A stretch of DNA of 64,000 nt. Source: Nymphaea colorata. Its lineage: Eukaryota; Streptophyta; Magnoliopsida; Nymphaeales; Nymphaeaceae. The notes under the pieces were generated by a model, which was not told where the DNA came from, did not search any database, and saw nothing but the letters and a program-made list of their open reading frames with translations. Numbering within the stretch: the first letter of the stretch is position 1; each line of letters begins with the position of its first letter. The stretch is from NCBI RefSeq assembly GCF_008831285.2, contig NC_045141.1, positions 24,165,315 to 24,229,314 on the forward strand. Direction: 5' to 3'. The position numbers were made by a program, and so were the translations under genes. Shown here in pieces: positions 1 through 64,000 of the stretch.

Positions 1-480
1 TCCTGACTTCGCCCTGCGTGAGAGAAAGGGTCGTGTTATCAATGGTTGTCAGCAAGAGAGGAAGGGAGCAAGCGAAAAAGGGGCGGAATAGGGTAGGGCA
101 GAGAGGGAGTGAGCCGGAGAGAAATGGGCGAAAGAGGGAAAGAGGGTCGGGCGGGCCAAAGAAGGAGGGAGCGAGCGACAGAGAGTGTTATGTGTGAAAG
201 CAGGTCGGGCCAAGACGATCCACAGGTCAGTCCAAACTAAAAAAAATTTGATTTTTTCAATATAATTTTTTTTTTCTGCTCTCACCAAGAGCCATGGCCC
301 AAGCGGCCCCCCTCCCTCCGCCCCTGCTCCACACCTTTGTTTAAGCAGCATTGTCAGTTGGATTCAATTCCCATGAGTGCTACTCACCTAAACTGAAATT
401 ACCGCCACAACTCTCGGTAAGAGGCATGGGGAGGCTCACTCATCCTTACTGGACATTCATATAATTGCAGGGATCTGCAA
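1..480. other. Purine-rich spacer, no gene seen
   Basis: About the first 200 bases are GA-rich low-complexity sequence. A 100-codon frame on the minus strand here translates to a Ser/Pro/Leu/Ala-rich string with no domain and is best explained by base composition. The rest is ordinary AT-rich spacer. Confidence 0.6.
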
Positions 481-870
481 ATTTTTGTGGTGGTCATGAT
501 GATGGATCTTGAGTATCTTCTTCACCATTCGAGAAACCAAATCAACGGTCTCTACAAGATACTTCACCATTCTGGGTAAGAAGCGTGTAAACTGCTACGT
601 GGGTAACGAAGAGAAGGGCCACAAAAATGGCCGAAATCCAACCCACGAACTATCGTGCCTTCTTTCCATTAATTATTCTATGCCGTTGAGTTTTTAAAGG
701 TAGGTTGGTGGTGACTCCACAGTGAGTTCATCAACATCGGTAATAATTGTTCTCGCCGAGGCAATGGAGTGTAGGAGAGGCGACATGGGGATAATCATGA
801 GGACGGTTCATGATAACCAACTGCATAAGCACAGGCCATGAATTGCATGGCAGTGACGGTGATCATTGTG
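481..870 (-). pseudogene. Decayed 5' fragment of a pectinesterase gene
   Basis: This stretch aligns, in the same orientation, with the first exon and upstream region of the intact pectinesterase at 4587-7201 (matching about 6960-7440). Shared runs include the reverse complement of the N-terminal coding region, the bases around the start codon, and the promoter-proximal bases near 690-710. Much of exon 1 is lost by deletion, later exons are absent, and the T/A-rich TATA-like stretch of the intact gene is not kept. It is a partial duplicate that cannot make enzyme. Confidence 0.7.
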
Positions 871-1941
871 TGGGCGAGCTGACTCTCTGAATTTTTCTCC
901 TGCAAATGTCACGATAGCTTGTCTGAAATTTCATCCATCGTACTGTAAATTCATCCCTATGAAGGCAAAGTAAAAGTGTCCTCTAGACCTTTTAGTTAAC
1001 GGATGAATATGTGTCTTACATTATTCATTATTTTATTATCTTTATAGATTTTAAACATGTATCAATTAATTATCTTTCTCTATTTATGTTTTCGGTTGTA
1101 ACACACTAACAAAATATTTTTGCTCCTTAATTCAAGTTTCTTAGAGTTCTATTTTTTCAGGGAACTTCGTTTTAGATGTATGCACAGAAAAAGCAGTGTG
1201 CAATGAAAAATGCAGGCACTGTTTGGGGAGGGTAGTAATTCAGTTCTTTATGTTTCCAACATCGCTTCCAACCCAATGTGGTAAAAAAAAAACGATGCTG
1301 GTGCGGGCTATATCATGCCATAAGTTTATGTTTTGATAAACTAAAAAATTAGTTTAAAATATTTGTTTATTAAAATTAAAATTAGACAATAAAAGCATAA
1401 ATGTTCCAATTTAACTGAAAAAGGGAACGCTCTCGTGTCGTCAGTGGGAAATAAAATACGTTTAAGATCCAGGAAAACCGAGGTTTCCCAGCTAGCCAGC
1501 CAGCCGTGGCCAGGGCTGGCGGACGTGTGCCGCATGGAGCAAGGCTGCTGCAGCCACAGCTCGTTTTGCTTATACTTGTGCAGCACATCATTCTTCCTGA
1601 CCGAACTCCGCCGCCCCACCGCCCTGGCTACCCATTTGCAGCATTCTGCCTTGACCACCGTGCGGCCCCGAACACCTGTGCTGTGCATGGAGTCAGGCTG
1701 CCTCAGCCAGGCGGACCTCAGACACGTGGATCCTCCTTGTGCTACCTTGAGTTCTGCAACAGCTGGTCCGGCTACAACCGGTGATGCAGAGAGCCAGGCA
1801 CCACTGGCAAAGGGCTCGGGGACTGCGCTTTGAGGTGTCAGAAAATTTCACCAAGGCAAAACCATTATCAAATCTAATGGGATGGCTAAACGAGATAAAT
1901 ACACCAATTGGCCACAACCGCAATCTCGAGAAGATAGCAGG
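871..1941. other. Spacer with an unexplained GC-richer island
   Basis: AT-rich spacer up to about 1420, then a GC-richer island at about 1420-1830 with overlapping open frames on both strands (for example 132 codons at 1435-1833). I recognise no domain in any frame, and no codon-bias contrast between frames is obvious. It may be a decayed gene fragment or the distal promoter of gene A. Function is not known. Confidence 0.4.
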
Positions 1942-2156
1942 AGATAAGGTGTCGGCCCATCACATGACCGAGCTTCACAGAAAAGAGGTCTATAAATGCC
2001 TGATGAAACTTGCCGGCTGAGAGTCGAGAGAGGAAGAGAGACGGATGATGACAAGGATAAGGTGTCACATGACCGAGCTTCACAGAGAAGAGAGTGCTAG
2101 TGTGTCTGTAAATGCCTGATGAAACTTGCCTGCTGAGAGTCGAGAGAGGAAGAGAG

Positions 2157-2172
<16 letters not shown>
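1942..2172 (+). repeat. Tandem duplication of the promoter/leader of methyltransferase gene A
   Basis: Two copies of a roughly 115-base block lie head to tail (about 1942-2056 and 2056-2172). Both carry the same leader text ending in GATGATGACAAGG. Copy 1 has a good TATAAAT (1991-1997) but ACG where copy 2 has the start ATG. Copy 2 has TGTAAAT instead of TATAAAT but keeps the ATG at 2157. The working promoter and the working start codon thus lie in different copies. Confidence 0.8.
1991..1997 (+). promoter_or_regulatory. TATA box of methyltransferase gene A
   Basis: TATAAAT lies 160 bases upstream of the start codon at 2157, in the context CTATAAATGC that is shared with the TATA boxes of array copies B, D, F and H. 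The second, closer copy of this block reads TGTAAAT. Transcription from here would give a leader of about 130 bases. Confidence 0.55.
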
Positions 2173-3563
<1,391 letters not shown>

Positions 3564-4586
3564 AGCTGCTTGGTTTTACCCAGCAAAGGTGTTGTGGATA
3601 GTCATGGAGATTTGAGCTTTGGCTCTTTAGTGCTTGGGCTTGGACAAATAAGGGCAGTATTTTGCCTTCATGATTGGATCAATAATGCAGAACAGCTGTT
3701 GGGTTCTTGCCATGATTTTTTTTTTTCAAAAAAAATGCAAAATGACGCTCCAACCACCTATTCATAGAAAGTATTAAAATGTACAAGTAAATGATAAAAT
3801 TGGCCTTATCAGATGAACTTATCACTTGAAAAAGGGGGGGGGGGGGTGCAAAAATCGCCCCTCATCATTGGAATGATATCTACTCGATTACTCTCCTATA
3901 ACAGGAGCAATTACATTGTCTGAACGAGATCTAATCTCTGTTTAAGGTTCTGAAAAGACTTTTCTCATGAAAATTCAAAGTTTTATTGATATTTAAGGAC
4001 ATTTAAACTTGATTCAAAGATTGGTTGTTATCAAATTGATATGGTCACCCAGTTCGTCTCATAGAATCATTGATAAGAATTTAAGGCAAACCCAATCGAG
4101 TTAAGCTTTATCCGTTTGTGCAATGCTCAGGTTCAGTCAGGGGGTAATGTTATCTGGTTTAATTTTTTTTTTTAGTAAATATGTTGTTCTCAATCGGCTT
4201 GGATTCGTATGAGTTGGATTTAGCCAGCAAGTTACAGAACCATATACATAACCTCCAATTTCGTTCAGGTGAAGAAAGGATGTGGATTTTGATGAAATTC
4301 TGAACTGCTGCGAGTTCCGTTCAAAGTAAACTGAGTGGTTGTTTTCTGTTTCCAAACTACAGGTAAAGATGTACCAACAGGCTAAATATAAATAACATCG
4401 TCAAAAGCATTTTTGCTTTGATACAATCAATATACTAATTAGACAAAACAAAATAAGTTGTTAAATTTTCCAAGTTCGTATTTCTCTATCTAAGAACATG
4501 ATTAACATAACATCTCAAAAAATACGCATGCAGTAACTATATTACTGTTAGTAACGACGAACAGCAATCGCTGCAGCTAATGATGG
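3564..4586. other. Intergenic region between convergent genes, with a dispersed repeat
   Basis: 3' flank of gene A (+) and of the pectinesterase (-). It holds a poly-G run at about 3834-3846. A block at about 3955-4095 is similar to 15535-15775, including the shared phrases AGGACATT, TTGATTCAAA and TTGATAAGAATTT. That pair marks an unnamed dispersed repeat. No gene seen. Confidence 0.5.
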
Positions 4587-7201
4587 TCAATAAGGTTGAA
4601 GAAGAATGCCCTCTTTCCTGTGGCAACTAGGCTGCAGGCTGGAAGAGTTCGATTGAGGCTGGTAAAGTGGAGGAAAAGCCCACTCATCTCCGTCTATGAA
4701 AGATATGTCCATGAATGGAACAGCTTCACACTCACTGAGCTGTTTAGAGTACGCTACCCTCATGCTACTATTTGCACCTGGTCCCATGCATTCAAACTCA
4801 CCAAATAACACTGCCCTGCATCACCCAAAAAAAAAAAAAACAAGTAATATGTCACATGTTGATCTGATGGATAAGCTGAGACTAGGCAGATCCCCATCGA
4901 TACGGCAAGAGATGCACCTTGGGTATTGAACTCTTAACCTCTGTCACCTTGGGGGCCTTAAGTCCAATCCCTGAGGCAGGTGGTTGGACTCTGGTTTACC
5001 ATCCCAGACCAAGGCTCATCAGAATTTCCACATTATATGAAAAAAAGAGGGTGAAAATTAATTGGTTAATCACATACTGATCTCTGGAGGGATCGCTCCA
5101 GTCATTCCATCCATCAGATGCAATGATCTCAGACATGTAGGACCTCGAGAAGATGACAGAAGCATAAGGACCCCAAGCCCTTCCCAGCCAGACCTTCCCT
5201 GTGCCAATTATGGTGCAATTGACAAAGGAAAATCCAGTTTTCTCCTTCTCAGATCTTCTTCCATGTGCTGTGATGGCCCCTGTGATGGTCTGCACCCCAG
5301 CAGGCACCGCCTTTGCAATTGAATTCAATGTGCAGTCCTGCAGCCAGAAAAGTACTGCTTATTATGTAATCAATATGTTAGGTTAGGTTTCTGAGTTTGG
5401 TATAATGCATTGTAATGTCATTCATTTGTTATCACCTTTTTAATTATTTGAATTACATGAAAACAGGCGCACAGAGTAAACACAAAAACACAACTCACAG
5501 AACACATGTACACTCGCATGCACACATAGTTACATATGCTAGAACAGGATGATTTGCAGATGAAAGTTGCATCTGCTGCAGTCCTTCACGATTGTTCAAG
5601 AGAATGTGTGTGCATGTGCAGGCACAAAAAACACACACATATCAAGATTAGCTTTATGTGATGATAAGGTTCCATGTCGATGATGGTAGTAACCTGATAA
5701 AGGCTTCTTCCATCGCCAAAGATGAAATCTATTGACCCTTCAATGAAGCAATCCTTAAAATAGTGTCTCCCTGAGTCATCATGAAGTGTGTCCTGAGCTC
5801 CATAGATTCCACAACTGTAGAAAGCTGCTTGGTCCCCTGCTATCCTGAGAGCAATTGCCTGTCCTCCAACATCCCCTGGCGATGCTGGGGCTGCTGAATT
5901 CTTCTCCAAGTGGACCACCAAACAAAGAGAACAGTAAAGGAGTAAGATTTTTATAGGCAAAACTGAATGTTTTTTGGACAGGAAAATTTTCATTTTGAGG
6001 ACCACATTATACCTATTATCTCAAATACAGGCATCAAAAGCTCTGTTTTCTTTAATACAGGCCTCACTTTGCTGACAATTGCCAGGTGACGGTCCAGGTT
6101 TGCAAATGCCATACCTCACATTAAAATTGTCAGACAGAGAAGAAAATGACAGGGATGACTTTCTTTTTCTGAACAAGTGACGGAAAATTTTCAAACTTGA
6201 AAAACAGTGGTGGAAAACATTAACTCTTACATGGGCTCCAACATGGAATGATTTAACTTGAGGTCCTACAGCTGTCAGCAGAAGTGAAACCCATAACAGG
6301 AAATGCTGAAATGTGAGCCTGCTTTCGAAGCATGGCCAAGATGAGGGCCCCTAAATGGAAATTTTCCTTCTAAATAGATTAGTGCATTGACAAAGGATCA
6401 ATTGGGAACATGTAATGTCTTCTTTGAAGACATAAGAGACTTACTTGGAAGCTGATGTTGTAGGCAATGAAATTGTTGGCAAAAATTGCAACAGATGCAC
6501 TGTAGATGGTTCCCCCTGTGGAGTTGGCTGTATCATTCCAGCTTATGATTGTGGTGTGATACCCTTGACCTTGAAATGTTAGATTTCCCTTGCTAGCATT
6601 TACAACCACCTTTTCTCTGCATACAATTGTTTGTCAGTCCCTACTTCAATCTGATCCTTTGTGTGTCGACGTGTTTGTATACATATATGTAAATATACAC
6701 ATGCACAAACAGGGCACTTGTGTGTGTGTGTGACAGAGAGAGAGAGAGAGAGAGATGGGCGTACCTGTAGACACCAGAATTGATCAAGATAAGAGTTCTG
6801 TTGGGGCTGCTGTCAGGAGCCAAGTTCACTGCCTCCTGTATGCTTGTGAAGTCCCCACATCCCTGTGCATCCACTGCAATCACAAGTGACGGACTCTGCT
6901 CATACACAAACCTCGCCGGCCACTTCACATCCTTGCAGGGATCAGTCCTCTGCTTTCGGTGGTGGTTGTGATGGCTCTTTACTATCGTCTTCACCACTCT
7001 CTTGACCAGAGAAACAAAATCAATGGGCGACAAACCAATGCTGCTGAATCTATTTCTAAAGGAAATAGTCAACAGATCCTGATTACCATCCATTCTAGAA
7101 CTAGAAAACGTGTAAACTGCTATAACAGTGGAAAGAAGCGCCACAAAAATGGCTGAAACCCAAAAGACTGAGCCCTTCGAACTATTGTGCCTTCTTTCCA
7201 T
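4587..7201 (-). CDS. Pectinesterase (pectin methylesterase) without pro-region
   Basis: Five exons on the minus strand: 6765-7201, 6445-6616, 5694-5900, 5078-5337, 4587-4815 (434 aa; phases close exactly). It de-esterifies cell-wall homogalacturonan. Residues about 11-31 form a hydrophobic signal/anchor segment, followed by a basic His-rich stretch (77-86) and the right-handed beta-helix catalytic domain (about 105-420). Active-site residues are all present: Gln217 (GGQAIAL), Gln239-Asp240 (GAQDTL), Asp261 (SIDFIFG), Arg325 and Trp327 (LGRAW). There is no PMEI inhibitor domain, so it is the short type, resembling Arabidopsis PME8/15/53 by recall. The intron 2 acceptor is a GAGAAG tandem (NAGNAG) that could add one Lys. 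Intron 1 starts near a GA repeat. Confidence 0.93.
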
Positions 7202-7253
7202 TATTTTATGGACGCAGTGTGTGGTTGAGTTTCTAAAGGTAGATGGTAGGTGA

Positions 7254-7264
7254 CTTTATATATA
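7254..7264 (-). promoter_or_regulatory. TATA-like element of the pectinesterase
   Basis: Read on the minus strand this is TATATATAAAG, about 55 bases upstream of the ATG at 7201. The duplicated fragment at 481-870 lacks it. The short distance implies a leader of only about 25 bases, so the assignment is tentative. Confidence 0.4.
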
Positions 7265-7709
7265 GTTAGTTAATTAATATGTGTCATAATTGTTCTCACT
7301 GAGAAAGTGGAGTACAGGTGAAGTGATATGGCAATAATCATGATGATAGTGATGACCAAATGCGTAGTGGAGATTTGAAGAATGCACACGCCATGAATTG
7401 GTGGACTTTGCATGGCAATGAGGGTCATCAATGTGTGAACGAAGTGAACAGCCGAATTCTCAGGCCATAACATCAATCATCAAGTTAGGCTCAGTTCGTT
7501 AGTTTAACTCTTTTTTGACCGGGCAGAACCTGTGTCTGAGAGAAAGAGTTTTTATTTTTAAGTTGTTTGTGCAGTCTGGGTCGAAATGAAAGGGGATTTG
7601 CACTTTTTTGGATGTTGCAAGTTTGATTCTTCATTGTATTCGTCACATGAACAAGAGTCCCCGTCCATGTTGAAGAATTGGTGCTGATCTTATGAAGAAC
7701 TTTGAATAT

Positions 7710-8240
7710 GATCTTGGACGACACCTTTTCTCAATGAAAAACAGGAAGTGTTGAATTCCAAATCAGACTTGAGGGTTTACGTTGTAGGAGCTTTTGACGA
7801 GCCGAATCCAACTCTAACAACAAACGTGATCTGCCTCGGCGGCAAGTGCACCGCCACCGACCTGATCTGCCGCCCCATGAATCTTGAAAAGGAAACTTGA
7901 TGCTTCTGCAAGAAATCTTGAAGCATTGACAGAAACCCCTACTGCAGGCCACCTCACAAAGTGCTCTGCATGCCTAATGCCACCCTTTCCTCTTTGCTTT
8001 CACTTTCCCAATAATTTCTTTTCTTGCAAAACAGGTTTCTCTAGAATTCTGTCCCTTCCCGGTGAAGCCAACTCTCTCTCTCTCTCTCTGAGTTGCCAAC
8101 ATGAAATCATGGTAACCCTTTGAATACCAAATCTATAATTTCACAAGTTCTTCTCATTCCAAAATCCCTTGCCATCTATGAATAATGTACACAAATAGAG
8201 AAATGGCCCCTGTTTTTTAGCAAACCACTGCTTACTACCA
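7710..8240 (-). repeat. Outer block of the eEF2 inverted duplication, left arm
   Basis: The reverse complement aligns with about 57970-58650 beyond eEF2 copy 2. Shared phrases include TAGATTTGGTATTCAAA, GATTTCA-GTTGGCA, AGAGAAACCTGTTT-GCAAGAAA, GTGGCCTGCAGTA, GGATTCGGCTC-TCAAAAGCTCC and GTTTTTCATTGAGAAAA. It carries open frames on both arms, but these do not stay aligned as protein. No known domain is recognised. It shows that the duplicated segment is at least 6 kb, reaching well past eEF2. Confidence 0.7.
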
Positions 8241-9249
8241 ATTTTAGCCAAAGATGCATTTCATGGGTTTAGAAACATGCTCCATGAAAACCCTTTTGTT
8301 CACATTTTAGAAATAACCCTAAAATATTCGAAAAACAAGATTTGAATTACAATAGTAAGTACATGCACCATGGTTGATAATTGAACTTAATTGTGAATCC
8401 CCATCAAGGAACCCATCAATTGCCATATTCAAAACAAAATTGGTTCGGTTCTTCTCAAAAATATCGTTTTATTAACCCGTTTTCCCTTCTTTTAGGTTGT
8501 GTTGGTTTTGCCGCAGATTTAAGATTCACAGTGATTTCAAATCCATGAATTTAACCCTTCCATTCGACTTTAAATTCATAGATATTAACATGTAGCATAA
8601 ATTTAAAATTCATGTTACTGTTAGTTTAAAATGCATCCTTTTATGCAGCCTTGAATGTAAGATCCAAAGCTACCAAACACAAATTTTAAGCGTTTTATGT
8701 CACTTGCAAAAGGTTATTTCAATCAAATTTAACTATGTTTGATAGTCTTGGATCTCAAAATCCAAGACAACCATAAATATTAAACAATGGGTTTGTGATT
8801 AGACCCCTCCTTTTCGAACCACAAATCCCTGGTTTTCGACAGGTAACACAGATTTGAGATCCCCAAGTAAAAATAAGCTATAATTTTATCATAACATATA
8901 CTTAAAATCAGCCTTGAAGTTCAGATCTCAATCTCATATTGACTTGAATAACAATTAAAAGGCATGGCATATAAGTTTGAAACATAAGTAAAATTCTTAA
9001 TATGTTAGCCTATTTTACAGTTTTTTTTTGTTTAAATACTTAGGGAAAAGAAATCACATTGTTGAAGTCAAAATTTTAAAATGGAATGGCCTTTTACAGT
9101 TTCCTATTTTCGACCAAATCTTTCTCGCATTTCAGAAAGTTCGATTCGAGTCGCGTGCCGCACCGTTCATACGACCGTATCGGAACATGAACTCCGTTCG
9201 ATTCGAAAACCGAGTAGCGAAACCGATGCCCCTTGGCTGAACCGGGAAC
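8241..9249. other. AT-rich spacer upstream of eEF2 copy 1, with a possible MITE
   Basis: No gene seen. About 8497-8683 starts with TTGTGTTGGTTTTG and ends with CTACCAAACACAA, imperfect inverted ends about 185 bases apart around AT-rich sequence. This fits a small hAT-type miniature inverted-repeat element, but no target-site duplication was confirmed. The last 130 bases, next to the TATA box, are the proximal promoter of eEF2. Confidence 0.35.
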
Positions 9250-9290
9250 TATAAAGGGCGGCTTTCTATCCAAGACTCTTTAGGGTTTTG
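9250..9290 (+). promoter_or_regulatory. Core promoter of eEF2 copy 1: TATA box and telo-box-like motif
   Basis: TATAAAG at 9250-9256 is followed by TAGGGTTTT at 9281-9289, an AGGGTTT telo-box typical of plant translation-factor and ribosomal-protein promoters. The same pair occurs in mirror position before copy 2 (56951-56991), there with a one-base shorter TATAAG. Confidence 0.7.
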
Positions 9291-11134
9291 AGGGGGCGCC
9301 TCTTTTTCTTTTTGCTTCCTCACTCCTTCCTCTGAGCTCTTTCTTGTCCCTTTGGAGGTACGATCTGGATTCCGTTCTCCCTCTCTCTCTTTGGTGATCT
9401 AGTTCCCTCCGATTTCCGTGTTCAGATCTGTTGTTCGATTAGCGAGGTCGATGAACATCTGTCGTGTTTGCTTTGTTTTGCTGCGGCTTCTAGGCTCAAA
9501 TTCGCCACTTTTTCCGTCTGTTTTTTTTTTTTTTTTCTAGTTTCTCAGTTGTCCCAATAATCCTCTGGATGATAAGTGTGGTTTCATGCAAGATATTAAT
9601 AAGGTTTTGACATCGATTTGTGCGGTTATTAGAGATTCCATGCTTTCATGTGGTAATGGGTTATGGTTTTTCATACTTTCTCGCATGCCTTCATTTAGAA
9701 AATAGGCGTTTCGGTTGTTCATGGTTAACTAGGATTGAAGTGATGGAGCTGGTTCGATTAGGTTATGCTGATCGATTGGTTCTTTTGCTTCGCTTGATTT
9801 GGTATGCTTGCACACGGTCAAGCAAGAAGTAGCTTTCCGATCTGAAACATTCATTTATGTCGATGGACACCAGGTGATATTCAATGAATTGGGATCATAT
9901 AGATGTTAATTTTACGTACTGGCGCATTCTGACACAATATGCGGTCGATGTCACTGCCTTACGTTTTTCATGTTGATTGCGTTCTATAATTTTTTAGTCA
10001 CGTTTTTATATTTTTGAAATTCGAAATAATTTGTGCATGATCGATGCTGAAAGTGGGTATATGTAGGTCCACCAAGAGTGCCGATGCTTTATTTTTGTTG
10101 TCACTAACAATCTTAAAACCCAAACCTTCAGTGTCGGAGCCTTTCCAAATTTGTGCAGAAGCTGATTTAAAATTTTTAGAAAAATTAAAGAGTTTCTTTT
10201 TTTTTTCTAAAAAAAAGAGCTTGGGGTGGCAGGGCATGGCCCCTGCTGGCTCTGCCTCGGCTAACCTTAAAACTTCAATTACATGATCTTTATTGTTTTT
10301 CTTCCTTCAGTGTCTCTATTGTCAAATTAGTTTTGGGGCTCATGAAAAGGGGGCCATGCGGGAATCCAAATAGAACCATGTGAAAATCACATATAAAAAG
10401 ATTAAAGGACAAATGCAAAGCATAGATATGCTGTTCAAGCAGACATCAAGCCAAACTTGATTAATTGTGTCAATATTTATTTGCACATTTCCAATCACTA
10501 TGATTTTTTCTCCAGAGGAACTCATGGATGACTTAGAGCTTGGCTTGCCAGAGCTGTAGTCATTCCTGAATAACAAGCATGACATGTTTTGTGAAACCAC
10601 ATTGTGCTTCGCAGAAATTGATAGTTCGTTCCCTAGGCTTCCTATTCTCCAGCAAATGCAAGGAGGAATATAGATATTGTCAGGCAATATCAAAGCCAAA
10701 ATGGCCAGATTAGCATATGTATGTTTTAAATTAGCATAAACTTCTCATGTCTGAACAAGCATTCTTAGTCTTGATCCATGTGCTTCATTTGACATCATAT
10801 AGCTGCAAAATATTCTTTACTTTGGCATCCAGCCGTTCCTTCATTCTTGGTCTGTATATGATCCTTGCGCTGCTTCATTTGATATCTGTTTCTAGCACCT
10901 TTTTAGGAATTTAATTGACATAAAATTTGTTGATTAGCAAGAGCATTTACCACATGCACTACAAATGTTTATTTGAAGTGTCTGAGATTTTGCTTCTTCC
11001 ATCGTGACTATGTGTGGTTTTGCTTTTATCTTCATGTTTGTTTTTCATTGGTTTTCTGGTGAAGTGATTTCTGCTTTGATTGCAGGTACCCAATCTTAAA
11101 AAAAAAATTTGTGCTGTAATCTAAAGCAGCGAAA
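9291..11134 (+). other. 5' leader of eEF2 copy 1 with a long leader intron
   Basis: Leader exon 1 runs to 9357 (GGAG|GTACGATC). A 1728-base intron follows (9358-11085, acceptor TTGCAG), then leader exon 2 (11086-11134). The matching intron in copy 2 is 1742 bases with the same donor text GTACGATC. Long leader introns near promoters of plant elongation-factor genes commonly raise expression. A TGGCCCCTGCTGGC-type repeat fragment lies near 10230. Confidence 0.7.
10500..10699 (-). other. Conserved block inside the eEF2 leader intron, open on the antisense strand
   Basis: In both eEF2 copies the leader intron contains a block (here 10500-10699 minus; 55678-55881 plus in copy 2) that reads open on the strand opposite to eEF2. 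The predicted peptides share ILPD-x2-Y-x-PPC-x-C-x-R-x-G near the start and diverge after about 35 residues. It may only be intron text conserved since duplication, or a captured exon or regulatory element. No domain recognised. Confidence 0.35.
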
Positions 11135-13869
11135 ATGGTATGATCTTGCAGAGCTATTAATTTCATGTTATTTGACTGCTTAGTGCATACAGCATGATTA
11201 TGATACTCAAATATGGTTTGTAATTGCAGGTGAAGTTTACAGTAGAAGAGCTCCGTAGGATCATGGATCTTAAACATAATATCCGAAACATGTCTGTTAT
11301 TGCACATGTGGATCATGGTGTGTAAAATACTAATTCATCAACTGAATGATCTTTTTGTGTTGTTACTGAATTCAGAAATACAAAGTCTACAACTGATTCT
11401 TTTCGTCTTTCCACTTTAATTTATGCAGGCAAGTCTACTCTCACTGATTCTCTTGTAGCAGCAGCTGGAATTATTGCCCAAGAAGTTGCAGGTGATGTTC
11501 GCATGACAGATACTCGTCAGGATGAGGCTGAGCGTGGTATTACAATTAAGTCAACAGGGATATCCCTTTACTATGAGATGACTGAGGAGTCTCTCAAGAA
11601 CTACAAGGGGGAAAGATCAGGAAATGAGTATCTAATCAACCTGATCGATTCACCTGGGCATGTTGATTTCTCTTCTGAGGTTACTGCAGCTCTTCGCATT
11701 ACAGACGGTGCACTTGTGGTGGTAGATTGTGTTGAAGGAGTGTGTGTTCAAACGGAAACAGTGCTTCGTCAAGCTCTTGGAGAGAGGATTAGGCCTGTGC
11801 TTACTGTCAATAAGATGGACCGCTGTTTCCTTGAGTTGCAGGTTGAAGGGGAGGAAGCGTATCAGACCTTTCAAAGAGTGATTGAAAATGCAAATGTGAT
11901 TATGGCTACATATGAGGATGCATTGCTTGGTGACGTACAGGTTTACCCTGAGAAGGGAACCGTGGCATTCTCTGCAGGACTGCACGGTTGGGCTTTTACA
12001 CTGACAAACTTTGCCAAAATGTATGCATCAAAGTTTGGAGTCGATGAGTCCAAGATGATGGAAAGACTGTGGGGTGAAAACTACTTCGACCCAGCCACCA
12101 AGAAATGGACCAACAAGAGTACTGGTTCTCCCACATGCAAGAGAGGATTTGTTCAGTTCTGTTATGAGCCTATCAAGCAAATTATAAATACCTGTATCAA
12201 TGATCAAAAGGACAAGTTGTGGCCAATGTTGCAGAAACTTGGTGTTACCATGAAATCTGAGGAAAAGGAGCTGGTGGGCAAGGCTCTAATGAAACGTGTC
12301 ATGCAGACCTGGCTTCCAGCTAGCAATGCACTTCTTGAAATGATGATATTCCATCTTCCGTCTCCTTCCAAGGCACAGAGATACCGTGTTGAGAATTTAT
12401 ACGAGGGCCCTCTTGATGATCCTTACGCTAATGCTATTAGGAACTGTGATCCTGAAGGCCCTTTGATGCTTTATGTTTCGAAGATGATTCCTGCATCTGA
12501 CAAGGGTCGATTTTTTGCCTTTGGTCGTGTATTCTCTGGAAAAGTGTCGACTGGCTTGAAGGTGAGAATTATGGGACCCAACTATATTCCAGGGCAGAAG
12601 AAGGACCTGTATGTGAAGAGTGTGCAGAGAACAGTTATTTGGATGGGGAAAAAGCAAGAATCTGTTGAGGATGTTCCATGTGGTAACACAGTTGCCATGG
12701 TTGGTCTGGATCAGTTCATTACCAAGAATGCAACTCTGACAAATGAGAAGGAAGTCGATGCACATCCGATCAGGGCAATGAAGTTTTCTGTTTCACCTGT
12801 TGTCCGTGTGGCTGTTCAATGCAAAGTTGCTTCTGATCTTCCCAAACTTGTTGAAGGTCTGAAGCGTCTGGCCAAGTCAGATCCCATGGTTGTCTGTACA
12901 ATCGAAGAATCTGGCGAGCATATCATTGCTGGTGCTGGAGAATTGCACCTTGAAATCTGTCTCAAGGATCTGCAGGAAGATTTCATGGGTGGAGCTGAGA
13001 TCGTGGTTTCTGACCCTGTCGTCTCGTTCAGGGAGACTGTACTGGAGAAGTCTTGCAGAACTGTCATGAGTAAATCTCCAAACAAGCATAACCGTCTCTA
13101 CATGGAAGCCAGGCCCATGGAAGAAGGATTGGCCGAGGCCATTGATGATGGACGTATTGGCCCAAGGGATGATCCCAAGGTGCGGGCCAAGATACTCTCA
13201 GAAGAATTCGGGTGGGACAAGGACCTTGCCAAGAAGATTTGGTGTTTCGGGCCAGAGACTACTGGACCAAATATGGTTGTTGATATGTGTAAGGGTGTTC
13301 AGTACCTGAACGAAATTAAGGATTCTGTGGTGGCTGGATTCCAATGGGCATCCAAAGAAGGTGCATTGGCTGAAGAGAACATGCGTGGCATATGCTTCGA
13401 GGTGTGTGATGTTGTTCTTCATGCTGATGCAATCCACAGAGGTGGTGGTCAGGTTATCCCCACAGCAAGAAGAGTTATCTACGCTTCTCAGCTGACTGCT
13501 AAGCCAAGGCTTTTGGAACCGGTCTACCTTGTTGAGATCCAAGCGCCGGAGCAGGCTCTTGGTGGTATTTATGGAGTTCTTAACCAGAAGCGTGGGCATG
13601 TGTTCGAGGAAATGCAGAGGCCTGGTACACCGCTTTACAACATCAAGGCATACTTGCCCGTCATTGAATCATTCGGTTTCTCCAGCACTCTGCGGGCTGC
13701 GACTTCTGGGCAGGCATTCCCCCAATGTGTCTTTGACCATTGGGATATGATGAGCTCTGATCCAATGGAGTCCTCTTCACAGGCTGGGCAGCTGGTGGCT
13801 GACATTCGCAAAAGGAAGGGTCTCAAGGAGCAGATGACTCCATTGTCCGAGTACGAAGACAAACTTTAA
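11135..13869 (+). CDS. eEF2: Translation elongation factor 2, copy 1
   Basis: Exons 11135-11137 (only the ATG), 11230-11317 and 11429-13869, giving 843 aa, the normal plant length. This GTPase drives ribosomal translocation in the cytosol. It shows the P-loop AHVDHGKST (about 26-34), a threonine-bearing MTDTR segment (56-60), G3 DSPGHVDF (104-111), G4 NKMD (158-161), the C-terminal domains, and the diphthamide-site His700 in AIHRGGGQ. The first intron falls exactly after the start codon. It matches copy 2 at 52333-55060 throughout the long exon at protein level, with only scattered silent changes. It is expected to be strongly expressed, given the telo-box and leader intron. Confidence 0.98.
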
Positions 13870-14930
13870 GCCACTAGATTCTAGGTATTTATTAGGAGGG
13901 GTTTCGTGTTGGAGACTTTTTTTTTGCTCTTTTTCAGGTTTAGTTCTATTTTTAACTAAAATTTTCGTCCTGGTCTCGCCTTTTTTTTCACTTTATTTTT
14001 CAATACGGACATGTTTTGACATGTATGTTAGTTGCTTCCATTTGGAAAATGATTGGCTGCTGCCACATTGATTCCCTGTTGCGGCGGAGAGTGAACTCTA
14101 GTAAGAAGTTGGTTATTTTTTAATCTTTTGATCCACTCATAATTCTGATAATTCATGCATGACTTGGCACGCCTAGTAAATGCATGTCCTTTGTGCCTTT
14201 TCTTGTCTACACTTGTGTTCTTTCTCTTGCCTTTATATTTCTTGTTCAATTTCGTGGTTATCATTCATCTTGCTTTATTCTAGGTTATATGTCAGGAGAG
14301 AGTTTCATTTATTTGATCGTCATGGTGTCGCCATCACCATGTAAAATTATCAGTGGGCTGTTTATTAAGCCAACGCACGTTGACCATGTTCATGTGAAAT
14401 ATCTTTCATTACCATCCTTAGTTTATAAACACCAAATTTTTTTTCTTCAAAGTCCAGTTTTTTCTGTCTCCGCATTCTGGCCTTGTTTATGGTATGCGTC
14501 TTGTTGGTGTTGGCCAAATAGTAATACTTGTCCAATTAAATATAGGTTGATGTTAGATTCTCAATAAAAAGGAACTATTTCCATTAGTTTATCAATCCTC
14601 GGAGGGCCGGAGGCATGATTTTTCTGAATCTGACACGCGTGGTAGGGATGGGCTGGCCTCTATCAGTTGGAGGAGTGGATCTTTAGTGTTGATGTGTCAG
14701 TTTTCTTGTTCTTATAAGCCTTTACACATGCCCAGCCCCTAATTTGTGAGCATTTCATGAACGTGTTTCTCTAGCTTCTGCTATAACGTTTCCTAAGCAT
14801 AATTTCTTGTACTAGAGTTGATTAAACACTTCCCTCTGACTCCGGGAATTGCTTCGAACCAAAGGAAATTCTCAACTACAAGCTTATACACAACACCTGT
14901 TGTGTAAAATCTTAAAATTTCAATGCCATC
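13870..14930. other. 3' UTR of eEF2 copy 1 and spacer
   Basis: The sequence after the stop at 13869 is T-rich and has no resemblance to the 3' flank of copy 2, so homology of the arms stops at the stop codon. Candidate 3' UTR extends a few hundred bases. No further gene seen. Confidence 0.5.
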
Positions 14931-14941
14931 TTGAAATTTCA

Positions 14942-15300
14942 ATGCCGGGCAACGGGTTCGGGCCGGGGAAAACCTGGCCTGGGCCGGACCCGGGCCCGAT
15001 AGCCCAGCCCGGCGGCGGCCCGGCCCGGCCCGACTCTCACTCTCCCTCTCCACTCATTCCCCGCTCGGCCGCTCCCCCTCCCTCTCCACTCCACTACCGA
15101 CTCTCCGCTCTCCCTCTCCACTCCCGCTCCCTCCCCCTCCCCCTCCCTCTCTGCTCTCGCTCCCCCTCTCCTCTCCCGCTCCCCCTCCCTCTCTGCTCCC
15201 CCTCTCGGCCTCTGCCCCTCTCCCTCTCCCTCTCCTTCCTCCTCCGTCTCCTTCTCCCCCTTTCCGTCTCCCTCTCCCTCCCCCTCCTCCTCCATCAAGA
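14942..15300. repeat. GC/CT-rich low-complexity tract
   Basis: A GGGCCGGGCC-type GC-rich patch (14942-15030) is followed by imperfect CTCTCC/CTCCCC repeats to about 15300. Long frames on both strands are strings of Ser/Pro/Leu or Glu/Gly/Arg, produced by composition. A smaller, similar GGGCCC-type patch lies near 59060-59120. Confidence 0.75.
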
Positions 15301-15534
15301 CTCTCAGAGCGTGCGTGACAGGAGGGCGGGGAAAAGGGGCAGGACCTGGGCCGATGCTCAGGCCTACTTAATACGGCCATAAGGAAGTTAACTTCTCACA
15401 CTAATCAACTATTGGTTAACTAGCACACCATACACCTCCATGTTGAAGGACACGAATTTGATATCCGAGCGAATCTGCCGGCATAAACTAGTCTAAGTCC
15501 AGCTTGCTTATCAATAATAGCAAGAAAATTTCTG

Positions 15535-15775
15535 TCAAAAATTCAAAATGTCGGTGATTTTTTAGGACATTAAGCTTGATTCAAATATTGGTTGTCATCG
15601 AATAGATCAGTGTTTGAAATTTCTGGCTAAGGGATGCTCATAGTTTGAATTTTAAAATATATAAAAAATAAAAATGATGAAGGTATCAATGTTTCAATAA
15701 GGGCAATTTTGAGGGCCTGCCCACACTGAAATTGATATGACTTAAGTCCGTTTCATAAAATGATTGATAAGAATT
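15535..15775 (+). repeat. Dispersed repeat, related to 3955-4095
   Basis: Similar in phrase order to 3955-4095 (AAAATTCAAA, TTTAGGACATTAAGCTTGA, ATTGGTTGT-ATC, TTGATAAGAATTT), with about 100 extra bases inside. Family not known; no coding capacity. Confidence 0.5.
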
Positions 15776-15819
15776 TGCTTATGTGAGGTCCTTCCTACGC
15801 AACTGCTGCCGCGGAGGTC

Positions 15820-16160
15820 CGGCAATTCCCGCCGGGTCCCTCATGCCCCGACTACTTCAGGTGGATCCATGAAGACCTCCGGCCCTGGAACCGGAGGGGT
15901 ATCAGTCGGGAGATGGTGGAGTCCGGAAAGAAGCTTGCCGACTTCCGGCTGGTCATCGTCCGAGGAAAGGCGTACGTGGAGACGCACCAGAGATGCTTCC
16001 AGACGAGGGACTTGTTCACCCTCTGGGGAATCCTTCAGCTCCTCTCCTCAGTTGGTACCCCGGCCGCATTCCGGATCTAGATCTCATGTTCAACTGCGGC
16101 GATGTCCCAATGTTCCCACTTCCCAGCCGCAGGCTACTGGCCCTGGACCAGGATGCGTAA
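15820..16160 (+). pseudogene. Broken fragment of a GT90/CAP10-type glycosyltransferase (rumi-like O-glucosyltransferase family)
   Basis: From 15841 one frame reads SCPDYFRWIHEDL, then RGISREMVESGKKLADFRLV, then GKAYVE and FQTRDLFTLWGILQLL. A one-base frame change near 16040 leads to YPGRIPDLDLMFNCGDVP and SRRLLALDQDA, ending at a TAA (16158-16160). These are the conserved central motifs of plant DUF821/CAP10 proteins, which are Golgi/ER glycosyltransferases in other organisms. The signal anchor, N-terminal and C-terminal parts of the roughly 500-residue family are missing. It is clearly GC-richer than its surroundings and isolated, so it is a transposed or degraded gene piece and not functional. 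Confidence 0.75.
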
Positions 16161-17290
16161 ATGGCGCGTGCCAACCCCCGTGTTTCACTATTGTTTCGGC
16201 TCACAAGATACTGTCTTCCCTGATTGGTCTTTCTGGGGCTGGTAATTTGTGTTGGTGTCTTTTTATTTTATATATATATATATATAATAGTTATCTAGGT
16301 CAATTATTTGAAATGTAATTCTTGATAGAAAATTAAGCCGAAAAAATAGAAATCTAAGTGTATTTTCAAAAAGAACTAAATACTTCAAGGGGTATTTTAA
16401 TATCATGAAAATGCAGCTAACTTTTTATTTTTTAACTTGAGCTCGTCTTAGCTTGAGTTTAAGATTCTCAAACACGGCAGTTAAGCAGAGATTTGGTTTG
16501 AGCTTAACCCAGCCATCTAGTAGGAACCTTAAGTTATTTGAAAACAATTGATGTCTCATTTTACTAGCTAGCTCTTCGAGTTGTTGCTTCTCCTACCTTT
16601 TGCTTTTTTTTCGTCCACAAAGGTGAGCCCACATGCAACAAGAGTTGTTGGAACTAAAGAATCCCGCCTTCATCAACCAACATGCTAAATGAGCAGAAGG
16701 GGAAATGTTTGAGGACAAAGTTATTCAGACACTCCATAATTATGGTTACAAAGAAATGGTGAGCCCACCAAAACAAGTTCCAAACGAAAACGAAAATTTG
16801 GAAAAATTGATTCCATTCATCGACTGCCGCGTGTCCAAAATTATTTATTTTTTATTTCATATTTTAGATATTTTACAAATAATTATTTTCAATTTTAATA
16901 CAATAATATCTTTTGCAACTTTATAATTCAGAGGGTACCCGGTACCCGTTGGATAACCGAGCCGGATGCTTAGGCTTGATACTTATGCATTATGTATTAG
17001 CTATCACCTAATCCTCGCATTGCGCTTTTTTTTCACTTTTTACTTTTTAAATTTTATCAATTTAAAATCTAATTTCAAGTACGTTAAATTGGATTTTTTA
17101 AAAAATCAAAGTAACAAAAAAAAAAGAAAACCAAACCTTTCACACTTTTTATCTGTTATTGGCTGAAAGCATGTGAAGAGAAAGCGCCCGTCCATTGTTA
17201 GTACATGGAAAAACCAAAGCATGACAAGAAGACAAAATGTGAGTGAATCACTCTGTGGAGAACAATCCATGGACTGCCTGCTACCTTCTC
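16161..17290. other. Spacer upstream of pseudogene B
   Basis: AT-rich. A block at about 16440-16575 recurs at 30325-30425 upstream of pseudogene F, showing that B and F share ancestry including 5' flank. About 700 bases (16575-17280) separate that block from the promoter in B but are missing in F. A TA repeat lies at about 16268-16288. No gene seen. Confidence 0.5.
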
Positions 17291-17297
17291 TATAAAT
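17291..17297 (+). promoter_or_regulatory. TATA box of pseudogene B
   Basis: TATAAAT in TTCTCTATAAATGCG, 70 bases before the ATG at 17367. The context matches the boxes of D (21870) and H (37428). Confidence 0.5.
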
Positions 17298-17366
17298 GCG
17301 TATACAGGACTTGCTTGTGTTGATTGTGCAGCAGAGCTCAGATAGAGGGAGAGAGAGCTCAGAGCC

Positions 17367-19396
17367 ATGGAGGACAGAGAAGCAAAACTGACGATGATGC
17401 ACCTGGCTAACCTCATTAGCGTGCCTATGGCTCTCCACACAGCGGTCAAACTGGACATACCTGAGATAATCTGGCAAGGCGGTGTCAACCTCTCTGTCTC
17501 GCCCAAACAACTCGCGGGCTTGATCCGGACCAAGTTCGGCCTATCAACCCAGCCGGACGCCGTCAACCTGCAACGCATCCTCCGGGTCCTGGCCAGCCAC
17601 GGCGTGTCTGAAGAGGTCCCCGGCCATGGCCTTCAGGCTGACCAATGTCGGCCGGACTCTCATGGCCGACGATCAGGGTGTGTCGCTGGGCGCATACGGG
17701 CTGTAGCACCACCAGGACGCACTGGTTCACGGGTGGACTCACCTGCACGAGGCGGCGCTCGACTCGAGCGAAGCGGCGTTCAAGAAGGCTCATCGGGTGG
17801 CTGCCTACGAGCACTACGGCAAGGACCTCACCTATAACTCGGTCATGCAGCGGGCCATGGCCGGGGTGTGCCTGGCTATGATCGTTGAGAGATACCCAGG
17901 ATTGCAAGGCATCAACTTTGACCTCCCTGAAGTTGTGGCCAATGCTCCACAGTACCATGCTCTCTCTCTCTCTCTCTCTCAACATTCTTACACCTTGTAT
18001 CCATGCCCCATCGGCAGAGGATAATGTTTAGCTCATGTTCACCAGCCATTGATCAAATCAGAATGGACCCTTCCAAGGAATAAAAATTTAGGGTTTGTCA
18101 TTCATTGGTTAAATTCTTTAATCCATTCATACTGTTACTATATTACATATATATATATTTTTTGTAAATTGCCCTTACGACATCTGATGACCATCCACTT
18201 GAATGGCTTTTAAATGCTCTTCAGGGCACTTCTGCTAGAGATGCAACCCATGGTTTTCCATTCATCATTTGGATTTCCAGAGGCTTATCCTCCTCTTCTT
18301 CCTCCACCAGATGGCTATTGATCATCTCCAACCCATGATTTCAGAGTGGGCAGTTCCCCCTAAAGGGTTTCTGCATCAGCAGTGTTAGGATTTGCATGGA
18401 CAGTTTCTCGATCCACAGTGAGCACTGATGTGCAGACTCGACCTCAAGATGCATGATGTACGACGAGGCATTTTTCTGTGGTATACTTAATAGGGCATGT
18501 AAGTCTCATAGAGATTGTTTGGTAGCAATTCCATGATATGTCAAAAAGAAAATAGAGACAGATTTAAAGGTAATTTGGTAGTAGAGTCACTTTGTAAGTG
18601 TCCCTCCAATCTATCCCAAAACTTGGAGTAGGTTTGTAGAACAATAGTTCTAAAGTCTGATGAACATGCCTCAATCTTTGTAAAAGATTCATGAGTCTTG
18701 GAGATTTGGACAAATTGATGCCTCAATCTTTGTAAAAGATTCATGAGTCTTGAAGATTTGGACAAATTGAGGAAAGAACCAATGCAGCTTCCTATTACCA
18801 AACACGCCCACAGGGTATTTATATATGAAGCAACGTCATGCTGATCCCATGGCCTCCAGATCTACGTCAATTATAATGAAAACGGGAGAAGGATTTAGCC
18901 TTTTCCTATCTTTTTTGCTCTAAAAGAGTCTGTAGAATGTTTGAATCAGATGCTGTCTCTTGACCCAACGCCGTAGTACGATCAGGAACAATTTTCACCA
19001 AACTATATTATAAAAAGTTTCTTTTTAAGAACATTTCTGCGCCTAAAATTCTGTTAACATGAAATAATTTGACAGAAACATGACATGTATATCTGGAACA
19101 GTGGGTTTTAACTAGTTAGCGATGAAGAATGCCAGAAGATCTCAGAGAACTGCCACAAAGCTCTGCCAGAGAAGGGGATGCTGATTGTCTGCGAGCCCGT
19201 GGTGCCGGAGAACACCGACGCCAGCGTGCGAACTCGGGCCCTTCTGATGGGAAATTTATTCTTGACGGCAATGTACAGTGCATAAGGGCATGCACCGGAC
19301 TGAGTGGAGTACTGGAAGTATGGTCAGAAGGTTGGCTTGACCAGCTTCAGGTCACTGTACGTGGACCTTTTCGTCCTCATGGAGTTCCTCAAGTAG
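17367..19396 (+). pseudogene. NANMT-like methyltransferase pseudogene B
   Basis: Exon 1 starts MEDREAKLTMMHLANL and is collinear with D/H to about residue 85. A short deletion then shifts the frame. An in-register TAG stands in the Q-H-H-Q region. A deletion between AMAGV and CLAMIVERYPG removes the SAM loop. The exon 1 donor has lost its GT (GCTCTC tract). Exon 2 is absent. Exon 3 (19102-19396) begins W-V-L-T-S followed by a stop and has further shifts. It is the sister of pseudogene F by exon 1 and by 5' flank. No function is expected. Confidence 0.85.
18514..18810. repeat. Possible MITE with an internal 52-base tandem duplication
   Basis: The ends read TTGTTTGGTAG and ATTACCAAACAC, imperfect inverted repeats as in hAT-type miniature elements. 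Inside, a 52-base unit is repeated head to tail with one difference (18667-18718 and 18719-18770). It sits in the former intron region of pseudogene B. No target duplication was verified. Confidence 0.4.
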
Positions 19397-19528
19397 ATAA
19401 AGCTACTGGATTTTATTGAACAGTAGAGGTGTGAGCATCCATGGCTGCCTGGCCTGGACGTCTAGTGCCGAACTTTTAGCTTTTTGTTAATGTTAAGGAA
19501 ATTTGAGAGGCTGGATAAATAAGGGCAG

Positions 19529-19900
19529 TGTGTTGCTTGTTTCCAGCTCAAGCTCAACCAGACTCAGAAAGCTAAGTCGAGCTGCATGAAACAGACTCAA
19601 ACTCAACTTCATAATACAACGTGAGCTCGAGCTCGACTTCCCTAACTTGTTCTTATTAAGTGTGCCTCGTTTCATTTAAGTCATTCAACTATATTCTGAT
19701 TATATTTCAGTATTCATTATGTAGTCGAGTCTAGTTGAGACTCAACGAATCAATTTCTTACTACTCAAACTTAACTCGTTTAACATTTCGACCATGCATT
19801 TGAATTCAAGTTCAACATGTTTATAAAGGAGCCAAGTTTGCCAAGTTTTGACTAGTGAGTTCGAGTTGAGTTCAAACTGGCTGAGTTATTGTGCAGCCCA
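19529..19900. repeat. GAGCTCGA-rich dispersed repeat, copy 1
   Basis: About 370 bases rich in AGCTCGAGCTCGACT-like phrases, with CATGCATTTGAATTCAAG and TTGACTAGTGAGTTCGAGTTGAG. Closely related copies lie at about 35265-35600 and 42405-42765, in the same position of intron 1 of G-type copies. More distant ones lie at 30222-30330 and 32385-32785. It has no coding capacity and is probably a non-autonomous element of unknown class. Confidence 0.6.
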
Positions 19901-21224
19901 ACCCAAAAATATATTTGGAACCTAGCTCTTTCAAAAGGCTTTTTTTTTCCCTAATGTTTGTAGCATCGCTCGAGGTGTTTACAATTCACCTAGCTAGTGA
20001 ATAAGACATCAAGGCTTTCAGGTTAAAACGATGGCGAAGCGTTGAGCTCTAGGAATCATGTAGTCTCACACGATTACCCCAACATATGGGAAAGGAGTCT
20101 GCCTTACCCCAGCTTGTTAATTTATCAAGAAAAGAAGAAAACGACTACGTCATAAGAAAAGGACCATTCAAAAACATGGCTGCGTGCAGTATACAACATT
20201 ATCTTTTTTGGGTTCAAGTGGTAGACAAATCACATCAAATATGAACTCCAATTTTCTCCTCCTTTCCTTTTACTATTTGAAGATGGGTAGTGCATGTAAA
20301 ATAATGTCTCGGTACTATAAATTTGGCAATCCCATGTCATGAATTGAGTTCAGAAATAAGGCAAAAAATTAGGTGCATCTACATTTGCAGAGTACCCACT
20401 AGGCCAGCTGGAGAGACTGCAGAGTCAGTATTTGTTGCTCCAGTGGTTGACCATCATTATTACATCTTCGAGCAGGGCCAAGAACATGGGTCCGCCCTGT
20501 TCTTACTCATTCAATGCATAATGTCTATTTATGTACATGAAAGATCAAAGAGATCATAAGTGAAAACGGGGGAAAAAAAACTATTTCTAGGTTCTTGCGG
20601 AATAGTAAATTTTCCCAAGAATAAGATGTGACATTGGGTCCAACAATGAGATGACCCATCGTTTATAATCGACATATTTTAAGCCCACTGGGCTTACCTA
20701 GAGATAAGCAGTATCACCTAGGCCTTTATCGGTTTTATGTCATCCCAGAGGGAGTAAAATGCCTGTATGAAGCAGTTAATGAATGCTTTTACTGTGATCT
20801 GCCCCTACAACATTCCTTGTGATATAAAAGGCTACTGACCTGAAAGCATCTGCTGCATGCGTGGAACAGTCGATTTTCCCTGGTTTTAGCGATGATGAAT
20901 GCCAGAAGATCTTGGGAGGACTGCCACAAAGCTCTCCCGGAGAAGAGGAAGCTGATAGTCTGCGAGCCGGTGGTGCCCGAGAACAACGACGACAGCGTGC
21001 GAACTCGGGCCCTTCTGGTGGAAGACTTGTTCTTGATGGTAATGTACAGTGCTAAGGTCAGGCATCGGACTGAGTCTGAGTACAGGAAGCATGGTGAGGC
21101 AGCTGGATTCAGTAACTTCAGGTCACCGGACGTGGACCATTGCTTCACCCGCGTGGAGCTGCTTGATTTTACTGAACACAGGCGCGAGCGCCCATGGATG
21201 CCTGGCACGGTCGTCCAGTATTGA
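19901..21224 (+). pseudogene. NANMT-like pseudogene C (intron 1 remnant plus exon 3)
   Basis: 19901-20700 matches intron 1 of pseudogenes G and I. Exons 1 and 2 are missing. Exon 3 starts at 20870 with S-I-F-P-G-F-S-D-D-E-C, suffers an early one-base insertion, and continues in another frame as CHKALPEKRKLIVCEPVVPE to HRTESEYRKHGEAAGF. The normal stop is lost through a small deletion, so the frame runs to 21224. Its 3' flank continues into the promoter of intact gene D. It belongs to the G type of pseudogene. Confidence 0.75.
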
Positions 21225-21869
21225 ACTTTTAGATCTTTTAAGACAGAATGTTTGAGGAAATTAAAAAAGCTGGATAAATAAGAGCAATGTGTTGCTTGTT
21301 TACTTCAACTTGCTCCTTCGCTGCTATCTTTGTGGTATGGTTTTTTTCTTGCCAGTTTCTTAGTTTGTAGATGTAATATTTGTTTATTGATCATACTGCT
21401 GTTTACTACTTTACTGTTTTTAAATATTTTACAAGCAATTGCATTTGTGTATTATATGTTCCTTTTTTTTTAAATTTAACAGCAATAATTCGTTTTGTCG
21501 CTTTGCAATTCAACTTTTAATTATTCTTACAGCACTGTTTTCGATATATTATTTTGACCAACGGTGGACCATAGAGGTATGGCTTTTTTCATTTCAAATT
21601 GTTGTGGCAGATTTTTTTTCTTCTTTTGCAAAAAACAATAGTGAACAGTAAAATATTTTAAAAAAAATGTGGAGGACTAAAAGGAAAGGCACAAAGAGCA
21701 CGCGAGGATAAAATTGTCAATGGCCTGTAATGGTGGAATGAGTCTTATTAAATGAAAAAAAATAAAAAAGTGGAAAAAGAAATGCTGTCCGGAGAAAGAT
21801 AAGATGTGGATGGATCACAGTCTATGGAACCAAGCTTTGTACGGCAAAATAATCGTCTGCTACCTTCTC

Positions 21870-21876
21870 TATAAAT
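21870..21876 (+). promoter_or_regulatory. TATA box of gene D
   Basis: TATAAAT in CTTCTCTATAAATGCGTTGA, 62 bases before the ATG at 21938. The context is identical in H; in J the same site is mutated. Confidence 0.65.
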
Positions 21877-21937
21877 GCGTTGATACAGACATTTTTGTAT
21901 CCGATATGCAGCGGCAGCTCTAGGGAGAGAGAGAGCC

Positions 21938-24418
21938 ATGGAGGACAAAGAAGCGAGGCTGACCATGATGCACCTGGCCAACCTCATCAGCGTGCCCATG
22001 GCTCTCCATGCAGCAGTCAAACTGGACCTACCGGACCTCATCTGGCAAGGTGGTGCCAACCTCCCCGTCTCACCCGCACAACTCGCGAGCCTGATCCGAG
22101 CCAAGTTCAGCCTAGCAACCGAGCCAGACGCGGTCAACCTCCAACGCATCCTCCGGCTTCTAGCCAGCCACGGCGTGTTCGAAGAGGTCCCCGACCACGG
22201 CAACGCGCCGGCCAAGGCTTTCAGGCTGACCGACGTCGGCCGGACGCTCGTGACCGATGATCAGGGCTTGTCGCTGGGCGCGTACGTGCTGCAACACCAC
22301 CAAGATGCTCTGGTTCAGGCATGGCCTTGCCTGCACGAGTCCGTTCTTGACTCAAGCCAAGAGGCGTTCAAGAAGGCACATGGCGTGTCTGCCTACGAGT
22401 ACTACGTCAAGGACTCCGCCTGCAACTCGCTGATGCAGAGGGCTATGAGTGGGATGTCCGTGCCGTTCATGAGGGCGCTGCTCGAGTCCTATGATGGGTT
22501 CGAGTCCGAGGGGCTGAAGACGGTCGTGGACGTCGGCGGCAGCACCGGTTCTTGCTTGGCGATGATCCTGGAGAGGTACCCGGGATTGCATGGCATCAAC
22601 TTTGATCTCCCCGAAGTTGTGGCCGATGCGCCACAATACCAAGGTATCTCACCCTCTCTCTTACTCGTGACCTTTGAAGAGCTTTGTGATGTTCCCCAGT
22701 AACTTTGATATGGTTGTTGATTTGAATGAATAAGTCCTCACTCTTCTATATCTATATGTTACGAATCTCTCTCTCTCTCTCTCATGTCCACTTCAATGGA
22801 TGTTCACAAATGCAAATTCAAATTCAGATTGGATAAGAATGAAGAAAGGTCTATGCTATTTGTGAGTCCGATTTTAAGCACAAAATTGAACCTAACTTGA
22901 AAGACAAAGGAATTGGGTACTAATAGCTAGGAAGGACAAAACAAAGCAGAATGCAACAGGTGACAAATGAGGTGACAGACTTGTTGGGACACTGTTGCCT
23001 CTTTCAAGTCTTCCACTTGTTTTCTCATAAAAACAAAGCACACGTGCCACACTGAACCGTTTGCTTGTTTAGTGATGGGAATGTTTTGGGCACTTTTCTA
23101 TTGCAAACCCACCTTCGTCCACGGTTGGGGCTTTATTTGGGATACCTTCGCCCACGGTTGGGGCTTTATTTGGGATGATGATCGCTCTTTGGATTGTCTT
23201 GCGCATTGAAATATAGTTGTCATTCTGCATCATTTTGGGGATACCGGGGTTTCAATCTTAGTCGGTGTGTGAGTGCTCTTTGTGTTCTTAGTAGTGACGT
23301 CCGACAACTGAGTACTCTTTGTGTTCTTTTATGAAGAAAATTTCCTGCATAAATTGTTTATAATCAGGTAGCTTGTTGTTTATAATCAACATATTTGAAC
23401 GTTTTGGTGCTATCACGGTAACATCAAGCTTGGCTCTTTTACCTGCATAAATTGTTTGGGATGCACCACTTATGGGAATGGGAAACTGATATTTCTTGAA
23501 TTGTACTGTTGCATGCAATAGGCATGACGCACGTGGGTGGAAACATGTTCGAGTCAGTTCCAGCGGGAGACGCCATCTTCATGAAGGTTTTGAAATTTGA
23601 AGCTCTTTCTGCTTTGTACTCTCCAGTGGATTTCTTTTCTTCTTCTTATATGGATAGGACCATAGCCACAAAAAGTGCGGCTCATTTAATGTCCATTTCA
23701 GAGGTGAGCATGTGATCTTCTGAGGGCCACCAAAAATTAGCTGTGACAGGATTCGGATATGGTGTCGCGAAGCAACATCATGGGCATGTCAGGCTCTCCA
23801 TCTACATCCCGAATATTCAAAGATGGGAGAAGGATGTAACCTTTTCCTAGCTTTCTGCTCTAACAGAGTGTCTAATGGTAGAAGAGAATGTCTAGAGACA
23901 GAAGCTATTGTCTGGTGTGAGGATATGGTTTTGAGTTTTCTTCTCACTTTTCTCCTTTTTTAAGGACACCCAATTCAATTGGTCACACATTTAGTTTGTT
24001 TGAATTTGAAATGTTCATAGTGTAAGATCCAAATTAAAAAACCTATAGGTAATAATAATCTTAGATGCGCTTGTTTATCTAGGATGAAATAATTTGACAG
24101 ACACGACATACATATCTGGAACAGGGGATTTTAGCTGGTTTTAGCGATGAAAAATGCCACAAGATCATGGAGAACTGCCACAGAGCTCTTCCGGAGAAGG
24201 GGAAGCTGATTCTCTGTGAGCCGGTGGCGCCAGAGAACACCGACGCCAGCGTGCGGACTCGAGCACTTCTGGTGGGAGACATATTCTTGATGGCAATGTA
24301 CAAGAGCCTGCACCGGGCTGAGTCCGAGTACAGGAAGTATGGTGAGGCAGCTGGCTTCAGTAACTTCAGGTCACTGGACGTGGACCCTTACTTCACCCTC
24401 ATGGAGTTCCTCAAGTAG
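21938..24418 (+). CDS. NANMT-like / COMT-family methyltransferase, gene D
   Basis: Exons 21938-22643, 23522-23586 and 24125-24418 (354 aa), GT-AG introns, phases correct. Domain order as in A: dimerisation domain, QHHQ (119-122), SAM loop VDVGGSTG, GINFDLPEVV, GMTHVGGNMFESVP, then exon 3. Exon 3 begins G-I-L-A-G-F-S-D-E-K-C, so the family Trp is Gly258 and the COMT catalytic-His position is Ala261. The Glu after LIL-C is kept, and the second COMT Glu is His. Likely a cytosolic SAM-dependent methyltransferase. Nicotinate is the family substrate, but the altered site makes activity uncertain. The alternative is a non-catalytic or neofunctional paralogue. Exon 3 and 1.4 kb of 3' flank are almost identical to H. 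Confidence 0.85.
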
Positions 24419-25980
24419 ATGAAGCTGCTTGATTTTACTGAACTGTGGAGGTGTGAGCACCCATGGCTGCCTCGCCTAGTCGTCTACTGCCGAACTTTTG
24501 GCCCTTGCTTGTGTGAATGTTGAGTAAATTTCATTGGCTGGAAAATAACGACAGTGTGCTGCTTGTTTAATTACTTCATGTTCTAGTGTGCTGCTTGTTT
24601 AATTACTTCATGTTCTTCCTTCGTTCGGGTAAAGAATGAGTAGTGCGATCTTTGCGTGTTTTCTTTTCTTTCCACTTTGTTAGTTTGTATGTAATATTGG
24701 TTTTTAGTATACTGCGTCTTAGAAGAAGGGAATCCCAGTGAAGCCTCGGTTGGTTGAGAGGCTGGTAGACTTCCCCTGGTCATACAAACCATGGCCTATA
24801 CATTTGCATGCGGTTGACAACTACTGCTTATGGAGCTCGAGGCTTGAACTCTCCAGTGGCAGAGCCAAGGTTTTTTCCGTAGTTGTGCTTTGCAAGATTT
24901 TTTTTTATGTCGCTCATGATAGAAATTTTCAAAACATTAGCTGCTGGTAAAACTTTTTTTTTTCAAAATTCTCGCTGGCCTGCCAGCCCTTTAGCTTCCG
25001 AAGCTAATTACATCCATCCTTTGTGGGTAAAAAATTGCACAGAGACTATGTATCATCCATCGTTAACTACAGCAGTACAGCTTCTGCACAAACAGTGATG
25101 CATTCAATCTCAAAACTTCTATTCCGTTTTAACTTAACGTGGCCACTTGAAAATGACGGAGATGAGATCCAATTTGGTCAGGTTTGAGTACATCCGAATC
25201 AAAATCGAATGCTGGTAATTACCAATTGAGTTGGACTCGGTGTTAGCCTATTTTTTTTTTTCCTTTTTTTTTAGTCCAAATCTGATTACATAATTACATT
25301 GAATGCGTGGTTTTCTTTTTACTTCTAAGAAATATAAAACAAATTGTCCAGATTTTATCATTAAAAGTAAAAATTCAAGGAAAAAAAAATCTCCATCTTT
25401 AGTGCACAAGATCGGTGGACGCGTGAGATTTTTCTACTGTAAATGTTGCGTCCCCCAAATTTCTTTCGTTACAAAGGAATTATTAACTTTGTCCCCGGAA
25501 TTTAATGTAAAAGTCGAAGGTAACTCTGTTTCCTGCACGCTTTAACCACGGTTGTTTGAGTGTTGCATGGATCGGTCGATATATATTTGTTGCTTTTCTG
25601 TAGGAAACACCACGTTTGAGAAGGAGCGCAGAGGAAAAGCTTAGACAATTTGAGCAGCAGATCGCTCATTAGCTTTAATCCTTCCATTAACGGTTGTTAA
25701 ATATTAGGCTGAACCAGACTGGCGGAAAATTTATTCTGATTCAACCACTGTAAGTTGATTAGTTTATTATTCAAATATCTTACTATTAATTTTTTTTTGT
25801 ACATTGTCGGTCCACTTCTAAAATTTAACATACTAATCAAATTCTTTGGCCACTTCGAATTCAGTTCTTTATTTTCAAGACACTGCTTTCAATTTAATGC
25901 TGTAAAAAAAGGGTACCGGTGCGGTATTGGTTTACTCACCAACACAGCATGATCAATATAACACAATGGTCAAAATGTAT
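24419..25980 (+). repeat. 3' flank of gene D, duplicated at 40001-41440
   Basis: Aligned by eye with 40001-41440 at a constant offset of 15582 from about 24120 to 25690, with roughly ten substitutions and no large indel. A diverged, shortened version lies at 33423-34040. It contains a GGCAGAGCCAAGG-type dispersed repeat fragment near 24855 and a GCCTGCCAGCCC segment near 24980. Open frames shared by the copies (for example 25303-25545) differ by single residues only and carry no recognised domain. Confidence 0.75.
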
Positions 25981-26112
25981 TGGTGTACATAGGTGATAAG
26001 ATGTGGTCGGACGACGGTCTCCGGCTTCTTACATCGTCTGCTACCCTGTCTATAAATACTTCACCCGGACACATTTATTTCCAACATCCAGAAGCGCTCG
26101 CACAAGAAAGCG

Positions 26113-26251
26113 ATGGAGAGAGCCACGGAGGAGAGGAGAAAGAAGCAAGGATGACGATGATGCACCTGGCCAACCTCATCAACGTGCCCATGGCTCTTCA
26201 CACAGCAGTCAAACTTGACCAACCCGATCAAAACTGGCAAGGTGGTGCCAA
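26113..26251 (+). pseudogene. NANMT-like pseudogene E (first part of exon 1 only)
   Basis: The sequence reads through MTMMHLANLINVPMALHTAV to QGGAK and stops abruptly at 26251, where unrelated sequence begins. The position of the family start codon is ACG (26125-26127). By leader and text it belongs to the G/I type. It lies directly downstream of the D-type flank, just as I lies downstream of H. Confidence 0.75.
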
Positions 26252-26299
26252 GTGATAACTGATAAAGCACGAAAGGAGTTACCACATAACGCACAAAAG

Positions 26300-26440
26300 G
26301 AGGAATCAGCTCATCAGCAACCGACGCCAGCTCTTTCCTTTTCTCACGCACCAGCTCATCAACAACGGATGTCCCTTTCTCACGCACCAGTTCATCAGCA
26401 ACCGACGCCAACTCTAACAGCTCTCAATCTTTCCATTATT
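26300..26440. repeat. Minisatellite-like block
   Basis: About three imperfect units of roughly 36-46 bases, each containing CAG(C/T)TCATCA(G/A)CAAC and TTTCTCACGCAC. It sits between the broken exon of E and the Copia remains, and may belong to a terminal repeat of that element. Confidence 0.55.
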
Positions 26441-26559
26441 AGGGCACCAGCTCACACAAGAGAAACTGACGTCCTTCATTTCTCACGCACAAGAGAAATC
26501 GTTAGCTTCTCTAGCTCACAACGCTTCCCACATTATTAAGAGCAAATGATAAAGATGAT

Positions 26560-29500
26560 GACAATGGAAAGAAGATCCGTCCGTTTCAGTAAGAGAGAGA
26601 TTTAAGGAATCAAAATTGTAGATGGAAAGAAGAAAAAAGAGTACAAAAAGTGGCGTATGAATTTAATTCCAATTCATTTGTAAAACCTATATTAATCCCA
26701 TTTCAAAGGAAACGCCAGCATTTTATAATTGCCGCAGCTGCTGTCGACCGAGTTGTTTTCGACTGGAGGCGATTCACAGCTCGTGCACACTCGCCAGAGA
26801 GGGTATTCCAAGCGTGACTTTCTATGGGGCGAGGGTCTTCCAGGCATGACTTTCTGTCGAGAGAGGGTCTTTTAGGCGTGCCTTTCTCTGGGGCGCGTTT
26901 TTGACTGGAGGCGATTCATAGGTCGAGCTAAATGGCATTGGATTCGAGCATGTGTCTAGTATTTTCGGACAAATTTGCAGATTTTTTGAATAATCCTGTG
27001 AAGAGATACATAATTTACAAGTGCCACATGTCTTCAACATATCGACATCCGCAACAAATTGAACAACTAAGTACCCCTATCCCTCCACCGTGAATGTGGC
27101 TAATTTTGTTTCTATGAAGCTGTCACACAAGAATTTCTTGCTGTGGAAAACACAAATTCTTAGACTCATAAAGAGTCAAGATTTGCTTGGATTTATCGAA
27201 AGGTCGATTCCCACGCAAGCTTTTACCATAGAAACTACCAAAAATGATGAAATTTGAGATGACCGAACCATGGTTTTTTTGTTTGGAAAAAAATGATATT
27301 GTGTTTTAAGGGGATGGATAACTGGTTCCCTCATGAAAGAGATCCTAGGACTAGTTGTGGGACATGATACCGCTGCACAGGTATAGAAAACACTGACAGG
27401 AGCCATTGTTTGAGAATCAAAAGGTAGAGAAATTATGTCGACAAGGAAATTACAAATCTTTCTCAAACAAGACAAATCTATCGCTGAATATGTCACAGGG
27501 TTCAAGGCCATATGTTATGAACATGCAGCAATAAAAAAGCCTCTGATAGATGACGACAAGGTTTTCTGGCTAGTCAATGGACTCAGACTGGATATGAGTC
27601 ATTTATGAATTACATCCTCAAGTCGTCGGTATCATCCTACCTCGACATTGTATCCTTACTCCAAGGATATGAAACAATGAAATATCTACATGCAGGAGAG
27701 ACTAGACTAAATAGTCCAATGGTCATTCTCACACGACAATCTAACAACCAGAACAACAGAAAACGCTACAACAACAACTGGCGGAACAACAATACCAATA
27801 CTCGATTCAATTCTAAGGGACGTGGGTTCAATCCGGCAACTTAGACTCAAATATGCAAGGGCCGACTAATGGAAAGTCCACCAAATCAAAGGTACCATAT
27901 CAGATTTGTGGATTAAATAATCACAGTGCCTTCAAATGTTATCACAGATTCGATCATGCATATCAGCCTCGTGATATGACCCAAGCCTTCGCTACTATGA
28001 AAGTCTCCGATCCAACTGATCAAGACTGGTTTCCCGATATTGGAGCAAGTTCTTATGTGTTCGATGATCTAGGTAAACTTAAGTGTTGCATTCCCTATAA
28101 TGGAACTGAAAAAATTATGGTAGGAAATGGTCAATATCTTGATATTACACATATTGGTACTACTGATATTCATGTGGACAATTGCACGGTACCTCTAGAC
28201 AATGTTCTCGTTGTACTCGATATTAAAAAGAATTTTATTTCGGTCAGCAAACTTACGTCTTCGATGCCCTATATGTTTGAATTCTCTTCAAATTGCTTTT
28301 CTATTAAGGACAAGGAGACCAATAAGGTGATTGCAACGGGATCTAGAGAATGCGACTTATATGCGTTCAAGACAAAACCAAAGACTGTGTTCTTCTCAAC
28401 AAGGTTCCAATCAGCTCCCCTTGAAGTTTGGCATGGACGACTTGGCCATCCACATCATAAAATATTGGATTTTACGACTACGAATAAGTTGATTAATATG
28501 ACAAATAATCTGTCTGAATCTTTTATTTGTGCTAGTTGACAGATGGGAAAGACATGCAGACTTTACAAAATATTTTTGTTGATGACGATTGTGACTCTTT
28601 ATTTGCTAAAGTTCATTGTGATTTATGGGGACCTACTCTTGTTCCTTCATGTCAGAATATCAAATTTTATGTCTTATTTGTTGATCAATTTTCTAGATAC
28701 TCTTGGATATATAATCTAAAACAGAAATATGATTTTTTTGCCAAATTCCTTGAGTTTCACAAAATGATCCAAACTCAGTTTGACCCCAAGCTAAAAGTTT
28801 TTCAAAGTGATGAAGGAGAAGAGTTTAATTGTAAGACCCTCCTAGACTAGTTAAAAGAAAATGACATCAAGCATAAAAAATTCTGCCCCTAAGACGCCTG
28901 AACAAAATGGAGTGGTGGAGCGCAAGCATAGATCTATCACAGAATTGGGTCTTACTATGTTATTTCATAGCAACCTTCCATCTCAGATTTGGGTAGAGGC
29001 ATTCTCTACTGTTGTATGGCTCATCAATCGACTTCCTTCACAGGTTTTACATATGCAAAGTCCATACAAGATTTTTTTTTAAAAATGCCCGGGTTATTCA
29101 TGTCTTCGAGCTTTTAGATCTAGATGTTATCCTTATCTTTGGGGTTATCCAGAACATAAGTTTCAACTCAAGTCTCTACCATGTGTTATTGTTGGATATA
29201 ACAACCACCATAAGGGGTATAGATGTCTTTATCCTCCCATTGGACGGTATACATATATCGACATGTTGTCTTTGATGAAACAGTTTTTCCCTACCACATT
29301 CCCACGCCAACCCCTAGGGCCATCACTACTAATGCCGATTTTGTCTCCTTTTCAGACTCATCCCAATACTATCATCTAGAGTCCCAACGCCTAGCACAAA
29401 TGCATAATATTGAAGGTCCATCTACCATAGAAAATCCAGTACCCATAGTCATACCAAAGACTCCCTTACTTGACCAACCTAGCTCATCGCCATCAACATC

Positions 29501-29710
29501 CTCCTCGTCATCCACTCATCCTATGATATGATCACTCCTTCCAAATCCGGAGTCACCAAACCTAATCCCAAGTATGCCCTCTCTACCACATCCATTCCTA
29601 AAGAACCGTCGCACTATTCCCTTGCTTTCAAACACCCGGGTTGGCATCAAGCTATGAAAGATGAAATAACTACTTTACATGCTAATCACACTTGGGATCT
29701 TGTGAATTAG
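26560..29710 (+). mobile_element. Broken Ty1/Copia retrotransposon (fossil)
   Basis: Recognisable parts in order on the + strand: gag-like region (about 27080-27840), zinc knuckle/protease region (about 27860-28300), GAG-pre-integrase and integrase core (about 28380-29090), and the very start of the reverse transcriptase region (about 29540-29710). Most of reverse transcriptase and all of RNase H are absent. Leader-like sequence precedes gag. No pair of long terminal repeats was found; 26252-26930 might be a relic of one. It is incomplete and interrupted by several breaks, so an old insertion. It lies between pseudogenes E and F. Confidence 0.85.
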
Positions 29711-30445
29711 CATTACTAATATTTGACAAGGTTGGTCAATTGGGTTGGATTTATTTAATTTACTAACCTTAATTTAGATCCGTTTAAGGAGAGTTTTGGT
29801 TATTAATTTGGTTTAAGTTCCATTTGTAATTTTTGCAAATGAGTCCAATTAGACCAGATAGGGCTTCAAGCTGACTAAATTTACATGTCAGATCTTGCTT
29901 CTCAGATTCTGAATTCAGTTTTAAAAACTAAAGTTTGTGCATGGTTCAAGTGAAAAAACAGGGACAATATCCGATGGAGCAAATCAAAATCCAAAGCTTG
30001 TATCCAATTGGATCCGAACCGGTAAAGCCTGGATTTTTGTTTAGTCCAAACAGATTAGGTTGAGTGCATCGTCTCTCTTATTCTAAACAACACAAAAACT
30101 AATTTTCGCAGTCAATATTATCTTGCATAAATTGCCTTGTCAATGAAAGAATTGACAAGCATTTGCTGCCATGAGATTCGATCGCACACATCAATTCAAG
30201 GGGGAACGGCTCTGTTCAAGATCCAAGTTGGTCGAACTCGAACTGGGCTCGACTACCATAAACTGTAACTCGAGCTCAAGTCGAGCACCTAGCTCCAGCT
30301 CGGCTTCGCTCGACTTTAAGATTCTCGAAATCAGCAGTTAAGCAGAGATTTAGTTTGAGCTTAACCCAGCCATCTATTATGAACCTTATGTTTTTTGAAA
30401 ACAATTGGCATCTCATTTTACTAGCTATCCCCCTGATACCTTCTC
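29711..30445. other. Spacer between the Copia remains and pseudogene F
   Basis: AT-rich, no gene. About 30222-30330 is a GAGCTCGA-rich repeat fragment. About 30325-30425 matches 16440-16575 upstream of pseudogene B, marking shared 5' flank. Confidence 0.5.
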
Positions 30446-30452
30446 TATAAAT
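30446..30452 (+). promoter_or_regulatory. TATA box of pseudogene F
   Basis: TATAAAT in TTCTCTATAAATGTG, 70 bases before the ATG at 30522, the same spacing as in B. Confidence 0.45.
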
Positions 30453-32384
30453 GTGTATTAAGGACTTACTTGTATTGATTGTGCAGCAGAGCTCAGATAG
30501 AGGGAGAGAGAGCTGAGAGCCATGGATGACAGAGAAGCAAAAATGACGATAAAATGACGATGATGCACCTGGCTAACCTCATCAGCGTGCCTATGGCTCT
30601 CCACACAGCGGTCAGATTGGACATACCCGAGCTCATCTGGCAAGGCGGTGCCAGCCTCCCCATCTCGCCCAAACAACTCGCGGGCCTGATCCGGACCAAG
30701 TTCGGCCTGCCTATCAACCGAGCCGGACGCCGTCAACCTGCAACGCATCCTCCGGGTCCTGGCCAGCCACGGCGTGTTTGAAGAGGTTCCCGACCATGGG
30801 AAGCCGCCGGCCATGGCCTTCCGGCTGACCAGTGTCGGCCGGACTCTCGTGGCCCCACGATCTGGGCGCGTACGTGCTGCAGCACCACCAGGACGCACTG
30901 GTTCAGGCGTGGACTCACCTGCACGAGGCGGTGCTCGACTCGAGCGAAGCGGCGTTCAAGAAGACTCAGGTGGTGGCTGACTACGAGTACTACGGCAAGG
31001 ACCTCACCTACAACTCGGTCATACAGCGGGCCATGGCCGGGGTGTCCAAACCATTGATGAGGGCAGTGCTCGAGTCCTATGATGGGTTTGAGTCCAAGGG
31101 GCTGAAGACGCTCGTGGACGTTGGCGGCAGCTCTGGTGTGTCACGTGTGCCTGGCTATGATCGTTGAGAGATACCCAGGATTGCAAGGCATCAACTTTGA
31201 CCTCCCTGAAGTTGTGGCCAATGCTCCACAGTACCATGGTTTCTTTCTTTCTCTCTCTCTATCTCTCTCTCTCTCTCTCGTTAAGCTACACACAATTTCC
31301 TTGAAAGCTCCCCATGTGTCTGATGCAGCCCCACCTTGTTTATCAAGTAAAAGAAACAAGAGAACATCATATGATAAATGAAACATTCAAAAAGTAAAGT
31401 ATCAATTGCTCATAACATATCAGAACATGGCTTATACGCGTAAATCACAATATGATATTCAATTTTCTTTCCCTTTCTTTTCTTCTGTTTGAAGATAGGT
31501 GTCTGTGAAGATAAATAGATACAATACCTAGCTGCCACAACAGTATCTTGATCTCTGCCAGCTTTGTCGTGGAGTTAATTCTGAAATAGGGTTTCGCCGG
31601 TGGCTTTCAACCAGCAATTGACACGGCCCTCGTTTCTGCGTTGGTGTACCATCAATAATGTACATCGCCCTGTAGCAGCAGCATAGGTCGGCTAAAGAGA
31701 AAATAAAGATTTATTGCAAGGTTTTTGTGCAGCGACTTTTCCAAAGAACATGACACTTTGTGACATTGGATCCAACAAGATATAATGTGGCCCATCGTTT
31801 ATAATCAACATATCTGAAGTACATTTTGGGGTTATTAGGACAAGATGAAGCTTGTCTATTTAACTGCACATATTGCTTGGGGTGGATCCTTCATGAACTT
31901 ACATTTCTTTAAATGCATGTTGTACAACAGGTATGACGCACGTAGATGGTAGCATGTTCGAGTCTGTGCCTGCAGGAGATGCCATCTTCATAAAAGCTCT
32001 GAACTTTGAAACTGATCTTAGCTCTAAGCATAGGCTTCAAGTTTCTGATTGGACTGAAAAAATGTGATTCTAGCACATAAGGAACTTTTCTAAGTGTTCT
32101 AATTAAGAACATACAGCAATTTCTGTGTTCATCTCGGTCTCCTTATGGAAGTACATGCTGATTGAATTAAGTGACTAACATCGCCGAAGGGAGGCTAGAA
32201 ATCGGGTCTGGTTTTAGTACCCATCCATACAGATACTTCCTTTCTTAATTTGAAGGTCCAAGTCGCATCGCAAGGAAATCGGTTAATGCTTGTCAATCCA
32301 CTACCACTTATGTCTCTCCTGACTAGGGTTGTTTCTCAATCCACTACCATTTACGTCTCTCCTGACAAGCCTGTCCAGGAGCCA

Positions 32385-32785
32385 AGTCGAGCTTGAGCTC
32401 GACTCGACTCGACTTGAATCATATTGCTTTGCCCGGGCTTGAGTCAAGCTATACTTGTGCGGCTTGAGCTCGAGCTCGACTCAATAAGAGTCCAGACTCA
32501 AGCTCGACTTGCTTAAGCTCATTTACCAACTCCCTAATTGACTTGATCCCTTTCCTTCGTTTTAAGTTTAGAAATTACAAAGGAAAAAGATAGGCTAGAT
32601 TAAACAAGCTTACTCCAATTTAAATGAGTTGAACCTTTAGAAATCGAAGTCGACTCATCTATAAGCTCAAGCTTGACTCGTTTATAAACAGAGCTAATAG
32701 GCTTCATGTTACGTCAATTCGAACTTGCTCGATCTGTATGAGTCCAAGTCGAGCTCAAGTTGGCTCGACTAACTGTACAGCCCTA
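32385..32785. repeat. GAGCTCGA-rich dispersed repeat in intron 2 of pseudogene F
   Basis: Dense TCGAGCTTGAGCTCGACTCG-like phrases with AAGCTTGACTCGTTTATAAA. It is more diverged from the three intron 1 copies than those are from each other, so it is a separate insertion. Confidence 0.55.
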
Positions 32786-32859
32786 CTCCCTTTGGGCTCT
32801 CTGTCATGAACGATAGGATTTTTTGTGTTTCAACAATTTCCTTATACTAATGGGGAAAG

Positions 32860-33060
32860 GGTGCGGCGCACCAATATATATATTCTGGCTAGCTTAGATT
32901 TGAGACTTCGCTTTCAGCACCATATTTATTGCTCATCTGACTAATCTCACAGGGCTAATTCTCACATTCAATTTGGAATTCTTGTGGCACTCTGTGGCAA
33001 AATTTGATGTTACTCTCGTAGATCACCTCCTACAAAATGATTGCTTTTTACCATCACTAA
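32860..33060 (-). mobile_element. LINE fragment in intron 2 of pseudogene F
   Basis: Aligns with 46430-46560, the minus-strand LINE piece in copy I (shared CTAAT-GGGGAAAG, CACCAA-ATATTCTGGCT, TTCGCTTTCAGCACCA-type phrases). Too decayed to read a protein. The shared insertion dates it before the split of the F and I introns. Confidence 0.45.
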
Positions 33061-33422
33061 TTTCCAACTCCATCTTAGCACTAGTGATCTTTGCATTTGA
33101 GGCAATTACGCAGCTAGTAAGGTTAAACCGAGGCGTGTCAATTACTGGTTGAAAACACATTTGGGGCAATTATACAGCTAGCAAGGTGAAACCAAGGCAT
33201 ATCAATTACTGGTTGAAAACTTTGGCATTGGCGATGAAATATTGGTGGATTTATATGCAAATTAATCAGAGTACAACTCAAATGGAGTACTTTTCGGTTC
33301 CACAAGATAGAAGGAAGCTCTATCTGACACATGACATACATATCTGGAACAGTGGGTTTTAACTAGTTTTGGCGATGAAGAATGCCAGAAGATCTTGGAG
33401 AACTGCCACAGAGCTCTGCCGG

Positions 33423-34304
33423 ATGCTATATTTGTGGCACGTTATCTTTTCTTTCCACTTTGTTAGTTTGTATGTAATATTGGTTTCTGGTATAATTGCC
33501 CATCGCGTCCTAGAAGGGAAGCCCAATGAAGCCTCGGTTGGTTAAGAGGCTCGTGGACTTCCCTTGATCATACAAACCATGGCCTATACATTTGCATGCT
33601 TTGAAAAGTAGTGTTTATGGAGCCCGAGGCCTGAACGGACCAGCGACACAGCCAAGGTTTTTTCCATAGTTGTGCTTTGCAAGATTTTTTTTATGGGGCT
33701 CATGATAAAAATTTTCAAAACGTTAGCTGCTGGTAAAATTTCTTTTCAAAATTCTTGCGGGCCATGGCCCCTGCCAGCCCTCAAGCTTCCGAAGCTAATT
33801 ACATGCATCCTTTGTGGAAAATTGATTCTGATTCAACCACTGTCCCTGATTAGTTTATTATTCAAATGTCTTGCCAGTATTTTTTTTTTTTTTTTGTACA
33901 TTGTCGGTCCACTTCTAAAATTTAACATACTGATCAATTTCTTTGGCCACTTTGAATTCAGTCCTTTATTTTCACAACACTGCTTTCAATTTAATGCTGT
34001 AAAAGAAGGGTACCGGTGCGGTATTGGTTAACTCACCGACACAGCATCCATACGACACAATGGTCAAAATGTATCGGCACGTATTCGCTCTATTTTGACA
34101 AATCTTCGACGGAATAAAACGAAAAACGTGAAGAAAAGGTGTGGACATAATTGAAAATTGGGGGATGAGTCCCCATGAGAGCAGAACCAAAGAGATGGTG
34201 TGCTCTCCTTATATCATCTGCTACCCTGTCCATAAATACTTCACACTGACACCTTTGTTTCCAACATGCAGAAGCTCTCACTCAAGAAAGCCGTGGAGAG
34301 AGCC
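33423..34304 (+). repeat. Shortened copy of the D/H 3' flank plus leader of pseudogene G
   Basis: 33423-34040 is a diverged, partly deleted version of 24640-25940, joined directly to truncated exon 3 of F. The following 260 bases are the promoter and leader of G. No intact gene. Confidence 0.6.
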
Positions 34305-36781
34305 ATGGAGGAGAGCAGAAACAAGCAAGGATGACGATGATGCACCTGGCCAACCTCATCAGCCTGCCCATGGCTCTTCTTCATGCAGCAGTCAAACTTG
34401 ACCAACCCGATCAAATCTGGCAAGGTGGTGCCAACCTCACCGTCTCGGCCAAACAACTCATGGTCCTGATCCCGACCAAGCTGGGCTAAGCAACAGAGCT
34501 GGACACTGTCAACCTCCAGCGCACCCTCCGGGTCCTAGCCAGCCAAGGTGTCTTTCAAGAGGTCCCCGACTACAACCTGCTGGCGAGGCCTTCCCGCAGT
34601 GACTGAGCCAAAAAAAAAATTATCAAATGGGCACTTACCTTAGTGGGTATGGTGCCTATGAGCTTGCCATGAACATCACATCTGGTTGGATCCAGATCCA
34701 ACCCCTTCCTAGTAAAAATTTTCAACTATTGGTTTTGGTTGGCATGGGCAATGGCCCACACCAGCCACACATAGCTCCGCTACTGCCTTTAGGCTGGCTG
34801 ACCTTGGCCGGATGCTCGTGACCGATGATTGGGGTCTGTCGTTGGGCGCATACGTGCTGCAGCACCACCTGGACGCACTTGCTCAGGCGTGGACTCACCT
34901 GCATGAGGTGGTGCTCGACTTGAGTGCACCAGCGTTCAAGAAGCCTCATGGGGTGACTGCCTGCGAGTACTTCGGCAAGGACCCCATCTACAGCTCGATG
35001 ATGCAACGAGTCAGGCGCGGAGTGTGCAGGCCATTCATGACGACATTGCTCAAGTCCTGTGACGGGTTTAGAGTCGCAGATGTTGGCGGCAGGGTTTGAC
35101 CTCCTTGAAGTTGTGGCCAATGCTAGTATGAAATTGAGTACTATATATATATATATATGTCAATTACATACTAACTTTTAGAAATTATCTAGAGTACATG
35201 ACATAGGCCCCCAAAAAAAAAAGAAAAGGCCCAAAAGTTGGGGTGCATGCGGCCAACGCAAGATCAACCTGACTCAGAAAGCTCATATCGAGCTCCACAG
35301 AACAGACTCAAACTCAACCTCACAATACAACGTCAGCTCGAGCTCAACTTCTTTAACTTGTTTCTATTAAGTGTGCCTCGTTTCGTATGACTCATTCAAC
35401 TATTCTCTCATTATATTTTTTAGTGTTCATTATGCAATCTAGTCTATCTGAGTTTAAGAGTTCTTACTACTCCAACTTAAGTTGTTTAACATTTCGAGCA
35501 TGCATTTGAATTCAAGCTCAACATGTTTATAAAGGAGCCAAGTTTTGACTAGTGAGTTCGAGTTGAGCTCAAACTGGCTAGACTTATTGTGCAGTCCACC
35601 TCAAAAATATATTTGGAACCTAGCTCTTGCAAAAGTTTCTTTTTAAAAAAAAAAAAAAAAAACTAATGTTTGAAGCATCGCTCGACTTGTTTACAATTCA
35701 CCTAGCTAGTGAATTAAAACTTCAAGGCTTTCAAGTTAAAACGATGGCGCAGAGTTGAACTCTAGGAATCTTGTAGTCTCACACGATTAGACCAACATAT
35801 GGGGAAGGAGTCCGCCTTACCCCAGCCTGTTAATTTATCAAGTAAAGAAGAAAGCGACTGCGTGGACCATTCAAAAGCATGGCTGCATGCAATAAACAAC
35901 ATTATTTTTTTGGGTTTACGTGGTAGACAAATCACACCAAATATGAACTCCAGTTTTCTCCTCCTTTCCTTTTACTATTTGAAGATGGATGGTGCATGTA
36001 AAATAATGTCTCGCTACTATAAATTTGGCAATCCCTGTCATGGATTTGAGTTCAGAAATAAGGCAAAAAAAAATTAGGTGCATCTACATAACTCAGATTT
36101 GCACAGTACCCAATAGGCCAGCTGGAGAGACTGCAGAGTCACTATTTGTTGCTCCAGTTGGTCGACCATCATTATTACAACTTCAAGCAGGCCAAGAACA
36201 TGGATATGTGACATTGGATCCAACAATAAGATGACCCATTGTATATTATCGACATATTTTAAGCCCACGGGGCTTACCTAGAGATAAGCAGTATCACCCA
36301 GGCCTTTATCGGTTTTCTGTCATCCCAGAGGGAGTAAAATGCCTGTATGAAGCAGTTAATGAATGCTTTTGTTGTGATCTGCCCCTACAACATTCCTTGT
36401 GATATAAAAGGCTACTGGCCGGAAAGCATCTGATGCATACATGGAACAGTAGATTTTCCCTGGTGTTAGAGATGATGAATGCCAAAAGCTCTCCCGGAGA
36501 AGAGGAAGCTGATAGTCTGCGAGCCGGTGGTGCCCGAGAACAACAACGACAGCGTACGAACTCGGGCCCTTCTGGTGGGAGACTTGTTCTTGATGGTAAT
36601 GTACATTGCTAAGGTCGGGCATCGGACTGAGTTTGAGTACAGGAAGCATGGTGAGGCAGCTGGATTCAGTAACTTCAGGTCACCGGACGTGGACCATTGC
36701 TTCACCCGCATGGAGCAGCTTGATTTTACTGAACACAGGCGCGAGCGCCCATGGGTGCCAGGCACGGCCGTCCAGTGTTGA
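34305..36781 (+). pseudogene. NANMT-like pseudogene G
   Basis: Exon 1 from ATG 34305 is interrupted early by a stop (after TKLG), by about 200 inserted bases (34590-34785), and by deletion of the SAM loop (DVGG joined to the FDLPEVV region). Readable text includes LGAYVLQHHLDALAQAWTHL. Exon 2 is absent. Exon 3 (from 36450) begins with TAG in place of Trp, lacks about 25 bases after DDEC, and runs on past the normal stop. The internal insertion and SAM-loop deletion are shared with I, so both descend from one already broken copy. Confidence 0.85.
35265..35600. repeat. GAGCTCGA-rich dispersed repeat, intron 1 of pseudogene G
   Basis: Close relative of 19529-19900 and 42405-42765, at the same intron position. 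It was therefore inherited by duplication and not inserted independently. Confidence 0.6.
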
Positions 36782-37427
36782 ACTTTTAGATCTTTTAAGA
36801 GAGAATGTTTGAGGAAATTAAAAAAGCTGGATAAATAAGGGCAATGTGCTGCTTGTTTACTTCATGTTGTTCCTTCGCTGCTATTTTTTGGTATGGTTTT
36901 TTTCTTCCCACTTTCTTAGTTTGTAGATGTAATATTTGTTTATTGACCATACTGCTGTTTACTACTGTACTGTCATTAAATATTCTACCAGCAATTGCAT
37001 TTGTGTATTATATGTTCCTTTTTTTTTTAATTTAACAGCAATAATTCGTTTTGTCGCTTTGCAATTCAACTTTTAATTATTCTTACAGCACTGTTTTCGA
37101 TATATTATTTTGACCAACGGTGGACCATATAGGTATGGCTTTTTTCATTTCAAATTGTTGTGGCAGATTTTTTTTCTTCTTTTGCAAAAAACAATAGTGA
37201 ACAGTAAAATATTTTAAAAAAAATGTGGAGGACTAAAAGGAAAGGCACAAAGAGCACGCGAGGATAAAATTGTCAATGGCCTGTAATGGTGGAATGAGTC
37301 TTATTAAATGAAAAAAAATAAAAAAGTGGAAAAAGAAATGCTGTCCGGAGAGAAAGATAAGATGTGGATGGATCACAGTTTATGGAACCAAGCTTTGTAC
37401 GGCAAAATAATCGTCTGCTACCTTCTC

Positions 37428-37434
37428 TATAAAT
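37428..37434 (+). promoter_or_regulatory. TATA box of gene H
   Basis: TATAAAT, 67 bases upstream of ATG 37495, in the same context as for D. Confidence 0.65.
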
Positions 37435-37494
37435 GCGTTGATACAGACATTTTTGTATCCGATATGAGCGGCAGCTCTAGGGAGAGAGAGAGCC

Positions 37495-40000
37495 ATGGAG
37501 GACAAAGAAGCGAGGCTGACCATGATGCACCTGGCCAACCTCATCAGCGTGCCCATGGCTCTCCACACAGCAGTCAAACTGGACATACCCGACCTCATCT
37601 GGCAAGGTGGTGCCAACCTCCCCATCTCACCCGCACAACTCGCGAGCCTGATCCGAGCCAAGTTCAGCCTAGCAACTGAACCAGACGCGGTCAACCTCCA
37701 ACGCATCCTCCGGCTTCTAGCCAGCCACGGCGTGTTCGAAGAGGTCCCCGACCACGGCAACCCGCCGGCCAAGGCTTTCAGGCTGACCGACGTCGGCCGG
37801 ACGCTCGTGACCGACGATCAGGGCATTTCGCTGGGCGCGTACGTGCTGCAACACCACCAGGATGCTTTGGTTCAGGCATGGGCTTACCTACACAAGTCCG
37901 TTCTTGACTCCAGCCAAGAGGCGTTCAAGATGGCTCATGGCGTGTCTTCCTACGAGTACTACGTCAAGGACTCCGCCTGCAACTCGCTCATGCAGAGGGC
38001 TATGAGCGGGGTGTCCGTGCCGTTCGTGAGGGCACTGCTAGATTCCTATGACGGGTTCGGGTCCGAGGGGCTGAAGACGGTCGTGGACGTCGGCGGCAGC
38101 ACCGGTTCTTGCTTGGCGATGATCCTGGAGAGGTACCCGGGATTGCATGGCATCAACTTTGATCTCCCCGAAGTTGTGGCCGATGCTCCACAATACCAAG
38201 GTATCTCACCCTCTCTCTTACTCGTGATGTGATAAGAAAAAATAAAAGGTCCTTCGAAGAGCTTTGTGATATTCCCCATGCAGGTAGCTTTGATATGGTT
38301 GTTGATTTGGATGAATAAGTCCTCACTCTTCTATATGTTACGAATCTCTCTCTCTCTCTCATGTCCACTTCAATGGATATTCACAAATGCAAATTCAGAT
38401 TCGATAAGAACGAAGAAAGGTCTATGAGTCCGATTTTAAGCTCAAAATTGAGCAGATCTGTGTCGAATTCCTTCAGGAAATGACACAGAATTCTAGCAAA
38501 TGTTCTCTAAGAAAGATATGCGACAGATGACAAATGAGGTGACAGACTTGTTGTGCTAAAACTAAGGGAAAAGCTTTGCTGGCACGTAGAGTGGCACAGT
38601 GACGCTTGGAAACCGTTAGCTTGTTTTGTGATTAGAATGTTTTGGACACCTCTCTCGCAAACCCACCTTTGTCCATGGTTAGGGTTTTATCTAGGATGGT
38701 GATCACCCGTTGGATTGCTTTAGGCATTGAGATATGGTTGTCTTTCGACGTCATCTTAAGGGGTACCAAGGTTTCCAACTTTAGTTGGCGTGTAAATCTT
38801 CTTTGTGTTCTTGATAGTGGCGTCTGACAACTAAGCATTCCCTCGTCACTCTTTTCATCTGTTAGTGGTGAAAGTCACTAGAACCATGCACTTCTTGGTT
38901 GCTTTGGCTAGCCTACCATCATTAGTTTGTACACGGCCAAAAGCATAAGAGGGAAAAAGAAATATTGTTGCAAGATCTTTTATGAACAAAATTTCCCGAT
39001 AACAAGAAATATTGGTGACATAATTGAATGTGCAGCGATAAGGTAGCTTGTTGTTTATAATCAACATATTTCAACGTTTTGGTGCTATCAGGGCAACATC
39101 AAGCTTGGCTCTTTTACTGCATAAATTGTTTGGGATGCACGACCTATGGGAAACTGATTTCTTGACTTGTACTGTTCCATGCAACAGGCGTGACGCACGT
39201 GGGTGGTAACATGTTCGAGTCAGTTCCAGCGGGAGACGCCATCTTCATGAAGGTTTTGAAATTTGAAGCTCTTTCTGCTTTGTTCTCTGCAGTGGTTTTC
39301 TTTTCTTCTTCTTACGGGCATGTGATCTTCTGAGGGCCACCCAAAAATTAGCTGTGACAGAAATCGGATATGATGTTACGAAGAAACTACATCCCGAATA
39401 TTCAAAGATGGGAGAAGGATGGAGCCTTTCACTAGCTTTCTGCTCTAACAGAGTGTTTAATGGTAGAAGAGAATGTCTAGAGACAGACGCTATTGTTTGG
39501 TGTGAGGATATGGTTTTGAGTTTTTTTTTCACTTTTCTCCTTTTTTTAAGGATACCCAATTCAATTGGTCACAGTTTGTTTGAATTTGAAATGTTCATAG
39601 TGTAGGATCCAGATTAAAAAACCTATAGGTAATAATAATCGAAGATGCGCTTGTTTTTCTAAGATGAAATAATTTGACCGACACATGACATATATATCTG
39701 GAACAGTGGATTTTAGCTGGTTTTAGCGATGAAGAATGCCACAAGATCATGGAGAACTGCCACAGAGCTCTGCCGGAGAAGGGGAAGCTGATTCTCTGCG
39801 AGCCGGTGGCGCCAGAGAACACCGACGCCAGCGTGCGGACTCGAGCACTTCTGGTGGGAGACATATTCTTGATGGCAATGTACAAGAGCCTGCACCGGGC
39901 TGAGTCCGAGTACAGGAAGTATGGTGAGGCAGCTGGCTTCAGTAACTTCAGGTCACTGGACGTGGACCCTTACTTCACCCTCATGGAGTTCCTCAAGTAG
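37495..40000 (+). CDS. NANMT-like / COMT-family methyltransferase, gene H
   Basis: Exons 37495-38200, 39188-39252 and 39707-40000 (354 aa), GT-AG, phases correct. It contains QHHQ (119-122), SAM loop VVDVGGSTG, GINFDLPEVV, GVTHVGGNMFESVP, and an exon 3 opening of W-I-L-A-G-F-S-D-E-E-C. The family Trp is retained, unlike D, but Ala-Gly replaces the Thr-Thr of J, and the COMT catalytic His is absent. Exon 1 differs from D at about 14 of 235 residues while exon 3 differs at only two, so the gene is a mosaic of older and recent copying. Role: presumably a SAM-dependent N- or O-methyltransferase acting on nicotinate or a related small acid; substrate unproven. Confidence 0.88.
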
Positions 40001-41440
40001 ATGAAGCTGCTTGATTTTACTGAACTGTGGAGGTGTGAGCACCCATGGCTGCCTCGCCTAGTCGTCTACTGCCGAACTTTTGGCCCTTGCTTGTGTGAAT
40101 GTTGAGTAAATTTCATTGGCTGGAAAATAACGACAGTGTGCTGCTTGTTTAATTACTTCATGTTCTAGCGTGCTGCTTGTTTAATTACTTCATGTTCTTC
40201 CTTCGTTCGGGTAAAGAATGAGTAGTGCGATCTTTGCGTGTTTTCTTTTCTTTCCACTTTGTTAGTTTGTATGTAATATTGGTTTTTAGTATACTGCGTC
40301 TTAGAAGAAGGGAATCCCAGTGAAGCCTCGGTTGGTTGAGAGGCTGGTAGACTTCCCCTGGTCATACAAACCATGGCCTATACATTTGCATGCGGTTGAC
40401 AACTACTGCTTATGGAGCTCGAGGCTTGAACTCTCCAGTGGCAGAGCCAAGGTTTTTTCCGTAGTTGTGCTTTGCAAGATTTTTTTTTATGTCGCTCATG
40501 ATAGAAATTTTCAAAACATTAGCTGCTGGTAAAACTTTTTTTTTTCAAAATTCTCGCTGGCCTGCCAGCCCTTTAGCTTCCGAAGCTAATTACATCCATC
40601 CTTTGTGGGTAAAAAATTGTACAGAGACTATGTATCATCCATCGTTAACTACAGCAGTACAGCTTCTGCACAAACAGTGATGCATTCAATCTCAAAACTT
40701 CTATTCCGTTTTAACTTAACGTGGCCACTTGAAAATGACGGAGATGAGATCCAATTTGGTCAGGTTTGAGTACATCCGAATCAAAATCGAGTGCTGGTAA
40801 TTACCAATTGAGTTGGACTCGGTGTTAGCCTAATTTTTTTTTTCCTTTTTTTTTAGTCCAAAACTGATTACATAATTACATTGAATGCGTGGTTTTCTTT
40901 TTACTTCTAAGAAATATAAAACAAATTGTCCAGATTTTATCATTAAAAGTAAAAATTCAAGGAAAAAAAAATCTCCATCTTTAGTGCACAAGATCGGTGG
41001 ACGCGTGAGATTTTTCTACTGTAAATGTTGCGTCCCCCAAATTTCTTTCGTTACAAAGGAATTATTAACTTTGTCCCCGGAATTTATTGTAAAAGTCGAA
41101 GGTAACTCTGTTTCCTGCACGCTTTAACCACGGTTGTTTGAGTGTTGCATGGATCGGTCGATATATATTTGTTGCTTTTCTGTAGGAAACACCACGTTTG
41201 AGAAGGAGCGCAGAGGAAAAGCTTAGACAATTTGAGCAGCAGATCGCTCATTAGCGTTAATCCTTCCATTAACGGTTGTTAAATATTAGGCTGAACCAGA
41301 CTGGCGGAAAATTTATTCTGATTCAACCACTGTAAGTTGATTAGTTTATTATTCAAATATCTTACTATTAATTTTTTTTGTACATTGTGGGTCCACTTCT
41401 AAAATTTAACATACTAATCAAATTCTTTGGCCATTTCTTT
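40001..41440 (+). repeat. 3' flank of gene H, near-identical to that of gene D
   Basis: Matches 24419-25870 at a fixed offset of 15582 with about ten visible substitutions. It is joined at about 41433 to the leader of pseudogene I through a deletion of roughly 600 bases relative to the D-E junction. No gene. Confidence 0.8.
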
Positions 41441-42404
41441 CCAACATGCAGAAGCTCTGACACAAGAAAGCGATGGAGAGAGCCGGAGGAGAGGAGAAAG
41501 AAGCAAGGATGACGATGATGCACCTTGAGCGTGCCCCTGGCTCTTCACACAGCTGTCAAACTTGACCAGCCCGATCAAATCTGGCAAGGTGGTGCCAAGA
41601 TCCCCGTCTCGGCCAAACAACTCAAGGGCCTGATCCCGACCAAGTTCGGCATAGCAACAGCGCCGGACGCAGTCAACCTCCAGCTGCATCTTCGGGGTCC
41701 TAGCCAGCCAAGGTGTCTTTCAAGAGGTTCCCTACTACAACCCGCTGGCCATGGCCAAATGAGCACTTACCTTAGTGGGTTTGGTGCATATGGGGCATTA
41801 ACGTGAGTTTGCCATAGACACTACATCTGGTTGTATTCAAATCTAACCTCTTTCTAGTAAAAATTTTTAAGTACTGGTTTTGGTTGGTGTGGGCAATGGC
41901 CCACACCAGCCACACATGGCTCCGTACTGCCTTTAGGCTGACCGACCTTGGCCGGACTCTTGGGACCGAGGATTGGGGTCTGTCGTTGGGCGCATACGTG
42001 CTGCGGCACCACCTGGAGGCACGGACTCAGGCGTGGACTCACCTGCATGAGGTGGTGCTAGACTTGAGTGCACCAGCGTTCAAGAAGGCTCATGGGGTGA
42101 CTGCATACTAGTACTTGGGCAACTTCAGCAAGGACCCCATCTACAGCCCGATGATGCAGAGAGCCATGAGCGGAGTGGCATGACGACATTGCTCAAGTCC
42201 TGTGATGGGTTTGGATCCAAGGGCTTAAAGACAGTCGTGGATGTTGGCGGCACGGTTTGACCTCCTTGAAGTTGTGGCCAATGCTAGTATGTAAATTGAG
42301 AAATATATATATATATATAGGTCTCAATTACATACTAACTTTTAGAAATTATCTCGAGTACATGACATAGGCCCCCAAAGAAAGAAAAAACCCAAAAGTT
42401 GAGC

Positions 42405-42765
42405 TGTATGCGGACAGCTCAAGCTGAACCTGACTCAAAAAGCTCAAGTCGGACTCCACAAAACAGACTCAAACTCAACTTCATAATACAACGTGATCTC
42501 GAGCTCGACTTCCGTAAGCTGTTCCTATTAAGTGTGCCTCATTTTTTTAACTCGTTCAACTATTCTCTCATTATATTTCAGTATTCATTATGTAATCAAG
42601 TCTATTTGAGTTTAAATGAGTCAAGTTCCTACTACTGGAACTTCACTCGTTTAACATTTGGAACATGCATTTGAATTCAAGCTTGACACGTTTATAAAGG
42701 AGTCAAGTTTTGACTACTTGAGTTCCAGTCGAACTCCAACTGACTCGACTCATTAAGCAGCCCTA
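42405..42765. repeat. GAGCTCGA-rich dispersed repeat, intron 1 of pseudogene I
   Basis: Same repeat and same intron position as in C and G, preceded by the shared phrase ACATACTAACTTTTAGAAAT and a TA tract. Confidence 0.6.
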
Positions 42766-43734
42766 CCCAAAAATATATTTGGAACCTAGCTCTTTTGAAA
42801 GTTTCTTTTTTTTACTAATGTTTGTAGCTAGCTAGTGAATAAGACTTCGATTACCCCTACATATGGGGAAGGAGTCTGCCTTACCCCAGCTCGTTAATTT
42901 ATCAAGAAAAAGAAGAAAGCGACTGCGTCATAAGAAAAGGACCATTCAAAAACATGGCTGCGTGCAGTATACAACATTATCTTTTTTGGGTTCAAGTGGT
43001 AGACAAATCACATCAAATATGAACTCCAATTTTCTCCTCCTTTCCTTTTACTTTTTGAAGATGGATAGTGCATGTAAAATAATGTCCCGCTACTATAAAT
43101 TTGGCAATCCCTCTTGGAGTTGAGTTCAGAAATAAGGCAAAAAAAATTAGGTGCATCTACAAAACTCAGATTTGTACAGTACCCACTAGGCCAGCTGGAG
43201 AGACTGCAGAGTCACTATTTGTTGCTCCAGTTCCAGTTGGATGACCATCATTATTGCATCTTCGAGCAGGCCAAGATGCATAATGTCTGTTTATGCACAT
43301 GAGCGATCGAAGAAATCATAAAGTGAAAACAAGGAAAAAAAGCTATTTCTAGGTTTTTGCGGAATAGTAAATTTTCCTAATAATAAGATATGTGACATTG
43401 GATCCAACAATAAGATGGCCCATCGTTTATAATCGACATATTTTAACATTGTGATGTTATTATGGCAACCAGAAGCTTGGCTCTTTAACTGCACACCCCG
43501 TCTGGCAGCCAACATTTCTTTAATGCACTGTACTTAACAGGCAGGTAGGTGGTAACATGTTCGACCATGGTCCTGCAGGAGATGCCATCTTCACGAAGGT
43601 TTTAAATTTTGCAACTCTTATTACTCTAATTCTCTCCATCGTTTTCTTTTGCGTACACACGACGCGATCATGGCTGTAAAAAAAGCGAGCATCTTATCTT
43701 TGATTGGAGACTGAGTTGCGTGAACACCTCCTCC

Positions 43735-43980
43735 AGGCAACAAATAGGCACCGAAATGAAAGAAAGAGTGGTGGCATTTTATAAATTTTTGACAAAGTTA
43801 TGTAGATTTTAGTTTTTTAATATTTTCATAAATCTCATTTCGTCCTGTTCCTTTTTTTATTTTCAGAGGCGCAACAAATACGCAGCAAGAAATGAAAAAG
43901 AATGAGTGGTGGCATTTTAAAAAAGTTTGATGAAATTATGTACATTTTAATTTTTTAATATTTTCATAAGTAGTCCTTTT
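43735..43980. repeat. Imperfect tandem duplication of about 125 bases
   Basis: Two units (about 43735-43850 and 43866-43975) share GCAACAAATA, GAGTGGTGGCATTTTA, and TTTTTAATATTTTCATAA. It lies in intron 2 of pseudogene I. Confidence 0.6.
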
Positions 43981-43989
43981 TTTTTTTTT

Positions 43990-45980
43990 TTTTGAGAGGC
44001 GGGCATGTACTCATTATATATTATCAAGTGCTTCCTTGGGTTTCTCCTTGTTGACTGCAGGCCAAAAATCCAATGGTAGAGAAGAAGTCTTGCACTATTT
44101 ACCAGTGAGTGGTATTATTGGACTAATCCTTTGGTGGGAAATGTTCCTTTTGGCTCTTCCTGACTGATTGATCTTCCTAAAGTGAAACAAGTTGAGAAAC
44201 GGCAAGACTTGTGCCAGCGGATGAAACCATGACGAGGACGTCGACACAATAGGGGGGCTTCTAAAATGCAAGGTAGCTTGCTTACTCTCCATCGTCCCCG
44301 GTGGCCAGCGGGGGATTTGGTATAGCAGTTCATGTTTATTTGCGAAAGCGTTCCATGAGACTAATCTCTTCCATGTTCAATTCTCTTCTATGTTAGAAAA
44401 TTGTTTTTCCTGCTAATTTCTTCTAAGTGGTCCTATTCCCTGGTCCATCCCCTGAGGGAATCCTTTAAAGGATAGACTTTAGGTCCACATTATATACGGC
44501 CTTTCAGAATGATATCCGATCGTTCAAGAATAGGCAGTACTCTTCGTATTTGGTTTGGTGTTGCTAAGTACTTGTTGTTATTCATTGGATGCCTGAGGAA
44601 CTTCTTCGTTAGGATTGGGTTTCTTCTCTAGAGAGAAAGATTACCTCTTTTTGCCTAAGACTTTCTTAGTGGCAGAGACAAGATTTTTTTTGTCGATTTC
44701 AAAATTTTAATGAGGGTTAAAATATAAACTTTTAATATATATATATATATATATAAATTTGGAGGAGTCAAAAACCTGCTCCGGTACGACACGGGTACCT
44801 TTAGATGTTCAAACCAAAGAGCTGACAAAGGCATGCATGCCAAAAATATTATAATTTACTTCGCTTCTTCAAGGAGATCTTAACTGTAAGAGCCTCACCT
44901 CTATTATGAGAAAGTTTAGTTCTAAATTGACTAACTAATTAGTTATCTTGATTCCTAACTTTTTTGAGAAAAAGAATCAAATTTGTTAAGGAGCAAAATG
45001 AAACTCATCACATCACATGAGCTCGGTATAGAAGTGGGCCGAGTCGCAAGGATACGAAGGTTACTCGGGATCAGATTCAAGCATGGAAGCAAGATTGAAC
45101 GCACTGACCTCACAAGATGGAATCAACGTCGGGGTATTTTAATCTTCTTGTATTTGAACACCTCCGAGTCATGGAACCACTTTAATGGAGCGTCTTAGTC
45201 ATCACACACCCCGGTGCATGCACAGGAATGTGTACCTAACCACCTTCGCTCTGATTAGCCATGGCCAATAGATAGGTGGCAATGTGATATGGTGAGGCTC
45301 ATTCATTGGCTACCCAAAAAACAGGTAAAGTCTTGAAGGAAGGAGTGGTAAACTTTTCTATGCCAACCTGCTGAGAGACAAGGGACCCTATCCTTTTATT
45401 GCTCAAAGATTAAAGGTACTTGCAAAGACAACATGACACAAAAGGGAGACATGAAGCGGTTGTTTGGTAGTAAGAGAACTATATTAATGTTCTATTAATT
45501 TGTTCTAATTTTTGAGGTAGATTTATGAAACACTCCTATAGCATTTCTACAGTCAAACGTATAGCATTCCCACAGTCAAACTAAGCCAAAAGGGAGAAAG
45601 CAAGCCTACGTTATTAGAATAAGGTGTCCCAATCCTCCAACACTCTGGCTCAATCAAGAGAAGGTGAAAAAGAAGGAGAGTAACAACTTCCATCTTGGGC
45701 ACCAACTTGAGCGGTGTGTACCAAGTGGTGCATACAATAAACAAGTACCAAGAAAAAAAGAAAGGAAGAGTTTGGGATTTTAGGAATTTTTGATAAAAAG
45801 GAAATATACACTTTTTGAACTTTTAACCATTTCATAACCTTTCTTGTCTTTGTAAAAGGACCCCCCTTTTTATTTAGTCTATGGTATTTTTAGTCATTAT
45901 ACACAATGTATACAATATTTTATCCATAGGGATGTGCACATAACCAGTTTCTAATTTTTGAAGAGTTTGTTTCCATAAAA
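43990..45980. other. Unrecognised insertion within pseudogene I
   Basis: About 2 kb with no counterpart in the other array copies and no recognisable domain in any frame. A TA repeat lies at about 44738-44757 and a GGCAGAGACAAGA-type dispersed repeat fragment near 44672. It is probably transposon-derived, but I cannot name the family. Confidence 0.35.
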
Positions 45981-46388
45981 ATGAAAAGCGTGGACCCATC
46001 GCCTTTTGATTCCTGAGTGCTCCTTTTATACGTTCTCTCTATTAGTGGCGTAGCCATAGGACAAATTGTTTCTTGAAGCTCCAGATGACTGCAAAGAATG
46101 CTGAACAGGAAATCATAGGCTTCAAATTTCTCATTGGACTGAAAAAAATCTAATCCCAGCACATAGGTTTTTTTTTTTTTTTTTTTTGGTGTTCTACCAA
46201 CCCAAATCAGTGCCTGCATCCTCTTGCTGATTGAATTGAGATGTCAAAAATCAACAAAGGAAGGCCAAGGGTCGTGTTTGATTGTAGCGCTCATCCACAA
46301 AAAAATATGATCTCCTTTTTAATTTGAAGATCCAAGTGGCATTGCGAACCTGTCTGTGAACGCTTCTCAAACACTGCCACATATGTCT

Positions 46389-46831
46389 TCAGGCATTGGA
46401 CTGTTTCTCATGAAGGATATCATTCTTGTGTTTCCACAAGTTTGTCATGCTAATAGGGGAAAGCAGGGCACCAACATATTCTGGCTCACTTAGATTCGAA
46501 GCTTCGCTTCCACCACCAAATATATTGAATTTGGATCTTACGAAACTCCAAAAAGAAGTTACAATTCTACATTTTAAGAACAAATTGGAGTGTCTCTTCC
46601 TCAAATTAACTTGTGGGCATATAAGCATCTATCTGCCATGGAAGTGCCAAAATTTTGGAATCTATGCAGGGTCAGTAATTCTCCTTCGTGTGCAAGGAAA
46701 AGAAACCATTTTGCCTTAGGAATAACATCATTATGCCAAATCTTTTTTACAATCGTACTATTGTTAAAAGAGTATAAATTTTGACGAGGATAAGGGGTGA
46801 GGAATGAAGAGATATTTTGAGATAAGCCCAC
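46389..46831 (-). mobile_element. LINE fragment: reverse-transcriptase zinc-binding (zf-RVT) region
   Basis: The minus strand reads VKKIWHNDVIPKAKWFLFL, then HEGELLTLHRFQN and C-L-Y-A-H, then after one frame change a segment ending LFLKCRIVTSFWSFV and NLWKHKNDIL. The W-x-VP-K-x-FLFL-H-x-LLT pattern, spaced Cys and final FW are typical of the zf-RVT domain at the C-terminal end of plant LINE ORF2. The polymerase core is absent. It lies inside intron 2 of pseudogene I, with a related piece in F. Confidence 0.7.
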
Positions 46832-48065
46832 TGGGCTTAGCTAGAGATAAGCAGTATCACCTAGGCCTTGATCGCTTTCTGTCATCCCAGAGCGAGTGAA
46901 TTGCCTGTATGAAGCAGTTCATGAATCCTTTGACTGTTATCTGCCCCTACAACCACTTGTGTTCATGATTCCTTGTGATATAAAATGCTACTGACCGGAA
47001 AGCATCTGATGCATGCATGGAACAGTGGATTTTCCCTGGTTTTAGAGACGATGAATGGCAGAAGATCTTGGGAGAAATGCCATAAAGCTCTCCCGGAGAA
47101 GGGGAAGCTGGATAGTCTGCGAGCCGGTGGTGCCCGAGAACAACGACGCGTGCGAACTCCGGCTCTTCTGGTGGGAGACTCGTTCTTGATGGCAATATAC
47201 AGTGGTAAGGTCAGGCATCGGACTGAGTCTGAGTACAGGAAGTATGGCGAGGCAGCTGGCTTCACTAACTTCAGGTCACCGGACGTGGACCATTACTTCA
47301 CCCTCAAGGAGTTCCATAAATAGATGGAGCTGCTTGATTTTACTGAACACAGGCGAGAGCGCCCATGGGTGCCTGACCAGGCCGTCCGGTGCCGAGCTTC
47401 TAGCTCTTTTTAGTGTGAATGTTGAAGAAATTAAAAAAGCTGGATAAATAGGGACAATGTGTTGCATGCTTACTTGATGTTGTTCGTTCGGTAAAGAATG
47501 AGTACTGCTATCTTTGTGGTATGTTATATTTTCTTTCCACTTTGTTAGTTTGTAGATGTAATATTTGTTTATCCACCAAACACGGAGAAAAAATTAAAAT
47601 TGGTGGCAATTTGATTTTGATTCACCAACTGCTGTTTATTACTTTACTGTTTTTAAATATTTCACAAGCAATTGCATTTGTGTATTATATGTTCCTTTTT
47701 TTTTAATTTAACAGCAGTAATTCGTTTTGTCGCTTTGCAATTCAACTCTTAAATATTTTTACGGCACTGCTTCCGATATATAATTTAACCAACGGTGGAC
47801 CATATATGTAGTGGTTTGTTTCATTTAAAATTGTTGTGGCAGATTTTTTCTTTTGCAGTAAACAATAGTGAACGGTAAAATATTTTTTGAAAAAATGCAA
47901 AGGACTAAAACGAGAAGCGTAAAGAGCACGGGAGGATAAAATTGTCAATGGTGGGATGAGTCCTACTAGAAAAAGAAATGCCGTCCGGAGAAAGATAAGA
48001 TGTGGATGGATCAGAGTCTATGGAACCAAGCTTTGTACGGCAAATTAATCGTCCGCTACCTTCTC

Positions 48066-48072
48066 TAAAAAT
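48066..48072 (+). promoter_or_regulatory. Altered TATA box of gene J
   Basis: The site that is TATAAAT in D and H reads TAAAAAT here, in otherwise matching sequence (TTCTCTAAAAATGCGTTGA), 62-68 bases before the ATG. Expression may be lower or start elsewhere. Confidence 0.6.
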
Positions 48073-48133
48073 GCGTTGATACAGACATTTTTGTATCCGA
48101 TATGCAGCGGCAGCTCTAGGGAGAGAGAGAGCC

Positions 48134-48979
48134 ATGGAGGACAAAGAAGCGAGGCTGACCATGATGCACCTGGCAAACCTCATCAGCGTGCCCATGGCTC
48201 TCCACACAGCAGTCAAACTGGACCTACCGGACCTCATCTGGCAAGGTGGTGCCAACCTCCCCATCTCACCCGCACAGCTCGCGAGCCTGATCCGAGCCAA
48301 GTTCAGCCTAGCAACCGAGCCAGACGCGGTCAACCTCCAACGCATCCTCCGGCTTCTAGCGGGCCACGGCGTGTTCGAAGAGGTCCCCGACCACGGCAAC
48401 CCGCCGGCCAAGGCTTTCAGGCTGACCGACGTCGGCCGGACGCTCGTGAGCGACGATCAGGGCTTGTCGCTGGGCGCGTACGTGCTGCAACACCACCAGG
48501 ATGCTCTGGTTCAGGCATGGACTTGCCTGCACGAGTCCGTCATTGACTCGAGCCAAGAGGCGTTCAAGAAGGCACATGGCGTGTCTGCCTACGAGTACTA
48601 CGGCAAGGACTCCGCCTGCAACTCGCTGATGCAGAGGGCTATGAGTGGGGTGTCCGTGCCGTTCGTGAGGGCACTGCTCGAGTCCTATGATGGGTTCGGG
48701 TCCGAGGGGCTGAAGACGGTCGTGGACGTCGGCGGCAGCTCCGGTTCTTGCTTGGCGATGATCCTGCAGAGGTACCCGGGATTGCAAGGCATCAACTTTG
48801 ATCTCCCGGAAGTTGTGGCGGATGCTCCAAGATACCAAGGTACCTCACCCTCTCTCTTACTCGTGATGCGATAAGATAAAAAAAAAAGATAAGGAAAAAA
48901 GCTTTGTGATGTTCCCCATGCAGGTAACTTTGATATGTTGTTGTTTTGAATAAGTCCTCGCTCTTCTATGTGTTACGAA

Positions 48980-49023
<44 letters not shown>

Positions 49024-50603
49024 GTAATTGTGAATCTAAAACCAATTTCTTGAAAATGCTGCAAATGATGCTCCTCATGTGGACAACTTTGAAGAAACAA
49101 GCCTTCATTCTTTTCATCCAACTTTTTGGAAAACCGAGTTGGAGCACATGACTTAGGGACCCCAAGCAGGAAAAAGCCCAAAAGTACATTTGTAATCTGG
49201 CGTTTTTTTAGGACGCATAACGTACGATGTTTATTACACATTGGCATGTGACTCTTCACCCACTAGGTGAGCTGGTGAAAGTCACTAGAACCACGCACTT
49301 CTTGGTTGCTTTGGTTGGCCTACCATCATTAATTAGTACAGGAGGGGGGGGGGAGAAAGATTATTCCAAGATCATTTAAGAAGAAAATTTCCTGAAAACA
49401 AATATTGGTGACATCATTGAATGAGCAGCAATGAGGTAGCTCATTGCTTATAATCAACATATTTGAACCTTTTGGTGCTATCAGGGCAACATCAAGCTTG
49501 ATTCTTTTACTGCATAAATTGTTTGGGACGCACGACCTATGGGAAACTGATATTTCTTGAAATGTTCTGTTGCATGCAACAGGCGTGACGCACATGGGTG
49601 GTAACATGTTCGAGTCAGTTCCAGCGGGAGACGCCATCTTCATGAAGGTTTTGAAATTTGAAGCTCTTTCTGCTTTGTTCTCTGCAGTGGTTTTCTTTTC
49701 TTCTTCCTAAATGGATAGGACCATAGCTACAAAAAGTGCAGCTCATTTAATGTCCATTACAGAGGTGAGCATGTGATCTTCTGAGGGCCACTAAAAATTA
49801 GCTGCAACAGGAATCGGATATGGTGTTACGAAGCAACATCATGGGGATGTCACGTTCTCCATTTCTACATCCCGAATATTCGAAGATGGGAGAAGGATGT
49901 AGCCTTTTCCTAGCTTTCTGCTCTAACAGAGTGTTTAATGGTAGAAGAGAATGTCTAGAGACAGAAGCTATTGTCTGGTGTGAGGATATGGTTTTGAGTT
50001 TTCTTTTCACTTTTCTCCTTTTTTAAGGATACCCAATTCAATTGGTCACATATTTAGGTTGTTTGAATTTGAAATGTTCATAGTGTAAGATCCAAATTAA
50101 ACAACCTATAGGTAATAATCATCTTAAATGCGCTTGTTTATCAGGCTTAAAGGCCAAAGACATGCCCTAAAATAGTTTTTGTTAACTGAAATTAGGTTTA
50201 ATCTGAGATCCTCGGATTTGAAGTCGAGTTGCAATATTGTCTTCGAATCCTTATGATATGAAATGTAATTGACATGAAAGCTTCTTACACTTATTTGGGA
50301 CAGTGGGTTCTAACTACTTGGAGCGATGATGAATGCAAAAAGATTTTAGAGAACTGCCAAAAAGCGCTGCCGGAAAAAGGGAAGGTGATAGCCTGTGAGC
50401 CGGTGGTGCCGGAGAACACCGACAACAGCGAGCGAACTCGGGCACTTCTGGCGGGGGACATCTTTGTGATGGCAACCTACAGTGCTAAGGGTAAGCACCG
50501 GACTGAGTCTGAGTACAGGAACATAGGAGTGGCTGCTGGCTTCACCAACTTCAGGGCACTCTATGTGGACCACTTCTACACACTCTTGGAGTTCATAAAA
50601 TAG
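48134..50603 (+). CDS. NANMT: Nicotinate N-methyltransferase-like protein, gene J
   Basis: Exons 48134-48839, 49583-49647 and 50304-50603 (356 aa), GT-AG, phases correct. It is the best match in the array to Arabidopsis At3g53140 (nicotinate + SAM to trigonelline, cytosolic) as I recall it: MMHLANLISVPMAL, WQGGAN, LGAYVLQHHQ (113-122), VVDVGGSSG, GINFDLPEVV, then W-V-L-T-T-W-S-D-D-E-C (258-268), GKVIACEPVVPE, RTRALLAGDIFVM and GKHRTE. Thr261 stands at the COMT catalytic-His position, Glu289 is kept, and His322 replaces the second Glu, as in that family. Promoter through intron 2 are D/H-like, whereas exon 3 resembles gene A. Homology to D/H ends near 50142, so J is probably a recombinant. The altered TATA box is noted separately. 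Confidence 0.9.
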
Positions 50604-52332
50604 AGGTTCTCAATCTTTGCTAAGCCAAAGAGAGTTGGGTCTTGGCTGCTTACTGTGGTCATTGTCTTCTGGTGCCTCTAAGTGCAGTTTTGAGGTTATA
50701 GTAATTGAATAAACAAACTCAAAATGTTATTATTTAATGTTGCATTAGTGCAGAGCGGCCCTGTTTTCTATTTGGCTTGTTTCTCTTTCTCTCTTTTACC
50801 CTAGTAGCTCCAACTTATCACTGTCAACGTAGGCATCTTTGGCATTTGCCATTTCGCCATTGAAATATTGAGTGCTTAAATGCAAAGCCTTTCTTCTGTA
50901 TTCTCTCTCTTTTCTTCTTGAGAATGACTTACAAGTCTTGGATATCTTTCACAACAGTACTTTCATCTCTCTCTTTCTCACACACGCTCTCTCTCTCTCT
51001 CTCATGTCAGCCATCTATCTTGGAGTGAGCCAGTAATAACTTAGGTCCGTGCGTAGAACAACATTAACCACGGCCTTGATACGACCAACAGAGCACACAC
51101 ACACACAGCTCTGTGCAACGCTTGGGCCAACTAATTAACGGAGAGGAGTACATGTGAAACCGGATAGTCTGCCTCGTGCTTTAGCTGCAACTTAAACATC
51201 AAGCAAATCACCGGATTCCAAATTATATATGTCGCTCAATTAAGTTCTTTTTTTCATTAGTTTACTTCTTATTTTGTAAAACCAACTACATATCTTCATA
51301 TTAGAACAAATCAAAGGAAACTAAGACTTAAGTAGATCTTCCAGGCCGAGAAGAGTCGGCATCTTCGTATTTAATATTGAAGAGGATACCAGATAATAAG
51401 ATGAACACTGTATTGATATTTAAAAAATGTTGCGAGATTTTGAGCATCAACGACTTGAACCTTTTGGCTCCATAACTCTATGTGAAAATACCTCACACTA
51501 TTTCCATGTTAACTATTTAATTTTTGGAGAAGAATCTCCCGACTAGCGTACAGCTATAATATAACTTAAACCACGAGATGGAACAATTGTAAAAAGCATA
51601 TTTAAGAATTTCATGTATACATCTTATATGACAAATTCTCCAATGAGTCCCGCTCCCCTTTCCCTCTTGCTTGCTTTATTTTCCATTTTTTCACGACTAC
51701 CAAAATGTGAACAAGTTTTTCTGAGGACAGGTGGGAAGAAACCCACTGTAGAGCCAAGGTAAGTGAAATGCTCAGAAGTTTAGCACCGAGAAGTGAAATG
51801 CTGATGGAACTCTTACCTACACGACCTCCGACCAGCAAAGTCAAGACACTCGAGGTGGGAATATAAGTTACGCACAGGCATTAAAAAATGGTGGAAGTTG
51901 CCAGGTACAAGGCGTTACACAGAGCCCTTGTCCTCCGAAAACATTATAGGGACAAGGCCTAAACAGACTGTCGAAAGAAAACATTATAGGGGCAATGCAA
52001 TTTACCATAGACTGGGACAATGACTTGATAAATAGTAGGCTTACCTAGCAACCGGTAATGAAAGACAAAGGACAAACTTGCTGAAGGTAAAATCACTCCG
52101 ATTAATAAGATCAATAATAAACGAGAAAAGGATAATTAAGCATAATACCTCATTCAATGCTCAAGATACTCAACACTGCAAGTTCACCACAATCCAGCAA
52201 ACATGACCAAAATTTAAGCGGAAAAACAAAAATAAGGATATAGTATCGATACTCCAAGAGTATTAAAAATTTAACATCAACAACAAGCAAATAATCCTAA
52301 AAATAACGAAGTCCCGGTTCCTAAAAAGTTGT
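50604..52332. other. Spacer between gene J and eEF2 copy 2
   Basis: It contains the 3' UTR of J, CT repeats (about 50985-51004), a CA tract near 51095, and AT-rich sequence. The last few hundred bases should be the 3' UTR of eEF2 copy 2 (minus) and do not resemble that of copy 1. No gene seen. Confidence 0.5.
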
Positions 52333-55060
52333 TTAAAGCTTGTCTTCGTACTCGGACAATGGAGTCATCTGCTCCTTGAGACCCTTCCTTTTGCGAATGT
52401 CAGCCACCAGCTGCCCAGCCTGTGAAGAGGACTCCATTGGATCAGAGCTCATCATATCCCAATGGTCAAAAACACATTGGGGGAATGCCTGCCCAGAAGT
52501 CGCAGCCCGCAGAGTGCTGGAGAAACCAAAAGATTCAATGACGGGCAAGTATGCCTTGATGTTGTAAAGCGGTGTACCAGGCCTCTGCATTTCCTCGAAC
52601 ACATGCCCACGCTTCTGGTTAAGAACTCCATAAATACCACCAAGAGCCTGCTCCGGCGCTTGGATCTCAACAAGGTAGACCGGTTCCAAAAGCCTTGGCT
52701 TAGCAGTCAGCTGAGAAGCGTAGATAACTCTTCTTGCTGTGGGAATAACCTGACCACCACCTCTGTGGATTGCATCAGCATGAAGAACAACATCACACAC
52801 CTCGAAGCATATGCCACGCATGTTTTCTTCAGCCAATGCACCTTCTTTGGATGCCCATTGGAATCCAGCCACCACAGAATCCTTGATTTCGTTCAGGTAC
52901 TGAACACCCTTACACATATCAACAACCATATTTGGTCCAGTAGTCTCTGGCCCAAAACACCAAATCTTCTTAGCAAGGTCCTTGTCCCATCCGAATTCTT
53001 CTGAGAGTATCTTGGCCCGCACCTTGGGATCATCTCTTGGGCCAATACGTCCATCATCAATGGCTTCGGCCAATCCTTCTTCCATGGGCCTGGCTTCCAT
53101 GTAGAGACGGTTATGCTTGTTTGGAGATTTACTCATCACAGTTCTGCAAGACTTCTCCAGTACAGTCTCCCTGAATGACACGACAGGGTCAGAAACCACG
53201 ATCTCAGCTCCACCCATGAAATCTTCCTGCAGATCCTTGAGACAGATTTCAAGGTGCAATTCTCCAGCACCAGCAATGATATGCTCGCCAGATTCTTCAA
53301 TTGTACAGACAACCATGGGATCTGACTTGGCCAGACGCTTCAGACCTTCCACAAGTTTGGGAAGATCAGAAGCAACTTTGCATTGAACAGCCACACGGAC
53401 AACAGGTGAAACAGAGAACTTCATTGCCCTGATCGGATGTGCATCTACTTCCTTCTCATTTGTCAAAGTTGCATTCTTGGTAATGAACTGATCCAGACCA
53501 ACCATGGCAACTGTATTACCACACGGAACATCCTCAACAGATTCTTGCTTTTTCCCCATCCAAATAACTGTTCTCTGCACACTCTTCACATACAGGTCCT
53601 TCTTCTGCCCTGGAATATAGTTGGGTCCCATAATTCTCACCTTCAAGCCAGTCGACACTTTTCCAGAGAATACACGACCAAAGGCAAAAAATCGACCCTT
53701 GTCAGATGCAGGAATCATCTTCGAAACATAAAGCATCAAAGGGCCTTCAGGATCACAGTTCCTAATAGCATTAGCGTAAGGATCATCAAGAGGGCCCTCG
53801 TATAAATTCTCAACACGGTATCTCTGTGCCTTGGAAGGAGACGGAAGGTGGAATATCATCATTTCAAGAAGTGCATTGCTAGCTGGAAGCCAGGTCTGCA
53901 TGACACGTTTCATTAGAGCCTTGCCCACCAGCTCCTTTTCCTCAGATTTCATGGTAACACCAAGTTTCTGCAACATTGGCCACAACTTGTCCTTTTGATC
54001 ATTGATACAGGTATTTATAATTTGCTTGATAGGCTCATAACAGAACTGAACAAATCCTCTCTTGCATGTGGGAGAACCAGTACTCTTGTTGGTCCATTTC
54101 TTGGTGGCTGGGTCGAAGTAGTTTTCACCCCACAGTCTTTCCATCATCTTGGACTCATCGACTCCAAACTTTGATGCATACATTTTGGCAAAGTTTGTCA
54201 GTGTAAAAGCCCAACCGTGCAGTCCTGCAGAGAATGCCACGGTTCCCTTCTCAGGGTAAACCTGTACGTCACCAAGCAATGCATCCTCATATGTAGCCAT
54301 AATCACATTTGCATTTTCAATCACTCTTTGAAAGGTCTGATACGCTTCCTCCCCTTCAACCTGCAACTCAAGGAAACAGCGGTCCATCTTATTGACAGTA
54401 AGCACAGGCCTAATCCTCTCTCCAAGAGCTTGACGAAGCACTGTTTCCGTTTGAACACACACTCCTTCAACACAATCTACCACCACAAGTGCACCGTCTG
54501 TAATGCGAAGAGCTGCCGTAACCTCAGAAGAGAAATCAACATGCCCAGGTGAATCAATCAGGTTGATTAGATACTCATTTCCTGATCTTTCCCCCTTGTA
54601 GTTCTTGAGAGACTCCTCAGTCATCTCATAGTAAAGGGATATCCCTGTTGACTTAATTGTAATACCACGCTCAGCCTCATCCTGGCGAGTATCTGTCATG
54701 CGAACATCACCTGCAACTTCTTGGGCAATAATTCCAGCTGCTGCTACAAGAGAATCAGTGAGAGTAGACTTGCCTGCAAAAATTAAAGGGGAAAGACGAA
54801 AAGAATCAGTTGTAGACTTTGTATTTCTGAATTCAGTAACAAAATAAAAAGATCATTCAGTTGATGAATTAGTATTTTACACACCATGATCCACATGTGC
54901 AATAACAGACATGTTACGAATGTTATGTTTAAGGTCCATGATCCGACGGAGCTCTTCCACTGTAAACTTCACCTGCAAACACAAACCACATTCGAGCATC
55001 AGAAACATGATGTATGCAGTCAATAAACGTGAAATTAATGGCTCTGCAAATTCTTACCAT
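52333..55060 (-). CDS. eEF2: Translation elongation factor 2, copy 2
   Basis: Minus-strand exons 55058-55060 (ATG only), 54885-54972 and 52333-54773; 843 aa. All GTPase motifs and His700 are as in copy 1, and no amino-acid difference is visible. Exon 3 and intron 2 are nearly identical to copy 1 (intron 2: about 4 of 111 bases differ). In contrast, intron 1 (donor GTAAGAA here, GTATGAT there) and the first 57 bases of exon 2 (six silent changes) are diverged. It lies head-to-head in mirror image with copy 1 across the methyltransferase array. Both copies look functional. Confidence 0.98.
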
Positions 55061-56991
55061 TTTTGCTAGTTTAGATTACAAAAAATATATGTTGGAGAAT
55101 GGGCACCTGCAATGAAAGCAATGATTATTTCACCAGGAAAACAAATAAAAAACATGCACAAAATCAAAACAAAAACAAGACATCACAAAGCCAAAAAGGA
55201 AGAAACAAAATTTCAGAACACTTCAAATGTTTGGGTAACTGCTCTTGTTAATCAACAAACTTTATGTCAATTAAATTCTTAAAAAGGTGCTAGCAGTTGG
55301 CAAGAAACAAATATCTGAGGAAGCTGCATATGGTTCATAGAGAGATGAAGAATGAAGAGTTGATGCCAGAATTATATATCATGCACCAGAAAAATAACAA
55401 TAACTTGTCTATTTATGTAGTACATACTACATAGTGCACTTATTTATAGTGAAACAACTCTAGCAGGAACTTTTACAGCCCATTATGTATCCTCCATCCA
55501 CCAATCAACATCTACCAACCAGTAATAGAGATAGATCTTTAAGGGAGTGTCACTCAAAAATCAATACACCAGCTAATTCTTTGTATTTTTTAACAAGAAC
55601 CTGAGAACTCTCCTTCAGCCACGGAAGGCTCAAGACATTGGCATAAGATAACACATAGACAGACTAATTTAGGCGCTTTGGGTTTCATATTGCCTGATAG
55701 CAGCTATAATCCTCCTTGTGTTTGCCGGAGACTAGGAAATGAGGATGAACTATCAGTTTCCTACACAAACAAGTGCTTTCGTAAACCATGTCATTCTTGC
55801 TGTTCAGGAATGACTAGAGCTGTGGCAAACCAAGATCTAAATCGCCTAGGAATTCCTCTGAAAAAAATTCTTAGTAAGTAGATGATTCGTAATATGGGAA
55901 GTGAAAATTGACAAAACTAATCAAGTTTGACTTAATGTATAATTGAACAGCATCGGTGTGCTTCAGATTCATCCTTCAGTCTTAAAAACATAATTTTGAC
56001 ATGGTTCTATTTGGATTGTAACATGACCAGTTTAAATAAGAGCCACAACTAACTTGAACAAAACGTAGACACTGAAAGAAGAAAAAACAATACAACTCAT
56101 GCAACTGACATTTCAGGTTAACACCAGAATGACATAAACAAAGCATCCTTTCTTGGTAGACCCACACATAGCTGCTTTCAGTATCGATCACGAACCAATG
56201 ATTGGACTTTGAAAATATGAATCACGTTACCAGAACAATTATAGAAGGCAACCAATATGAATTATGAAGAATGGAAAGCAGTGGTAGTAACCCCATATTG
56301 CATCAAAGGCGAGAAAAATTAACATGTAACTGATTCCAATTCGTTGAATATCAAGTGCCTTCCTCGACATCAATGAACTTTTCAGATCGAAAAGCTACTT
56401 CTTGTTTGACAGCGTGCAAGCACACCAGACCAAAGTAAGCAAAAGAAGTAATCGATCAGCAAAACCACAATAAAACCAGAAAGACACCATGACTTCCGAT
56501 ACTAATAGCCATGAACAACCGAAAAGTGTAATGATAAATTAAGACATGCCACAAATAATGACAGATCATATCTCGCTCGCCATATAAGAGCGAGAAACGT
56601 CTACTAACCACACAAGTCGATATCAAAAACTTAATATCCTGCATGAAACCGCAGCTTATCATCTAGAGGCTGATCAGGACAATTGAACAACTAAAGAGAA
56701 ACACATGCAAAGAAGAACAAATTTGAGCCAAAAAGCAAAAACACAAGCAAACACGAAAAGATGTTCATCAACCTCGCTAATCAAACAACGGATCTGAGCA
56801 AGGAAATCGGAGTACACGATCGTGAAAGACAGGGAGAAGGGATCGTACCTCGAGAGACACCAGAAAAGGGTTGGAAGGAGGAGTGAGGAAGCAAGAAGAG
56901 AGAGAGGCGCTCAGTAGGGAAGCAAGGAGAAAAAAATGAGAGGCGCCCCCTCAAACCCTAAGATGTGTTGGATAGAAGGCCGCCTCTTATA
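55061..56991 (-). promoter_or_regulatory. Promoter and 5' leader of eEF2 copy 2 with a long leader intron
   Basis: Core promoter: TATAAG (56986-56991 on the minus strand) and a telo-box (56951-56960, TAGGGTTTGA). Leader intron 55107-56848 (1742 bases; donor GTACGATC, acceptor TTGCAG-like), then leader exon 2 55061-55106. The intron is alignable with that of copy 1 along its length at roughly three quarters identity, including the antisense-open block at 55678-55881. Confidence 0.7.
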
Positions 56992-57163
56992 CTTCCCGGC
57001 TCGGCCTGAGGGCATCCGTTTCGCATATTCGATTCTCGACGGAACCGTGCGGCCGTGGCTCGGGTCGAACTCGTGCCGCCGGAAACAAGTTGGGTTCAAG
57101 CTAAGCCTATGAGACACTCTGATCTTTCGATTTTAATTGACTTCAACGATGTGATTTCTTTTC

Positions 57164-57450
57164 TTTCAAACAAAAAACTGTAAAATTCCGTCAACTTATT
57201 GGACAAGATGTCTTATTTTCAAATTTATCTTAGTCATTTCAAACAAAAACTGTAAAATTCCGTCAACTTATTGGACAAGATGTCTTATTTTCAAATTTAT
57301 CTTAGTCATCAGCAGTGTCTGAATAACTTTTTAATGGGGAGGAAAATGAAAGAAGAGCTAAAAAAGTTTGTTTGGGTGCAAAGAAAAAAATCGGGAAATG
57401 AAAGAAGAGCTAAAACTTTTGTTTGGGTGCAAAGGAAAGAAATGAAGAAT
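57164..57450. repeat. Two local tandem duplications upstream of eEF2 copy 2
   Basis: A unit of about 73 bases is repeated at 57164-57236 and 57237-57309, almost perfectly. Just beyond, a unit of about 54 bases (AAATGAAAGAAGAGCTAAAA ... TTTGTTTGGGTGCAAAG) is repeated at about 57342-57395 and 57396-57445. Both are recent slippage-type events in the distal promoter; copy 1 has no equivalent. Confidence 0.85.
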
Positions 57451-57969
57451 GAGGAAAAGGAAAATAGTTTATGATGTAATTTCAATCTCTCTACGCAAGG
57501 GAAAGGTCCTTTCCTTTCCTTTCTTCTCCTTTTCTTTTCCGTCTTCTCTTTCACTTGTTTTCCTTCCATCCAAGCATAGTGCAAAGCTAACATGAAACCT
57601 TTGAAAGAGAGGAGAAAAACAAGTTAACAAGACGATATTTTTAAAAAGAAGGGAACCAATTTTGCTTTGATAATGGCGTGTTGAGGGACCATCTTAAGGT
57701 TCACCTTTGAGTGGCATAAAACTGAACAGCCCAACATATACTTACTATTAGAACAGCCCAACATCTATTTTTTTTTAATATTTCAGGGTTGTTTCTGCAA
57801 TGTGAACAATTAATTCCGCCGAGTTTTAATGGAACACCTTTCTAGATCAAAGGAGGAGCATCTTTTGGCTTAAACTGGTAGTGTTTGATTAGGCCTAGCT
57901 TGCTAAAAAGGAAAGGCCGTTTCTCTTTTTGTGGGCATTAGAGAGATTGCTTGGGATTTTGGGAGTGAG
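57451..57969. other. Spacer within the right inverted arm
   Basis: Pyrimidine-rich patch at 57500-57560, then AT-rich sequence. No gene seen and no clear counterpart in the left arm. Confidence 0.4.
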
Positions 57970-58650
57970 ACGAATCAAGTTATAGATTTGGTATTCAAAA
58001 GGCTACCATGATTTCACGTTGGCATATGAGAGAGAGAGAGGGAGGGGAGAGTCTTGGCTTCATGGGGAAGGATGAGAATGCCAGAGAAACCTGTTTAGCA
58101 AGAAAGAAAAAAATCATTATGAAAGTAAAAGCAAAGAGGACTACTAGGATGGTATTTGTGATGTGGCCTGCAGTAGAGGCTTCTGTTCTGTCGATCCTTC
58201 AAGGTTTCTTGCACAAGCATCAAGTTTCTTTTTTAAAGATCAGTGATGCCGCATATCAGGCCGGCCAAACAGGATTGATAGGGGCTTTTTGACAACAATA
58301 TAAATATTTCATTGTTTCATGCATCTGCTCAATATACTTCAATCTTTAGGGCAGATATATGGAACAGTAGTGCAGTGTTGCCAAACACGCAATTAGGGTG
58401 GCATTGCATTCGCCATTAAGGTAGAAAATTGTTGTTGACTTGGATTCGGCTCATCAAAAGCTCCTTCATGTTAGATCTTCTTTTGCTTGAGCAAAACATA
58501 AACTGAGAGTTCTTTTTTAATCTTAACCCATCAACCTTCATACCCATATCTGAGACTTGGCAAACCAAGGATCCCAGGGTAAGACCTAAAATCTGACTTG
58601 GAATTCAAAAATTCTCAGTTTTTCATTGAGAAAACTTTTGTTCCTGACGC
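57970..58650 (+). repeat. Outer block of the eEF2 inverted duplication, right arm
   Basis: Mirror counterpart of 7710-8240. Phrase order is conserved, with about 150 extra bases (58270-58430). A 94-codon frame at 58008-58292 overlaps the best-conserved part but its predicted protein does not follow the left arm, so coding status is doubtful. Confidence 0.7.
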
Positions 58651-59959
58651 TAGACCCGACTCTGGCTTCAGTTCATTTGATGCAATGATGATATAATGAA
58701 TTGCGGATTCTGTTTGGACCTTTTCTGATCCGACAGTTGTTGAGCATCAAAAGTCACTTGCAGCCCAAATCCAAGTCCATATTCAATTTTAGAATGGATT
58801 AAACCACCTAGGGATGTGTCCGCTTCTTGAAAGTTGTCAGCGCTGGCTTGGGGACGAAACTGTAGGAAAACTCCCACACAGATGAGCGGAATGTGTCAAA
58901 AACATGGTCTCAAAAATAATTTGTCTCGTAATTTAATGCAGTTTTTCCCTTAAAAATCTCTCTTAGTCCCAAATTACTTTAAGGGCAAGCTTTGTTTATG
59001 TTTAAAAATAAAATTTGTTTATTGTGATTTTACATGCATACATATATATATATAGTCAGGCTGGGACGAGCTGCGGGCCATTTGACTGGGGCCCTGGGTT
59101 GGGCTTGAGCCTGGGCTGCGAATAATAGCAAATCAATACAGATTATATAAAAACAAAAAAAACAAAAATTCATGCTCAAAAAGATAAAACCCTGAGCTTT
59201 TATAACCTTATAACATTAGCTTTGTGTCACTGACTTGTAATATTTTTGACCTCACAAAAAAACATAAAAATTCAATGCTTAAATTACTTTGTGCTCAAAA
59301 GACTAAAGCTGTGTCAAAACTTTATAAAATCTAATGTATACATCCGATTTCCATGTTTTTCTTGAATCTTAGAAATTTAGTTATTTTACATCCATTAAAA
59401 GAATCATAACTAGACACATCAATTAACGGGATAAATTGGAAGCTATGATTCCCTCTCACTCTTATACATATGTACGCACTCATCCCAATTTTTGCATATT
59501 GGAAGCTATGATTCTCTCTCTCTTATACATATGTACGCACTCATCTCAATTTTTGCATTCTACAACTATATATCTAATTTTCCAAAATCTTACACGAGAA
59601 ATCAATGCGTATCTGTCAACTAATCTGTCGTCTGTATTTCAGTGAGAACTGGCTAACCAGATGCATCCTTGCATCCTCACTCCTAAGAAACAACCTGTAT
59701 ATCAGGTCCTTGAAGACAAGTTTGTAAAGCATTCAGCAAGCGCTGACCAGCAAGATATATATATTAACTGTTGACATAAGGGAACCTAAAAGAAAAACAG
59801 ATGTCGAGGACTTCTGCAATTAAAACTTTTATTTCGGTAGATCATCAATAAATGGTGCCTTTCGTATTCACCATCTCCTGTAATATGGTTTCAAAACAAT
59901 GGGAAGAGAGAGAGAGAGAGAGAGAGGACACATAAACACAACTCCAAGACGTTTTCTTT
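58651..59959. other. Spacer 3' of the RING gene, with a 63-base tandem duplication
   Basis: AT-rich. A GGGCC/GGGCTTGAGCC-type patch lies at about 59060-59120. A 63-base unit is repeated at 59435-59497 and 59498-59559. A GA microsatellite (about 59906-59927) lies just beyond the RING stop codon. No gene seen. Confidence 0.5.
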
Positions 59960-62900
59960 TTACAGTATGGAGTAAGCCCGGATCACCTCAACAATGGGCG
60001 CACGACAGAGTGGGCACTTGCCACCACCTCGGACCAACTCATTAGCACACTTAGAACACGTACACATATGCCCGCATCTGCAAAGCAAATAAGCAAATAT
60101 TGAGAGAGGAACATATACTGTCAAGCCAAGATAAGCAGTTGCGGAAGTCCAAAAGGGATAGAGAAGGGGGGCACACCTGTACAACAGAGAATCAATATTG
60201 TTATCGCAACAAACACAACACAACCCTTTCTGAACATTTCCCCATTTTGAACCATCTAAAGATGACCCTTCCCCTGATCCTGCAATATAGTATGTATCAG
60301 ATATCTTCCAGTCCAATCTTAAGATTCACAAAATTTATCCTAACAGTTTTGAAAGAGCATATAGATGCATTCTGCATGTCATTTAGGCTGCATACTCTGT
60401 TTCTAGAGTGGCAGCACCTGAGAAGTATCGACTGTTTAATCCTATACAGGGATTGTAAAGTTACAACATACACATGGTGCCAAAACTTCAACGTTGCAAC
60501 ATCGTGCTGCATTCATATGGCTACAGCCCACTCTTTTCTCTGATCATGAGTAAGCAACTTTTAAATCTCATATTAACATTTCTATATAATATTAGTAACT
60601 TAAAACATTTGTTTATCATTATAAATTTACATAAATTCCTGCTAGTTCCCTGCAGGTACTATACATCAGACTTTAACGCTTGGTACATACAAAAAATTGC
60701 TGGCGTGAATGATGAACTCTTGTAGCAGTGAAGCCAATAGGAGATAACTATCTAGAGTTGCTCTTATGCATCTAAGCATGACCTATGTGGCATCTGACCC
60801 AGCAGCTTCACTAGGTATTGGCACAGTCGACTGCTAGTTCCCTGCAGGTACTATACATCTGACTTTAACGCTTGGAACATACAAAAAACTGCTGCCGTGA
60901 ATGATGAACTCTTGCAGCAATGAAGCCAATAGGAGATAACTATCTAAAGAGTTGCTCTTATGCATCTAAGCATGACCTATGTGGCATCTGACCCAGCAGC
61001 TTCACTAGGTATTGGCACAGTCGACTGCTAGTTCCCTGCAGGTACTATACATCTGACTTTAACACTTGGAACATACAAAAAATTGCTGGCGTGAATGATG
61101 AACTCTTGCAGCAGTGAAGCCAATAGGAGATAACTATCTAGAGTTGCTCTTATGCATCTAAGCATGACCTATGTGGCATCTGACCCAGCAGCTTCACTAA
61201 GCATGACCTATGAAGCATGACCTGCTAGTTCCCTGCAGGTACTATACATCTGACTTTAACAGGCTGTTGCTTGTTAAACCCAAAACAGTCATTAGGCAAA
61301 GTTAGAAAGCAAAAAGTCAACTTCATGTCCCCCAAAGCAAGTGCAATGAATCCGAAACATGTGGAGATGCATTACTTCCTCCCTGCCAATAAAATCCTTC
61401 TCCATTCACTCCCTTTTCTGTACCAGTCCCCTTATGTGTGAAAGCATATCTAAGCAGTATTGTCCATAAAGTATGATATGGACCCGTATTATACGATATG
61501 AACCATATAGGTCAAATAGAACTATGTAGTATATCAGTGGTGCATCAGCCGTTTCATATGTACTACATCTGCATTGTATGATATACCTGATACACTCTGT
61601 TTCACATGATATGCAGCTAGGGCGTTTTAAAAGAAACCGACACTCTTGTGTCAAGTTACGTTTTAAAACTGCTGACTCCCCTTATTCCAAACACTTTTCT
61701 GAGCTTTAGAAGGTAGGGTCAGTAGATTTTTTGAAAGAAATAGTTGATTTGAGTGATAAATCATCAATTTGAGAGAGAACACAACTATAAAGCAATTAAC
61801 AATGAAATCCATAATGAAGATAAGGATGAAGATAAACAAGGTGATGGTTATTGTATTGATTGATGATGATCATGACACTAATCAATTTCAATTTTCATTT
61901 GGCAAATTGTATGGTGTGATGTAATGTAAAACACTTCAAATTTTATACTTATCGAGTTATTTTTAGTGTGTTGTTAACATATTATATCTTATCAATGATG
62001 AATTATGTATGTACTATGAATCTTTTATATAGAACACATTTTTCAAGATTTTTCCTGGTTTTCTCCCTATGCTTCCTATTTTTTAATTTTTTAAGAATTA
62101 AACGAAATCTGTGTTCCATCTCAATATAGTATATAGGTCAGCCTGACCGATACACAATATGATACACTTTTACAACACCTATATCTAAGCATTATAGGTT
62201 CCACCAATTGCTCGTCTCAAAAGGAAAATTTCATATAATTTTCCAATTCCCCAGGAATGGCACAATCAATGACCAGAATATCGACGAAGTAGAGAAGTCA
62301 AGGTCTGAAGGAAGACAGGCAACTTTTTCCCCCATCTTTTTACTGCAAGGACAAGCTGGGAACAATGGAGGGCATAAATTACTTTAACTTAAGTAGTGGC
62401 TTGCTCAAATTCCACGTTGAAAAACATTCTGGCTTAGGGGTCAAAGGCCCACCCTTGCCTGTATTATTGGCTTCTCTACTGCTACCAATGCCCACAGAAA
62501 ACAAATTTGAGAGTAGCTGAAATAGAGGAAGGCCAAAAAAGGTAGAAACCTGGTATTAGACATTGCATAACATTATAGCATGTAATATAGCATGTAATAG
62601 TTAAGATGGAGATCAACAGCACAGCCTACGCAACTGACCTTTTCCTTCACCATCTCGATTTAAAGCTGCAGAAACTTCCTGTCTAATGGAGCGCTGCAAC
62701 TCTAACTGCATATCCATACAAGCCTCTAACATACGCTGCATGTGATTCATCCCTTGTTGAAGCCTAGCCATGTCAGCTCTCAAGTCATTAATTATCTCCC
62801 ATTCCTGCAATAAAAAGCAGGCATCTTTAGAGAGTTGAATCAATTGAAAATTAGCAATCAAGAGCAGAAAGCTATGGAGATCATGGGGCACCTGGCAAGT

Positions 62901-64000
62901 AAAGGGAGAGACATCACAGTTAAGTTTATAAATAATATTCCTCCAGATCCAATGAACCACACAAAGAAATGATGTGGATGCACAATTAATGATGGACCTA
63001 AGGGGCATAGGTTCCAAATTCAGAAGCAGATGTTCAAAATCTCAACAGACTTTGTAATTTTACTACCATAATTCTTCTGCTTTGATATTCTTAACATACA
63101 AATAAAGGACTGACCATATGACTAGAGATATAGTATGGGTTTAAAAATTTACTAGCAGTTTATTTTACGATCTTTTAGTTTGACATCTGAAATTCATTTA
63201 GCCAGGAGCTATATGACAGATTAATTAGCAAAATTCAACTTGTTAGGCACCTTAACATTTAATATAAAACCATATAAAAATCAAGTCATAGTCCACAAAA
63301 GGCTGAAGTTGAGATTGTGCCCAATTTTGCTTTTGAAGAAAAAAATTACGCAAATGGTAACATCCTTTCACCGTGCAGTATGCTGATTGAGCATGTCTAC
63401 CAATGAGAAAAAGTGAAGGCAGGCAACATAAAATGAGGGAATCATTCAACACAACCATACAGAATGCATGTGGTTGAAAAGAAGCATACACACCATTTCA
63501 GAACGGTGCAAGCTTTGTCTGGACCAACCAGTTGCTTGAAGACCTCGATGCCAAAGAGGCTGTGGTGGTGGTACAGGAGGAGCTGGCAAAGTTACTACAG
63601 GTCTAATATTAGGGTTAAGTTGATCCTCAGCCTGACCACCTTCTCCCGGCTGATCCTGAGTTTGTTCTACAGAAGCCTCATGATGGCCCAGAGCCTGCAA
63701 ATCCCAGTCGACAGGAGCTTGGCTCTGCCTTTGCAAATACGACTGGATCAATTGATCTAAGCTTTCACGAAATCCACTTCTAAGAAGATTTGAAACACTT
63801 CGCCTGCAACAAGAAATGTCATCAGAAAAAAGAAAGAAAAAAAGCTACTAATGTTTATTCTCTCGGGAAACTTTAAAATCAAAACAGTCAGACAGTTCAT
63901 GAGACCCATAAATACAAAAAGGGCATACATATTCCAAGAAAAGAACACCTGCTGAGGAGCTCTCTCAGTTCCATGCTGTACACACCATCATCATCAGGAG
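59960..64000 (-). CDS. C3HC4 RING-finger protein, 3' part (cut by window edge)
   Basis: Minus-strand exons 63949 to beyond 64000, 63494-63803, 62651-62804, 60177-60279 and 59960-60077. The visible product reads [35 protein letters not shown], an acidic/Pro-rich linker ([13 protein letters not shown]), a coiled-coil-like stretch ([15 protein letters not shown] to [12 protein letters not shown]), then a C-terminal [30 protein letters not shown]. It resembles the Arabidopsis At5g04460-type RING proteins by recall. Likely an E3 ubiquitin ligase; target unknown. The N-terminal part lies outside the window. Frames that read into the introns (for example 59960-60316) are not real exon extensions. 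Confidence 0.87.
60639..61262. repeat. 193-base tandem repeat in a RING-gene intron
   Basis: Three full units start at 60639, 60832 and 61025, and a partial fourth at 61222; each begins CTGCTAGTTCCCTGCAGGTA. Units differ by few bases. They lie in the 2.4-kb intron between 60279 and 62651. The spacing and high identity suggest recent unequal exchange. Confidence 0.9.

Follow-up and report, generated by a model that had tools for sequence, protein, structure and literature searches.

Why should a tandem array in Nymphaea colorata be built from methyltransferase genes in which the catalytic His269 and Glu329 of COMT are not kept? The stretch of DNA analysed here (64,000 nucleotides, hereafter the window) probably records a tandem, birth-and-death expansion of a COMT-derived N-methyltransferase gene of the nicotinate N-methyltransferase (NANMT) type, flanked by a convergent pair of eEF2 paralogues. 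The substrate of NANMT is free nicotinate (vitamin B3), which it converts to trigonelline.

At 17367-50603 a single gene family is represented nine times on the same strand, by three intact copies (D, G and I) and six broken ones, and a tenth, gene A, stands intact outside the array at 2.2 kb; two near-identical convergent eEF2 genes bracket the array (Table 1). The copy numbers, the outer coordinates and the common plus orientation had been claimed in the initial annotation, and all were borne out by gene models and by profile searches of both strands (E up to 1; profiles built from six exon 1 rows and eight exon 3 rows). The exon 1 profile matched nine copies in 14 rows (A, B, D, the 26.1 kb fragment, E, F, G, H and I) and the exon 3 profile nine copies in 9 rows (A, B, C, D, E in part, F, G, H and I); every match was on the plus strand, and beyond these rows no further family copy was found in the window at this threshold. 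The four intact gene models are open with GT..AG introns, and their exon lengths, the third of which counts the stop codon, are 709/65/300 in A, 706/65/294 in D and G, and 706/65/300 in I. The exon plan of 706/65/about 297 previously assigned to all copies thus describes the intact genes and is unproven for the broken ones. Three exons in every copy were rejected: the 65-nt exon 2 was found in just two of the six broken copies (E and H) and not in B or F, C lacks exon 1, and only the beginning of exon 1 is present in the 26.1 kb fragment.

Table 1. Features of the window and their coordinates.
Feature	Position	Strand	Remarks
Gene A, intact outlier	2157..3563 (exons 2157-2865, 3035-3099, 3264-3563)	+	357 aa; loop GVLVSF; Asn at Glu329 position
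eEF2 main exon, open stretch, left flank	11350..13869	+	convergent with right copy
Copy B, broken, T type	17367..19432	+	exon 1: 17-nt and 93-nt deletions, stop in original frame; exon 3: 2-nt deletion
Copy C, broken, P type by exon 3	19543..21189	+	intron 1 remnant 19543-20489; exon 3 20857-21189; without exon 1
Gene D, intact, L type	21938..24418 (exons 21938-22643, 23522-23586, 24125-24418)	+	354 aa; loop GILAGF
Exon 1 fragment	26112..26251	+	P-type-like; exon 1 start only
Copy E, broken, T type	30502..33424	+	exon 1 indels; exon 2 at 31930; exon 3 truncated
Copy F, broken, P type	34296..36746	+	exon 1 insertion of about 196 nt; deletion directly after DVGG codons of SAM motif; exon 3 opens with a stop codon
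Gene G, intact, L type	37495..40000 (exons 37495-38200, 39188-39252, 39707-40000)	+	354 aa; loop WILAGF
Copy H, broken, P type	41475..47360	+	175 nt exon 1 insertion; exon 2 at 43545
Gene I, intact recombinant	48134..50603 (exons 48134-48839, 49583-49647, 50304-50603)	+	356 aa; loop WVLTTW; His at Glu329 position
Breakpoint zone, end of intron 2 of I	50090..50303	.	5' side D/G-like; 3' side another lineage (exon 3 and 3' flank)
eEF2 main exon, open stretch, right flank	52333..54852	-	

Along the array, broken P-type and live L-type copies alternate (C-D, F-G, H-I), and the intergenic stretches between P and L are homologous among the three pairs. H and F have their exon 1 insertions at one common site and share an identical deletion after DVGG; H also contains about 3.3 kb that matches no other copy, mostly between exons 2 and 3. 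At the junction 19542/19543, copy C meets the 3' flank of B. The majority of copies are dead. Unequal exchange probably multiplied dead P and live L copies as pairs, and probably also supplied the terminal gene with a 5' part of D/G type, its older catalytic exon staying in place. The fragment at 26.1 kb was considered as a plain block-duplication partner of H and not kept, being nearer F (89.6%) than H (86.7%). No repeats of at least 40 bases marking a complete LTR element were found at 26.2-30.5 kb, and tRNA and Rfam scans of the window gave no matches.

What is new in this analysis is the origin of gene I, which is, judged from its sequence, a recombinant of D/G-like exons 1-2 with a catalytic exon 3 of an older lineage. 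Between I and D/G, dS is 0.08 in exons 1-2 and 0.58 in exon 3. Of the synonymous sites compared, D and I differ at about 14 of 184 in exons 1+2 but at 26 of 64 in exon 3 (Fisher p 9e-9), and placing D, G and I in a single exon 3 clade was rejected (AU p 0.0012). In 120-column windows, D-I identity is 92-97% across exon 2 and intron 2 as far as about 50090, beyond which it drops to 87% and 66%; it is 77-80% in exon 3 and 40-58% after the stop. Since the middle of intron 1 of I is unlike D (5-58%), the D-like 5' part is patchy and not one tract.

Which of the intact genes are still maintained? As far as sequence alone can tell, codon comparisons show that A, exons 1-2 of D/G and exon 3 of I are under constraint. 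In gene A, omega is 0.15 for exons 1+2 and 0.11 for exon 3, and omega=1 was rejected for both (2dL 95.8 and 17.9); it was likewise rejected for exon 3 of I (2dL 8.1) and not for exons 1+2 of I (2dL 1.75). It is possible, if somewhat unlikely, that the array is mostly a graveyard whose one working NANMT is gene I, perhaps alongside A, D and G being duplicates in decay with no new function. The six broken copies out of nine point that way, as does exon 3 of D/G, where omega is raised to 0.37 from 0.14 elsewhere, a difference not significant at 5% (2dL 3.08), and where neutrality was not rejected (2dL 3.57, p about 0.06). Furthermore, D and G alone lack two codons near the Glu329 site, and the Trp next to Lys265 (Trp266 in D) is lost in D, as it is in A. 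However, the reading frames of D and G are fully open and their splice sites intact, and neutrality was rejected for their exons 1+2 (2dL 12.8). Class II enzymes are dimers. A further and more doubtful idea is that the array serves as a diversification device, in which exons 1-2 (dimerisation domain, SAM site) would be kept alike by exchange among live array genes and exon 3 (acceptor side) exists in divergent versions; live members might then form mixed dimers whose products would be pyridines or reduced pyridines different from trigonelline.

The genes of this family, A included, belong to the class II plant methyltransferases. In a Pfam scan of A, D and I, PF08100 and PF00891 scored above cut-offs in all three (PF00891 at 160.6-175.3 bits), and G was assigned through its 95.2% identity to D. 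The scan gave only these two families, plus in A two general methyltransferase families below cut-offs, and the SABATH family domain was absent from A, D and I. The nearest solved proteins are COMT-type, four of them (1kyw, 6iwt, 6i70, 9wam) at 38-41% identity. Alfalfa COMT (1kyw), pCOMT-S (6iwt) and other class II plant O-methyltransferases have the dimerisation and methyltransferase domains, the SAM motif and Glu297 in common with the window genes; Glu297 is kept in all four intact genes, in agreement with the initial annotation. Not kept in the window genes, in contrast, are His269 and Glu329. The absence of the catalytic His from every copy, and His or Asn in place of the second catalytic Glu, had also been proposed earlier, and both hold. 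With broken-copy residues read by eye from the DNA alignment, none of the nine copies that have the His269 site carries His (Thr in I, B and E; Ala in D and G; Pro in C, F and H; Val in A), and the Glu329 position, missing in E, is His in seven of eight copies and Asn in A. Loss of His269 combined with His for Glu329, which we take to be a mark of NANMT, is found in D, G, I and the broken B, C, F and H. Asp251, presumably a SAM contact, is replaced by Asn in all four intact genes. Positions 131 (His in D, G and I, Asn in A), 172 (Cys), 176 (Met) and 183 (Val, Met or Leu), assumed by us to be COMT pocket residues, all differ here.

In a tree without an At3g53140 row, a 100/100 branch split the four window proteins from the four solved COMT-type rows; because there is no outgroup beyond these four, the tree cannot place the root. 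When an At3g53140 row was included, inexact (355 versus 359 residues) and possibly coloured by the window, the window proteins grouped with it at 100/100. Since the COMT catalytic His is lost and Glu329 replaced, an NANMT-type N-methyltransferase is favoured over an O-methyltransferase of phenolics; this part of the earlier NANMT reading stands and the amplification is clear, while the purpose it suggested, trigonelline or new products, can be put only conditionally. True O-methyltransferases of phenolic substrates, with COMT function and a changed base, appear highly unlikely: the common domains, the identity to the four solved enzymes and the reported N- and O-methylation of guvacine by AcGNMTs (PMC12046898) speak for them, but the missing His269 (nine of nine copies) and Glu329 (eight of eight) and the altered pocket positions speak against. 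The residue argument is not strict, because COMT-type enzymes with related activity have been reported, namely Arabidopsis COMT with weak NANMT activity (PMC8877179) and Areca AcGNMT3/4, of the COMT branch, said to act like NANMT-branch enzymes (PMC12046898).

How might an NANMT-type enzyme work without these residues? The ring nitrogen of nicotinate has a free lone pair and would need no general base, which could make His269 dispensable, and a His at the Glu329 position may help to hold the carboxylate. We take At3g53140 to have the loop WVLTTW and a His at the Glu329 position, as in gene I. Gene I, whose loop keeps COMT Trp271, would most likely make trigonelline. The loops of D, G and A differ from this assumed WVLTTW, and these genes are candidates for other nitrogen-heterocyclic acids; the altered loops and the amplification hint at new products, and are no proof of them.

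Compared by description and by an inexact sequence, the Arabidopsis enzyme (At3g53140; NaNMT, EC 2.1.1.7) is alike in length, with 359 residues reported versus 354-357 here (PMC8877179). Areca catechu AcGNMT1 and AcGNMT2 are described as a tandem NANMT-branch pair methylating guvacine, a precedent for duplication with substrate change that would count for amplification towards trigonelline or new products; they are, however, a pair, whose introns exceed 17 kb and 6 kb, whereas introns in the four intact genes here measure 164 to 987 bases (PMC12046898). Among the literature matches listed, this pair was the only case of tandem NANMT-branch genes. The coffee trigonelline synthases CTgS1/2 share the presumed product but belong to the SABATH family, a distinct methyltransferase family, in contrast to PF00891/PF08100 here (PMC8877179). 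Rice Os02g57760, listed as an O-methyltransferase, and maize ZmNANMT are reported for trigonelline or nicotinate in cereals and are likened to the array as nicotinate N-methyltransferases by description only (PMC5059443, PMC12779843). NANMT has been linked to grain width in rice (PMC5059443), to disease susceptibility in maize (PMC12779843) and, via branch members, to arecoline in palm (PMC12046898). With one catalytic exon conserved and several altered, the array offers a natural set for finding the residues that convert an O-methyltransferase scaffold to N-methylation and shift its choice of acceptor. For close relatives of I, 4 pattern matches in viral contigs and 25 in bacterial and archaeal contigs were obtained, none of them confirmed.

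It is very unlikely that the array is partly an assembly artefact of two haplotypes joined in tandem: identity between the C-D and F-G regions is 93-98% over long stretches at an offset of about 15.6 kb, but elsewhere the same pairs reach only about 85% (19543-20489 versus 35253-36203) or 58-80% (intron 1 of D and G), B and E are 86.6% identical, no near-identical counterpart exists for exon 3 and the 3' flank of I, and F and H share lesions yet otherwise differ. GC3, which would suit a monocot or magnoliid but proves no such origin, is 0.74-0.75 in D, G and I, 0.65 in A and 0.44-0.45 in eEF2.

The methyltransferase-like loci represent a genuine expansion of a gene family belonging to a known class of enzymes, and the array holds a clear recombinant gene as well as unusual catalytic loops. 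The array is of interest for enzyme evolution, its function and family membership here being putative. When exon 1 and exon 3 alignments were used as profiles to search both strands of the window (E up to 1), exon 1 matched in nine copies and exon 3 in nine, all on the plus strand, and no further match to either exon was found at that threshold. There are ten loci in total: an outlier, A, at 2.2 kb, and B, C, D, an exon 1 fragment, E, F, G, H and I within 17.4-50.6 kb. Open frames are complete across three exons, with GT..AG introns, in A, D, G and I; the remaining six loci are broken by frameshifts, stops, large deletions or missing exons. The initial annotation had counted correctly (three intact and six broken copies in the array, plus the outlier), and the profile searches bear out its array coordinates and single plus orientation. 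The exon plan that it ascribed to every copy does not hold, since exon 2 could be located in the four intact genes but, among the six broken copies, in E and H only. Intron 1 of A opens inside a TC repeat, so that its donor site reads GTCTCT, and then runs into a TA repeat (2866-2974). Copy H contains about 3.3 kb (43446-46823), most of it separating exon 2 from exon 3, that matches the other copies nowhere over 150 bases or more and is probably an insertion.

The O-methyltransferase dimerisation domain and Methyltransf_2 were matched by A, D and I, the three proteins scanned (G is 95.2% identical to D). COMT-type O-methyltransferases are the nearest solved structures, and the window proteins are 38-41% identical to four solved COMT-type rows. 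The catalytic and SAM roles assigned to residues 251, 269, 297 and 329, and the pocket residue numbers, are presumed. In the numbering of alfalfa COMT (1kyw), the catalytic His269 is, as had been noted, absent from every copy with the site: the residue is Thr in I, Ala in D and G, Val in A and, read by eye in the broken copies, Thr (B, E) or Pro (C, F, H). Likewise, the second catalytic Glu, Glu329, is His in D, G, I, B, C, F and H and Asn in A, the site being missing from E; two adjoining codons are missing in D and G alone. The DVGG motif of the SAM site and the first Glu (Glu297) are retained in all four intact genes, also as annotated, and all four carry Asn instead of Asp251. The catalytic loops read WVLTTW (I), GILAGF (D), WILAGF (G) and GVLVSF (A), and in broken copies WVLTSF (E) and IFPG (C, F, H); that of B starts like the loop of E and then has a 2-base deletion. 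The Trp codon opening exon 3 in G and I is GGG (Gly) in D (24125) and A (3264), beside the splice site.

In a tree with no outside outgroup, a 100/100 branch splits the four window proteins from the four solved COMT-type rows. An approximate At3g53140 sequence, perhaps influenced by the window, lies on the same side of that branch as the window proteins (50-57% identity). It has 355 residues and is inexact, since 359 are reported in PMC8877179. Given this inexact reference and the form of the tree, the four proteins are likely, but putative, members of the nicotinate N-methyltransferase (NANMT) type.

Sequence comparison shows that the COMT base and Glu329 are both lost. An aromatic ring nitrogen would require no base, so that methyl transfer from SAM would require positioning only, and the carboxylate may be held by His at 329. 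Gene I is the best candidate for a trigonelline maker, with D, G and A as candidates for other acceptors. According to PMC12046898, the Areca pair AcGNMT1/2, put on the NANMT branch by its authors, methylate guvacine, only AcGNMT2 of the two makes trigonelline, and the COMT-branch AcGNMT3/4 act like AcGNMT1/2; weak NANMT activity is reported for Arabidopsis COMT in PMC8877179. A strict residue reading is weakened by these reports of like activity in AcGNMT3/4 and Arabidopsis COMT. NANMT roles are treated in PMC6776627, PMC5059443 and PMC12779843.

Exon 1 falls into three types in the array, L (D, G, I), T (B, E) and P (F, H), in a tree of the copies other than the fragment, which resembles the P type; C, F and H group together by exon 3 (tree of copies other than E). 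A dead P copy stands before each live L copy (C-D, F-G, H-I), and the intervening stretches are homologous. F and H have an insertion at the same place in exon 1 and, directly after the DVGG codons, a deletion in common; these lesions therefore predate the separation of the two copies. Long parts of the D and G units show 93-98% identity, a figure that drops to 58-80% midway through intron 1.

Synonymous differences and exon 3 phylogeny identify gene I as a recombinant. Between D and I, exons 1 and 2 show about 14 synonymous differences over 184 sites (dS 0.08), against 26 over 64 sites for exon 3 (dS 0.58), a contrast with a Fisher p of 9e-9. In the exon 3 tree, I stands outside a clade (99/98) made up of the six remaining array copies that were tested, and a single exon 3 clade of D, G and I is rejected (AU p 0.0012). 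D-I identity is 92-98% in exon 1, 5-58% in the middle of intron 1 and 81-97% over the stretch that takes in the last part of intron 1, exon 2 and the greater part of intron 2, after which it falls to 87%, 66% and then 77-80% in exon 3, and to 40-58% 3' of the stop. Since the divergence continues into the downstream flank, the 3' border is most simply read as the result of an exchange at the end of the array; the unlike patch in intron 1 may represent separate exchanges or insertions.

Omega values are provisional, coming from a codon model of our own on the four intact genes and one tree, and may be biased by exchange between copies. Neutrality was rejected for A (omega 0.15 and 0.11), exon 3 of I (0.17, 2dL 8.1) and D/G exons 1 and 2 (0.28, 2dL 12.8), and these therefore look maintained. 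It stands unrejected for exons 1 and 2 of I (0.42, 2dL 1.75) and for D/G exon 3 (0.37, 2dL 3.57); this last, the catalytic exon, may be either altered or beginning to decay.

Among the neighbours (table), the pectinesterase-like pieces belong either to an intron-containing gene or to one that is broken, and no terminal repeats were detectable for the Copia-type fragment within 26.2-30.5 kb. The two convergent eEF2 genes bracket the array. Comparison of their open stretches over 2517 bases gives 30 differences, 25 of which are at third positions, whereas the matching flanks beyond (to 7857 and 58264) share just 74-81% identity, a contrast suggestive of gene conversion or strong constraint.

Features neighbouring the methyltransferase-like loci
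Feature	Position	Strand	Remarks
Pectinesterase-like pieces	4999-7255	-	three open stretches, in profile order; one below Pfam cut-off
eEF2 gene	10892-13875	+	
Copia-type retroelement fragment	27817-28850		Pol_BBD above cut-off; gag_pre-integrs and rve below
eEF2 gene	52327-55293	-	
Tandem repeat	60639-61260		194-base unit, 3.2 copies, 93% matches
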